Source of the DNA: Clostridia bacterium
Lineage (GTDB): Bacteria > Bacillota > Clostridia > Oscillospirales > Acutalibacteraceae
Assembly (NCBI GenBank): GCA_017516485.1
Contig: JAFXCH010000040.1
Span: 1-45,004, forward strand
Length of the DNA: 45,004 nt
Direction of reading: 5' to 3'
Shown: piece by piece, positions 1-45,004 of the stretch
Numbering within the stretch: position 1 is the stretch's first letter
Layout of the letters: each line of letters starts with the position of its first letter
The notes under the pieces: model-generated
What the model was told of the DNA's origin: nothing
Seen by the model: the letters and a program-made list of their open reading frames with translations, nothing else
Database searches by the model: none
Translations under genes and position numbers: made by a program

Positions 1-1440
1 AGCGACTGCCTTAGCTGCGTTGTAAGCTGCCTCGTAGCCGTCCCAGTTGGAGTACTTGTAGCTGTCTGCTACCGTTGCTTCGTATGCTGCGATAGCTGCA
101 TCGAGAGCTGTGTAGTCACAGTTGCCAAGCTCAACGAGAGCATCGATAGCGTCGTTGATAGCCTTAGCCATTGCGTCAACCTCAGCCTGCTTTGTGATGT
201 CGTAGCCTTCAACAACTGCTGCTACTGCATCGTTAACAGCCTCAACAGAAGCTGCTGTGTACTTGTCTGCATCGATAGCTGCTGCTGCATCCTTAGCTGC
301 ATCAACTGCTGAGTAATCAGCTGCCTTGAGCTTGAGAGCTGCAAATGCCTCGTTAATAGCTGCTGCTGCATTTGCTACTTCTTCGCGGTAATTTTCTGTA
401 TCAGGTTCGCCGTCGACACCATCGTATGTGTCGTTACCTGCTGTTACAGCTTCTTCCCATGCTGCCCATGTGTCAGCATCGTAGTTCTCTTCGCCGTATT
501 CGGGTGTAAGAGCAAGAGCTTCTTCAAGAGCTGTTCTGTCAACAAACTTGGGATCGCCAAGTGCGTTGTAAGCATCTGTAAGAGCCTCAGCTGCTGCGTC
601 GATCTTAGCCTGGTTTTCACCTGCTGCGTCAACGATCATATCGCGATCGATTGCGTCAGCTGCTGCAAGAGCATCCTGATATGCTGCCCATGCTTCTGCA
701 TCGTAGTAATCTTCGCCGTATGCAGGTTCAAGATTCAGAGCTTCTTCAAGCTTTGTGTAATCGCAGGGAACTTCGGGAGCTTCTGCAGAAGCAATATTAA
801 CTGTAAGTGTAGGAACATTAACTGTTTCTGCGAACAGTGATGTATATGATGCTGTATAAGCTGTGGAAGAGTCAGATATGGACTGTCTTATTTTACCAAA
901 TCTTGTGTTGCCTGTTTTGTAAATTGATTCTTCAGGCATAAAGATTTTTGCTGTGCCTTCTGTATCAGAAGCTTTAAATGTAAGTGTGTACAACAATTCA
1001 GGTGTTGTAAGAGCTTTGGGTTCTGTCTGGTAACCATCCTTTTCACGCTGTACATACACGCCGGTATGACCGGTTTTATAAGCTGAGGGGAATAAGTTTG
1101 TAGATGCAGGATTATTAATCGTCGGGTTAAACCAATCGTTAGCGAATGAACCTGCTGTAATGTCGGATAAGGTAAGGTTTGCATTTTCCCAAAGAATCAG
1201 TTCCAAACCACCGGGACCGACATAATAGTTGGTTTCAATATAAATTTTTACTGTAAATGTATCGCCGGGTTCAACATTGAGAACACCGTTTTCAGCGCCT
1301 TCTGCTTCAATAGTGTATGTCAATATCGAACCGGAAAATTCTGTAAGGGGAGTTGTTTCAGCATTAACAGCAACAGCTACTGAACCCAAAACAAGTGTCA
1401 ACGCTAAAAGGATACTAAATATCCTTTTGATTTTTTTCAT
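1..1440 (-). CDS. Secreted FIVAR-repeat protein with cohesin-like head (3' end cut by window edge)
   Basis: 480 codons are visible; the C-terminus lies beyond the left edge. The ATG at 1440 follows a GGAGG SD. Residues 1-27 (MKKIKRIFSILLALTLVLG...) are a signal peptide with an AVNAE cleavage site. Residues ~30-240 form a beta-rich domain (VEPGDTFTVKIYIETN, later KIFMPEES) that resembles cohesin-like modules and is related to the heads of the proteins starting at 16739 and 17928. From ~250 onward there are at least four Ala-rich FIVAR-like three-helix repeats, each opening with CDYT/ADYS/NCDYT. Such repeats usually form long surface stalks. The gene lies 74 nt downstream of the 3432-aa gene on the same strand, probably in its operon. 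The N-terminal fold and the function are inferred; whether a dockerin follows cannot be seen. Confidence 0.85.
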   Translation of the reverse strand, partial: MKKIKRIFSILLALTLVLGSVAVAVNAETTPLTEFSGSILTYTIEAEGAENGVLNVEPGDTFTVKIYIETNYYVGPGGLELILWENANLTLSDITAGSFANDWFNPTINNPASTNLFPSAYKTGHTGVYVQREKDGYQTEPKALTTPELLYTLTFKASDTEGTAKIFMPEESIYKTGNTRFGKIRQSISDSSTAYTASYTSLFAETVNVPTLTVNIASAEAPEVPCDYTKLEEALNLEPAYGEDYYDAEAWAAYQDALAAADAIDRDMIVDAAGENQAKIDAAAEALTDAYNALGDPKFVDRTALEEALALTPEYGEENYDADTWAAWEEAVTAGNDTYDGVDGEPDTENYREEVANAAAAINEAFAALKLKAADYSAVDAAKDAAAAIDADKYTAASVEAVNDAVAAVVEGYDITKQAEVDAMAKAINDAIDALVELGNCDYTALDAAIAAYEATVADSYKYSNWDGYEAAYNAAKAVA

Positions 1441-1466
1441 CGTCTATTTCCTCCTGTTTTTTGTTA

Positions 1467-1490
1467 CCCTGCCGCAATTAAGCGGCAGGG
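1467..1490 (-). other. Intercistronic stem-loop
   Basis: CCCTGCCGC and GCGGCAGGG form a perfect 9-bp stem with a 6-nt loop between the 3432-aa gene and the next gene. No T-run follows on the minus strand, so it looks more like an RNA-stabilising or processing hairpin than a terminator. It is preceded by CTAAATTAAA, also found before the hairpin at 17962-17988. Confidence 0.6.
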
Positions 1491-1514
1491 ATTTTAATTT
1501 AGTTTGCGGTTTAA

Positions 1515-4500
1515 TTATGCTCGTATATGATTGTTATTATATGTCTGATCAAGTTCCCAAATTGCAAGTGAATCGTAATCAATAATATATGCAAAGTCTT
1601 CAAGCTCTATTGTACCGTTGCAGTTGAGATCGCAAGCAAATACAAACGGATTCTTCATGCAATCAGGATCTTCTTCCTCGAAATATGTGTGATTATAATC
1701 AGTAAACGCATCATAGTTAAGGAAGTCAGCCTTATCTTCAAGTGTAACTAAACCGTCACCTGTATTATCACCGAAGATGACAATGTAGAAGGTTTCAAGA
1801 ACTTCACCTGTCTTGTTGTCAATAAGCTCTACCTTAGCGCCTGTACCAAGAACAGCGTTATTACCAACAAATGTGTATTCGAGACGTCCGTCGCCTTCAA
1901 TCTCAACATAACCCTGTTCTACAAGATCTGTAAGCTCTTCGACATATCCGTCAACAAGACCGTAGATGAAGCCACGCTCTCTATCGATGATAGTTGTTGA
2001 GCCTTCCTTAGCCTTGAGAACGATCGGAACTTCTGCTGTTTCAAGAGCATCGATAGCGTCGTTAAGAGCCTTAGCTGCTGCGTCGATTGTAGCCTGATCG
2101 TCGATTGTAAGATCCTTAGCGATGCCTGTTGCTGCTGTGTAAGCGTCAACTACATCTGCCCATGTTTCGGGTGTCCAATCGTCTGCATTGAGAGCATCTT
2201 TTCTTGCGATAGCTGCTTCAAGTGCGGAGTAATCAGCGCCCTTCTTCTGGAGCTTAGCAACTGCCTCTTCGATAGCTGCTGCCATTGCATCAACGTCAGC
2301 CTGCTTTGTGATGTCGAGGCCTTCAACAACTGCTGCTACAGCATCGTTAACTGCCTTGACGGAATCATCTGTGTATGTGTCGAGGTCAGCAGGAATCTTA
2401 TCCTTAGCTGCTTCAACTGCTGAGTAGTCAGCATCCTTATAAACGAGAACAACTGCATTAAGAGCATCTGCTGCTGCATCAATCTTGCCCTGGTTTACGC
2501 CTGCTTCGTCAGCGATCATATCATCGTCAACTGCCTTAGCTGCGTTGTAAGCTGCTTCGTACTCTGCCCAGTTAGCGTAGAGATCCTTATCTGCAAGCTT
2601 TGCTTCGTAGTCTGCAATAGCTGCATTAAGTTCTGTGTAGTCACAGTTGCCGAGGATTGTAAGGCTTTCATAAGCAACCTTAAGATCCTGTGCAAGCTTT
2701 GCTACTGCTTCTCTTACTTCTGCTGTATCGGGAGCACCGTCGTATGTTACGAGACCTGCCTTAGCTGCTTCGAGTGCTGCCTCATAAGCTGCCCATGAAT
2801 CAGGTGTGTAACGCTCGACTTCGTTTTCTATCTTGTCTTCGCCGTAAGCATCAACTGCTGCGTCGAGAGCGGAAAGGTCTGCGTAGATCTCATAGAGATC
2901 GGTGTATTCCTTAATGAGAGCCTCTGCTGCTGCGTCAATGATAGCCTGGTTAGCATCTGTGAGGTAGAGCGGCTCGCCCTCAAGGAGTGCCTTTGCTGCT
3001 GCAAGAGCTGACTTCCACTCAGCAACCTCTGCTGCATCGTAGTAATCTTCGTCTGCATCAAGCTCTGAGCAGTAGAGAACTGCCTTCTCGAGCTCGTCAT
3101 AATCACAGTAGCCTGTGATGAGCTTAAGACCGTTATAAGCATCTTCGAGATCCTGTGCAAGCTTTGCTACAGCTTCTCTTACTTCTGCTGTATCGGGAGC
3201 GCCGTCGTATTCTACAAGACCAGCCTTAGCTGCTTCAAGTGCTGCCTCATAAGCTGCCCATGTGTCTTCTTCGTAACGCTCAACTTCGTTTTCGATCTTG
3301 TCTTCGCCGTAAGCATCAACTGCTGCGTCGAGAGCTGAAAGATCTGCGTAGATCTCATAGAGATCGGAGTATTCATTGAAGAGAGCCTCAGCTGCTGCAT
3401 CAATGATAGCCTGGTTAGCATCTGTGAGGTAGAGCGGCTCGCCCTCAAGGAGTGTCATTGCCTCTGCAAGAGCTGCCTTCCACTCAGCAAGATCTGTTGC
3501 ATCGTAGTAAGCCTCGTCTGCATCAAGCTCTGAACAGTAGCGAACTGCCTTCTCGAGTTCCTCGTAATCGCAGTAGCCCTGGATAAGTACAAGACCGTTG
3601 TAAGCATCTTCGAGATCCTGTGCAAGCTTTGCAACAGCTTCTCTTATTTCTGCTGTATCGGGAGCGCCGTCGTATGTTACGAGACCAGCCTTAGCTGCTG
3701 CGAGAGCTGCCTCATAAGCTGCCCATGTGTCTGCTTCGTAACGCTCAACTTCGTTTTCAATCTTGTCTTCGCCGTAAGCATCAACTGCTGCGTCGAGAGC
3801 TGAAAGATCTGCGTAGATCTCATAGAGATCGTCATACTCTGCTGCAAGAGCATTTGCTGCGTTGTCGATGATAGCCTGGTTAGCGTCTGTCTTCTCAAGC
3901 TTCTCAGCTGCAACAAGTGCCTTAGCTGCTGCAAGAGCTGACTTCCACTCAGCAAGATCTGCTGCATCGTAGTAAGCTTCGTCTGCATCAAGATCTGAAC
4001 AGTAGCCGATTAATTCTTCAAGTTCGCTGTAATCACAGAATTCCTTATCAGCAAGAGCGTTGTAAGCATCTGTAAGAGCCTTAGTTGCTGCGTCGACCTT
4101 AGCCTGGTTTACACCTGCTTCGTCAGCGATCATATCGCGAGCAACTGCCTTTGCTGCATCGAGAGCTGCTGTGTAAGCGTTCCATGTTACTGTTGAGTAA
4201 GCATCTGCTGCCTTAGCGGGAACGAGAGCGATAGCTGCATCGAGTGCTGCGTAATCGCAGTTACCGAGAGGATCAAGAGCTGCTACTGCATCAGCAATAG
4301 CCTTAGCCATTGCGTTAACATCAGCCTGCTTTGTGATGTCAAGGCCTTCAACAACTGCTGCAACTGCATCGTTAACAGCCTTAACAGAAGCTGATGTGTA
4401 CTTGCCATCGTTGAGGTCAGCAGGAATTGTAGCCTTAGCTGCTTCAACTGCTGAGTAGTCAGCTGCCTTGTAAACAAGAACAACTGCGTTGAGTGCTGCT

Positions 4501-7500
4501 GTAGCGTTGTCGATAACTGCCTGGTTTGCACCGGCTTCGTCAGCAATCATATCACGAGCGACTGACTTAGCTGCGTTGTAAGCTGCCTCGTAGTCTGCCC
4601 AGTTAGTGTAGAGATCCTTATCAGCAAGCTTTGCCTCGTATGCTGCGATAGCTGCATCGAGAGCTGTGTAGTCACAGTTGCCAAGCTCAACGAGAGCTGC
4701 GATAGCGTCGTTGATAGCCTTAGCCATTGCGTCAACCTCAGCCTGCTTTGTGATGTCAAGACCTTCAACAACTGCTGCTACAGCGTCGTTAACAGCCTTA
4801 ACTGAAGCTGATGTGTACTTGGAAGCGTCAACTGCTGCTGCGGCTGCCTTAGCTGTGTCAACTGCGGAGTAGTCAGCTGCCTTGTAAACGAGAACAACTG
4901 CGTTGAGAGCTGCTGTTGCATCGTCGATAGCCTTCTGGTTTACGCCTGCCTCATCATTGTAGAGGTCACGAGCGATTGCCTTAGCTGCGTTGTAAGCTGC
5001 TTCGTAATCTGCCCAGTTAGCGTAGAGAGCCTTATCAGCTGCCTTTGTTTCGTATGCTGCGATAGCTGCATCGAGAGCTGTGTAGTCGCACTTGTTAAGC
5101 TTTGTAAGGCCTGTAACAGCTGCGTTAAGAGCTGCTGTTGCATCGTCGATAGCCTTCTGGTTAACACCTGCTTCGTCAGCGATGAGGTCACGTGCAACTG
5201 CCTGTGCTGCTGCAAGAGCATCGTTGTATGCATTAACAGAAGCGGATGTGCAGTTTGTTGTGTCAGCCTGTGCTGCTGCTGCGATAGCTGCATCAAGTGC
5301 TGTGTAGTCACAAGCGCCGAGCTTTGTAAGGCCTGTGATAGCTGCGTTAAGAGCTGCTGTTGCATCGTCGATAACCTTCTGGTTAACGCCTGCTTCGTCA
5401 GCAATCATACCGCGTGTAACTGCCTGTGCTGCTGCAAGAGCATCGTTGTATGCATTAACAGAAGCAGATGTGCAGTTTGTTGTATCAACTACTGTGCTGA
5501 TAGCTGCATCAAGTGCTGTGTAGTCACAGTTGCCGAGCTTTGTAAGGCCTGTGATAGCTGCGTTAAGTCTTGCTGCTGCTGCGTCAATCTTAGCCTGGTT
5601 TTCACCGGCCTTGTCAATGATAAGGTCACGCTCAACTGCATTTGCTGCTGCGAGAGCTGCGTTGAACTCTGCTACAGAAGCGGATGTGCAGTTTGTTGTG
5701 TCAGCATTTGCTGCTGCTTCGATAGCTGCATCAAGTGCTGCGTAGTCGCAAGGAATCTTTGCAACTTCAAGATTGTCGATAGCTGCATTAAGAGCTACTG
5801 CTGCAGCATCTACTGTAGCCTGATCGTCGATTGTGAGATCCTTAGCTATGCCTGTTGCTGCTGTGTAAGCGTCAACTACATCTGCCCATGTTTCGGGTGT
5901 CCAATCGTCTGCATTGAGAGCATCTTTTCTTGCGATAGCTGCGTTAAGAGCTGTGTAATCAGCGCTCTTCTTTGTCAGGCCGTTTGTTGCTGCAACAAGA
6001 GCTGTTGTAACAGCGTCAACATCAGCCTGATCTGAATACTTGGGAGCGGGAACAGTCTCACGCATTGCTACTGCATCTGCATAAGCTGCTTCATATGCTG
6101 CCAAAGAATTATCTGTGTATGTTGATTTGTCAACACCTGCGACCTTAGCGTCTGCTGCTGCGATAGCATTCTTAAGAGCTGTAAGGTCTGCATCGATTTC
6201 TTCAAGTTCGCTAACTGCTGTTGTAACTGCATCAATGTACTCGTAGATCTTATCCTGATCGCCGATCTTGAGGTTCCAGTTGATTGCTGCGAGAGCATTT
6301 GCAAGCTTTGTTCTTGAAGCTTCTGTGTACTTTTCGGGTGTTGTGTAGTAATCAGCGGGGATCTGCTCGATTTCCCAGTTGAGTTCGCCGTAGAGAGCGG
6401 GAAGGTTTGCAACAGCTGCGTTAAGAGCGTCTGCTGCAGCCTGAATATCTGCGTCGTCACGGATATCGAGTTCGCCTGCTGCGTACTTGTCAAGGAGAGC
6501 CTGTGCTGCCTGATACTTAGCATCTGCATCCTCATAAACATCAACGACACCGTCGCCGTCTGTATCTGTGGGATACTCAGCCTCGTAAGCATAGTAGTCA
6601 ACTGACATGTAGTTGCCTACTGCATCCTCAAGGGGAGTAATGTTAGCGTCAACAAATACGAGCTGTGCAATAGCTGCTTTAAGCTCTGCTTCCTTAGCGT
6701 CAACTTCAGCCTGATGCTGGATATCTACCTTGGGTTCTGCCATGTAGAATGCAAGAGCCTGGTTGTAAACTGCAAGGAAGTTAGTGTATGAGCCGGGTGT
6801 GTAAAGGTTCTGGTTGCTGATAACATTCTGACCGATTGTGATCTGGTCGTTGAGCTTGGAGTAGTCAGCATCCTTGAGAACAAGAGCATTGTATGCATTC
6901 TCAAGAGCCTCTACATAAGCGTCAACTTCATCCTGCTTTGTGATGTCAAGGTCCTTATTTACGTTTCCGACTGCTGCTTCAACGTCTGCCCAGTTTTTGT
7001 AGTCATCCTTTGTGGGTTCGAGTGCAGCAATCTTATCGAGCCATTCATCTACCTCGCTGTAGTCAGCGTCAAGGTAAACAAGACCTGTACGTGCATCGTA
7101 AACTTCCTGAGCGACAGCGTTAACTGTTACCTGCTCACCTGCCATGTAGCCGTTGTTATAAGCTGTGTCTACTGCTGCGCGAGCATCAAGAAGTCTCTGC
7201 CATGAATCTGCTGTGTAGTACTCAGCGTAATTATCTTCGTATTCTGCCTTGATACCCTGCTGCTCGAAAGCAAACTTGAAGTCTGCTTCGTTGACGTGGT
7301 TACCAAGTGAAGTGTAGATATAGTCGATATCGTCGTTAAGATCGTCAACCTCTTCCTGCTGAAGGATGTAGAGGCCTTCCTTCTTCTCGGCAATCAAATT
7401 ACGGAGCTGTTCAATTATTTCAGCCTCGTAGTAAGTGATTGTGTAGTTGTTTGCGGAGTTGGACGGGTCGATAACTTCAACAACTGTATCGATGTTCTGT

Positions 7501-10500
7501 GTAGAATCAGCGATTGTCTGGTTGAGCTGTGTATAGTCTGCGGGCTTAAGCTCAAGACCGTTGTAAGCTGTCTGGAGAGCATCTCTGTAGCCGTCAACTG
7601 TGGGCTGGTCGGGCATCTTGAGGCTACGGTTTGTCATAGCCGGTGCACAAGCGTTAGCCCAAGCGTTGTAGGATTCAGTTGTAAAGTTCTCCCAATCAAC
7701 GTTTCTGAGGTCAGCATGAACGAATTCATACTTCTCAAGATCGGGAAGTTTGATTGTAAGACCGCCGAATGAACCGTTGGGGTTAGTACCTCTCTTGTTA
7801 GCAAGAAGAGCATCAACCTCTGTATAATCGGCGTCGCGAAGCTGAACGGATTTCCAACCAGTATCAACAAGTTCGAGATAAGTGTCGACTTCTGTCTGAT
7901 AGCGTATATCAAGGTTCCAGTTAATGTTATTGATCGGAATGTCAACTTCATTTGTTGAACGGAAGTAGTACCACGGATAGTACTGCTCACGTGAATAGTA
8001 AAGCGGGTCAACGTCGGGGTGAGGTCTGTACTCGTACATATTTGCACCGGTTTCGGGGTCAACACCGAGGAAGCCACGAATTTCGTCAACCTTTGCCTGA
8101 AGCTTTGTGTAGTCTGCGGGGACAAATTCGAGCTGGTCAATAGCTGTCTGGAGAGCTGCTTCTGCTGCTGCGTTCTCTGCTGCTGTAAGTGAAGCATCCT
8201 GTGCTGCACCCTTTGCCTTAGCGAGAGCGTTTACATAAGCTGTCCATTTGCCGTTAGCGTCTGAATAACCGTCGGAAAGCTGACGGAATGTTTCATTTTC
8301 CTGAGCGATAAGGTTACGAAGATCTGTCTTATCAACAGATGTAAGGTTGATGTGCCAAGAATAGTGACAGGTAAGAGCACGTCCCTTTGAGCTTTCACAC
8401 CAGAAGTATGTGTAATATGTGTAACCACCGTTTGCAAGACCGGGAACCTGCAGATACTTGAAGAAAGCATCACCTGCTGTTGTGCTGAGTGTATTGTTAC
8501 CACGAACTGAACCGTCAAGGTTGTAAGCCTGTGAGTTAAGGTTATTGAGGTTGGTACCGTAGCTGCCGTGGTTACCCTGACCCTCATAATAGGTTTCATG
8601 ATTCTGCTGATAGTTTTTAGCTTCGTTTTCGCCTGCCAGACCAAGGCTGTTTGCAACAAACATAATCTTTGCATCTGTTATGTCTGAAACAACCGATGAG
8701 TCAAAGTAGACGTTGAACTTTGCTCTTGCACCTACGTCCTGAGTATCGTTTTCACCATTTGAACCTGCGTACCAGCCGCCGTTATTGTTTCTTGACGGAC
8801 CGGTCCAGGAGTTGATACCAAAACCGGATACCTGCTGAGAGCCGTTACCGTTGAAGTTTGTGAGGTTAACACCGTAGTAAGTGTTATCGTAGCCTGCGTT
8901 ACCCTGAAGAGCTTCATACTGGATACCGTCTGCCGGTACACCTTCGGGAGCGAAGAACAGTGAAGTAAGCTGAGATACGTGAGGATCCCAAACAAGTGAG
9001 CCTCTGTTACGTCTGATGAATGTAAGCCAACCTGAAGCCTGCGGAGCATCTGTAACTGTTGATGACTCATACTGGATGTATTGCTTACCGCCAAGCTCGT
9101 AAGAGAACTTGTAAGTAATTGTATCACCTACGTTAGCTGTACCGCCTGTAACCGTACCGGAAGCCGTTGCAGGGTCCCAAGTATAGGTCATAGCCTGGCC
9201 TGAATTCTGATTGTAAACTTCAACAAGAGCACTTGATGCGCCGTTGGGAAGTGTAACTTGGAAGTTGGAGTAGTTGATCATCGCTCTTGTGCGGTAGTTG
9301 ATGATCTGGGGCTGTACAGTTGTACCCTTGGGCTGTGCAGAGAGGCCGTAGCCTGAACCTGCAACATAAAGCTTTGAGGGAACAGTTGCATTCATATAGT
9401 ACTCGGAGTTCTTGGAGATTTCTGCACCTGTGAAGGTGAGATTCTCGATTGCTTTCTCAAGTCTTGCCTTAGCTGCATTGATATCAGTCTGAGTTGTATC
9501 AGGCTTCTGAATCTGCTTGAAAGCTTCCTTGAATGCTGTACGGTAAGTCTGAGCCTTTACGTCAGTCTCGTCGAGCTGACGGTTTGCAGTTCTTTCTGCA
9601 TTAAGAAGGGCACGAAGCTCTGTCTTATCGTATGTAACGAACTTAAGAAGAACGGGCATAAATGTATAAACATTTGTAGCATACATACCGCCGTCATAGT
9701 GTGTAGCAGCGTAAGAAATAAGTGTGTAAGTTTTGCCGCTCTCGGGGAGTGCATTACCTGTGATGTTGTTAGTAACGACCTGGCCTCTGGCAGCCGGAAG
9801 TGTTACGCTTGCATTCTGAACAGAAATTTCAGAAGAACCTACTGTATTTGTGTTCCATGTATTATAAGCGTAGCTTGCATCACCGGGTTTGAAAGCAAAC
9901 TGGAAGGGTGTTACGATATCATGCTGGGGAGTGTAATGTCTCCAGTAGTTGATTGAAACACCAAGGCTTGTGATTGTACTGTTCTCAGCCTTGTCAGCGT
10001 AGATTGTAGCTACAGGTGACTTACCTGCCTGCTGGAAACGCGGGAACTCGGCGTGAGTTCTGATACGTGAGGGAGAACAGAAGTTCATACCGTAGGAAAC
10101 ATCCTTCTGTACGAAGCCCTCGTCCGCAGTACCTGTATAGTTGTAGTAACCTGCGGGAGCGTTAGTCCATGCGCCGAGGTCAGCGTATGAATCATCGGTT
10201 GTAGTACGTGCATTACCGTAAACGTTGGGACCTGTAACAGTCATAACGTAGGTCTGGGTATTCCAGTAAGCCTCGTTAGTATCCATAAGACCGCCGTAGT
10301 TACGGACATATACGTAGTGACCTGCAGGGGACTTGATATTATCTACATAGCTGTATGCATACTGTGCATAGTGGTTACCGGCAAAGTCATACTCAATTTT
10401 GAACTCTGCTGCTGTACCTGCTGTTGCAGTACCGCCTGTAATAGTCCATGTGTATGTAGTAGTAAGATCGCCCGGTGTAGTTGTAACACCGCTGAGGTTG

Positions 10501-11813
10501 ATACCTGACTGAGGTGTGATTGTTACATTAGTAGCGTTCTTATCAAGGTCAATAGTAACCGTCAGGTCGTTGGGGTACATAGCCTGAGTCTTGTGGTTGA
10601 GAGACTGAAGCTGGATATCTGTACCATACTCCTGCTTTGCGATGCTGTTGTCAGCTGCACCGACATAGAGAACCTCGGGAACTGTGGGAGTACCGGAGAT
10701 AACGTCGTGCTCGTAGTCTTCACCCTCTTCAACCTGCATCTGTGTGTAAGAAACAGACTGAGTTGTGTATGTACCATCTTCCTTGATTGTGAATACACGG
10801 AGAGCGGGGTCTTCGTCAGCTGCATGGTATGCTTCAAGAGTAGCAGCCTTACAGTAACCCATTGTGATACCGTTGCCGTCTGTACCGACAAATGTATTTG
10901 TATGGTCGTGACCGAAGAAAGCACCTACGTTGTTGCCGACATTAAGCCAACCCTGATACTGGCCGTTGTTGATAGCAGCAGGACAAGGACCCTCCTGCAT
11001 AACGCCTGTAATAGTCGGGTTGTTGGGGTCGAGAACGTAGTATCTGTTCTGCCACTGACCTGTACCCTGGATAGCACCTGCTGTACCGTTGGGAACCTCA
11101 ACAAGAAGGTTATCATAAATTTCGGGAACAGGAATGTGCTGGAATGTAAGGGTAGGAACGGGATTGCCGTTGTTAAGCTGAGCAAGTCTTGCAGACTCAG
11201 ATGCATAGTATTGTATCTGGTCAGTCTTAACGTGGTCGTAGTCGTCATTTGAGTCGTATGTACCCGAGTCAATCGGGAATACGCAGAATGCGACACGGCT
11301 ACCGTCGTGACTATAGATCGGGATAGAACCTGTACCGACACCGGAGAGGCCGGGCTCATCGAAGTCGATAGCAAGGCTTGACTTGCCTACATAGTAGTTA
11401 TACTGGCTCTGCCTATCCCAAGCAGTATTAACAATACTTCTGTCTTCATCGTCATGGTTACCGAATGTAACTGCATAACGGACACCTGCATTGATAATGG
11501 GAGCCATAAACTGGTCGACACAAGTCTTGAATTCACTTTCGTCCATACCGGACTCGACGTTATCGCCGGTGAATACGACCATGTCGGGGTTGTACTTGTT
11601 CATTGCCTTGGCAATGAGAGCAAGCGTGGTTTCGTGTACTTCCGTATCTTCCTGGATATCGGTAATCTGGATGAGGGTAAACTCACCCTTTTCGTCAAAC
11701 TTCAACGAAGTATCGTTGAACGCAGCGCTTGACGTGAGGCCTAACGGTACAAGACCGACAAGCATCATGACTGCCAGGATAGCGGAGAGTATGCGGGTAG
11801 ATGTTTTTCTCAC
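1515..11813 (-). CDS. Giant secreted protein: calcineurin-like phosphoesterase, FIVAR repeats, dockerin
   Basis: 3432 aa. The start is GTG at 11813, eight nt after AAGGAGG. Residues 1-31 are a signal peptide. Residues ~36-345 are a metallophosphoesterase: D52-I-Q54, FTGDN (D84), GNHD 118-121, H226 and GHDH 301-304. Motif I is D-x-Q instead of the usual D-x-H. Two related ~350-residue beta-rich modules follow, each ending in one FIVAR-like repeat. From ~1150 to ~3270 there are more than 20 three-helix repeats; those between ~2500 and 3000 form a ~150-residue double unit present three times. The C-terminus has a short beta module and a dockerin with two good calcium loops (DNTGDGLVTLED, DLNCNGTIELED). 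It is probably a surface or scaffold-bound enzyme; the substrate is unknown. It has its own promoter at 11918-11946. Confidence 0.9.
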   Translation of the reverse strand: MRKTSTRILSAILAVMMLVGLVPLGLTSSAAFNDTSLKFDEKGEFTLIQITDIQEDTEVHETTLALIAKAMNKYNPDMVVFTGDNVESGMDESEFKTCVDQFMAPIINAGVRYAVTFGNHDDEDRSIVNTAWDRQSQYNYYVGKSSLAIDFDEPGLSGVGTGSIPIYSHDGSRVAFCVFPIDSGTYDSNDDYDHVKTDQIQYYASESARLAQLNNGNPVPTLTFQHIPVPEIYDNLLVEVPNGTAGAIQGTGQWQNRYYVLDPNNPTITGVMQEGPCPAAINNGQYQGWLNVGNNVGAFFGHDHTNTFVGTDGNGITMGYCKAATLEAYHAADEDPALRVFTIKEDGTYTTQSVSYTQMQVEEGEDYEHDVISGTPTVPEVLYVGAADNSIAKQEYGTDIQLQSLNHKTQAMYPNDLTVTIDLDKNATNVTITPQSGINLSGVTTTPGDLTTTYTWTITGGTATAGTAAEFKIEYDFAGNHYAQYAYSYVDNIKSPAGHYVYVRNYGGLMDTNEAYWNTQTYVMTVTGPNVYGNARTTTDDSYADLGAWTNAPAGYYNYTGTADEGFVQKDVSYGMNFCSPSRIRTHAEFPRFQQAGKSPVATIYADKAENSTITSLGVSINYWRHYTPQHDIVTPFQFAFKPGDASYAYNTWNTNTVGSSEISVQNASVTLPAARGQVVTNNITGNALPESGKTYTLISYAATHYDGGMYATNVYTFMPVLLKFVTYDKTELRALLNAERTANRQLDETDVKAQTYRTAFKEAFKQIQKPDTTQTDINAAKARLEKAIENLTFTGAEISKNSEYYMNATVPSKLYVAGSGYGLSAQPKGTTVQPQIINYRTRAMINYSNFQVTLPNGASSALVEVYNQNSGQAMTYTWDPATASGTVTGGTANVGDTITYKFSYELGGKQYIQYESSTVTDAPQASGWLTFIRRNRGSLVWDPHVSQLTSLFFAPEGVPADGIQYEALQGNAGYDNTYYGVNLTNFNGNGSQQVSGFGINSWTGPSRNNNGGWYAGSNGENDTQDVGARAKFNVYFDSSVVSDITDAKIMFVANSLGLAGENEAKNYQQNHETYYEGQGNHGSYGTNLNNLNSQAYNLDGSVRGNNTLSTTAGDAFFKYLQVPGLANGGYTYYTYFWCESSKGRALTCHYSWHINLTSVDKTDLRNLIAQENETFRQLSDGYSDANGKWTAYVNALAKAKGAAQDASLTAAENAAAEAALQTAIDQLEFVPADYTKLQAKVDEIRGFLGVDPETGANMYEYRPHPDVDPLYYSREQYYPWYYFRSTNEVDIPINNINWNLDIRYQTEVDTYLELVDTGWKSVQLRDADYTEVDALLANKRGTNPNGSFGGLTIKLPDLEKYEFVHADLRNVDWENFTTESYNAWANACAPAMTNRSLKMPDQPTVDGYRDALQTAYNGLELKPADYTQLNQTIADSTQNIDTVVEVIDPSNSANNYTITYYEAEIIEQLRNLIAEKKEGLYILQQEEVDDLNDDIDYIYTSLGNHVNEADFKFAFEQQGIKAEYEDNYAEYYTADSWQRLLDARAAVDTAYNNGYMAGEQVTVNAVAQEVYDARTGLVYLDADYSEVDEWLDKIAALEPTKDDYKNWADVEAAVGNVNKDLDITKQDEVDAYVEALENAYNALVLKDADYSKLNDQITIGQNVISNQNLYTPGSYTNFLAVYNQALAFYMAEPKVDIQHQAEVDAKEAELKAAIAQLVFVDANITPLEDAVGNYMSVDYYAYEAEYPTDTDGDGVVDVYEDADAKYQAAQALLDKYAAGELDIRDDADIQAAADALNAAVANLPALYGELNWEIEQIPADYYTTPEKYTEASRTKLANALAAINWNLKIGDQDKIYEYIDAVTTAVSELEEIDADLTALKNAIAAADAKVAGVDKSTYTDNSLAAYEAAYADAVAMRETVPAPKYSDQADVDAVTTALVAATNGLTKKSADYTALNAAIARKDALNADDWTPETWADVVDAYTAATGIAKDLTIDDQATVDAAAVALNAAIDNLEVAKIPCDYAALDAAIEAAANADTTNCTSASVAEFNAALAAANAVERDLIIDKAGENQAKIDAAAARLNAAITGLTKLGNCDYTALDAAISTVVDTTNCTSASVNAYNDALAAAQAVTRGMIADEAGVNQKVIDDATAALNAAITGLTKLGACDYTALDAAIAAAAQADTTNCTSASVNAYNDALAAAQAVARDLIADEAGVNQKAIDDATAALNAAVTGLTKLNKCDYTALDAAIAAYETKAADKALYANWADYEAAYNAAKAIARDLYNDEAGVNQKAIDDATAALNAVVLVYKAADYSAVDTAKAAAAAVDASKYTSASVKAVNDAVAAVVEGLDITKQAEVDAMAKAINDAIAALVELGNCDYTALDAAIAAYEAKLADKDLYTNWADYEAAYNAAKSVARDMIADEAGANQAVIDNATAALNAVVLVYKAADYSAVEAAKATIPADLNDGKYTSASVKAVNDAVAAVVEGLDITKQADVNAMAKAIADAVAALDPLGNCDYAALDAAIALVPAKAADAYSTVTWNAYTAALDAAKAVARDMIADEAGVNQAKVDAATKALTDAYNALADKEFCDYSELEELIGYCSDLDADEAYYDAADLAEWKSALAAAKALVAAEKLEKTDANQAIIDNAANALAAEYDDLYEIYADLSALDAAVDAYGEDKIENEVERYEADTWAAYEAALAAAKAGLVTYDGAPDTAEIREAVAKLAQDLEDAYNGLVLIQGYCDYEELEKAVRYCSELDADEAYYDATDLAEWKAALAEAMTLLEGEPLYLTDANQAIIDAAAEALFNEYSDLYEIYADLSALDAAVDAYGEDKIENEVERYEEDTWAAYEAALEAAKAGLVEYDGAPDTAEVREAVAKLAQDLEDAYNGLKLITGYCDYDELEKAVLYCSELDADEDYYDAAEVAEWKSALAAAKALLEGEPLYLTDANQAIIDAAAEALIKEYTDLYEIYADLSALDAAVDAYGEDKIENEVERYTPDSWAAYEAALEAAKAGLVTYDGAPDTAEVREAVAKLAQDLKVAYESLTILGNCDYTELNAAIADYEAKLADKDLYANWAEYEAAYNAAKAVDDDMIADEAGVNQGKIDAAADALNAVVLVYKDADYSAVEAAKDKIPADLDTYTDDSVKAVNDAVAAVVEGLDITKQADVDAMAAAIEEAVAKLQKKGADYSALEAAIARKDALNADDWTPETWADVVDAYTAATGIAKDLTIDDQATIDAAAKALNDAIDALETAEVPIVLKAKEGSTTIIDRERGFIYGLVDGYVEELTDLVEQGYVEIEGDGRLEYTFVGNNAVLGTGAKVELIDNKTGEVLETFYIVIFGDNTGDGLVTLEDKADFLNYDAFTDYNHTYFEEEDPDCMKNPFVFACDLNCNGTIELEDFAYIIDYDSLAIWELDQTYNNNHIRA

Positions 11814-11917
11814 ACTATATTCCTCCTTGCGAATAGAAATACAAATTCCGCAACAGCATAAAAATCAGCTGATCTAAAAATAGAGTCACTGATACTTATA
11901 CTATTATAGGTATACTC

Positions 11918-11946
11918 ATTCTATCACGCTGTCAAACGCTTGTCAA
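11918..11946 (-). promoter_or_regulatory. Sigma-A-type promoter for the 3432-aa gene
   Basis: On the minus strand TTGACA (11941-11946), a 17-nt spacer, then TAGAAT (11918-11923), about 100 nt upstream of the GTG start. A second TTGACA/TATAAT pair overlaps it but has a 21-nt spacer. Confidence 0.7.
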
Positions 11947-12079
11947 TCGGTTATTTATTGTTTTTTATATTTATTATATATAAAAGTTTTCGACATTTGT
12001 TCACTTTATACAAATATATCGGATGCCTATTGAGCAAAGTGCCGATAAAGAAAATCTGGCGGTAAAAAAGCAAAAACAA

Positions 12080-12117
12080 ACGCTCCGCACAGCTTAAAAA
12101 CGGCAAATACGGAGCGT
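12080..12117 (-). terminator. Orphan intrinsic terminator (minus strand)
   Basis: ACGCTCCG and CGGAGCGT form an 8-bp stem, and the minus strand continues into a T-rich tract (TTTGTTTTTGCTTTTTT). It lies between the terminator of the 1418-aa gene and the promoter of the 3432-aa gene, with no gene in front of it. It is either a second read-through stop or the end of a small RNA. Confidence 0.5.
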
Positions 12118-12350
12118 CATTATTCCTCAGTGAAAAAATAACTGTTGGTAAATCTGTATTTAGTTGAACAAAACGGGGGGTTAATATACACTCTGCAGGT
12201 TGAAATATCCCCTCGATATAATCATACGGCAAATGGTCGTCAGAGGTGAAAGTTATATAATGTTAAACCACCCCTTTTGATAGGAGCTTTAGATAAACCA
12301 ATTTATAAAGATATTACAATAGGATGACTTGAAAGCCCCAATGCTTTTTC

Positions 12351-12379
12351 AGATTCTTCGCTGTCGCTCAGAATGACAT
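12351..12379 (-). repeat. Half copy of dispersed TGTCATTCTGAGCG palindrome
   Basis: On the minus strand this reads TGTCATTCTGAGCG followed by AGCGAAGAATCT. It matches the left half of the ~60-bp elements at 25998-26061 and 29989-30048; the right half is missing here. Confidence 0.65.
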
Positions 12380-12425
12380 TAAGTTTGTAGCGACGATTCA
12401 CAATTCTACCGCAATAAAAAGGAAA

Positions 12426-12453
12426 GCGCCCCAAGGCCGAAGCCTTGAGGCGC
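12426..12453 (-). terminator. Intrinsic terminator after the 1418-aa gene
   Basis: A 12-nt stem (GCGCCCCAAGGC with GCCTTGAGGCGC, one mismatch) closed by a tetraloop (TTCG on the minus strand). The minus strand continues TTTCCTTTTT. It lies 30 nt after the stop codon at 12483. Confidence 0.85.
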
Positions 12454-12482
12454 GGGGTTTAGTTTGGAGAAACTACAGTCAA

Positions 12483-15400
12483 TTAGGCAATTGTAACCTT
12501 AACATTACCTACGAACTCTGTGCCCCAACCTGCAGGTGTCTTAACTCTGAGGCTGATGTCACGGCTCTGAGAGAATGTTCTGGTGATTGTCCATGTGAGT
12601 GTACCGTCACCGTTATTTACTGCCTTGCTTGTTGTATAAGTAGATGTGCTACCACCGGGAAGTACAAACTGAACCTTAGTAACAGTTGTGTCAGTAATAA
12701 CCTTGAATGTAACTACCTCACCCTTTGCTGCTGTTACTTCAGTAGCGTCAACATACTCACCAACAGATGCTGTGAAGGACTCTGCCTCTGCGCTGTACTC
12801 ATCGTACTTAACTGCAAATGCATAAGCCTCTGTATCCCATACGTAGTCGTACTTAGCTCTTACTGTGTACTCTTCCTCAGAGAGAGCAAGCTTGATTGAC
12901 CATACTTCGTATGCGGGATCTTCGTTTGCGTAGTCAACAACTTCACCGTTTGCATTGTAGGAAACGATTGTAACGTTTGTGCTACGTCTGTCGTATGTTC
13001 TTGTGCTGCCACCAGCAGAGATGATCTGGATCTTTGAGGGAGCACCGTTTGCTGTGAATGCATACTCAAGATATGCCTTAGCGTAAACGCCTTCTGAATC
13101 GTAATCAACTGCTGTGATGTTAGCCTGGTTGATCTTAAGAGCATTGAATGCTGCTGTGAGAGCTGCTGCTGCTGCATCGATCTTAGCCTGGTTTGCGCCA
13201 GCCTCGTCAGCAAGGAGATCACGAGCGATTGCCTCAGCTGCTGCCTTAGCGTCTGCATATGCTTCCCATGTAAGAGCTGTGTATGCGTCTGCATCCTCAG
13301 CGGGAACAAGTGCAAGAGCTTCGTCGAGAGCTGTGTAATCACATGCTTCAAGATCAACAAGAGCTGCGATAGCATCGTTGATAGCCTTAGCCATTGCGTC
13401 AACCTCAGCCTGCTTTGTGATGTCAAGACCTTCAACAACTGCTGCTACAGCGTCGTTAACAGCCTTAACAGAAGCTGATGTGTACTTAGTTGCGTCGATA
13501 GCTGCTGCTGCATCCTTAGCTGCATCAACTGCTGAGTAGTCAGCTGCCTTGTACTCAAGAACAACTGCTGTGAGAGCTTCTGCTGCATCGTCGATGATTG
13601 TCTGGTTTACACCGTCTTCATCAGCGATCATGTCACGAGCGACTGCCTTAGCTGCGTTGTAAGCTGCCTCGTAGTCTGCCCAGTTAGCGTAGAGGTCCTT
13701 ATCTGCAACCTTTGCCTCGTATGCTGCGATAGCTTCATCGAGAGCTGTGTAGTCACAGTTGCCAAGCTCAACGAGAGCTGCGATAGCGTCGTTGATAGCC
13801 TTAGCCATTGCGTCAACCTCAGCCTGCTTTGTGATGTCGTAGCCTTCAACAACTGCTGCTACAGCGTCGTTAACAGCCTTAACAGAAGCTGCTGTGTACT
13901 TGTCTGCATCGATAGCTGCTGCTGCATCCTTAGCTGCATCAACTGCTGAGTAGTCAGCTGCCTTGTAAGTAAGAACAACTGCATTGAGAGCTGCTGCTGC
14001 ATCGTCGATTGCCTTCTGGTTTGCACCAGCTTCATCAGCGAGCATGTCACGAGCGATTGCCTTAGCTGCTGTGTAAGCTGCCTCGTAATCTGCCCAGTTA
14101 GTGTAGAGATCCTTATCTGCAACCTTTGCCTCGTATGCTGCGATAGCTTCATCGAGTGCTGTGTAGTCACAGTTGCCGAGAGCCTTAACGCCTGCGATAG
14201 CTGCAAGAAGCTCTGCCTCTGCTGCATCTACAGCGTCCTGAGTTGCGTTAGCGTCTGCATAAACTGCGTTAGCCTCTGCAAGCTCTGCCTCGTATGCTTC
14301 CCATGTTGCTGCGATAGCCTTATCTTCTGCAACTGCGGGAAGTGTATCAATAGCTGCCTTAAGAGCTGCCTTGTCAGCAAGCTCAACAAGCTTAGCTGCT
14401 GCTGCTTCAAGAGCTGCGATAGCGTCTGCTACTGCTGCTGCGGAAGCGTTAGCGTCTGCATAAACGGTCTCTGCTGAGCCGATAGCGTTTTCAAGACCTG
14501 CTGCTGTCCAAGAAGCGGGTGTGTAATCAGCCTGATCGAGAGCCTTAGCTGCTGCGATAGCATCAGCAAGAGCGCCCTTATCAGCCTTCTTCTCGAGCTT
14601 AGCCTCTGCTGCCTCGATAGCTGCAACTGCATCTGCAACTGCTGCTGCTGTTGCGTTATCGTCTGCATTTACTGTGTTAGCTGCTGCAAGAACTGTAGCG
14701 AGGTCTGCTGCTGCCCAAGAATCGGGTGTGTATGCGTCTGCATCAAGAGCTGTTGCGCGAGCGATAGCTGCTACAAGAGCTGCCTTGTCAGCCTTAGCTG
14801 CAAGGAGTTCAATTGCTGCTTCAAGATCTGCTGCTGCTTCGTCGAGAGCTGCCTGATCGTATGCTGCAACTGCTGCGTCCTTAGCTGCTTCTGCTGCAGC
14901 CTTAGCTGCCTCATATGCTGCTACGGAGTTGGGTGTGTATGCGGAAGTGTCAGCGGGAACCTTAGCAACTGCTGCGTTCCATGCTGTGTAATCAACTGTC
15001 TTCTCAACGAGAGCGAAGTTGTTAAGTGCTGCTGCTGCGTCGTCGATAACCTTCTGGTTAGCGCCTGCTTCGTCAGCGATCATGTCACGAGTAACAGCCT
15101 TAGCTGCCTCGTAGAGAGCTGTGTAATCAGCCCAGTTTGCGTACTTGTAGCTGTCTGCTGCCTTTGCTTCGTATGCTGCGATAGCTGCATCGAGTGCTGC
15201 GTAATCACATGCGCCGAGCTTTGTAAGGCCTGTGATAGCTGCGTTAAGAGCTGCTGTTGCATCGTCGATAACCTTCTGGTTAACGCCTGCTTCGTCAGCG
15301 ATCATATCGCGTGCAACTGCCTGTGCTGCTGCAAGAGCATCGTTGTATGCCTTAACAGAAGCAGATGTGCAGTTTGTTGTATCAACTACTGTGCCGATAG

Positions 15401-16739
15401 CTGCATCAAGTGCTGTGTAGTCACAGTTGCCAAGCTTTGTAAGGCCTGTGATAGCTGCGTTAAGAGCTGTTGTTGCTGCGTCGATAGCGCCCTGCTCTGT
15501 AGCAAGTGTGCCTTCAACGTTGAGAGCCTCTGCTGCTGCAAGAGCATCGTTAAGAGCCTTTACAGAAGCGGATGTGCAGTTAGCTGTGTCAGCTGCCTTA
15601 GCTGCTGCGATAGCTGCCTGGAGAGCGGAGAGATCAGCCTTAGCTGCCTCTGTTGTTGTTTCGTCAGTTGAGGGCTCGTCGGGCTCAACTGAACCAGCTG
15701 AACCAACAATAATCTTTGTATCCTGAACATCCCAAACCTTATCGGTTACTGTGCCGTCAGAATATGTTACACGATCCTTGTAGCCGGGAAGGTTAGCACC
15801 GGGTGTAACCTGAGGCATAGAGGGATCATAGTTAGCGCCATTCTCAACATTGTAAAGAACCTGTACGAATGTTGTGGGCTTAGCGCCTGCGTACTCGTAG
15901 AGATAGGACTCTTCGGGAATGAAAAGATCAGCAACGTCGCCGTCTTTTGCGGAAGCATCAACTGTAAGGTTGAATGCTACGAGAGGCTGGTAGCAGTTAA
16001 GAACTGTAGCATAGCTACCCCATGCCTCGTCACCGGATGCAGAGTAACCTGCACCACACTGGTAAACATTGTACTTAAGGTTGTTGCTTTCATCAAGGAT
16101 GTCAGGGTTTGTCTTGCTGTACCAGTTAGCAGCTGTAGTACCTGTGCCCTGCCATGTGGGGGGAAGAACTGCCTTAAGACCACCATAGGAGTTGTGGTTT
16201 GACTGAAGCTTTGAGTATGTGAGAGCTTCGTTTGAGAATACGGGGTACTCGAATGTACCGTCGCCTGTGCCCCAACCATCAAATTCTTCAATTGTGAAGA
16301 AAGCTGTCTTGTTAACGGTTGCGGGGCTAGTAGCCTTCATTGAGAATGTTGAGTAGTCAACACCTGTGGGGAGAAGCCATGCATTTGAGTATGCAGGTGT
16401 GATCTGCATATTGTATACATGGAAGTTTGTCTGGCCCCAAAGCTCAACACGAAGAACGTCGCCTGCTGCAACATTAACATCGTTAGTGTCGTTGTTAGCA
16501 TTTGAGTCTTCGATGAGTTTGTAGGAACCATCTGTTACATTGACCTTGTAAACCTTAAAAGCAAGTTTTACTTTATAAGGATTGTTTACAGGGTCAAAGT
16601 TTGCACAATCATCTGCGGTAAGGGTGGGAACATCGGGATCAAGCTGAAATTCGCCTTCAGCGTTAACACCGACCGCAACCATACCGAGAAGCATTGCTGC
16701 TGCAAGCAAGAAAGCAAGCAGCTTCTTTGTAAGTTTCAT
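12483..16739 (-). CDS. Secreted 12-repeat FIVAR protein with cohesin-like head, no dockerin
   Basis: 1418 aa, ATG at 16739 with an AAGGAGG SD. Signal peptide 1-28 (ends VGVNAEG). Residues ~30-350 are a beta-rich domain (VAAGDVLRVELWGQTNF, then FIPEESYLYEY) similar to the head of the protein starting at 1440. Residues ~365-1205 hold 12 FIVAR-like repeats; several carry paired Cys residues (NCDYTALDAAI and TTNCTSASV). Residues ~1206-1418 are two related beta domains, each with a GGST-x-TY motif. No dockerin, LPXTG or transmembrane tail is visible, so it must be secreted freely or held by other means. It is 64 nt downstream of the 374-aa gene and probably co-transcribed with it. The role as extracellular stalk or adhesin is inferred. 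Confidence 0.88.
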   Translation of the reverse strand: MKLTKKLLAFLLAAAMLLGMVAVGVNAEGEFQLDPDVPTLTADDCANFDPVNNPYKVKLAFKVYKVNVTDGSYKLIEDSNANNDTNDVNVAAGDVLRVELWGQTNFHVYNMQITPAYSNAWLLPTGVDYSTFSMKATSPATVNKTAFFTIEEFDGWGTGDGTFEYPVFSNEALTYSKLQSNHNSYGGLKAVLPPTWQGTGTTAANWYSKTNPDILDESNNLKYNVYQCGAGYSASGDEAWGSYATVLNCYQPLVAFNLTVDASAKDGDVADLFIPEESYLYEYAGAKPTTFVQVLYNVENGANYDPSMPQVTPGANLPGYKDRVTYSDGTVTDKVWDVQDTKIIVGSAGSVEPDEPSTDETTTEAAKADLSALQAAIAAAKAADTANCTSASVKALNDALAAAEALNVEGTLATEQGAIDAATTALNAAITGLTKLGNCDYTALDAAIGTVVDTTNCTSASVKAYNDALAAAQAVARDMIADEAGVNQKVIDDATAALNAAITGLTKLGACDYAALDAAIAAYEAKAADSYKYANWADYTALYEAAKAVTRDMIADEAGANQKVIDDAAAALNNFALVEKTVDYTAWNAAVAKVPADTSAYTPNSVAAYEAAKAAAEAAKDAAVAAYDQAALDEAAADLEAAIELLAAKADKAALVAAIARATALDADAYTPDSWAAADLATVLAAANTVNADDNATAAAVADAVAAIEAAEAKLEKKADKGALADAIAAAKALDQADYTPASWTAAGLENAIGSAETVYADANASAAAVADAIAALEAAAAKLVELADKAALKAAIDTLPAVAEDKAIAATWEAYEAELAEANAVYADANATQDAVDAAEAELLAAIAGVKALGNCDYTALDEAIAAYEAKVADKDLYTNWADYEAAYTAAKAIARDMLADEAGANQKAIDDAAAALNAVVLTYKAADYSAVDAAKDAAAAIDADKYTAASVKAVNDAVAAVVEGYDITKQAEVDAMAKAINDAIAALVELGNCDYTALDEAIAAYEAKVADKDLYANWADYEAAYNAAKAVARDMIADEDGVNQTIIDDAAEALTAVVLEYKAADYSAVDAAKDAAAAIDATKYTSASVKAVNDAVAAVVEGLDITKQAEVDAMAKAINDAIAALVDLEACDYTALDEALALVPAEDADAYTALTWEAYADAKAAAEAIARDLLADEAGANQAKIDAAAAALTAAFNALKINQANITAVDYDSEGVYAKAYLEYAFTANGAPSKIQIISAGGSTRTYDRRSTNVTIVSYNANGEVVDYANEDPAYEVWSIKLALSEEEYTVRAKYDYVWDTEAYAFAVKYDEYSAEAESFTASVGEYVDATEVTAAKGEVVTFKVITDTTVTKVQFVLPGGSTSTYTTSKAVNNGDGTLTWTITRTFSQSRDISLRVKTPAGWGTEFVGNVKVTIA

Positions 16740-16772
16740 TGCTGTAGTCCTCCTTGAGAATTTTTTTAATTT

Positions 16773-16790
16773 AGCCGCATAAAAGCGGTT
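16773..16790 (-). other. Intercistronic stem-loop
   Basis: AGCCGC with GCGGTT (one G-T pair) and a 6-nt loop. On the minus strand it is followed by CTAAATTAAAAAAA and then the SD of the 1418-aa gene. It is weaker than the hairpins at 1467 and 17962 but in an equivalent position. Confidence 0.4.
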
Positions 16791-16803
16791 AGATTACATT
16801 TTT

Positions 16804-17928
16804 TTAATATGCAGGTGTATGTGTCTGCATATCAAGTGTCCATTCTGCTGCGTAGTTGTAAATATCGGAAAGAAGCGAAAGGTCAATAACATCTATTGAA
16901 GCAGATGTAGCAAGATCAGCATAAATATCTGCTGCATAGTAAGCTGCACCTTCCATTTCGACGTTATAGTTGTAAATATCACTGAGCATACCGATATCAA
17001 TAACATTAACGGTACCGTCTCCATCAAGATCACCGAAGAATATGATTTCGTACTCGGCGTATTTTGCACCTGTACTGTCATAAACTGTTACGGTTGTGCC
17101 TGTAGCAAAGAGCTCACTGGAAACCTCGTATGTGCCGTTATTAACAACAAACTGATCTCTGAAATCTCCGCCGTTGCTTACGATTGCTGTTGCATCGAAG
17201 CCACAGAGATATTGAGTTTCATCGCCGTCAAAAGACATAAGCTTTACGCTGAAACCATCTGCTGCTACAAGCTCGGGCTCGACGTAAGCACCGCCGATTC
17301 TGAAGCTTACAGCATCAGCAAAAGTGAAATTAAAGGGAGTTGCTGAATTGTAGTAGGTGAGAGGATCGGAGGGATCGCTGACACCTGAATAATAATAACC
17401 GTCGTAGTCTGCGGGGATAAGAACAGTACCTGTGCCTGTTGCTGTATCCTTAACCTTCAGCTGTACAGTAAAGCAATCTGCTGCAACACCTGAATTGAAT
17501 ACTGCGACGCCGCCGTCTGCCGTACCGCCTGCAACCCACTGGATGCCGATGACACTATGAGTAGCTGCGTAAGCAGAGGGGATAAAGCTTGAATCAGTAG
17601 TAGTTGTTGTTGTACCTGCAGCTGCCGTTACATTATCGATAGGTGATGTAACGCTGCCGTCAACAAGCTCAAAAAAGTCTGTTGAGTAAAGGATGGGCCA
17701 GAACATTGTAATTGCATTATAGTTGTTCGAAAGACGAACAGTAAATGTAACAACATCGCCCGGCTCAACCGAATCGACAGAAGCTGCGAGACCGATGCTC
17801 ATTGCTTCGTTACCTGTAGGAGTGCCGCCGAATGAAGAATCGATAGCACTGCCGCCGAAGCCGAAGCAAGAAACGAGCAGAGAAGCAACAACAATAACCG
17901 CTGCAAACTTTTTAAATGTCTTAGTCAT
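16804..17928 (-). CDS. Small secreted cohesin-like plus dockerin protein
   Basis: 374 aa, ATG at 17928 preceded by a short SD-like AAAGGGGG. Signal peptide ~1-29. Residues ~40-225 read as a cohesin-like beta sandwich: SVEPGDVVTFTVRLSN, then YSTDFFELVDG, and later FTVQLKVKDTATGTGTV. Residues ~230-300 are the beta module that precedes dockerins in this cluster. The dockerin (~301-365) has one standard calcium loop (DLDGDGTVNVID) and a degenerate second (DLATSASIDVID), each followed by LLSDIYNY-type helices. Having both a cohesin-like and a dockerin module makes it a possible adaptor between the larger neighbours. It sits between them in one operon. The cohesin assignment is by pattern only. Confidence 0.85.
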   Translation of the reverse strand: MTKTFKKFAAVIVVASLLVSCFGFGGSAIDSSFGGTPTGNEAMSIGLAASVDSVEPGDVVTFTVRLSNNYNAITMFWPILYSTDFFELVDGSVTSPIDNVTAAAGTTTTTTDSSFIPSAYAATHSVIGIQWVAGGTADGGVAVFNSGVAADCFTVQLKVKDTATGTGTVLIPADYDGYYYSGVSDPSDPLTYYNSATPFNFTFADAVSFRIGGAYVEPELVAADGFSVKLMSFDGDETQYLCGFDATAIVSNGGDFRDQFVVNNGTYEVSSELFATGTTVTVYDSTGAKYAEYEIIFFGDLDGDGTVNVIDIGMLSDIYNYNVEMEGAAYYAADIYADLATSASIDVIDLSLLSDIYNYAAEWTLDMQTHTPAY

Positions 17929-17961
17929 CGTGTAGCCCCCTTTGGGTAAAGAGTGAGTGTT

Positions 17962-17988
17962 TCGGAGAGGTCATAGGGACCTCTCCGA
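17962..17988 (-). other. Intercistronic stem-loop
   Basis: TCGGAGAGGTC and GACCTCTCCGA form an 11-bp perfect stem with a 5-nt loop. There is no T-run on the minus strand, so read-through into the next gene is likely. CTAAATTAAA lies just before it, as before the hairpin at 1467. Confidence 0.6.
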
Positions 17989-18009
17989 TTTAATTTAGGT
18001 TAGGACAGA

Positions 18010-21000
18010 TTAAAACTCAAGAGAACCTGTGAATGTACCGTCCTGAGGAATTGCGTAGGGATCAACTGCCCAGTTGTAACAGTCGGAAAGAGCACCGATA
18101 TCAACAGTATCTACCATGTTGTCGTATACGATGTCAGCACCGTAGAAGTAAGCGTTGTTGGGCTCACTATAGTCGGACATCCAGTTGTACATATCGGAAG
18201 CCATACCAATATCGATACCATCGATTACGCCGTCACCTGTAGCATCGCCGAAGATAACAAGGTAGTAAATTGTACCATCATCAAGGACGATATAGTCGCC
18301 TGTTGCGAGTGCACCTGCTGCATTATTTTCGTTTGCAACATACTCGTATGATGCACCACCCTGTGTACCGATAATTGTTTCGATACCATCATAGTAGTCT
18401 AAGATGAGACCTGCGATGTAGTTAACATCATTACCGTCTGCATCCTGTGAAGCCATAACATCACTAATGGGTGCCCATGTGTAGCCGTAGTTTTCTTCAA
18501 GGCCTGCATAGCTACCGAGCTCAGAAACGTCCTTAATAACGATGCCTGCCTCGAGACGCTCAAGGCCTTCGAGAGCTGCGATAAGGTCTGCTGCTGCTGC
18601 GTCAACGATACCCTGGCCGTCTTCAGCGAGGAGGTTTCTGTCAACAGCGAGTGCTGCTTCATATGCTGCCTCGAGAGCTTCGATGCCTGCATACTTCTCT
18701 GCATAGTTATCTTCTGCGAAGATAGCGTCTGCTGCTGCGATAGCTTCATCAAGCTGTGTATAGTCTGCGGGATCTGAGCCCTTAACTGTAAGACCCTTGT
18801 AAGCCTGGATGAGCTCACGACGAGCTACGTTGATCTTGGACTGACGAAGCTCAGCGTAGTTTGTATCTGCACGAACTTCCTCTGCAAAATCAAGAGCTGT
18901 TTCAAGAGCTGTCCAAGACTCTTCTGAGTAATCCTCGGGATTGAGGTCAAAGTACTTATCGCTGATAAGGTTGTATGCGTTGTTGAGGTAGTTCTTAGAA
19001 GCTGCTGTAACTTCCTTACGGATGAGACGGTCAGCGTTCATGTTGAACATATGGCCTCTGTAAGTAATCTCGAAGAGTGTAAGAGTGGGGATGTTTGCAA
19101 CTGCTTCTTCGTAAGCCTTGATTTCTTCCTCTGTTGCATCCTCACCGGGCTCCTCAACGATCTGAGAGTTGATGAGAGACTTAACTCTGTCTCTGTGTGT
19201 CTTATATCTGTTGTATGTGTAGAGAACGTAGTCAGCATCTGCGAAGAATGTATAACCATCATCTGTGTATACAAGGCCTTCGTTGTTGCCTTCGATTGCT
19301 TCAAGATCCTCAACGAGAGAATCAACGCCTGCGCCTTCAGCACATGCATCGAGGTCTGCGATAGCTCTTGAGAGGTTCTCTGCTGCTGCCTCATAAACGG
19401 TTGCATCGAATGTATCCATTCTCTGGGGCTTAAGAACGATAGCCTGTGCAGCTGTAAGAGCATTGAGGTAGTTATCCCATGCTGTTGCAGCGTTTACAGT
19501 GTAAGTTGTTTCGTTGCCGTCTTCATCCTTCTCAACGTATGTGAATGTACCGCTGGAAGCGAAGTTGTTCTCCTGGCGGTTTGAACCAAGAGCAGAGGAA
19601 ACGATATTGGGAAGGTTGTAGTCGTTGTAGACATAGAGCTTACGAGCAACTGTGAACTGAACTGCACCCATACCTGTCCATGTCTCGGAAACGTTGAGTG
19701 TAAGAGCAAAGTCATATACGCCTGCACAATCCTCAAGAGGCATATCTTCCTGATACTCGTTGCCGTTCTTATCTGTAACTGTTACCTGAGGAACATTTAC
19801 ATCGAAGAAGTCAACTGAACCGAAGTAACCACCCTGCTGAGTAGAGATGGGCTGGAAGTCTGCATCGGGAACGAGAACGCCTTCTGCAGTTGTCTCGAAC
19901 TTAACGAATGTTGTTACAGCGTCAATGTTCTGTGTATTTCCTTCTGTTGTTGTACGGCCGTAATCGAAGCTGAGATCGCGGATAGCGCCCCAACCCTCAG
20001 ATGAACCGATGAATGCTGCGGGAGCATTTGCGATGTAGTGGTTGTTAACACCACCGTTATCGCCGTAACCGTCAACCCAAACAATGGGGAATGCTTCGAG
20101 ACCGTTTGCTGTCTGCTGCATCTCATAGGAGATAGCGTCTGCATCTTCATCAGAAACCTGAGAAGCAACATATGTGAACTGATATGTTGTAATAGGCTCT
20201 GATGTAAGTGACTCACCGTACTCGTTAAGGATTTCGTATGTAACTGCGAAACGAACGAGACCGTCAGCTGAAAGGGCACCTGTTACGGGGAAGGTCTTAG
20301 CCTCACCACCGTTAAGGAGTGTGTCAGCTGTGTAAGTAACAGCAACAGCTGAGTTGTTTGTTGTGATGCTCTTGATTTTGATCTGATAAAGAGCATCCTG
20401 ATGGAAGTTGCCGTCCTTATCGGTGTAACCTGTGTTAACACCTGTGGAGTTGTTACGAACAACGAACTCTGTACCGGAAAGTGTACGAGTTGAGCTGATG
20501 ATTACGTCTTCGTAATCGATTGTGGGATCTTCAAGTTCCTGATCGCCTGTAAGACCAAGGATCATGTTAACAAGGGGAAGAGCACCGGGGATAAGGTTCT
20601 CACGAACTGTGTAGAGACCGGAAAGAAGGCCCTTGATGATATCGCCGAGAACCTGGTTTGTAGCGATAGAATCGAAGTTTGTAAGACCGGCGGGAATAGC
20701 ACCGGGGATAATTGCGTTAAGGATATTGGTAACAAGGTTGATAAGCACGTTGGACATTGTGCCGTTAAGACTACCTGTTGAGTTTCTGTCGAATATATCG
20801 AAGATGTGCTCAATTTTGAGGTCAAGGATGTTACCAAGGATGAAGTCAAGAAGAAGGAACTTAGAACCTGTAACAGGAGCATCCTCTACCTGACCGTTGT
20901 CGTTAACGACACGAAGGTTCTCGGGAAGCCAGTTGAGGGGGATAAGTGTGAAGAGAACTTCGTCAAGCTTCTGCCATGCAGTAGCGTTGGGATCAATCTG

Positions 21001-22731
21001 GCTTGTGTAGTAAAGGATACCGCCGTAGTTCTCAAGTGCCCAGTCAACTGCCCAAGAGATTGTCTCTTCGAAGTCGAGGCCTGCGGGAATGTTCATGTTT
21101 GTGAAAGCGTTAGCATAGTATCTTGCAACGATAGTAAGAACTGCCTGCCAGCCTTCGTCAGTCGCAGGGTTAAGCTCACCGGACTGAAGCTTTGCATAAA
21201 CATTCTCTTCGGGAACAAGGTCAGCGATAAGCTCGCAAAGTGCGAAAGCAAGAATCTCGCGGACTGTGTCAGCTGAATCGGGAAGAAGGATGTTATCTGC
21301 ATATCTTGCGATAGCGTCCTTACCGAAGAAGACAACTGCATCGTTAAGAGTTGCCATAGCATCGATTTCTTCGTCAGAAGGAATTGTGATGTATTCGCTA
21401 AGGAATCTCTCGCCGTAAATCTTGAGAAGCTTCTTAGCATTGTTGAAGAGGTTTGTGATGATCATGTCGTTGGAGCCTGCTTCCCAAACGAGGTCGGGAG
21501 ACTTAGCTGTAACCATGACATCGAGCCACTCTTTAAGAATGTTGTTGAAGTTTGTGAAGAACTGCTCGCCGGGCTTGAAGTCGTGCTCAGGAATTACATA
21601 GTTGAGGTTGATAACGTCTGCAAGCTCGTTGAATGTGCCGTTCTCCATATTGGTCTCGTATACGCTCTTTGCGTTTGCATCAAAGATGTATGGAGCCTTG
21701 CGGAGATTCTGGAAGTACTCTGTATCATCCATATAGTAACCAACCTTTACAAGGACAGGTGTGCCGTCCTCATTGAAGAGCTGGTTGCCGTCTGCATCAT
21801 ACTCGTATCTGTAGATCTTCTGAGACTCGTCATACTCTGCCTCAGCAAGGTCATAGATCCATTCCTTGATCTTTGTGTTACCCCACGGAACGAGGAAGTT
21901 GTTATAAGCGTACTGAAGAACGCCTTCAAACTGATCGTAGAAGGAACCGTTGTCGATATCGATAACGTTGGAGAAGTCGTATGTAATGCCATACTCAAAA
22001 GACTCTTCAAGCTCATCCTCGAGGTCGATGAGGAGATCATCGACGATTATCTGGAGCATCTCGTCGACTGTGGGCTTAACAGCGAGATCCTCGTACTCAA
22101 CGTAGTTGGGATCATCATCGTCGTAAGCGAGGTCGTAGAGAAGGCCTCTGATGAGGTTGGGAGCATCAAGGTACTCTGCAACAGAGTCGCCAAGAAGACC
22201 TGTAAGTGTGGGGCCAAGGTCAAGTGTGCCGTAGCCGTACTTAGCAAGAAGGGAGCTGTTGTCGTTAACGAATGCAAGAACTGAGTAAAGAACGTCAACG
22301 TCGGACTTGCCGGGTGTTGTTCTTCTGCAGCCGTTAGCAGCAAAGTTACCATCGGGGTTTGTGTTCAGAGCTGCGAATGAGAGCTCTTTACCGACTTCAC
22401 CTGCGATAGACTCAACTGTGTTCCAAACACCGCCGTTGTAGATATCTTCAAGTGAGTCAAGTGCTGTGTCGATGCTTGAGTAGTCGAGTGTAACGTTGAG
22501 GACAGGGATTTTGATTGAAGTCTCATCCAAGTCTGAAAGCATTGCGTCGATAGCATCGAGTGCGATTGAAGCAAGCTGTTCTGTTGTGAAGATCGGCTTG
22601 TCAATGCTGTCGTACTGTGTGATAGCATCGTCCTTATAATCTGCGTATGCTGCCTCTACGCCAATGGCGAAGGTCGAGAATACCATGATCATAGCAAGGA
22701 ACAAGCTAAGGAGTTTTTTGGAATTACTCAA
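18010..22731 (-). CDS. Large secreted helical protein with FIVAR repeats and dockerin
   Basis: 1573 aa from a TTG at 22731. The SD GGAGG sits 8 nt before this TTG but directly abuts the in-frame GTG at 22740, so TTG (MSNSKKLLSLFLAMIM...) fits better. Signal peptide ~1-28. Residues ~30-760 are a mostly helical region I do not recognise. Residues ~770-1110 look like beta sandwich modules. Residues ~1120-1440 hold three or four FIVAR-like repeats. Residues ~1440-1573 are the shared pre-dockerin module and a dockerin with a normal first loop (DATGDGVIDGID) and a degenerate second (DIVYDNMVDTVD). It is the first gene of the D-C-B unit, behind a ~290-nt leader. Function unknown; probably extracellular. 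Confidence 0.87.
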   Translation of the reverse strand: MSNSKKLLSLFLAMIMVFSTFAIGVEAAYADYKDDAITQYDSIDKPIFTTEQLASIALDAIDAMLSDLDETSIKIPVLNVTLDYSSIDTALDSLEDIYNGGVWNTVESIAGEVGKELSFAALNTNPDGNFAANGCRRTTPGKSDVDVLYSVLAFVNDNSSLLAKYGYGTLDLGPTLTGLLGDSVAEYLDAPNLIRGLLYDLAYDDDDPNYVEYEDLAVKPTVDEMLQIIVDDLLIDLEDELEESFEYGITYDFSNVIDIDNGSFYDQFEGVLQYAYNNFLVPWGNTKIKEWIYDLAEAEYDESQKIYRYEYDADGNQLFNEDGTPVLVKVGYYMDDTEYFQNLRKAPYIFDANAKSVYETNMENGTFNELADVINLNYVIPEHDFKPGEQFFTNFNNILKEWLDVMVTAKSPDLVWEAGSNDMIITNLFNNAKKLLKIYGERFLSEYITIPSDEEIDAMATLNDAVVFFGKDAIARYADNILLPDSADTVREILAFALCELIADLVPEENVYAKLQSGELNPATDEGWQAVLTIVARYYANAFTNMNIPAGLDFEETISWAVDWALENYGGILYYTSQIDPNATAWQKLDEVLFTLIPLNWLPENLRVVNDNGQVEDAPVTGSKFLLLDFILGNILDLKIEHIFDIFDRNSTGSLNGTMSNVLINLVTNILNAIIPGAIPAGLTNFDSIATNQVLGDIIKGLLSGLYTVRENLIPGALPLVNMILGLTGDQELEDPTIDYEDVIISSTRTLSGTEFVVRNNSTGVNTGYTDKDGNFHQDALYQIKIKSITTNNSAVAVTYTADTLLNGGEAKTFPVTGALSADGLVRFAVTYEILNEYGESLTSEPITTYQFTYVASQVSDEDADAISYEMQQTANGLEAFPIVWVDGYGDNGGVNNHYIANAPAAFIGSSEGWGAIRDLSFDYGRTTTEGNTQNIDAVTTFVKFETTAEGVLVPDADFQPISTQQGGYFGSVDFFDVNVPQVTVTDKNGNEYQEDMPLEDCAGVYDFALTLNVSETWTGMGAVQFTVARKLYVYNDYNLPNIVSSALGSNRQENNFASSGTFTYVEKDEDGNETTYTVNAATAWDNYLNALTAAQAIVLKPQRMDTFDATVYEAAAENLSRAIADLDACAEGAGVDSLVEDLEAIEGNNEGLVYTDDGYTFFADADYVLYTYNRYKTHRDRVKSLINSQIVEEPGEDATEEEIKAYEEAVANIPTLTLFEITYRGHMFNMNADRLIRKEVTAASKNYLNNAYNLISDKYFDLNPEDYSEESWTALETALDFAEEVRADTNYAELRQSKINVARRELIQAYKGLTVKGSDPADYTQLDEAIAAADAIFAEDNYAEKYAGIEALEAAYEAALAVDRNLLAEDGQGIVDAAAADLIAALEGLERLEAGIVIKDVSELGSYAGLEENYGYTWAPISDVMASQDADGNDVNYIAGLILDYYDGIETIIGTQGGASYEYVANENNAAGALATGDYIVLDDGTIYYLVIFGDATGDGVIDGIDIGMASDMYNWMSDYSEPNNAYFYGADIVYDNMVDTVDIGALSDCYNWAVDPYAIPQDGTFTGSLEF

Positions 22732-22740
22732 AATGTACAC

Positions 22741-23030
22741 CTCCGTAAAATTTTTGCGGGTTGCCCCGTCTATATTGCGGTGCCCTTGCGGGCGACCAAT
22801 TGCCTAAAGGGATTGCGTTTGCTTCCTGCATTCCTCCTTTTCTTTCTTGCCTCAAAAACCAATCTGCCGTTTACGGTAAGCCGAAGGCTCTGCACATAAC
22901 AGCTACCGTCGGCATACTGTTGCTTTTTAGCATGACCGGTTTTCGACGGCTGGGTTTTAGTGGCAGAAGCAATTTAACTAAATCTGAAATGACAAATAGG
23001 GGCACTACCCCCTTTGTCATTCTGGTAGTC
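22741..23030 (-). promoter_or_regulatory. Long structured 5' leader, possible riboswitch
   Basis: About 290 nt separate the promoter at 23037-23066 from the TTG start. The leader has a promoter-proximal hairpin (22988-23026), a middle part with GCAGAGCCTTCGGCTTACCG and then ACGGCAGATTGG, and a later hairpin GCCC-GCAA-GGGC. The middle part faintly resembles the second half of c-di-GMP-I (GEMM) aptamers, but the GCAAA core and the GNRA loop are not matched. I class it as a structured leader of unknown ligand. Confidence 0.35.
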
Positions 23031-23036
23031 ATTATT

Positions 23037-23066
23037 ATATTAGTACTTTTTTATAGTGTTTGTCAA
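23037..23066 (-). promoter_or_regulatory. Promoter of the surface-protein operon
   Basis: On the minus strand TTGACA (23061-23066), 18-nt spacer, TAATAT (23037-23042). An overlapping TATAAT has a 21-nt spacer. Confidence 0.65.
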
Positions 23067-23703
23067 CATTAAATTAGCAAAACGCAATGGATTGTCTTTT
23101 TTGCACAAGTGGCAAAATAATTTTTTGTGCACAAACACAAGCCTTTATTGTGTAGTAAATTTTGTCTATACTGTATATTGTGGTCATGGTTTAAAAGCAC
23201 CTGAAACAAAAAACAAACCTGACACAAGAAAAATATAAAATCTGACAATTTTTGCTGCACCGAAAGTTTATATAATGAAAATAATATTATAATATTTCAG
23301 GAGAATTCGATTTGCTGATATTCATTATTCCTTAAAGCAAAAAAGCACCGACACAAGATTTCGCCCACGACCGATAAGGCAGTATTTCTTTAAAATGTGA
23401 ATTTTCGGTACAATAATGCGTCAAACTCCCCCGATATACGCGAGTATTATCGGGGGAGTTTTCCTTTTCTTGCTTCTTTAAATTTTAAAGTGCTTCGCAG
23501 TTTCGTAAGAGTATAAAATTTCTTGTATCGAAGCCAAAAACACAGCAAGGCTGTCGCCTTGCGAGGCTTTTGTCAAAGATACGGGGAATTTTACTCGAGA
23601 AACAAATACTTCCTTACCGGGCTTGGGCGTTAGTGCCGGTACTTATACTAAACAGCTTTCTACATAGGTTGCCTTAAAATACAAGGCGGATTCTGAAACG
23701 GTA
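23067..23703. other. Intergenic stretch with hairpins, no gene seen
   Basis: 637 nt, AT-rich, with no frame that has an SD and coding character. It contains the plus-strand terminator-like hairpin at 23424-23460 and a smaller hairpin (CAAGGC-TGTC-GCCTTG, about 23547-23562) that may terminate the PHP phosphatase gene on the minus strand, where a T-run follows. Confidence 0.5.
23424..23460 (+). terminator. Strong plus-strand terminator with no gene before it
   Basis: AACTCCCCCGAT and ATCGGGGGAGTT form a 12-bp perfect stem, extended by ATAC-GCGA-GTAT in the loop, followed by TTTTCCTTTTCTT on the plus strand. No plus-strand gene lies in the preceding 700 nt. Confidence 0.65.
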
Positions 23704-24465
23704 TCAGAAAAATCTTTTTCTGTGTATCGGGTAAATACGACCTCTTTCAAATACGCCGTCGGCCAGAATTACACGAGCGTTTTTGTCGAGAAGTCTTTCA
23801 TAAGTATCGTAATCAACCGAAACAGGAAAATGTTTGCTCTGTTCGAGAAGATTGTTTGGTCTGTGTGCAACGGAATGGGCATCAGTGCCGATGAAAGAAG
23901 CTATACCCGAAGAAACCATTGCAAAGCTGAGCTCTCTTGGTTCCATTCCGCTGAAACCCGCAAGGCTGGAGGAATTCACCTGGAAAAGTACACCCATATC
24001 TGCAAGGTGATTTACAATATCGTAATTCTGCTGCATAAAGCGGTATCTTTCGGGGTGGGCAATAATCGGAATATATCCTCTTGCGAGAAGCTCTTCGATA
24101 TATTTGATAATCCTTGTTATATTCAGACCGTTAAAATCAAATTCAATAAGCATATATCTGCTGCCGCCGAGTGTAACGGCATCGAGTGAAGGAGCGTAGA
24201 AAATATCGTCATTTACAAAAACTTCGGCGCCGGGTACAATTTCAAGAGGAATCTTCTTTTCATCAAGCACACGGCGAAGCTCATTAATCCTCTTGTCGCG
24301 GATGCGTACAAACTCGTTAACATCCTCAGGGTGTACAAGGTGAGATGTAGCAACTGCAATCTGAATTGAGTTGTCTGCGGCAATCCTGCAAAGATGTACA
24401 GACTCTTCAAGGCTGCGTGCGCCGTCGTCAATCCCGTGGAGTATATGACAATGTAAATCTACCAA
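23704..24465 (-). CDS. PHP-domain tyrosine-protein phosphatase (CpsB/YwqE/CapC type)
   Basis: 253 aa. I start it at TTG 24465, 8 nt after AGGAG, giving MVDLHCHILHGIDDG, which matches the usual start of the family; upstream in-frame GTG/ATG codons have no well-placed SD. Metal-binding motifs of the PHP fold are present: HCH at 5-7, TSHLVHP near 46, the E of GAEVF, AHPERY near 136 and GTDAHS near 194. Family members dephosphorylate bacterial tyrosine kinases of the CpsD/YwqD type and control capsule or exopolysaccharide export. No kinase or polysaccharide gene lies in this window. It is 64 nt downstream of metK on the same strand and may share its transcript. Confidence 0.88.
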   Translation of the reverse strand: MVDLHCHILHGIDDGARSLEESVHLCRIAADNSIQIAVATSHLVHPEDVNEFVRIRDKRINELRRVLDEKKIPLEIVPGAEVFVNDDIFYAPSLDAVTLGGSRYMLIEFDFNGLNITRIIKYIEELLARGYIPIIAHPERYRFMQQNYDIVNHLADMGVLFQVNSSSLAGFSGMEPRELSFAMVSSGIASFIGTDAHSVAHRPNNLLEQSKHFPVSVDYDTYERLLDKNARVILADGVFERGRIYPIHRKRFF

Positions 24466-24493
24466 AAATCTCACTCCTCTGAAAAAGAAATTA

Positions 24494-24517
24494 AGGGGCA
24501 AGCACAAGGCTGCCCCT
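24494..24517. terminator. Hairpin between metK and the PHP phosphatase gene
   Basis: AGGGGCA and TGCCCCT form a 7-bp stem. The T-run is strong on the plus strand (CGCTTTTTT) and weak on the minus strand (TAATTTCTTTTT), so metK read-through is possible. Confidence 0.5.
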
Positions 24518-24529
24518 CGCTTTTTTCTA

Positions 24530-25669
24530 TTATAACACTAAAGCCTTGAGTTCGTCAACCTTATCCGTCTTTTCCCAGGGAAGAGAAATATCTGTTCTGC
24601 CAACATGGCCGTAAGCGGCTACCTGCTTATAGATAGGCTTACGAAGGTCGAGTGTACGGATAATTGCTGCAGGAGTAAGATCAAATACCTTTGATACTGC
24701 TTCCTCAAGCTTGTCCTCTGCCACAACACCTGTGCCGAATGTATCTACACGCACTGAAACAGGCTCGGCAACGCCGATTGCGTATGCAAGCTGAACCTCA
24801 CACTTCTTTGCAAGGCCTGCAGCTACGATATTCTTTGCAACATAACGTGCTGCATAAGCTGCGGAACGGTCAACCTTTGTCGGATCCTTACCGGAGAATG
24901 CACCGCCGCCGTGACGTGAGTAGCCGCCGTATGTATCAACGATAATCTTTCTGCCTGTAAGGCCGCTGTCACCCTGAGGACCGCCTGTTACGAAACGGCC
25001 TGTGGGGTTAACGTAAATCTTTGTATTTTCATCAAACATATCAGCCGGAATAATGGGCTTGATAACATTCTCGATAATGTCTGCTTCAATCTGATCGCGC
25101 TCAACATCTGCACTGTGCTGTGAGGAAACAACGATAGCGTCGATTCTTACGGGCTTATCGTCGTCATATTCAACAGTAACCTGAGTCTTGCCGTCAGCAC
25201 GGAGATAGGGGAGAGTGCCGTTTTTGCGCACCTCAGTAAGCCTGAGAGCAAGCTTGTGAGCAAGTGCGATGGGCATAGGCATAAGCTCGGGAGTTTCATC
25301 GCAAGCAAAGCCGAACATCATACCCTGGTCGCCTGCACCCTCACGGTCAACACCCATTGCGATATCGGGGCTCTGTTTATCAACTGCAAGAAGGACAGCA
25401 CATGTGTTGCCGTCGAAGCCCTTTGCAGCGTCGTCGTAGCCGATTTCGCATACAGTCTGACGAGCGATTGCAGGAATGTCTATATTAGCTGTTGTTGAAA
25501 TCTCACCCATGATGAGAATCTGACCTGTTGTGCAGGTTGTTTCGCATGCAACTCTGCTGTTTGGGTCAACTGCAAGAAGAGCATCAAGCACTGCGTCAGA
25601 AATCTGGTCGCAGATTTTGTCGGGATGTCCTTCTGTAACGGATTCGGATGTAAATAATCTCTTACTCAT
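24530..25669 (-). CDS. metK: S-adenosylmethionine synthase
   Basis: 379 aa, ATG at 25669 with a GGGAAAG-type SD. It makes S-adenosylmethionine from methionine and ATP. The family signatures are present: [16 protein letters not shown] at 9-24, GEGAGDQG-like [12 protein letters not shown] near 125, [15 protein letters not shown] near 258 and a C-terminal DISLPWE. Length is typical. Control is by the SAM-I riboswitch in its leader (25751-25850), with the terminator at 25712-25743, so high SAM should shut transcription. The protein is cytosolic and a strongly supported call. Confidence 0.98.
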
Positions 25670-25711
25670 TTTTCTTTCCCTTTCAAATAGTTTTCATAAC
25701 CCTTTAAAAAT

Positions 25712-25743
25712 AAAAAATTGCGCTCGGTTTTCCGGAGCGCAAT
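25712..25743 (-). terminator. Expression-platform terminator of the SAM riboswitch
   Basis: ATTGCGCTC (25717-25725) and GAGCGCAAT (25735-25743) form a 9-bp stem followed on the minus strand by TTTTTT. It lies between the aptamer and metK. Confidence 0.9.
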
Positions 25744-25750
25744 AAGTCTT

Positions 25751-25850
25751 ACCTTATCTTCCGGTAAATAACCGCAGGATTTGACACCTTGCACAATGCA
25801 GGTTGTCGGGCTTCGTCGGGCCTGTTCCCTCAGCCACTCTTAATAAGGGG
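25751..25850 (-). ncRNA. SAM-I (S-box) riboswitch upstream of metK
   Basis: The minus strand carries the hallmark pieces in order: CTTATTAAGAG, GGCTGAGGGA, GGCCCGACGAAGCCCG, CAACC, a P3 arm, and a closing GATAAGG that pairs with the 5' CCTTAT-type strand (P1). The terminator and metK follow directly. Confidence 0.95.
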
Positions 25851-25869
25851 TTATTCAGTTTGCTTGTGT

Positions 25870-25898
25870 ATTATATATTAATAAAGAGAGGTTGTCAA
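25870..25898 (-). promoter_or_regulatory. metK promoter
   Basis: On the minus strand TTGACA (25893-25898), 17-nt spacer, TATAAT (25870-25875): full consensus, about 25 nt upstream of the riboswitch. Confidence 0.9.
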
Positions 25899-25997
25899 GG
25901 TTAAAACTTTACAAATAAGACAGGTATTGCACGCATGGAATTGGTTATTACAGTGTATAATCAGGAATTTGCAATTATTGTTGCCTTGAAACCTATA

Positions 25998-26061
25998 TGT
26001 CATTCTGAGCGTCAGCGAAGAATGTATATTTTTAAGATCCTTCACTTCGTTCAGGATGACA
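25998..26061. repeat. Dispersed TGTCATTCTGAG...TCAGGATGACA palindromic element
   Basis: A ~64-bp element whose ends (TGTCATTCTGAGCG and GTTCAGGATGACA) are imperfect inverted repeats, with AGCGAAGAAT and AGATCCTTCACTTCG inside. The same arrangement occurs at 29989-30048, and the left half at 12351-12379. In two places AATTCGCAATTATT or a close variant lies just outside. Confidence 0.75.
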
Positions 26062-26087
26062 CAACACAAACGCATCTCTAAAATAAC

Positions 26088-26118
26088 AAAAGCTGTCAGC
26101 CAAAAAACTGACAGCTTA
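26088..26118 (-). terminator. Terminator after the G5/3D protein gene
   Basis: AGCTGTCAG (26091-26099) and CTGACAGCT (26108-26116) form a 9-bp stem; the minus strand then reads TTTTGTTATTTT. Confidence 0.85.
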
Positions 26119-26132
26119 ATTAACGTTAAATT

Positions 26133-27359
26133 TTAGCCAAGCACGTAGATATTTACGTTACGTCTGCCCCACTGTACACACTCATCATAAGTGTCGAGGT
26201 AAACGTCGACTACCGTATTTGTGCCGTTGTGTACAAATCCGCCTGTATCAGCCGCAATAGCATAGCCGTACACAGTACCGTCTGTTGCGACGATATAGAG
26301 CTTTGTACCGTAGGGGATTACATTCGGGTCAACAGCAACGTGACCGACCTTTGCAGGTCTGCCGGATGCAGTTGTACCGCCGCCGTAGTATGCGGTTGAG
26401 CTGCCCGAAATAACCTTTGTATAGTTTACGGGGATACCGTTTGAGTCAAGCTCAACTGTGCCCATTGTGGAAATAGGCTCGCCCTTTGCCTTAACGGTTA
26501 CTTTCTTTGTACCGATGGTTTTAACCTGATTTACGGGCTCTTTTACAACCTTTTCGTCTATAACAACGGAGTCAATAAGCACACCGTTGACAAACTTCTG
26601 CTTATAAGTTATCTCTTTTTCGCCGGGTACACCCTTGGTTGTGATCTTGGTTGTACCGACTGCGTAGCTGTCGCTCTTCTTTGTTACTTCTTCGAAAGGA
26701 ATTTCCTTTGTAACTGTTTTTTCGGAGTAAACAACCTCGTCAACGAAAATTACCATACCGCTGCTTACTGTTTCAGCAAGGTCATGGGAAATAACATCGT
26801 TTTCACTGAGTGTTACACCTGCTTTTTCGAGTGCATCGGCAACAGTGCCTGCAGCCATCTCAAGCTCAATTGTTTTACCGTATGCTTTTACATCAACGGG
26901 GAATGCACGAGCAACAGAAATAATCATACCGTCGCTTACGGTTTCTGCTGTACCGTGGTTGATGATATCGTTTTCGCCGATTGTAATGTTTGCCGATGCG
27001 ATAGCCTGAGCAACAGTACCGTCAAAAGTAAAGTAAACCGTACCCTGTGCATCGCTGATACCGACAAAATTTGAACGCTTGATGGAGATTTTGCTGTCTT
27101 CACCAACCTCAAAGCCGCTAAGGTCAACCTCATCGAGTGCAGTAACGCTTAAGCCTGACTCCTTAATAACCTCTGCTGCTGAAGTTGCGTTTGTATATAT
27201 TGTAATTTTTGTCTCGCCGTCATAAATCTCCACATTGTAGCCTGTGTTCTCATTCGCAAATGCTGTAATCGAAGTGAGCAACGCAAGCACAAGGACAATC
27301 GCAATGAACTTCTTGAAACCGCTCATTGACTTTGCCTTTGTTTTGATTTTTGTTATCAT
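26133..27359 (-). CDS. YabE-like secreted cell-wall protein (DUF348 repeats, G5, 3D)
   Basis: 408 aa, ATG at 27359 with an AAGGAG SD. An N-terminal signal or anchor spans ~14-36. Three DUF348-like segments follow (~40-95, 97-150, 155-205; e.g. TVADALEKAGVTLSENDVI). A G5 domain spans ~207-290 and a C-terminal 3D domain ~310-408, with the conserved aspartates in DPNVIPYGTKLYI, ADTGG and VDVYLD. This matches Bacillus YabE and clostridial Rpf/YabE-like proteins, thought to cleave or remodel peptidoglycan. It has a consensus promoter at 27458-27486 and a terminator, so it is monocistronic. The c-di-AMP riboswitch often found before such genes is absent. Confidence 0.92.
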   Translation of the reverse strand: MITKIKTKAKSMSGFKKFIAIVLVLALLTSITAFANENTGYNVEIYDGETKITIYTNATSAAEVIKESGLSVTALDEVDLSGFEVGEDSKISIKRSNFVGISDAQGTVYFTFDGTVAQAIASANITIGENDIINHGTAETVSDGMIISVARAFPVDVKAYGKTIELEMAAGTVADALEKAGVTLSENDVISHDLAETVSSGMVIFVDEVVYSEKTVTKEIPFEEVTKKSDSYAVGTTKITTKGVPGEKEITYKQKFVNGVLIDSVVIDEKVVKEPVNQVKTIGTKKVTVKAKGEPISTMGTVELDSNGIPVNYTKVISGSSTAYYGGGTTASGRPAKVGHVAVDPNVIPYGTKLYIVATDGTVYGYAIAADTGGFVHNGTNTVVDVYLDTYDECVQWGRRNVNIYVLG

Positions 27360-27380
27360 CTAATCGCTCCTTAACTTTTT

Positions 27381-27396
27381 GCGTATTTTCATACGC
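27381..27396 (-). other. GAAA-tetraloop hairpin in the G5/3D gene leader
   Basis: GCGTAT-GAAA-ATACGC on the minus strand, just upstream of the SD. A small stable hairpin in a ~95-nt leader; function unknown. Confidence 0.5.
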
Positions 27397-27457
27397 TCAT
27401 TGGAAAAATCGGGTGAAATTTCCTTTGATGGTTATATTATCGACCGTGACAACTGCA

Positions 27458-27486
27458 ATTATAGTGATAGTTTGATGAGATGTCAA
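27458..27486 (-). promoter_or_regulatory. Promoter of the G5/3D protein gene
   Basis: On the minus strand TTGACA (27481-27486), 17-nt spacer, TATAAT (27458-27463), full consensus. The rest of the 27360-27756 gap is AT-rich and shows no gene. Confidence 0.9.
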
Positions 27487-27756
27487 ATTTGAAAAAGCTT
27501 TCAAATTGGGCACTTTGACTAAAGAATAGTCCAAATTTTTCACTAATAACACTAAATATGCGATTTTATTCATTCTCCCACCACATTGACACCTCGATTT
27601 TTTGTGAAAATTCCAAAAAAGTTACAAATAGTTACAAAACGGTGACAAAATGCCGTTTTGGTGCTTTTGCAGAATTATAATTGACATTTAATGACATTTG
27701 TTGTTTTTTGGCAAAACTCTGATTTTCAAAAAATCACGCAAAATCAACAAAAATAA

Positions 27757-27795
27757 AAACGACATCACGGAACAATCCGCTCAGCCGTTTTTATA
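27757..27795 (-). terminator. Terminator after the 182-aa gene
   Basis: Imperfect hairpin on the minus strand: outer AAAAACG/CGTTTTT and inner CGGA-TTGT-TCCG, with further T residues after. It ends the symporter plus 182-aa gene unit. Confidence 0.6.
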
Positions 27796-27814
27796 ACTAA
27801 AATCAAAAAATATA

Positions 27815-28363
27815 TTACCACTTCATTTTGGGTGGCTCTTTTTTAACGGGTTCCGGAAGCTTTACCTGATATCCCACTCTTTTTTCTCCATACGAAGAGC
27901 TGTCGTTATAGCCTAAATGCCCTCCGGATGTTTCATAATAAAAACCTTTGCTGGGAGAGTAGTACTCACTTTTAACGCTTGTAAGCATACATTCTACACC
28001 TTTGGGTAGCACATAAATAAGCCAGTTTGCTAACTGCCAGCATCCTTCCATATCCAGGTTTGCCAAGCCGTAATCACTGTATACAAATGCTATTCGTTTT
28101 GTGCAAACTCTATCCTCAAGTACAGATATACCGTTCACATAATCATTGTAGTTATTATTACGGAAACTATCTTCTAACATCAAAGCAAATTTATTTGACG
28201 AAAACCTTCTGCAGATTATTTGCAAATCTTTTTGGTTTGCAATAGGAGGTGCCCAGTGATTCGGACGCCATGATGTTGAATTCGGATCCAAAATTCTTTT
28301 AATCATTTTCTTCTTTCCGTTTACTTCCAAACTTATTCTTTTTACTGAGTTTTTAATTCCCAT
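27815..28363 (-). CDS. Hypothetical protein, 182 aa
   Basis: I do not recognise the family. ATG at 28363 has only a weak SD (AGAAAG); an internal ATG (MIKRILDPN) is an alternative. No signal peptide or transmembrane segment is visible. The sequence is basic at the N-terminus, has a central part with aromatic and Cys residues (EGCWQLANWLIYVLP), and ends in a Pro/Lys-rich tail (PEPVKKEPPKMKW). It starts 19 nt after the symporter stop and so is probably co-transcribed. Its codon use is more AT-rich than that of the neighbouring symporter, which may mean later acquisition. Confidence 0.65.
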   Translation of the reverse strand: MGIKNSVKRISLEVNGKKKMIKRILDPNSTSWRPNHWAPPIANQKDLQIICRRFSSNKFALMLEDSFRNNNYNDYVNGISVLEDRVCTKRIAFVYSDYGLANLDMEGCWQLANWLIYVLPKGVECMLTSVKSEYYSPSKGFYYETSGGHLGYNDSSSYGEKRVGYQVKLPEPVKKEPPKMKW

Positions 28364-28382
28364 ATTTTCACAGTTCTTTCTG

Positions 28383-29822
28383 TCAATACTTTCTGCTGAG
28401 GCTCATTTCTGCCTCTTCTCTGTCTATTTTACCTGCGTTACAGTCTGCCATAACCTGAACGTCCTTATCGTTGAGTTTATAGAAATTCCAGATTACAAGA
28501 GCGATAAGACAACCGATTGCAGGTATCATAGCATAGCTGAACCAGAGTACATTAAGTGCGTGCTGCGGTTGTATTACATTAAGCTTTTCGAGTGCCTCAA
28601 AACTGTCTGCTTCAACATTAATCCAGCCTGTGCTCTTAAGACCGAGAATAAACAGCACAAGTGCACTTGAAATAGCTGCTGTGAGCTTGACCATAAAGGT
28701 CTGAATGGCAAATGTTATACCCTTTGCCTCTATACCGGTCTTATATTTGCCGTATTCGGCACAGTCGGGTGTAAAGATAAACATAACAACGCCAATAATT
28801 GAAAGCGGTACAGAGCGGATAACATAAAGCACAATATGCAGAATAATGCTCTTATAGCCTACAAGCCACATTACAAGGCTGAGAACTACCATAAGCACTG
28901 CACAAAGCTTATAAAGCTTCATTTTATCGATTTTCTTGAGCATTGAGGGCACAAGGAGTGAGAAAATAAGAGAGGGGACAGTACCGCAAGCACTTACTAC
29001 AAGCGAAAACAGCGTATCGTTAAACAGATAATAAGAAACGAGCAGATTGAGCGCACCGCTGATATTTGCTGCAGAATAGAAGAAATAGCCTATATAGTAG
29101 ATAAGAAGGTACTTATTCTTGAAAAGATAGCTGAACATTCTGCGGATTGTGAAGTTTTCATCCTCCGGAGAAGGTGCATGACGCTCCTGCAGAGTCTTGT
29201 TTACAGGAATCATCGTAGCAAAGGCGAAAACAGCAGTTGCAACGGCAACCCAGCTCCAGCTGAGACCTACATGCTCACTGGGAAGTACTGAGCCTGCAAC
29301 AGTAATAAAGGCAATACCTACGCCTGCCCAGATGCTCTTGTAGCTGAGCATAGAGCTTCGCTCTTCGATATTGCGTGTCATAGCGGTAATTGCACCGTAA
29401 ATCGGCACATCACAGAGTGTATAAGCTGTATCCCACAGAATATATGCAACCGCAAACCAGGCAAGTTTGACCATTTCGCCCGAGCCTTTAGGAATACAGA
29501 AAAGAAGAATCGTCGCAGCAGGGATTAAAAGAGACGAAACATTGAGCCACGGCAGATACTTTTTGCCGCTTTTGAACTTAACTGAGTCGAAAATGACACC
29601 GAAAAGGGCATCGTTAACAGCATCCCAGATTTTTACGGCAAGCATAACGCCGCCGGCCTTTACAAGGTTTACACCGCAGAATGCGAGGTAGGTGGTAAGA
29701 TAGTTTGCAAGTAAAAAATAAATAGCGTTCTGACCTGCAAAATAAAGATAGTAGCTTTTTCTCTCGCCCGGAGTTGTTTCCCAACCGGCGGGAGTAGTTT
29801 TAAGTTTTTGTATAAGCGTCAT
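28383..29822 (-). CDS. GPH-family (MelB-like) sugar:cation symporter
   Basis: 479 aa, ATG at 29822. A polytopic membrane protein with about 12 hydrophobic segments. The motif KIWDAVNDALFGVIFDSV near 63-80 matches the conserved D-x-x-x-D-x-x-x-G region of the glycoside-pentoside-hexuronide symporters. PDCAEYGKYKTGIEAKG near 356-371 matches the family's second signature loop. It should import an oligosaccharide or glycoside with Na+ or H+; the substrate cannot be told because no glycosidase is next to it. A consensus promoter is at 29853-29881. The 182-aa gene follows at 19 nt. Confidence 0.9.
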   Translation of the reverse strand: MTLIQKLKTTPAGWETTPGERKSYYLYFAGQNAIYFLLANYLTTYLAFCGVNLVKAGGVMLAVKIWDAVNDALFGVIFDSVKFKSGKKYLPWLNVSSLLIPAATILLFCIPKGSGEMVKLAWFAVAYILWDTAYTLCDVPIYGAITAMTRNIEERSSMLSYKSIWAGVGIAFITVAGSVLPSEHVGLSWSWVAVATAVFAFATMIPVNKTLQERHAPSPEDENFTIRRMFSYLFKNKYLLIYYIGYFFYSAANISGALNLLVSYYLFNDTLFSLVVSACGTVPSLIFSLLVPSMLKKIDKMKLYKLCAVLMVVLSLVMWLVGYKSIILHIVLYVIRSVPLSIIGVVMFIFTPDCAEYGKYKTGIEAKGITFAIQTFMVKLTAAISSALVLFILGLKSTGWINVEADSFEALEKLNVIQPQHALNVLWFSYAMIPAIGCLIALVIWNFYKLNDKDVQVMADCNAGKIDREEAEMSLSRKY

Positions 29823-29852
29823 ATCGTCAAAAACCTGCCTTTCTTGCGTTTT

Positions 29853-29881
29853 ATTATAACCTCCCGCAGATTAATTGTCAA
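29853..29881 (-). promoter_or_regulatory. Symporter gene promoter
   Basis: On the minus strand TTGACA (29876-29881), 17-nt spacer, TATAAT (29853-29858), full consensus; only ~30 nt upstream of the start codon. Confidence 0.88.
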
Positions 29882-29988
29882 CCGTATCAAAACCCCGAAT
29901 TCGGGGCAAATATCGAATTATATAATGAAAATAATTTATATCTATTATAATTACAATTATAAATTCGCAATTATTTTAATTTTTCAGG

Positions 29989-30048
29989 TGTCATTCTGAG
30001 CAAAAGCGAAAAATCTTAAAAAGATCCTTCACTTCGTTCAGGATGACA
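29989..30048. repeat. Dispersed TGTCATTCTGAG...TCAGGATGACA palindromic element
   Basis: Second full copy of the element described at 25998-26061: same ends, same internal AAGATCCTTCACTTCG. No coding capacity; MITE- or REP-like. Confidence 0.75.
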
Positions 30049-30093
30049 TTATTTTATAGCGATATGAAAAATAAAACTGTTATCCTGAATTAA

Positions 30094-30109
30094 TGTTTCA
30101 CGTGAAACA
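30094..30109. promoter_or_regulatory. parS site (ParB-binding palindrome)
   Basis: TGTTTCACGTGAAACA, a perfect 16-bp palindrome identical to the broadly conserved bacterial parS. It lies in the gap between the symporter gene and parB, ~440 nt from the parB stop. Confidence 0.95.
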
Positions 30110-30161
30110 AAATACAATTCGCAATTATTATAAAATCTGTTACTGACATATTTTTTACGGC

Positions 30162-30181
30162 GGCAGAGGCAAGCCTCTGCC
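30162..30181. repeat. Short perfect palindrome
   Basis: GGCAGAGGC-AA-GCCTCTGCC, a 9-bp stem with a 2-nt loop. It lies in the 29823-30551 gap, which holds only repeats, the parS site and promoter/terminator signals. Confidence 0.6.
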
Positions 30182-30218
30182 CTACGGTGTGTGGTCGTTA
30201 TTGTGGGCTTGCGTAAAG

Positions 30219-30286
30219 ATTGTGGCAGTTGATTTTCTCGTATCTACACACACTCCTATGTGCATCAACTTAATTGAGGTATTAAA
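30219..30286 (-). repeat. 76-bp-family repeat, solitary copy 1
   Basis: The minus strand reads TTTAATACCTCAATTAAG...GATGCACATAGG...AATCAACTGCCACAATC, homologous to the tandem units at 34119-34347, in opposite orientation to them. Confidence 0.7.
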
Positions 30287-30289
30287 TAA

Positions 30290-30373
30290 ATGATTTGCCT
30301 TTACAGGCATGATTTGATTTCTTCGAAATCATGATTTGCGAATAAATTTTCGCATGATTTGCGTTTTTAACGC
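30290..30373 (+). repeat. Array of ATGATTT alternating with distinct mini-hairpins
   Basis: Four copies of ATGATTT, each followed by a different palindrome: GCCT-TTAC-AGGC, GATTTC-TTC-GAAATC, GCGAA-TAAATT-TTCGC and GCGTT-TTT-AACGC. The units are exactly contiguous with no other filler. Confidence 0.8.
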
Positions 30374-30391
30374 ATTTATAATGTAAAGTTA

Positions 30392-30457
30392 GTGGCTGAT
30401 GATTGCCTCGGTGTCATTAGCTTCCCTATGTGCATCAACTTAATTGAGGTATTAAAA
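30392..30457 (-). repeat. 76-bp-family repeat, solitary copy 2
   Basis: The minus strand reads TTTTAATACCTCAATTAAG...GCACATAGGGAAG...ACACCGAGGCAATC; same family as 30219-30286 and 34119-34347. Confidence 0.7.
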
Positions 30458-30461
30458 GGAC

Positions 30462-30493
30462 AAAGGAGCAGACGGGTTAACGCCTGCTCCTTT
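30462..30493 (-). terminator. parB terminator
   Basis: AAAGGAGCAG and CTGCTCCTTT form a 10-bp stem; the minus strand continues GTCCTTTT. It lies ~60 nt after the parB stop. Confidence 0.65.
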
Positions 30494-30551
30494 GCCGGAT
30501 GTGGGGTGTGAAAGAGAAAGATATGGGTCGGCTTTACTTGCGCAAAGCCTT

Positions 30552-31391
30552 TTATATGGAAACCGCCTGCACCTTGGGTTTAAGCACAGGGGTAGTTCCC
30601 GGTTGTTTTGGTATGCGTACAACATATTCTATGTATTCTTCGGTTTCGCTTTTTACAGAGTCTGCGTCAATTCCTGCCCTGCGTATAGTGTCAACAGCGT
30701 GATTGAGAGTGTTTACAAAAAGACGCACATCACGGATACTACCCAGCGGAATTCGTTTGCTGTTGCGTTTTCTGCCGAGCATCTGCGTTATCATACGCTC
30801 GCTTTCGGCAACGGTAAGGTGCTTGTCCGCAATTATACTTAGTGCGCGGGCACGCATTTTGCCATCTTCAAGCCTTAACAAAGCCCTTGCGTGCCGCTCT
30901 GTAAGACCTTCTTTCGCAATTTTAAGCTGTTCCTCTTCGGTTAATCCGAGCAAACGGAGCTTGTTTGCTATAGTGGACTGTGCCTTGCCGAGTTTTTTTG
31001 ATACGTCTTCGCGGCTCATACCGAAATCGCGTATCAGCTTGTCAATTGCCAGTGCTTCTTCAAAGAAACCCAAGTTCTGGCGCTGGATGTTTTCAATCAG
31101 TGCAAACACTGCCGATTTCTCATCGTCAACATCCATTATTATGCACGGTATCTTTGAAAGACCTACCATTCTTGCAGCTATAAGCCTGCGTTCACCTGCA
31201 ATAAGCTCAAACTTACCTTCATCCGTAGGCCTTACGGTAAGAGGTTGAAGCAAGCCGTTGTTGCGTATGCTTTCAGCCAGACCGTTAAGTTCATCAAAAT
31301 CAAACCTCAACCGTGGCTGATTAGGGTTTGGCAATATACTTTCTTGTTCAACCAGAAGTATCTGACCTGCTACTTGTCGTTTTTGTTTCAT
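30552..31391 (-). CDS. parB: ParB/Noc-family partition protein
   Basis: 279 aa, ATG at 31391 with an AGGAG SD. The ParB CTPase N-domain carries GERR at 66-69 and ENIQRQNL at 100-107. A helix-turn-helix (~127-150, SREDVSKKLGKAQSTIANKL) and TERHARALL at 164-172 follow. It lies just after rsmG, where Bacillus has noc. Two perfect parS palindromes nearby (30094 and 32619), rather than Noc-type sites, favour a ParB role in origin segregation. No parA is beside it. It should load on parS and spread in a CTP-dependent clamp. ParB versus Noc is inferred from the sites, not from the protein alone. Confidence 0.88.
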   Translation of the reverse strand: MKQKRQVAGQILLVEQESILPNPNQPRLRFDFDELNGLAESIRNNGLLQPLTVRPTDEGKFELIAGERRLIAARMVGLSKIPCIIMDVDDEKSAVFALIENIQRQNLGFFEEALAIDKLIRDFGMSREDVSKKLGKAQSTIANKLRLLGLTEEEQLKIAKEGLTERHARALLRLEDGKMRARALSIIADKHLTVAESERMITQMLGRKRNSKRIPLGSIRDVRLFVNTLNHAVDTIRRAGIDADSVKSETEEYIEYVVRIPKQPGTTPVLKPKVQAVSI

Positions 31392-31421
31392 TTGCTGTTA
31401 CTCCTTCGCTAAAAATGAAGT

Positions 31422-31466
31422 AAGCTCCTGCCTTCTGCCTTGATGTTAGCAGAAAAGCAGGAGCTT
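31422..31466. other. Long imperfect palindrome upstream of parB
   Basis: AAGCTCCTGC (31422-31431) and GCAGGAGCTT (31457-31466) form a 10-bp stem, with a second inner stem CTGC/GCAG. It sits in the ~110-nt gap between rsmG and parB. Possible RNA stem or regulator site. Confidence 0.45.
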
Positions 31467-31476
31467 GTCCAGCAAA

Positions 31477-31499
31477 AGCGTACGACATAAAAGTACGCT
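31477..31499 (-). terminator. Probable rsmG terminator
   Basis: AGCGTAC and GTACGCT form a 7-bp stem with a 9-nt loop; the minus strand continues TTTTGC. It starts directly after the rsmG stop. The T-run is short, so it may be leaky. Confidence 0.5.
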
Positions 31500-31505
31500 A
31501 AATTC

Positions 31506-32243
31506 TTATTTTTTTGGCATTCCGAGCGGTTCTTTTGCAATTTTTGCCGAAGCACGCGGATATTTGGGCGGTGTTGGCGAAACTTTCTTGATTACAACTA
31601 TATTTCTTTCTCCCATATCGCTGAGGAATATCTGCTTTACGTCGGCAATCTCGCCACCGAGTATTTTTATAGCTTCTTTAGCTTCGTCAATCTCTTCCTG
31701 AGCCTTTGCACCCTTTAGAGCCACAAACGTGCCGCCAACCTTGGTTAGGGGAAGGCAATACTCGGAAAGGTCACGGAGATTAGCAACGGCACGCGAGAAA
31801 GAGAAATCAAATCGGTTGCGAAGCTGTACCTTGATACCTGCCTCCTCTGCACGCATATGCAAAGTTCTGCCATGGTCAATAAGACCGAGCTTGTTTATAG
31901 CGTAGTCAACAAACATCAGCTTTTTCTTTGTACTGTCAAGCATAACACCGTGAAGGTCAGGTCTTGCAATAAGCAGGGGAATACCGGGGAAGCCTCCGCC
32001 TGTACCGATATCAATAAATCCTGCACCCTGCGGCACGTCTACAGCAGCAAAAGCAGTAAGAGAATCTGCAAAATGCTTATAAACAATACCCATTGGGTCT
32101 GTAATAGCCGTAAGATTAATTCTGCTGTTCCAGTCAACAAGCATTTCAGCAAAGGCTTCAAAATTATTCAGAGCTGCTTCGTCAAGCTCTACACCGAGCC
32201 TTTCAGCCTCTTCTTTAAGTAATTTTAAATCTATCATAGCCAT
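31506..32243 (-). CDS. rsmG: 16S rRNA m7G527 methyltransferase RsmG (GidB)
   Basis: 245 aa, ATG at 32243; the AAGGAGA SD lies inside the end of mnmG. A Rossmann SAM-binding motif, DIGTGGGFPGIPL, spans 78-90, with LDST (102-105) and SRAVANL near 148 matching the family. The enzyme methylates G527 of 16S rRNA in the cytosol using SAM. It is 9 nt downstream of mnmG and so translationally linked, the usual gidA-gidB pairing near the origin. A 20-residue Lys/Pro tail ends the protein. Confidence 0.96.
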   Translation of the reverse strand: MAMIDLKLLKEEAERLGVELDEAALNNFEAFAEMLVDWNSRINLTAITDPMGIVYKHFADSLTAFAAVDVPQGAGFIDIGTGGGFPGIPLLIARPDLHGVMLDSTKKKLMFVDYAINKLGLIDHGRTLHMRAEEAGIKVQLRNRFDFSFSRAVANLRDLSEYCLPLTKVGGTFVALKGAKAQEEIDEAKEAIKILGGEIADVKQIFLSDMGERNIVVIKKVSPTPPKYPRASAKIAKEPLGMPKK

Positions 32244-32252
32244 AATACTAAT

Positions 32253-34118
32253 TTATTCTCCTTGTAATCTGATAAGAAGCACGGAAATATCTGCAGGGCT
32301 GACACCGCTTATGCGTGAAGCCTGACCAATATTTTCGGGTCTTACCTTGTTGAGCTTCTCGATTGCCTCAAGTCTTAAGCCAACAACCTTTGAATAATCT
32401 ATATCTTCGGGCAGTTTTTTGACTTCAAGGCGGCGCATTTCGGCAACCTGAGCTTCCTGACGCTTGAGATAACCCTCATATTTTATTGATATTTCAACCT
32501 GCTCAAATACCTCATAGGGTAAATCGGGTCGCTCGGTATCAAACTCTGCAAGGTCTGCGTAGCTTATCTGAGGACGCTTAAGAAGCTCAACCATACGCAC
32601 TCCGATATTAAGCGGAGATGTTTCACGTGAAACAAGCATCTTGTTTAACGCATCGCTTGAGTGAATTACAACATTTTTAACTCTTTCTGTTTCTTCTTCT
32701 ATAAGCTTAAGCTTACGGTTGTATTTTGCCCAACGCTCTTCACTTATAAGACCTACTTCGTAGCCGATAGGTGTGAGCCTGCGGTCGGCATTGTCCTGAC
32801 GAAGCAGAAGTCTGTACTCCGAGCGTGAGGTCATCATTCTGTACGGGTCGGTACAGCCCTTTGTAACAAGGTCATCAATAAGCGTGCCTATGTAGCTGCC
32901 TGCACGGTCAAGGATAATCGGCTCTTTACACAATATCTTGCGTGCTGCATTGATACCTGCAACAAGACCTTGTGCTGCAGCCTCTTCGTATCCGCTTGAG
33001 CCGTTGAACTGACCTGCACCGTAAAGTCCGTCAAATCCGCGGAATTCAAGGCTTGAACGAAGTGATAACGGGTCAACACAATCGTACTCTATAGCATAGG
33101 CTGTTCTCATTACCCGGGCGTTTTCGAGTCCGGGAATAGTGTGCAGGAATTCAAGCTGTACATCCTCGGGAAGTGATGAAGAAAGACCCTGCAGGTACAT
33201 TTCCTGCGTATCACCGCCGCAAGGCTCGACAAAAAGCTGATGACGCTCCTTCTCTGCAAAGCGGACTATTTTATCCTCAATACTCGGGCAGTATCTCGGA
33301 CCTACACCGTCAATCTTGCCGCCGTAAAGCGGAGAGCGGTGAAGATTATCGAGAATTATCTGCTTTGTCTTTTCGTTTGTATAAGTTATGTAGCAAGCCT
33401 CTGTGTTTTCAATTTCACCCTCAAAATCAAAGGAAAACGGCACTTTATGCTCGTCGCCGTACTGAGGCTCCATTACGCTGAAATCAATGCTGTTGCGGTT
33501 GAGTCGCGGGGGAGTGCCCGTTTTGAAGCGGCGGAGCTGAATTCCGAGGTCTTTGAGAGACTGTGCAAGCTCGGTTGCTGGAAACATACCGTCAGGTCCG
33601 CTGTCGTAAGAAACATCGCCTACAAAAATTCTGCCGCCGAGGAACGTGCCTGTTGCGAGAATTACGCACTTTGCCGTATACTCAGCCTCAAGGCGTGTAA
33701 AAAGGTGCCACAAGCCGTCTTCATCACGGGTAAGTGAAACAATCTCCGCCTGCTTGAGCTGCAGATTCTGCTGGTTTTCTACAACATTTTTCATATATGC
33801 GCAGTACTTGCGTCGGTCAATCTGAGCACGCAGGCTGTGTACGGCAGGGCCTTTACCTGTATTCAGCATACGGGTCTGAAGTGTATTCTTATCTGCCGCT
33901 ATACCCATTTCACCGCCGAGTGCGTCAATCTCACGCACAAGGTGACCCTTTGACGTACCGCCGATTGACGGATTACACGGCATATTGCCGACTGAGTCCA
34001 GGTTGATTGCAAACATAACCGTTTTGCAACCAAGGCGTGCCGCCGCCAACGCAGCCTCAATGCCTGCGTGACCTGCACCGATAACGGCTATATCCACATT
34101 TTCTGCAAAATACTTCAT
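32253..34118 (-). CDS. mnmG: tRNA uridine-5-carboxymethylaminomethyl synthase subunit MnmG (GidA)
   Basis: 621 aa. I start at ATG 34118 (MKYFAENVDIAVIGAGHAGIE), 8 nt after GAGGT; the frame is open upstream but that part lies in repeat DNA. The FAD-binding GAGHAG is at 14-19; CNPSIGGTSKGHLVREIDALGG near 48 and GPRYCPSIEDK are family blocks. MnmG works with MnmE to modify the wobble uridine of certain tRNAs. The coding sequence contains a perfect parS at 32619-32634, encoded as part of VSRETS. The SD of this gene is supplied by the end of the first 76-bp repeat copy. Confidence 0.97.
   Translation of the reverse strand: MKYFAENVDIAVIGAGHAGIEAALAAARLGCKTVMFAINLDSVGNMPCNPSIGGTSKGHLVREIDALGGEMGIAADKNTLQTRMLNTGKGPAVHSLRAQIDRRKYCAYMKNVVENQQNLQLKQAEIVSLTRDEDGLWHLFTRLEAEYTAKCVILATGTFLGGRIFVGDVSYDSGPDGMFPATELAQSLKDLGIQLRRFKTGTPPRLNRNSIDFSVMEPQYGDEHKVPFSFDFEGEIENTEACYITYTNEKTKQIILDNLHRSPLYGGKIDGVGPRYCPSIEDKIVRFAEKERHQLFVEPCGGDTQEMYLQGLSSSLPEDVQLEFLHTIPGLENARVMRTAYAIEYDCVDPLSLRSSLEFRGFDGLYGAGQFNGSSGYEEAAAQGLVAGINAARKILCKEPIILDRAGSYIGTLIDDLVTKGCTDPYRMMTSRSEYRLLLRQDNADRRLTPIGYEVGLISEERWAKYNRKLKLIEEETERVKNVVIHSSDALNKMLVSRETSPLNIGVRMVELLKRPQISYADLAEFDTERPDLPYEVFEQVEISIKYEGYLKRQEAQVAEMRRLEVKKLPEDIDYSKVVGLRLEAIEKLNKVRPENIGQASRISGVSPADISVLLIRLQGE
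32619..32634. promoter_or_regulatory. parS site inside mnmG
   Basis: TGTTTCACGTGAAACA, identical to the site at 30094-30109, encoded within the VSRETS segment of MnmG. Confidence 0.95.
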
Positions 34119-34347
34119 TTTTAATACCTCAATAAAGTTTGATACACATAGGAAAGTGCGTAGCACCGAGGAAATCGACTGCCATTGTCTTTTCGTTTTA
34201 ATACCTCAGTGAAATTGATACACAGAGTAAAGTCAGTAGCACCGAGGAAATCGACTGCCATTGTCTTTTCGTTTTAATACCTCAGTGAAATTGATACACA
34301 GAGTAAAGTCAGTAGCACCGAGGAAAGTTTGTGCCATTGTTTTTACT
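34119..34347 (-). repeat. Three tandem 76-77-bp repeats
   Basis: Units begin TTTTAATACCTCA at 34119, 34196 and 34272. Units 2 and 3 are nearly identical until unit 3 diverges near its end. Each unit ends, on the minus strand, in TGAGGTATTAAAA; in the copy next to mnmG this is the mnmG SD and spacer. The family also occurs at 30219 and 30392. Confidence 0.9.
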
Positions 34348-34354
34348 TTTTAAT

Positions 34355-34532
34355 GCGTTTTAAAAAAACGCAAATCATGCGAAATAAATTTTGCAAATCA
34401 TGATTTCGAAGAAATCAAATCATGCGAAGCAAATCATTTATAATTACTTTTTATGATTTGCCTTACGGCATGATTTGACTTGCAGCCATGATTCGTTGCT
34501 ATGCAACATGATTTGAATCGGTAAACCGATTC
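34355..34532. repeat. Array of AAATCAT / ATGATTT with distinct mini-hairpins (two opposed halves)
   Basis: First half: four copies of AAATCAT separating GCGTTTTAAAAAAACGC, GCGAAATAAATTTTGC, GATTTC-GAA-GAAATC and GCGAAGC. A 15-nt gap follows, then four copies of ATGATTT (one shortened) separating GCC-TTAC-GGC, GACTTGCAGCC, GTTGC-TAT-GCAAC and GAATCGG-TAAA-CCGATTC. The array ends 1 nt before the mnmE stop codon. Confidence 0.8.
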
Positions 34533-34533
34533 A

Positions 34534-35901
34534 TTACTTACCTACACAAAAGCGTGAAAATACTTCATTTATAACCGCATCCGTTGCTTTTTCGCCCGTA
34601 AGCGTAAGCAACTCATTTATTGCTGAATCCGTACTGACGGTTACGGCATCGAGTGTCATATTCATTTCAAGTGCTGAAATTGCTTCTCTTAAACATTCTG
34701 CCGCCTTTTCACAGCAGAGTCGCTGTCTTTCATTAGCAAGCAGTGCCGCAGATGTATCAACACTGTTCGTGCCGAGTGCCGATTCAACAGCTTCTGCCAA
34801 TTTTTCGGCACCCTTACCATCCTTTGCACTGATATAAACTATATGCTTAAAATTATCAAGCACCGATAAATCAAACTTCGGCTCAAGGTCATCTTTATTT
34901 ACGACGGCAACTGCACATTTATCCTTACAAAGTTCGAGCACAGCCCTGTCCTCACTGTCAAACTCACGCGACAAATCAAACACGGCAAGCACGAGTGCAG
35001 CCCTTTCAACTCTGCCTACAGCAAAATCGACGCCGATTTTTTCTACCTCGTTACCTGTTTCTCTTATTCCTGCAGTATCTGCAAGGTGAAGCACGACGTT
35101 ACCGAGCCTTACCGTATCCTCAACAACGTCACGTGTTGTGCCTGCAATATCGGTAACTATTGATCGTCTGAAGCCTGCAAGGTAATTCATAAGCGTTGAT
35201 TTACCTACATTCGGCTTACCTGCAATTACTGTGTCAACACCCTCGGTAATTGCTTTACCTGCATCATAATTATTTAACAGACCCTCTATTTCTGAAAGTA
35301 CGTTTTTATAGTCAACTAATAATTTATCGGTTGAAATCTCTTCAATTTCATCATCGGGATAATCGACCCACGCCGCAAGATATGCAGAATCCGTAATAAG
35401 AGTCTGTGCGGCGGCAATAATTTTCTTACTGAGTGCACCTTCAAGTGCAGTCATAGCGGCACCTGCACTCTGCTCACCCTGGGCGGAAATAAGGCTCATA
35501 ACAGCCTCTGCCTTGGTGAGGTCAAGCTTGCCGTTGAGAAAAGCACGCTTTGTAAATTCACCCGGTGCGGCAGGCACTGCACCTGCATTTAATATCGCAC
35601 GAAGTACACGGCTTACAACGTAAACACCGCCGTGGCACGAAATCTCGGCAACATCTTCGCCCGTATAGCTGTGAGGGGCGCGAAAAACAAGCAACACAGC
35701 CTCATCAATAGCTTTATCGCCATCATAAACCATACCGTGTGCGGCAGTATAGCCCTTCATCTCGGCAACCGTTTTTTTACCTGAAGGCACAAATATTTTT
35801 GAAGCAATTTCAACAGCCTCATCGCCCGATATACGGATTACGCCGATACCGCCTGCGGCAACCGGAGTTGAGATTGCGGCTATCGTGGTCGAATTTTTCA
35901 C
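34534..35901 (-). CDS. mnmE: tRNA modification GTPase MnmE (TrmE)
   Basis: 455 aa from GTG 35901; AAGGGG lies 8 nt before it, whereas the upstream GTG at 35910 overlaps that SD. The N-terminal domain binds a formyl-THF-type cofactor. The G domain has GKPNVGKS at 228-235, TTRD near 255, DTAG at 275-278 and NKDD. The C-terminus ends FCVGK, the conserved catalytic-Cys motif (usually FCIGK). With MnmG it modifies wobble uridine in tRNA. It is flanked on both sides by mini-hairpin arrays (34355-34532 and 35921-35979), so its mRNA would start and end in runs of small hairpins. Confidence 0.97.
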   Translation of the reverse strand: MKNSTTIAAISTPVAAGGIGVIRISGDEAVEIASKIFVPSGKKTVAEMKGYTAAHGMVYDGDKAIDEAVLLVFRAPHSYTGEDVAEISCHGGVYVVSRVLRAILNAGAVPAAPGEFTKRAFLNGKLDLTKAEAVMSLISAQGEQSAGAAMTALEGALSKKIIAAAQTLITDSAYLAAWVDYPDDEIEEISTDKLLVDYKNVLSEIEGLLNNYDAGKAITEGVDTVIAGKPNVGKSTLMNYLAGFRRSIVTDIAGTTRDVVEDTVRLGNVVLHLADTAGIRETGNEVEKIGVDFAVGRVERAALVLAVFDLSREFDSEDRAVLELCKDKCAVAVVNKDDLEPKFDLSVLDNFKHIVYISAKDGKGAEKLAEAVESALGTNSVDTSAALLANERQRLCCEKAAECLREAISALEMNMTLDAVTVSTDSAINELLTLTGEKATDAVINEVFSRFCVGK

Positions 35902-35920
35902 GTTTTTCACCCCTTAAAAA

Positions 35921-35979
35921 TGAAATGATTTATCATTTCAAATCATGGCTTTAAGCCAAATCATGCGACTGCAAATCAT
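35921..35979 (-). repeat. Mini-hairpin array upstream of mnmE
   Basis: TGAAATGA-TTTA-TCATTTCA, then AATCAT, GGCTT-T-AAGCC, AAATCAT, GCGACTGC, AAATCAT. Same 7-mer and same design as 30290-30373 and 34355-34532. It ends 20 nt before the mnmE start, and a related GCGTTTTATAAAAACG palindrome lies further on (~36007-36023). Confidence 0.7.
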
Positions 35980-36125
35980 CTTATAAGTCACCTTGCAGTA
36001 CAATTTTCGTTTTTATAAAACGCATTTATTACTTCGTAACATAATTATACAAATAAATATTATATAAAAAAAAGCAGATAATTGCAATAGATATTATTCT
36101 TGTATAAAGAAATTAAATAATCATA

Positions 36126-36154
36126 TGGACAATTATCCTTTTGTGTGTTAAAAT
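36126..36154 (+). promoter_or_regulatory. Promoter of the radical SAM gene
   Basis: TGGACA (36126-36131), 17-nt spacer, TAAAAT (36149-36154): one mismatch in each box. Confidence 0.65.
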
Positions 36155-36215
36155 AATCGAGTATGGGTGAAACTATCTGTATGTCCATTTTTCAGTAAGG
36201 AGCAGCCAATTTTTT

Positions 36216-37646
36216 ATGACTTTAAAAGAAAAAACACAGCGTGCCGCTGCGTTGGCAGTACTTGAGCCGCTAATTAAATACATCAAGAAAAATCCGCAGG
36301 ATAATTTAGTAAAGCTGGTTGACGCAGTACAGCGTTTTGCCGGTCCTTCTTTCCCTGCAAAGAATTTTGACAAAATCCGTGAGGGTGCGGCTGACCCTGA
36401 CAATGTCTATTCTCAGCTCCTTATCCGTGCAATTAACGACCTTCACCCCGATGTATTAAACGGTATGGCTATGGCACTCGGTCTCGGCGTTGCCGCAGGC
36501 ACAAAAAAAGTAAGAGAAAACCGTGAAAAATATCACTGTAATATTCCCTTTATTACTCTAATTGACCCGACAAGTGCCTGCAACCTCAGATGTAAGGGTT
36601 GCTGGTCTGCCGAATACGGTCACAAGCTCCGCCTCACTTATGAAGAGATGGAGTCAATTGTTGAACAGGGCAGAGAGCTCGGAACTCACCTTTATATGTT
36701 TACAGGCGGTGAGCCTCTTATCTGCAAAAAAGAGATTCTTAAGCTCTGCGAAAAATTCCCGCAGTGTGCTTTCCTTGCATACACAAACGCAACTCTTGTT
36801 GATCAGGAGTTCTGTGATGACCTTAAGCGTGTAGGTAACCTCGCACTCGCAATCAGCATTGAGGGCGACGAAGAGAGTAACGACTTCCGCCGTGGTGACG
36901 GTGCTTACAAAACCTCAATTGAGGCTATGGAGCTGCTCAAGAAAAACGGCTGTATGTTCGGTATTTCTGTTTGCTACACAAGCAAGAACATCTACTCCGT
37001 TACAAGTGACGAATTCCTTGACGATATGATTTCAAAGGGCGTTATGTTCGGCCTTTACTTCAATTATATGCCTCTTGGTAAGGGTGCTCTGCCCGAGCTT
37101 ATTCCCGACCCCGAGCAGAGAAAATATATGTACAAGCGTGTACGTGACCTTCGTAATTCAAAAACCGGTAAATCAATGTTCATTATGGATTTCCAGGGTG
37201 ACGGTGAGTACGTCGGCGGCTGTATTGCAGGCGGCAGAAATTACTTCCACATCAACTCTGCAGGTGATATTGAGCCCTGTGTTTTCATTCACTTCTCTGA
37301 CTCAAATATCCGTACCCATACTTTGCTTGAAGCATTGCAGAATCCGCTCTTTATGTCGTTCTACAAAAATCAGCCGTTTAACGACAACCATATGAGACCC
37401 TGCCCTATGCTTGAAAATCCCGACTATCTTTGCAGAATCGTCAAAGAGACCGGTGCAAAGTCAACTGACCTTATCGATCAGGAATCTGCAGAGGATCTTT
37501 GTGCAAAGTGCAGAAAGTTTGCTGCAGAGTGGGCACCCGTTGCAGAAGAAGTCTGGAACTCCACACCGCACAAGCCGAGCAAAACTTATTACTACCGCGA
37601 TACTCCCGAGGGTAAGGCAGAAGCGGCAAAAAAGAATAACGAATAA
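36216..37646 (+). CDS. Radical SAM / SPASM-type protein
   Basis: 476 aa, ATG at 36216 with AAGGAG 12 nt upstream. The [4Fe-4S]-SAM motif CNLRCKGC is at 122-129 and GGEP at 164-167. A ~105-residue helical N-terminal part precedes the barrel. A Cys-rich C-terminal part (CIAGG, EPCVFIHF, CPML, YLCRIV, CAKC) looks like a SPASM or related auxiliary cluster domain. Such proteins modify peptides, proteins or lipids by radical chemistry; nothing next to it (no precursor peptide or partner enzyme) reveals the substrate. It is a lone plus-strand gene amid minus-strand genes, with its own promoter and a strong terminator. Confidence 0.85.
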   Translation: MTLKEKTQRAAALAVLEPLIKYIKKNPQDNLVKLVDAVQRFAGPSFPAKNFDKIREGAADPDNVYSQLLIRAINDLHPDVLNGMAMALGLGVAAGTKKVRENREKYHCNIPFITLIDPTSACNLRCKGCWSAEYGHKLRLTYEEMESIVEQGRELGTHLYMFTGGEPLICKKEILKLCEKFPQCAFLAYTNATLVDQEFCDDLKRVGNLALAISIEGDEESNDFRRGDGAYKTSIEAMELLKKNGCMFGISVCYTSKNIYSVTSDEFLDDMISKGVMFGLYFNYMPLGKGALPELIPDPEQRKYMYKRVRDLRNSKTGKSMFIMDFQGDGEYVGGCIAGGRNYFHINSAGDIEPCVFIHFSDSNIRTHTLLEALQNPLFMSFYKNQPFNDNHMRPCPMLENPDYLCRIVKETGAKSTDLIDQESAEDLCAKCRKFAAEWAPVAEEVWNSTPHKPSKTYYYRDTPEGKAEAAKKNNE

Positions 37647-37652
37647 AATTAA

Positions 37653-37687
37653 ACCTGAGTACTGAAAAAAGTACTCAGGTTTTTTTA
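37653..37687. terminator. Bidirectional intrinsic terminator
   Basis: ACCTGAGTAC (37653-37662) and GTACTCAGGT (37671-37680) form a 10-bp stem followed by seven T on the plus strand; the loop ends in six A. It separates the convergent radical SAM and XRE genes. Confidence 0.92.
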
Positions 37688-37697
37688 ATCTTATATT

Positions 37698-38099
37698 TTA
37701 TCTGTTCAATTTACAAATACCGTTTATATTATAAACATCTCCATAATCAAAATGAATATTAATTTCATTTATTCCTTGCTGAAGCTCGTATGTTGATTGT
37801 TGCATAAGCTTTTTTCCGTGATAAAAAGCAATTCTTATTTTTCTGTCATCATCCCAGGGAACATTATTAACAAGATTAAAAACGGGTTCTTTATTAACTT
37901 TAATTCCGAATAATTCATCTATACTTATATCAAATATTTTTGCAAGTTCAGGTAAAAGCATAATATCGGGTGAGGTAATATTTTGTTCCCATTTTGAAAC
38001 AGCCTGAGTGGAAATGTTTAATTTTGAAGCAAGTTCCGCTTGTGTCATTGAATTCAATTTTCTGTAGTAGGCAATTCTTTCACCTATACAAGTTTTCAT
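37698..38099 (-). CDS. XRE-family transcriptional regulator
   Basis: 133 aa from ATG 38099 (AAAGGA SD; a GTG eight codons upstream is possible). Residues ~1-62 are an HTH_3/Xre domain: IGERIAYYRKLNSMTQAELA, then ISTQAVSKWEQNITSPD. A short C-terminal part (~70-133, IRIAFYHGKKLMQQSTYEL...) has beta character and may sense a signal or dimerise; it resembles tails seen in many clostridial Xre proteins. The target is unknown. A promoter-like TTGATT-N16-TATAAT lies upstream (38153-38180). Its codon use is more AT-rich than that of the neighbours. Confidence 0.85.
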   Translation of the reverse strand: MKTCIGERIAYYRKLNSMTQAELASKLNISTQAVSKWEQNITSPDIMLLPELAKIFDISIDELFGIKVNKEPVFNLVNNVPWDDDRKIRIAFYHGKKLMQQSTYELQQGINEINIHFDYGDVYNINGICKLNR

Positions 38100-38152
38100 T
38101 TTCTTCTTCTTTCCTTTCTGCACTTTTTAAATAAATTTTATTTGTTGATTAA

Positions 38153-38180
38153 ATTATATATAATCAGTTGCAGAAATCAA
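38153..38180 (-). promoter_or_regulatory. Promoter of the XRE gene
   Basis: On the minus strand TTGATT (38175-38180), 16-nt spacer, TATAAT (38153-38158). Confidence 0.55.
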
Positions 38181-38250
38181 AGGTAAAATTTTGATTATTA
38201 CTATCAATGTCAGTTGATATTGTTCAGAATTTTATTACTCGCTCCTGATT

Positions 38251-38283
38251 AAAAAAAACCTGCATCCCGAAAGAGATGCAGGT
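38251..38283 (-). terminator. Terminator of rpsF-ssb-rpsR
   Basis: ACCTGCATC (38258-38266) and GATGCAGGT (38275-38283) form a 9-bp stem; the minus strand then has eight T. Confidence 0.92.
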
Positions 38284-38306
38284 AAAAATTCTTATTTGAG
38301 TTTTTA

Positions 38307-38552
38307 TCAGTCGCTTGTGTAGGGAAGAAGAGCGACGTAGCGTGCACGCTTGATAGCTGTTGTAAGCTCTCTCTGGTGCTTTGCGCATGTGCCTGTTACA
38401 CGGCGGGGAAGAATCTTAGATCTCTCCGATGTGAACTTGCGAAGCTTGTTAACGTCCTTGTAGTCGATATAATCTACCTTATCAACACAGAATGTGCAGA
38501 CTTTTCTGCGGCCTTTTCTGTTAGGACGTCCGTTATTTCTCTCGTATGCCAT
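38307..38552 (-). CDS. rpsR: 30S ribosomal protein S18
   Basis: 81 aa, ATG at 38552 with AAGGAGG. The core segments [27 protein letters not shown] and the tail ALLPYTSD are typical of S18. A CTFC motif (19-22) plus a later Cys (CAKHQ) suggest the zinc-binding form. It is the last gene of rpsF-ssb-rpsR, 26 nt after ssb. Confidence 0.97.
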
Positions 38553-38578
38553 GATGTTATTTCCTCCTTATAGATTTC

Positions 38579-39034
38579 TTAGAACGGGAGTGAATCGTCA
38601 TCGTCCTCAATGGACTCGAAATCACCCATATTGCCCGACGCAAATGAAACAGCGGGAGCTGCTGCGGGGGCTGCGTTCTCGTAGGGGCGTGTACCGCCTG
38701 TTGTGCCGCTTTCTGCCTTGGAGCCGCAGAAACTTACGTTATCTGCAACAACTTCGACAGCTGTGCGTTTGTTACCCTGCTTGTCTTCGTAGCTGCGTGT
38801 CTGGATTGAACCCTGAACAGCAATCATCGAGCCCTTGCGGAAATAACGGCAGACAAAGTCTGCTGTCTGTCTCCATGCAACGATGTCGATGAAGTCTGCC
38901 TGACGCTCTTCACCCTGACGGACGAAGCTGTGGTCGACAGCGATACGGAAAGAGGTAACAGAAATTCCTGAAGTAGTTGTACGGAGTTCAGGATCAGCAA
39001 CAAGGCGACCCATTAAAACTGCGCAGTTGAGCAT
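38579..39034 (-). CDS. ssb: Single-stranded DNA-binding protein
   Basis: 151 aa, ATG at 39034 with AAGGAGG. The OB fold spans ~1-105 (MLNCAVLMGRLVADPELR, later FCRYF-like FVCRYFRKGSMIAVQGSIQTR). A Gly/Ala-rich linker and the acidic tip DDDDSLPF follow; that tip recruits replication and repair partners. It is placed between rpsF and rpsR, as in most Firmicutes, and has the standard length. Confidence 0.97.
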   Translation of the reverse strand: MLNCAVLMGRLVADPELRTTTSGISVTSFRIAVDHSFVRQGEERQADFIDIVAWRQTADFVCRYFRKGSMIAVQGSIQTRSYEDKQGNKRTAVEVVADNVSFCGSKAESGTTGGTRPYENAAPAAAPAVSFASGNMGDFESIEDDDDSLPF

Positions 39035-39054
39035 TGCAATTTCCTCCTTATTAA

Positions 39055-39342
39055 TTACTTGCGGATGATCATTGTACGAAGAACACCTTCAGTGATCTTG
39101 AGTACACGGTCAAGCTCTGCCTGGAACTCGGGAGCGCTCTGGTAGCTGATAACTACGTAGAAGCCCTCTGCCTCGTCGTTGATAAGGTATTCAAGCTTGC
39201 GCTTACCCCATACATCAACGTTGTCGACAGTGCCGTTAGCCTCGATCATACCCTTGAATTTCTCGAGAAGTGCGTTTGCACCCTCTTCGCCGTTAGCGAC
39301 TGAGAAAACCATCATGATCTCGTAATTGTAGCTTGCTGACAT
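39055..39342 (-). CDS. rpsF: 30S ribosomal protein S6
   Basis: 95 aa from ATG 39342 (MSASYNYEIMMVFS), 7 nt after AAGGAGGT. An upstream in-frame start adds 13 residues but has no SD. KRKLEYLINDEAEGFYVV is the typical S6 core. First gene of rpsF-ssb-rpsR, driven by a full-consensus promoter at 39432-39460. Confidence 0.97.
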   Translation of the reverse strand: MSASYNYEIMMVFSVANGEEGANALLEKFKGMIEANGTVDNVDVWGKRKLEYLINDEAEGFYVVISYQSAPEFQAELDRVLKITEGVLRTMIIRK

Positions 39343-39431
39343 TGTTTTGCACCTCCTTATGGTCTTTGGCCTCAGGCTCATTTTTTCTCCTGAAGCAAGG
39401 ATTTACCGCTTACATAGTGCGGCAACATCGG

Positions 39432-39460
39432 ATTATAGCAGAATTCACCAAATCTGTCAA
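39432..39460 (-). promoter_or_regulatory. rpsF operon promoter
   Basis: On the minus strand TTGACA (39455-39460), 17-nt spacer, TATAAT (39432-39437), full consensus. The rest of 39461-39676 is very AT-rich with no gene. Confidence 0.92.
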
Positions 39461-39676
39461 GCATTTTTTGTTCAATTTTTTTTAGATAATTTTTGAATTG
39501 ATAAATTTTACCGATTATTTTTTTGTCAAGTGAAAATTTGTTAAAATTCATTCAAAATTGAAAATTCGTTAAAAGCGACAAATTTCAGCCCGAAATCTCT
39601 CCAATAATTTTTTTAGAAATTTTTTTCAAAATATCACGTATTTACATTGAAAAAACAGCCTTTTTGCACTACTTAT

Positions 39677-39757
39677 AGAAGGAGTTTTTCACATTTTAAC
39701 AAGATGTTGTTCAAAACTTTACTCCTTCCTAAAAGTTGAAAAGGAGGCTGAAATATG
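39677..39757 (+). promoter_or_regulatory. Possible SD-sequestering RNA switch in the dnaA leader
   Basis: Three short elements: A, GAAGGAGT (39678-39685); B, ACTCCTTC (39721-39728); C, the SD AAGGAGG (39741-39747). B can pair with A (8 bp) or with C (6 bp, hiding the SD), so the two pairings exclude each other. The ATG at 39755 lies 7 nt after the SD. Confidence 0.45.
39685..39693 (+). other. DnaA-box-like 9-mer upstream of dnaA
   Basis: TTTTTCACA fits the relaxed box TTWTNCACA. It is a single site in the dnaA leader and could serve autoregulation. Confidence 0.4.
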
Positions 39758-39880
39758 CTATACTCTTATGGTCTGTACGGATGTAACAACAGACCTTATA
39801 ATAACTACTATCTCAACTGCTGTTACGGCAGTGTTTTTAGTAAAAATTTTGAAAAATATGAAAGAAAGGATGTGGACAAT

Positions 39881-41185
39881 ATGGATCTCGTTTACCAGTT
39901 GTGGGAAAATGTAAAAGCAGAGCTGAAAAAGAATACTTCCGAAACAGTTTATTCTGTATGGTTTCACGAGCTCGCACTTGAGAATTTTGACGGCGAATCC
40001 GTTGTGCTGACGGATGACCCTTTCCGCTGTAAGATAATAAACGAAAAATTTATTCCTCTGCTTGAAGATTGTTTTGAAAAAGTAATGGGTTTTAAAGTAA
40101 ACGTGTCTGTTATGCCCAAACAAGAAAAAACTAAAAAAACCGAAACCAAAAAAGAAAACAAAACCTTTGATGCAAATGAACTTACTTTCGATAATTTTAT
40201 TGTAGGTGACTCAAATAAATTTGCTCACGCCGCTTCAATTGCGGTTGCATCCGACCCGGGTAACACTTACAATCCGCTGTTTATTCACGGCAATTCCGGT
40301 CTCGGTAAAACTCATCTGCTCAATGCTATATGTAATGAAATAATAAAAAATAACCCTGATGCATACATTATATATGTCCGCAGTGAAGATTTTATGAATG
40401 AACTCATAGATTATCTTCAGAATAAAAAAGATACATCTGTATTCCATAACAAATATCGTAATGCAGATGTACTTCTTGTTGACGACGTACAGTTTATTGC
40501 AGGTAAGACTTCAACAGAGCTTGAATTTTTCCACACTTTTGACACACTTGTAAAGGCAAAGAGTCAGATTGTTCTTACCTCTGACCGTCCGCCCAAAGAA
40601 ATGGCAACTCTTGAAGAAAGACTTCGCAACAGATTTGAAAGCGGCCTTATTGCCGATATTCAGCCGCCCGACCTTGAAACAAGAGTCGCAATCATTAAAA
40701 GCAAGGCTGAATCACTCGGTATTGACATACCTTCTTCGCTTATACTTTTTATTGCAGAAAAAATAAAGAGTAATATCCGTCAGCTTGAAGGTGCAGTTAA
40801 AAAAATGAAGGCATATATAGAGCTTGGCGAAGAAGCGAACCTCGCAACAGCACAAAAAGCAATCCGCGATATTTTCAGTGAGGGTGACCCGACTCCGGTG
40901 CTTATTGATAAAATTATTGACGAAGTTGCACGCACCTACGGTGTAACTGTTGCTGATATCAAGAGTAAAAAGCACGATGCAAAGTTTGTTTTTCCCCGTC
41001 ACGTTGCAATGTACATAATCCGTGAGATGACTCCGCTTACCAATAAAAAGGTTGCAGAGCTCTTCGGTCTGAGTGACCATTCATCGGTAATGTACGCATA
41101 CAAAAAAATCTCAACAGATAAAGACAGTAATTATTCACTTAAAACAATTATTACAGATATTATGAAGAATGTGCAGTCAAACTGA
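39881..41185 (+). CDS. dnaA: Chromosomal replication initiator DnaA
   Basis: 434 aa from ATG 39881 (MDLVYQLWENVKAELKK), the usual family start, with AAAGGA 10 nt upstream. Domain I is ~1-80 and a Lys-rich linker ~80-100 follows. The AAA+ domain has Walker A GNSGLGKTHLL and Walker B DVLLVDDVQFIAGK. The C-terminal DNA-binding domain holds KHDAKFVFPRHVAMY and the signature LSDHSSVMYAYKKI. It binds DnaA boxes and melts oriC. The frame is open back to ATG 39755, which has a perfect AAGGAGG SD. That start would add 42 residues rich in Tyr, Asn and Cys (MLYSYGLYGCNNRP...), so two DnaA forms are possible. Confidence 0.96.
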   Translation: MDLVYQLWENVKAELKKNTSETVYSVWFHELALENFDGESVVLTDDPFRCKIINEKFIPLLEDCFEKVMGFKVNVSVMPKQEKTKKTETKKENKTFDANELTFDNFIVGDSNKFAHAASIAVASDPGNTYNPLFIHGNSGLGKTHLLNAICNEIIKNNPDAYIIYVRSEDFMNELIDYLQNKKDTSVFHNKYRNADVLLVDDVQFIAGKTSTELEFFHTFDTLVKAKSQIVLTSDRPPKEMATLEERLRNRFESGLIADIQPPDLETRVAIIKSKAESLGIDIPSSLILFIAEKIKSNIRQLEGAVKKMKAYIELGEEANLATAQKAIRDIFSEGDPTPVLIDKIIDEVARTYGVTVADIKSKKHDAKFVFPRHVAMYIIREMTPLTNKKVAELFGLSDHSSVMYAYKKISTDKDSNYSLKTIITDIMKNVQSN

Positions 41186-41190
41186 CGCAA

Positions 41191-41395
41191 ATTTTTTTCC
41201 ACAGTTTTCTTCACATTTCACATTGTTTTTTCCACAATACTCCCATTTGAGTTTTCCCTGTGGACAGCGTGAAAATCTTTTCTTATCGGTTTCACACCGT
41301 CAAAAACCCGCTATTCTTACAGTATCAACAAGTTCGGGACTTTTTCACGTTTTCCACGCACTCTACTAATACTACTAAATATTCATTTATATCAT
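41191..41395. other. Replication origin oriC (unwinding region), dnaA-dnaN gap
   Basis: DnaA-box-like sites: TTTTCCACA at 41195 and 41228, TGTGGACAG at 41259 (reverse), then two in tandem, TTTTTCACG (41341) and TTTTCCACG (41350). Four nt later comes CTACTAATACTACTAAAT (41363-41380), a DnaA-trio tract, and then AT-rich DNA. This matches the Bacillus subtilis order of tandem boxes, GC-rich spacer and trios. Coding strand also diverges around dnaA. Confidence 0.85.
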
Positions 41396-41418
41396 TTATT
41401 TCCGGAGGCTGAACGAAA

Positions 41419-42525
41419 ATGAAAATTTATTGCGACACCGCTGTACTCAGCGAAGCCTGTTTAAATGTTCAGAGAGCAGTTTCAAACAAAACAACTATTC
41501 CTGCAATTGAAGGTATCCTTATCAAAGCAATCGGTAACGAGCTTCTTCTTACAGGTTACGATCTTGAGGTAGGTATTACTACTTCAATTCCCTGCCGTGT
41601 AGTTGAGCAGGGTGCTATTATCTTAAATGCCAGAATTCTCTGTGACATCGTACGCAAAATTCCCGGTGAACAGATTTATATCGAAACAGATGAAAGACTT
41701 CTTGCAACAATTAAAGGCGGAGAAGCAGAATATTCACTTATCGGTATCGACGGCAACGAATTCCCTGAGCTTCCTACTGTCAGCGGCGGTTATCCCGTTG
41801 TAGTTGAGCAGAAGCTTCTTAAAGATATGGTTCGTCAGACTATATTTGCAGTATCTGTAAACGACAGCAAGGTTGTACACACAGGTGTCAAGTTTGAGGT
41901 TACACAGAATCTTATCAGACTTGTTGCTGTTGACGGCTCACGTCTTGCAATGAGAACTGAGTCAATTAACTATATGGGTGACGAGCTCAACTTTGTTGTA
42001 CCTGCAAAAACACTTAACGAAGTTACAAAGCTTATAGGTGATGATGAGGAGACTGTTTCACTCGGTGTCGGTAAGAGACATATCGTATTTGAAATCGGCA
42101 ATTACAGCATTGTTTCCCGTCTGCTTGACGGTGAATTCTTAAACTACAAGAATGCAATTCCGCCCACATGCTCTGCAACTGCAATTGTCAACACACGTGA
42201 GATGATTGAAAGTATTGACAGAACAAGCCTTATTATTACAGATAAATTCAAGAGTCCTGTCAGATTTATTTTTGATAACGATATAGTCAGAATTTCATCA
42301 GTAACAGCACTCGGTACGGCTAACGACAGCTTCAGTTGTAAGTATGAAGGCAATAAAATTGAAATCGGCTTTAATAATAAGCTTCTTCTCGATGCACTTA
42401 AGGTGTGTGATGCAGACGAAGTAAAGATTGAGCTCAACAGCGGTGCAGCACCTATTCTTATTCTGCCGACTCAGGGCGACAATTTTCTCTTCCTTATTCT
42501 TCCGATGAGATTTAAGAAGGACTGA
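41419..42525 (+). CDS. dnaN: DNA polymerase III beta sliding clamp
   Basis: 368 aa, ATG at 41419 with a GGAGG SD. Full-length clamp with three repeated domains; the start MKIYCDTAVLSEACLNVQRAVSNKTTIPAIEG and the end LILPTQGDNFLFLILPMRF are typical. It encircles DNA and holds polymerase III and other partners. It follows dnaA across the oriC gap, as in most Firmicutes, and is 7 nt upstream of the S4 gene. Confidence 0.97.
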   Translation: MKIYCDTAVLSEACLNVQRAVSNKTTIPAIEGILIKAIGNELLLTGYDLEVGITTSIPCRVVEQGAIILNARILCDIVRKIPGEQIYIETDERLLATIKGGEAEYSLIGIDGNEFPELPTVSGGYPVVVEQKLLKDMVRQTIFAVSVNDSKVVHTGVKFEVTQNLIRLVAVDGSRLAMRTESINYMGDELNFVVPAKTLNEVTKLIGDDEETVSLGVGKRHIVFEIGNYSIVSRLLDGEFLNYKNAIPPTCSATAIVNTREMIESIDRTSLIITDKFKSPVRFIFDNDIVRISSVTALGTANDSFSCKYEGNKIEIGFNNKLLLDALKVCDADEVKIELNSGAAPILILPTQGDNFLFLILPMRFKKD

Positions 42526-42532
42526 TAACTTA

Positions 42533-42784
42533 ATGGCAATTAAAATTAAAGCAAGAATTAAAGAAAAACCGATAAAAGAAATTTTTATCGATACTGATTT
42601 TATCCGTCTTGATTCCGCACTTAAGCTTGCTGATGCAGTGCAGAGCGGCGGTCATGCAAAAATAGTAATTCAGGGCGGCGAAGTAAAGGTAAACGGTGAG
42701 GTATGTACAATGCGCGGTAAAAAACTGCGCGACGGCGACACTGCAAGTGTACCTTTTATGAATATCGTTGTTAAAAAGAGATAA
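42533..42784 (+). CDS. Small S4-domain RNA-binding protein (YaaA type)
   Basis: 83 aa, ATG at 42533, 7 nt after the dnaN stop and so translationally coupled. The S4 fold is visible: FIRLDSALKLADAVQSGGHAKIVIQGGEVKVNGE, then MRGKKLRDGD. The family member YaaA occupies the same place after dnaN in Bacillus and is linked to ribosome assembly. In Bacillus recF, gyrB and gyrA come next; here they do not. Confidence 0.93.
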   Translation: MAIKIKARIKEKPIKEIFIDTDFIRLDSALKLADAVQSGGHAKIVIQGGEVKVNGEVCTMRGKKLRDGDTASVPFMNIVVKKR

Positions 42785-42824
42785 GATTTTTTATTTGTTA
42801 TAATGTGAAAAAGGTGAAAAAGAT

Positions 42825-43580
42825 ATGGTCAGATTAATGTCTTTTAATCTCAGATGTGCAAACGTAGGTGAGCGTGAGCAGTGGGACAGAGTTGACGATT
42901 GCGTTCAGACAATCAAAGAATCCGGCTGTGATATGCTCGGCGTGCAGGAAGCTACACCCGAATGGATGGCAGACCTTAAGGCTAACCTCGACGGTTGGTC
43001 ATATATCGGCATCGGCAGAGGTGACGAAAACGGCGGCGAGAGCGAGTACAGCGCAATTTTCTATAAGAATGACCGCTTTGAGGTAATCGACAGCGGCAAT
43101 TTCTGGTATTCCGATACTCCCGATGTTATGTCAAAGTGCTGGCACTCAAGGCATAACCGTATCTGTACATGGGGTATTTTCTACGACAAGGCAGAAGATA
43201 AGAAATTCGTTCACGTAAACACTCATATGGACTGTGATTTTGACCTTATCTATAAGAGCATTCCGATTCTGCGTGAAAAGATTATGCCGATGATTGAGCA
43301 GTATCCTCTCTCATGCTCGGGCGACTTCAATTCTTTCCAGAACGGCAGAGAGTATAACGAAATCATAAAATTCCTTAAAGACTCAAAATTTGAAGCTCCT
43401 GATACAATGGATTATCTTACATATCACGATGATTGCCCCGAAAAGCACGAGGGTCATATTATCGACTTTATCTTTATCAACGATAAGGTAAAGGCACATA
43501 AATACAGAGTCTGTAAGGATAAAATCAACGGCAACTATGCCTCTGACCATTTTGCAATCTGGGCAGACCTTGAATATTGA
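42825..43580 (+). CDS. Endonuclease/exonuclease/phosphatase-family hydrolase
   Basis: 251 aa, ATG at 42825 with AAAGGTG upstream. All EEP catalytic motifs are present: N8 (FNLR), QE at 41-42, a SEYSAIFYK block near 73-81, NTHMD at 132-136, GDFN at 166-169, D214 (IIDFIF) and SDH at 240-242. There is no signal peptide, so it is cytosolic. Its closest resemblance is to EEP proteins that act on phospho-sugars or phosphodiesters, but the substrate cannot be read from sequence. It stands where recF is normally found and has its own terminator. Confidence 0.92.
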   Translation: MVRLMSFNLRCANVGEREQWDRVDDCVQTIKESGCDMLGVQEATPEWMADLKANLDGWSYIGIGRGDENGGESEYSAIFYKNDRFEVIDSGNFWYSDTPDVMSKCWHSRHNRICTWGIFYDKAEDKKFVHVNTHMDCDFDLIYKSIPILREKIMPMIEQYPLSCSGDFNSFQNGREYNEIIKFLKDSKFEAPDTMDYLTYHDDCPEKHEGHIIDFIFINDKVKAHKYRVCKDKINGNYASDHFAIWADLEY

Positions 43581-43589
43581 TTAATTCGA

Positions 43590-43629
43590 AACAGCGATTA
43601 TTCATCCGTTGAATTTTCGCTGTTTTTTT
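43590..43629 (+). terminator. Terminator of the EEP hydrolase gene
   Basis: AACAGCGA (43590-43597) and TCGCTGTT (43617-43624) form an 8-bp stem with a 19-nt loop and a following T-run. Confidence 0.8.
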
Positions 43630-43639
43630 GTTATAAATA

Positions 43640-43668
43640 TTGACTTGAGGTATAAATTTATTTAAGAT
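43640..43668 (+). promoter_or_regulatory. Promoter of the Big2-domain protein gene
   Basis: TTGACT (43640-43645), 17-nt spacer, TAAGAT (43663-43668). Confidence 0.6.
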
Positions 43669-43706
43669 AAAATTATGAAATAAATTTTTAAAAAGGAGCG
43701 TCGGTT

Positions 43707-45004
43707 ATGAAAAAATCAAAGCGAATATTATCTTTAGTAATGACATTTGTAATGGTGTTGTTATGTGTTTCTGTAGGTGTATCAGCTGATAGTTCTTCAT
43801 TAACCGGTGCACCTGTTGATGAAGATATGTATTTATTTGAACATACAGCCGAATGGTTGTTCAGAGATAATACAGCTCATCCGGAGTTTTATGAAAAACT
43901 TAAAATTGAATCCGTAGATGGTGTAGATTATATCTATATAATAGAAAATAATGAAGCGTATATTCTTAATGTTCATTTTGCTACAGAAAATAGAGGCATT
44001 AAAAACAGAACTTTAGTTTTACCGGATGTGCTTGGAGGATGTAACGTTGTAGCTTTGAGTTACCCGAATAACATTTTCTCAATTTTTTGGTATATTTCTT
44101 ATGGCGAAACTTTAGAAGATTTCGGATATCATTATCCTTATATCCGAGATGATTATCCGGATTATGATCCTGAAATTTTTGAATATGGTTTTGTTAATAA
44201 ACTCGTACTTCCAAAAGGGTGCAAGTATATATATGAAGATGCACTTGAAGGATATGGTGGTTCTTTTGAGTTTTCAAAGAGCTTAAGATTTATCGAAAAT
44301 TATGAATATATAGGTGAATATATCAGCGGTGTTGATTCATTTTTAGGTGAGAATACATTTATAACACCGGATTGCGAGTTTGGTACGAATTTCTTCAATG
44401 ATATTCAATTAAGATGTGATAACTACATCTGTCAGTCAAGATTTCCGGGCTATACTTTCGATACCTCATATTCTATTCCTAAAGCAATCTGTGTACCGTA
44501 TAATGTTACTGCAGAACAATCTGAATATGCTTTGTTTAAAAGCAAAGTCTCAAATAAACTTTGGGGCAATACGGTTATCTACTGTTCTGAAGACAGCCCT
44601 ACATACGCAGTTATTCAAGCAAATAAAGAGCTTGGTGAATATCAGGTTGTAACCGATATTCCAAAAGCCGAGTATATCGAATTCCCTGAAGAAACGGTGA
44701 ATGTATGTGTTGGTGATGTTGTTGACCTTGAGGCAAAGACATATCCTGCCGAGGCTGTCTGGACAGCGTGTGATTACACTGTCAGCGACCCGAGCATAGT
44801 CCAAATCGACGATTATTCCGGCAGAATTACAGCACTCAAAGAGGGTACCGTAACCGTCACCGCAACACACTGCGAGCGCGGCTTTGTAGATACCTGCACA
44901 GTCAAAGTCACAACAGAGCCCGAGCCTGTTTCCGGCGTAAAAGAAATCAAGCCTGCAACCGACGCTCCTTATTTTGCCTACGGCAACAGAGATTATAAAC
45001 TTGA
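43707..45004 (+). CDS. Secreted protein with Big2 domain (3' end cut by window edge)
   Basis: 432 codons are visible with no stop before the right edge. ATG at 43707 with AAGGAG 6-8 nt upstream. Signal peptide 1-27 (MKKSKRILSLVMTFVMVLLC...SADS). Residues ~30-325 are a Tyr/Phe-rich region that I do not recognise; LPKGCKYIYEDALEGYG and SLRFIENYEYIG recall leucine-rich BspA-type surface repeats, but only weakly. Residues ~330-412 are a bacterial Ig-like Big2 domain (FPEETVNVCVGDVVDLEA, then GRITALKEGTVTVTA). Codon use changes from AT-rich to GC-rich codons near 44700, where the Big2 part begins, suggesting a joined module. Extracellular. Confidence 0.85.
   Translation, partial: MKKSKRILSLVMTFVMVLLCVSVGVSADSSSLTGAPVDEDMYLFEHTAEWLFRDNTAHPEFYEKLKIESVDGVDYIYIIENNEAYILNVHFATENRGIKNRTLVLPDVLGGCNVVALSYPNNIFSIFWYISYGETLEDFGYHYPYIRDDYPDYDPEIFEYGFVNKLVLPKGCKYIYEDALEGYGGSFEFSKSLRFIENYEYIGEYISGVDSFLGENTFITPDCEFGTNFFNDIQLRCDNYICQSRFPGYTFDTSYSIPKAICVPYNVTAEQSEYALFKSKVSNKLWGNTVIYCSEDSPTYAVIQANKELGEYQVVTDIPKAEYIEFPEETVNVCVGDVVDLEAKTYPAEAVWTACDYTVSDPSIVQIDDYSGRITALKEGTVTVTATHCERGFVDTCTVKVTTEPEPVSGVKEIKPATDAPYFAYGNRDYKL

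Follow-up and report, generated by a model that had tools for sequence, protein, structure and literature searches.

Gene cluster and neighbourhood

The window, meaning the whole stretch of 45,004 nt that was analysed, is an entire contig (C54). Five long open reading frames (ORFs), here called P1 to P5, lie on its minus strand together with two candidate signals:

1–1440, minus strand: P1 gene, first 480 aa, frame open to base 1 and cut by the contig end
1515–11813, minus strand: P2 gene, ORF of 3432 aa
11918–11946, minus strand: promoter-like site before P2 (TTGACA-17-TAGAAT, 11/12)
12426–12453, minus strand: terminator-like hairpin between P3 and P2 (12 pairs, 9 of them G-C, T-rich tail)
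12483–16739, minus strand: P3 gene, ORF of 1418 aa
16804–17928, minus strand: P4 gene, ORF of 374 aa with a cohesin-like head and a dockerin (adaptor layout)
18010–22740, minus strand: P5 gene, ORF of 1576 aa

All five have a signal-like start as judged by eye. The original prediction had described five adjacent minus-strand genes for secreted proteins of 374 to 3432 aa, and the ORFs were found at that place. Terminator-like sites number 18 in the region (10.9 expected) and promoter-like sites 19 (16.6 expected).

P1 is truncated at 480 aa because the window is the whole contig. The P1 strand end and the start of contig C19 have 37 identical bases in common, and C19 carries a 1062-aa frame with further repeats and an Ig-like end. 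Judging from these sequences, the remainder of P1 very probably lies on C19. The P1 orthologues in relatives have 908–1238 aa.

Linkage to the origin, also part of the original prediction, holds in part. dnaA and dnaN are present in the window (gene names by eye), separated from the cluster by a noc-rsmG-mnmG block. This block adjoins the cluster in G001, G003 and G007 too, with dnaA beyond the stretches compared in relatives. It is not beside the cluster in G004, G005 and G006; the constant neighbour in these genomes is metK.

The gene set had been proposed for a search in related genomes. It was collinear in most genus members examined, with the order P5-P4-P3-P2-P1, and one genome from a different genus also has a P5-P4 pair. 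No relative of the P1 head turned up when viral contigs were scanned.

Cohesin-like heads

The three N-terminal domains that had been called cohesin-like are located as follows:

766–1362, minus strand: P1 cohesin-like head, aa 27–225 (hhalign to cohesins and to the P4 alignment)
15690–16661, minus strand: P3 head, homologous to that of P1, with a weak direct match to cohesins (hhalign)
17263–17850, minus strand: P4 cohesin-like head (hhalign to cohesins)

Against 30 Pfam-positive cohesins, hhalign gave E-values of 1.7e-8 for the P4 head and 1.2e-6 for P1-type heads; the P3 head reached only 0.0045. With reversed cohesins as controls, the values were 0.027 (P4), 0.052 (P1) and 0.41 (P3), and none of four non-head profiles did better than 0.027. 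P1-type heads matched the P4 head alignment at 1e-8, and the P3 head matched P1 heads at 5.1e-9 over 77 columns. By profile, the P4 and P1 heads are thus cohesin homologues, and the P3 head is one only via P1. With this restriction for P3, the call was borne out for all three proteins.

The link to cohesins came from profile–profile comparison. The Pfam cohesin model had zero matches in the window's genome even at E 10. Among nine P4 sequences it matched five with E-values of 10 or less (lowest 0.0041), the window's own P4 not being one of them; it also matched one of nine head-bearing stretches scanned (L079) and was not found in the P4-like protein of G269. Sequence–profile searches of the PDB were uninformative: P1 heads gave no match, and P3 heads gave only a weak one to a metalloprotease stretch (0.71), which was rejected.

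A fourth cohesin-like stretch was found in a 1042-aa protein on contig C4 (5.7e-7). This finding led to the rejection of a scheme in which three codes would pair with exactly three heads. The receptor set may be larger than the P1, P3 and P4 heads, since the C4 stretch was found and the genome was searched with the P4 and P1 profiles and not with the P3 head. With these two profiles, one head per protein and no tandem heads were seen in the window's genome. In G005 and G006, one protein each has a tandem of two P1-type heads and so resembles a scaffoldin in layout.

Dockerins

Dockerin ends had been claimed for at least three proteins. The tails of P2, P4 and P5 match dockerin chains of the PDB by profile, and the modules were assigned from the tail profile and the recognition helices:

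1554–1769, minus strand: P2 dockerin, code B
16849–17031, minus strand: P4 dockerin, code A
18061–18246, minus strand: P5 dockerin, code A

The best PDB match of a profile of 15 tails was a chain named 'Serine protease' (1.8e-8), followed by dockerin or scaffoldin adaptor chains from 5.5e-7; calmodulin-type EF-hand chains appeared only from 1.8e-4 on. When single window sequences were searched with Pfam, a dockerin was found in P4 alone (0.008, below the cut-off). The modules carry duplicated calcium-loop helices; by eye, the second loop is degenerate in P4 and P5.

Seven dockerin proteins were found in this genome: P2, P4, P5 and those on contigs C4, C12, C55 and C57. Elsewhere in the genome, a third dockerin class occurs on a subtilase, a leucine-rich repeat (LRR) protein and two other repeat proteins. 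A clearly lower variability of this class was considered and given up, as the C4 dockerin and its G001 counterpart (C38) are identical at 51 of 64 positions. In the first recognition segment, 11 of 15 positions are identical between these two, as for P5; for P4 and P2 the value is 6 of 15.

Repeats, enzyme domains and anchors

The remaining modules of the cluster are:

1–765, minus strand: P1, four FIVAR-type repeats in the window, the last one cut (HMM count)
2058–8333, minus strand: P2, 23 FIVAR-type repeats, aa 1161 to 3252 (HMM count; Pfam FIVAR)
10764–11678, minus strand: P2, calcineurin-like phosphoesterase domain (PF00149 and motifs)
12486–13145, minus strand: P3, Ig-like modules at the C-terminus (named by eye), which align with those of P1 (alignment A8)
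13152–15638, minus strand: P3, 12 FIVAR-type repeats (HMM count)

The HMM used for counting was built from the window's own repeats, so that counts in relatives may be low. Pfam FIVAR was above the cut-off in P1, P2 (5.4e-29) and P3. P5 has three repeats by HMM count and a FIVAR score of 14.5 bits (cut-off 29.2). Of the four repeat arrays that had been predicted, those of P2, P3 and P1 (at least four repeats) were recovered; P5 has only three divergent repeats and no long array. P5 had no Pfam match besides the sub-threshold FIVAR, and a profile of its N-terminal ~1000 aa found no convincing PDB relative (best 0.84).

The alignment of the C-terminal parts of P1 and P3 (A8) matched hexosaminidases of the PDB at 4.9e-7. 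This was not read as an enzyme because the profile positions concerned (32–101) are the FIVAR repeat at the start of A8, as judged by eye.

The N-terminus of P2 is a metallophosphoesterase (PF00149, 6.3e-9, aa 46–230 matched), which the original prediction had overlooked. The motifs TDIQ, GDN, GNHD and GHDH were present in all six P2 sequences that hold this region, including the window's own. The view of a purely structural protein set was revised because P2 has this enzyme domain. The enzyme domains seen among the dockerin proteins are the phosphoesterase and the subtilase. The predicted lack of an evident glycosyl hydrolase was upheld: a Pfam glycosidase domain was found in none of the seven dockerin proteins (E up to 0.1 for P2, P4 and P5; E up to 0.01 for the proteins on C4, C12, C55 and C57). 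The genome is ~91% complete, and enzymes may therefore be missing.

None of the five proteins showed a wall anchor. An LPXTG-type end was not found by eye in P1 to P5 (the P1 end sits on another contig), and the genome had no SLH match at E up to 0.001. The SLH domain is not universal among S-layer proteins.

Divergence of heads and dockerins

In the trio of the window's genome, G001 and G003, the heads of P1 and P3 have diverged at the pace of the dockerins, and that of P4 is conserved. The identity of the P1 head to G001 and G003 is 33–37%; that of the P4 head is 92% to G001 and 86% to G003. dN/dS between the window's genome and G003 was 0.39 and 0.42 for the P1 and P3 heads versus 0.09 for the P4 head.

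This contrast is absent in the closest pair, G005 and G006. Here, the P1 head is 84% identical (dN/dS 0.24) and the P4 head 87% (dN/dS 0.47), the G006 slice of the P4 head being shifted in this comparison. The dockerins of this pair are 90% (P2) and 95% (P5) identical. The N-terminal parts of P2 and P5 had a lower dS than heads and dockerins; recombination may therefore add to the divergence.

Covariation of recognition helices

The recognition helices of P4 and P5 were more alike within species (identity 0.495) than across species (0.249; seven species), and only the observed pairing reached this likeness (1 of 5040 permutations); the helix segments were placed relative to the conserved D at loop position 12 with the alignment already in view, and the choice was therefore not blind. 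The P5 of the same species was the best match to P4 in six of seven species. With clades collapsed to four lineages, the result was 1/24. G005 is the exception: its P4–P5 match is 0.15, and its P4 resembles the neighbouring P3a. The P4 of G006 was excluded from the covariation tests, as the contig ends within its second repeat; otherwise, G006 is a near copy of G005 and was counted in the repeat tests of P2 and P5.

Moreover, repeats 1 and 2 of each dockerin matched by species (P2: 2/5040; P4: 1/5040; P5: 4/40320). This held without G006 (P2: 1/720; P5: 2/5040). In the literature, symmetric dockerin repeats are read as indicating a dual binding mode (PMC5301203), and the covarying repeats of P2, P4 and P5 show such symmetry in their recognition residues. 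P2 was independent of P4 (420/720) and of P5 (650/720) in six species.

That P4 and P5 dockerins are alike by species could also reflect gene conversion between neighbours, with no common receptor involved. The two genes are adjacent, and identical codons exceeded expectation for P4/P5 (119 of 193 versus 95 expected, z 3.5, pairs not independent, G005 and G006 left out) and also for the P4 repeats and the P5 repeats (all codon counts without G006). Hence, some gene conversion is possible. As the whole explanation it is highly improbable: the residues just before the helices (strand and calcium loop, positions 1–8) had no excess P4–P5 likeness (0.321 versus 0.326; 3422/5040), and the P2 repeats covary too, with no codon excess.

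Comparison with known systems

The cluster shares cohesin–dockerin modules, an adaptor with both modules and symmetric dockerin repeats with the cellulosomes of Ruminococcus and Clostridia. By sequence, it has putative cohesin-type receptor domains (P4 and P1, P3 indirectly) and duplicated-loop dockerins. Unlike in cellulosomes, no dockerin-bearing glycosidase was found, FIVAR arrays are long, the enzyme domains are a phosphoesterase and a subtilase, and a multi-cohesin scaffoldin was not seen in the window's genome (tandem heads only in G005 and G006).

In glycosidases of Clostridium perfringens, FIVAR stands beside dockerin. Non-cellulosomal cohesin–dockerin pairs are a further likeness to this species (PMC12997984; reference title in PMC7846122). 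Its modules are on glycosidases, whereas here they are on repeat proteins with no glycosidase domains. The giant adhesins Ebh and Embp are not known to carry cohesin or dockerin. These resemble the cluster in their long FIVAR arrays, with >40 repeats (PMC7846122).

The suggestion that the 374-aa protein is an adaptor fits the data. With one cohesin-like head and one dockerin, P4 is built like a monovalent adaptor scaffoldin, a term used in PMC11557425, although its set lacks enzymes of the usual kind.

For the gut bacterium Limousia, a mucin-degrading cohesin–dockerin complex with dockerin-bearing carbohydrate-active enzymes (CAZymes) and peptidases has been reported (PMC12997984). Gut bacteria, the cohesin–dockerin complex and dockerin-bearing peptidases are points of likeness. 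Tandem-cohesin scaffoldins, a sortase-motif scaffoldin and dockerin-bearing CAZymes are points of difference; the enzyme domains seen among the dockerin proteins here are limited to those of the subtilase and the phosphoesterase. FIVAR is not mentioned in the main text of that paper.

Proposed assembly and alternatives

The five genes probably encode a secreted, non-cellulosomal cohesin–dockerin assembly. The original prediction of such a surface assembly, distinct from an ordinary cellulosome, gains support from collinearity, head homology and helix covariation. Domain content, gene order, helix covariation and, in one species trio, relative rates are direct observations.

A degradative complex akin to a cellulosome or mucinolysome, in which dockerin-bearing enzymes are gathered against host or plant polymers (for example mucin) and FIVAR repeats are glycan-binding spacers, is an unlikely but serious alternative. 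It would account for the phosphoesterase on P2 and the dockerin-like end of the subtilase; moreover, of the eight named loci retrieved with P4, five bear names of goat, sheep or water-deer hindgut. The Limousia complex is a precedent (PMC12997984), and FIVAR has been proposed as carbohydrate-binding (PMC7846122). P1 and P3 (HypBA2) and P3 (LnbX) also matched glycosidase-named families of NCBIfam, far under the curated cut-offs and within the repeats. The absence of Pfam glycosidase domains from the seven dockerin proteins of the ~91% complete genome and of tandem heads in searches with the P4 and P1 profiles argue against this reading. Quite improbable is a set of long Ebh/Embp-like adhesins, each acting independently, whose heads bind host or food ligands and in which the likeness to cohesin and dockerin is an inherited fold only. 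Long FIVAR arrays are known in adhesins (PMC7846122), and the fast divergence of P1 and P3 heads in one trio is possible for ligand-binding or antigenic domains. However, the P4–P5 covariation confined to the helices and the two-repeat covariation in each dockerin point to shared protein receptors.

For the non-cellulosomal surface assembly, we infer two fast-changing codes. The receptors would be P1 and P3, which have heads and no dockerin; their FIVAR arrays would act as length-variable spacers, and their Ig-like ends may fix the proteins at the envelope. P4 and P5 would dock via one code and P2, with its phosphoesterase, via the second, and both codes would shift between species along with the receptors. 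P4 would be an adaptor through its own head, perhaps for the third dockerin class (subtilase, LRR protein, two repeat proteins). The pairing of heads with dockerins, the anchoring and a role in adhesion or a surface coat are what we infer from this. A further step is speculative and distinctly doubtful: a species-specific network with two orthogonal codes, in which only proteins of the same species would join a shared coat and which would separate kin from non-kin in the gut.

The code predictions are directly testable on small recombinant domains. Cohesin–dockerin assembly is known mostly from enzyme complexes. If true, the proposed system would extend its use to a surface architecture that links long repeat proteins, and it would represent a natural series of orthogonal connector pairs.

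Layout of the gene cluster

The genome is 2.17 Mb long in 65 contigs and 90.7% complete; contig C54 (45,004 bases) is the entire window. Five adjacent genes for secreted proteins are arranged along the minus strand in the order P5, P4, P3, P2, P1 (head, N-terminal cohesin-like domain).

Genes of the cluster, all on the minus strand
P5 (18010-22740): 1576 aa; ~1000 aa of unassigned fold, then three FIVAR-type repeats and a dockerin
P4: 374 aa; head and dockerin
P3: 1418 aa; head, 12 FIVAR-type repeats and an Ig-like end
P2: 3432 aa; phosphoesterase, 23 FIVAR-type repeats and a dockerin
P1 (1-1440): head and at least four repeats; gene interrupted by the contig end

The repeat counts of P3 and P2 agree with the original prediction of 12 repeats in one protein and more than 20 in another.

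The intergenic gaps, from P5 to P1, are 81, 64, 669 and 74 bases. On the 3' side of P3 there is a terminator-like hairpin and on the 5' side of P2 a promoter-like site; plus-strand hairpins with T-runs are present in both short gaps (P5/P4 and P4/P3). From this layout, we infer two transcripts, P5-P4-P3 and P2-P1.

The remainder of P1 is very probably located on contig C19. The ends of C54 and C19 have 37 identical bases in common, the C19 repeats complete the P1 repeat split by the contig end, and the C19 frame has an Ig-like end alignable to that of P3. Past the P1 remainder, C19 carries a ~210-aa frame and then a prfB-like gene (named by eye), which is also found past P1 in the close species G003. 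In the other close species, G001, the neighbour of P1 is another gene, a homologue of which lies ~11 kb further along C19.

Other features of the window were a SAM riboswitch 5' of metK (25751-25849), a 76-base unit in about three copies (90% matches; 34119-34354) between mnmE and mnmG (named by eye), which overlaps the listed mnmG start, and the beginning of a secreted protein with a Big_2 domain, interrupted by the right contig end (43707-45002).

Conservation among relatives

Of 11 genomes of the genus (our own counted), eight yielded a P4 orthologue, and P5 adjoins P4 in all eight. All five genes occur in the same order on a single contig in G003, G004 and G007. In G001, the set is split over two contigs, and P2 was seen partially (cut by the end of the fetched stretch). 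In G010, the contig ends after P4. In G006, P5-P4 lie at the end of one contig, and a second contig carries a two-headed protein together with P2 and P1; no P3-type gene was seen in this genome. In the place of P3, G005 has a 556-aa gene (P3-type head and dockerin; P3a) and a 1507-aa gene with two P1-type heads. Such tandem heads in one protein of ~1500 aa are located at L078:12930-14135 (G005), where they are almost identical to one another, and at C26:334-1500 (G006).

The P1 head was found in 7 of 11 genomes, including all six that are at least 90% complete. Neither P4 nor the P1 head was found in G002, G008 and G009 (77-86% complete). In another genus, a P4-like protein of G269 (30% identity over part of its length) adjoins a P5-like protein that ends in a dockerin, and in G353 of that genus a P5-like gene adjoins a cut frame that matches the P1 head. 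Eight named loci were found with P4, all from uncultured Clostridia or Oscillospiraceae; five of them are named for goat, sheep or water-deer hindgut.

In G003, G004, G005 and G006, a Wzz/kinase-like gene of 601-671 aa (named by eye) lies between a php-type phosphatase gene and P5; it is not listed at 22741-23703 of the window, nor in G001 and G007.

Dockerin tails and cohesin-like heads

A profile of 15 tails (C-terminal dockerins) was compared with the PDB. The top match was a chain named 'Serine protease' (1.8e-8), followed by chains with dockerin or scaffoldin names, the first at 5.5e-7, and then by EF-hand proteins, the first at 1.8e-4. Seven proteins of our genome matched the profile at E up to 0.01. 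Three are P2, P4 and P5, and the others are encoded on C4, C55, C57 and C12. This agrees with the predicted dockerin ends in at least three proteins of the cluster.

The C4, C55, C57 and C12 proteins bear FIVAR and InlB-type repeats, a Big_3 domain, BspA-type LRRs and a subtilase domain; a glycosidase domain was found in none of them (Pfam, E up to 0.01). The first recognition helix of their dockerins has the common pattern DxNDxF, and by sequence these dockerins are a third class, distinct from those of P4/P5 and P2. A close version is present in G001 (51 of 64 residues identical to that of C4), and partly similar ones in G002, G004, G008 and G010. C4 also carries a second two-gene set (C4:52075-59873, L025), with a similar pair on C38 of G001. 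Its first protein (1539 aa) resembles the N-part of P5, and its second (1042 aa) combines FIVAR and InlB-type repeats with a cohesin-like stretch and a dockerin.

The Pfam cohesin model had no match in our genome, and no cohesin was among the matches of a sequence-profile search of the PDB with the P1 and P3 heads. In profile-profile comparison, the P1 head matched those of P4 (1e-8) and P3 (5.1e-9, 77 columns); P3 against P4 was weak (9.3e-4, probability 22%). Against 30 Pfam-positive cohesins gathered from the same order, the values were 1.7e-8 for P4, 1.2e-6 for P1-type and 0.0045 for P3 heads, compared to 0.027, 0.052 and 0.41 for reversed cohesins; four non-head profiles reached 0.027 or worse. 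Pfam Cohesin appeared in five of nine P4 sequences at E up to 10 (best 0.0041; the P4 of the window not among them). It was over the cut-off (1.7e-7) in one of nine head-bearing stretches scanned, which adjoins the P4 homologue in L079. In G269, the P4-like protein has a Pfam dockerin, and a cohesin was not found in it at E up to 1.

We take the P4 and P1 heads to be cohesin homologues, and the P3 head to be one by way of P1. Of the three cohesin-like heads predicted, two are matched directly, and P3 directly only at 0.0045. In the order-level sample, Pfam cohesin was over the cut-off in 107 of 245 genomes, with two matches in G007 of the same genus.

Divergence rates

Identities of our genome to G001 and G003, respectively, were 33 and 37% (P1), 55 and 53% (P3) and 92 and 86% (P4) for the heads, and 44 and 43% (P2), 60 and 53% (P4) and 65 and 64% (P5) for the dockerins. 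The P5 N-part reached 85 and 87%, and the phosphoesterase 93% (G003 only). The dN/dS to G003 was 0.39 for the P1 head, 0.42 for the P3 head and 0.09 for the P4 head; the heads and dockerins also exceeded the N-parts of P2 and P5 in dS. None of the computable ratios exceeded 1.

G004-G007 showed the same direction more weakly (heads: P1 54%, P3 51%, P4 63%; dockerins 44-55%). The closest pair, G005-G006, showed no rate contrast: 84% for the P1 head, 87% for the P4 head, and 90 and 95% for the P2 and P5 dockerins, with dN/dS of 0.24 (P1 head) and 0.47 (P4 head); the G006 slice of the P4 head is shifted.

The rates among the three close species fit fast receptors paired with fast ligands. Divergence there is greatest for the P1 head and P2 dockerin, followed by the P3 head with the P4/P5 dockerins. 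From rates alone, our guess would be that these modules pair in this way.

Recognition codes of the dockerins

The code (recognition-helix type) was compared from loop position 9 through the eleventh residue past D12. The two repeats of a dockerin were more alike within species than across: 0.48 versus 0.30 for P2 (reached by 2 of 5040 permutations, observed included), 0.56 versus 0.25 for P4 (1 of 5040) and 0.53 versus 0.25 for P5 (4 of 40320).

The P4 and P5 dockerins also resembled each other within species (0.495 versus 0.249; 1 of 5040, seven species). The partner from the same species ranked best in six of seven rows, and collapsing to four clades gave 1 of 24. The control segment (16 residues upstream plus loop positions 1-8) showed no effect (0.321 versus 0.326; 3422 of 5040); it applies to the P4-P5 test alone. 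The P2 code was not associated with that of P4 (420 of 720) or P5 (650 of 720; six species). G005 departs from the P4-P5 likeness: its P4 and P5 are unlike (0.15), and its P4 resembles P3a.

Codon identity at identical residues was as expected between P2 repeats (20 of 35; 18.8 expected) and above expectation between P4 repeats (38 of 59; 29.5), P5 repeats (38 of 53; 26.7) and P4 and P5 (119 of 193; 95.4; six species, pairs not independent). Because of this excess, some DNA copying is possible behind the likeness in P4 and P5.

Proposed function and comparison with known systems

The two dockerin codes would imply two protein receptors, one common to P4 and P5 and another for P2. P1 and P3 would be the natural candidates because both bear heads and no dockerins. 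The P2 FIVAR count varies from 5 to 23 (seven sequences, that of G001 partial); such arrays would vary in number as spacers do.

Two sortases are present in our genome; no SLH domain was found in it, and no LPXTG-like end was seen by eye in the five proteins. A short hydrophobic, possibly amphipathic C-terminal stretch was seen by eye in proteins on C4 (1539 aa), C24, C55, C57 and C19 (410 aa). In several secreted proteins, this stretch might be an anchor.

No description of a comparable gene set was found in the mostly open-access literature, judged by the listed titles and abstract openings. The nearest known systems are cellulosomes, the Limousia mucinolysome (PMC12997984) and the C. perfringens pairs. 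The predicted connectors of the cluster would work like theirs, and the enzyme features that define these systems were not found in it. The phosphoesterase motifs TDIQ, GDN, GNHD and GHDH are retained in all six P2 sequences with that region, and the gene set is therefore more than structural.
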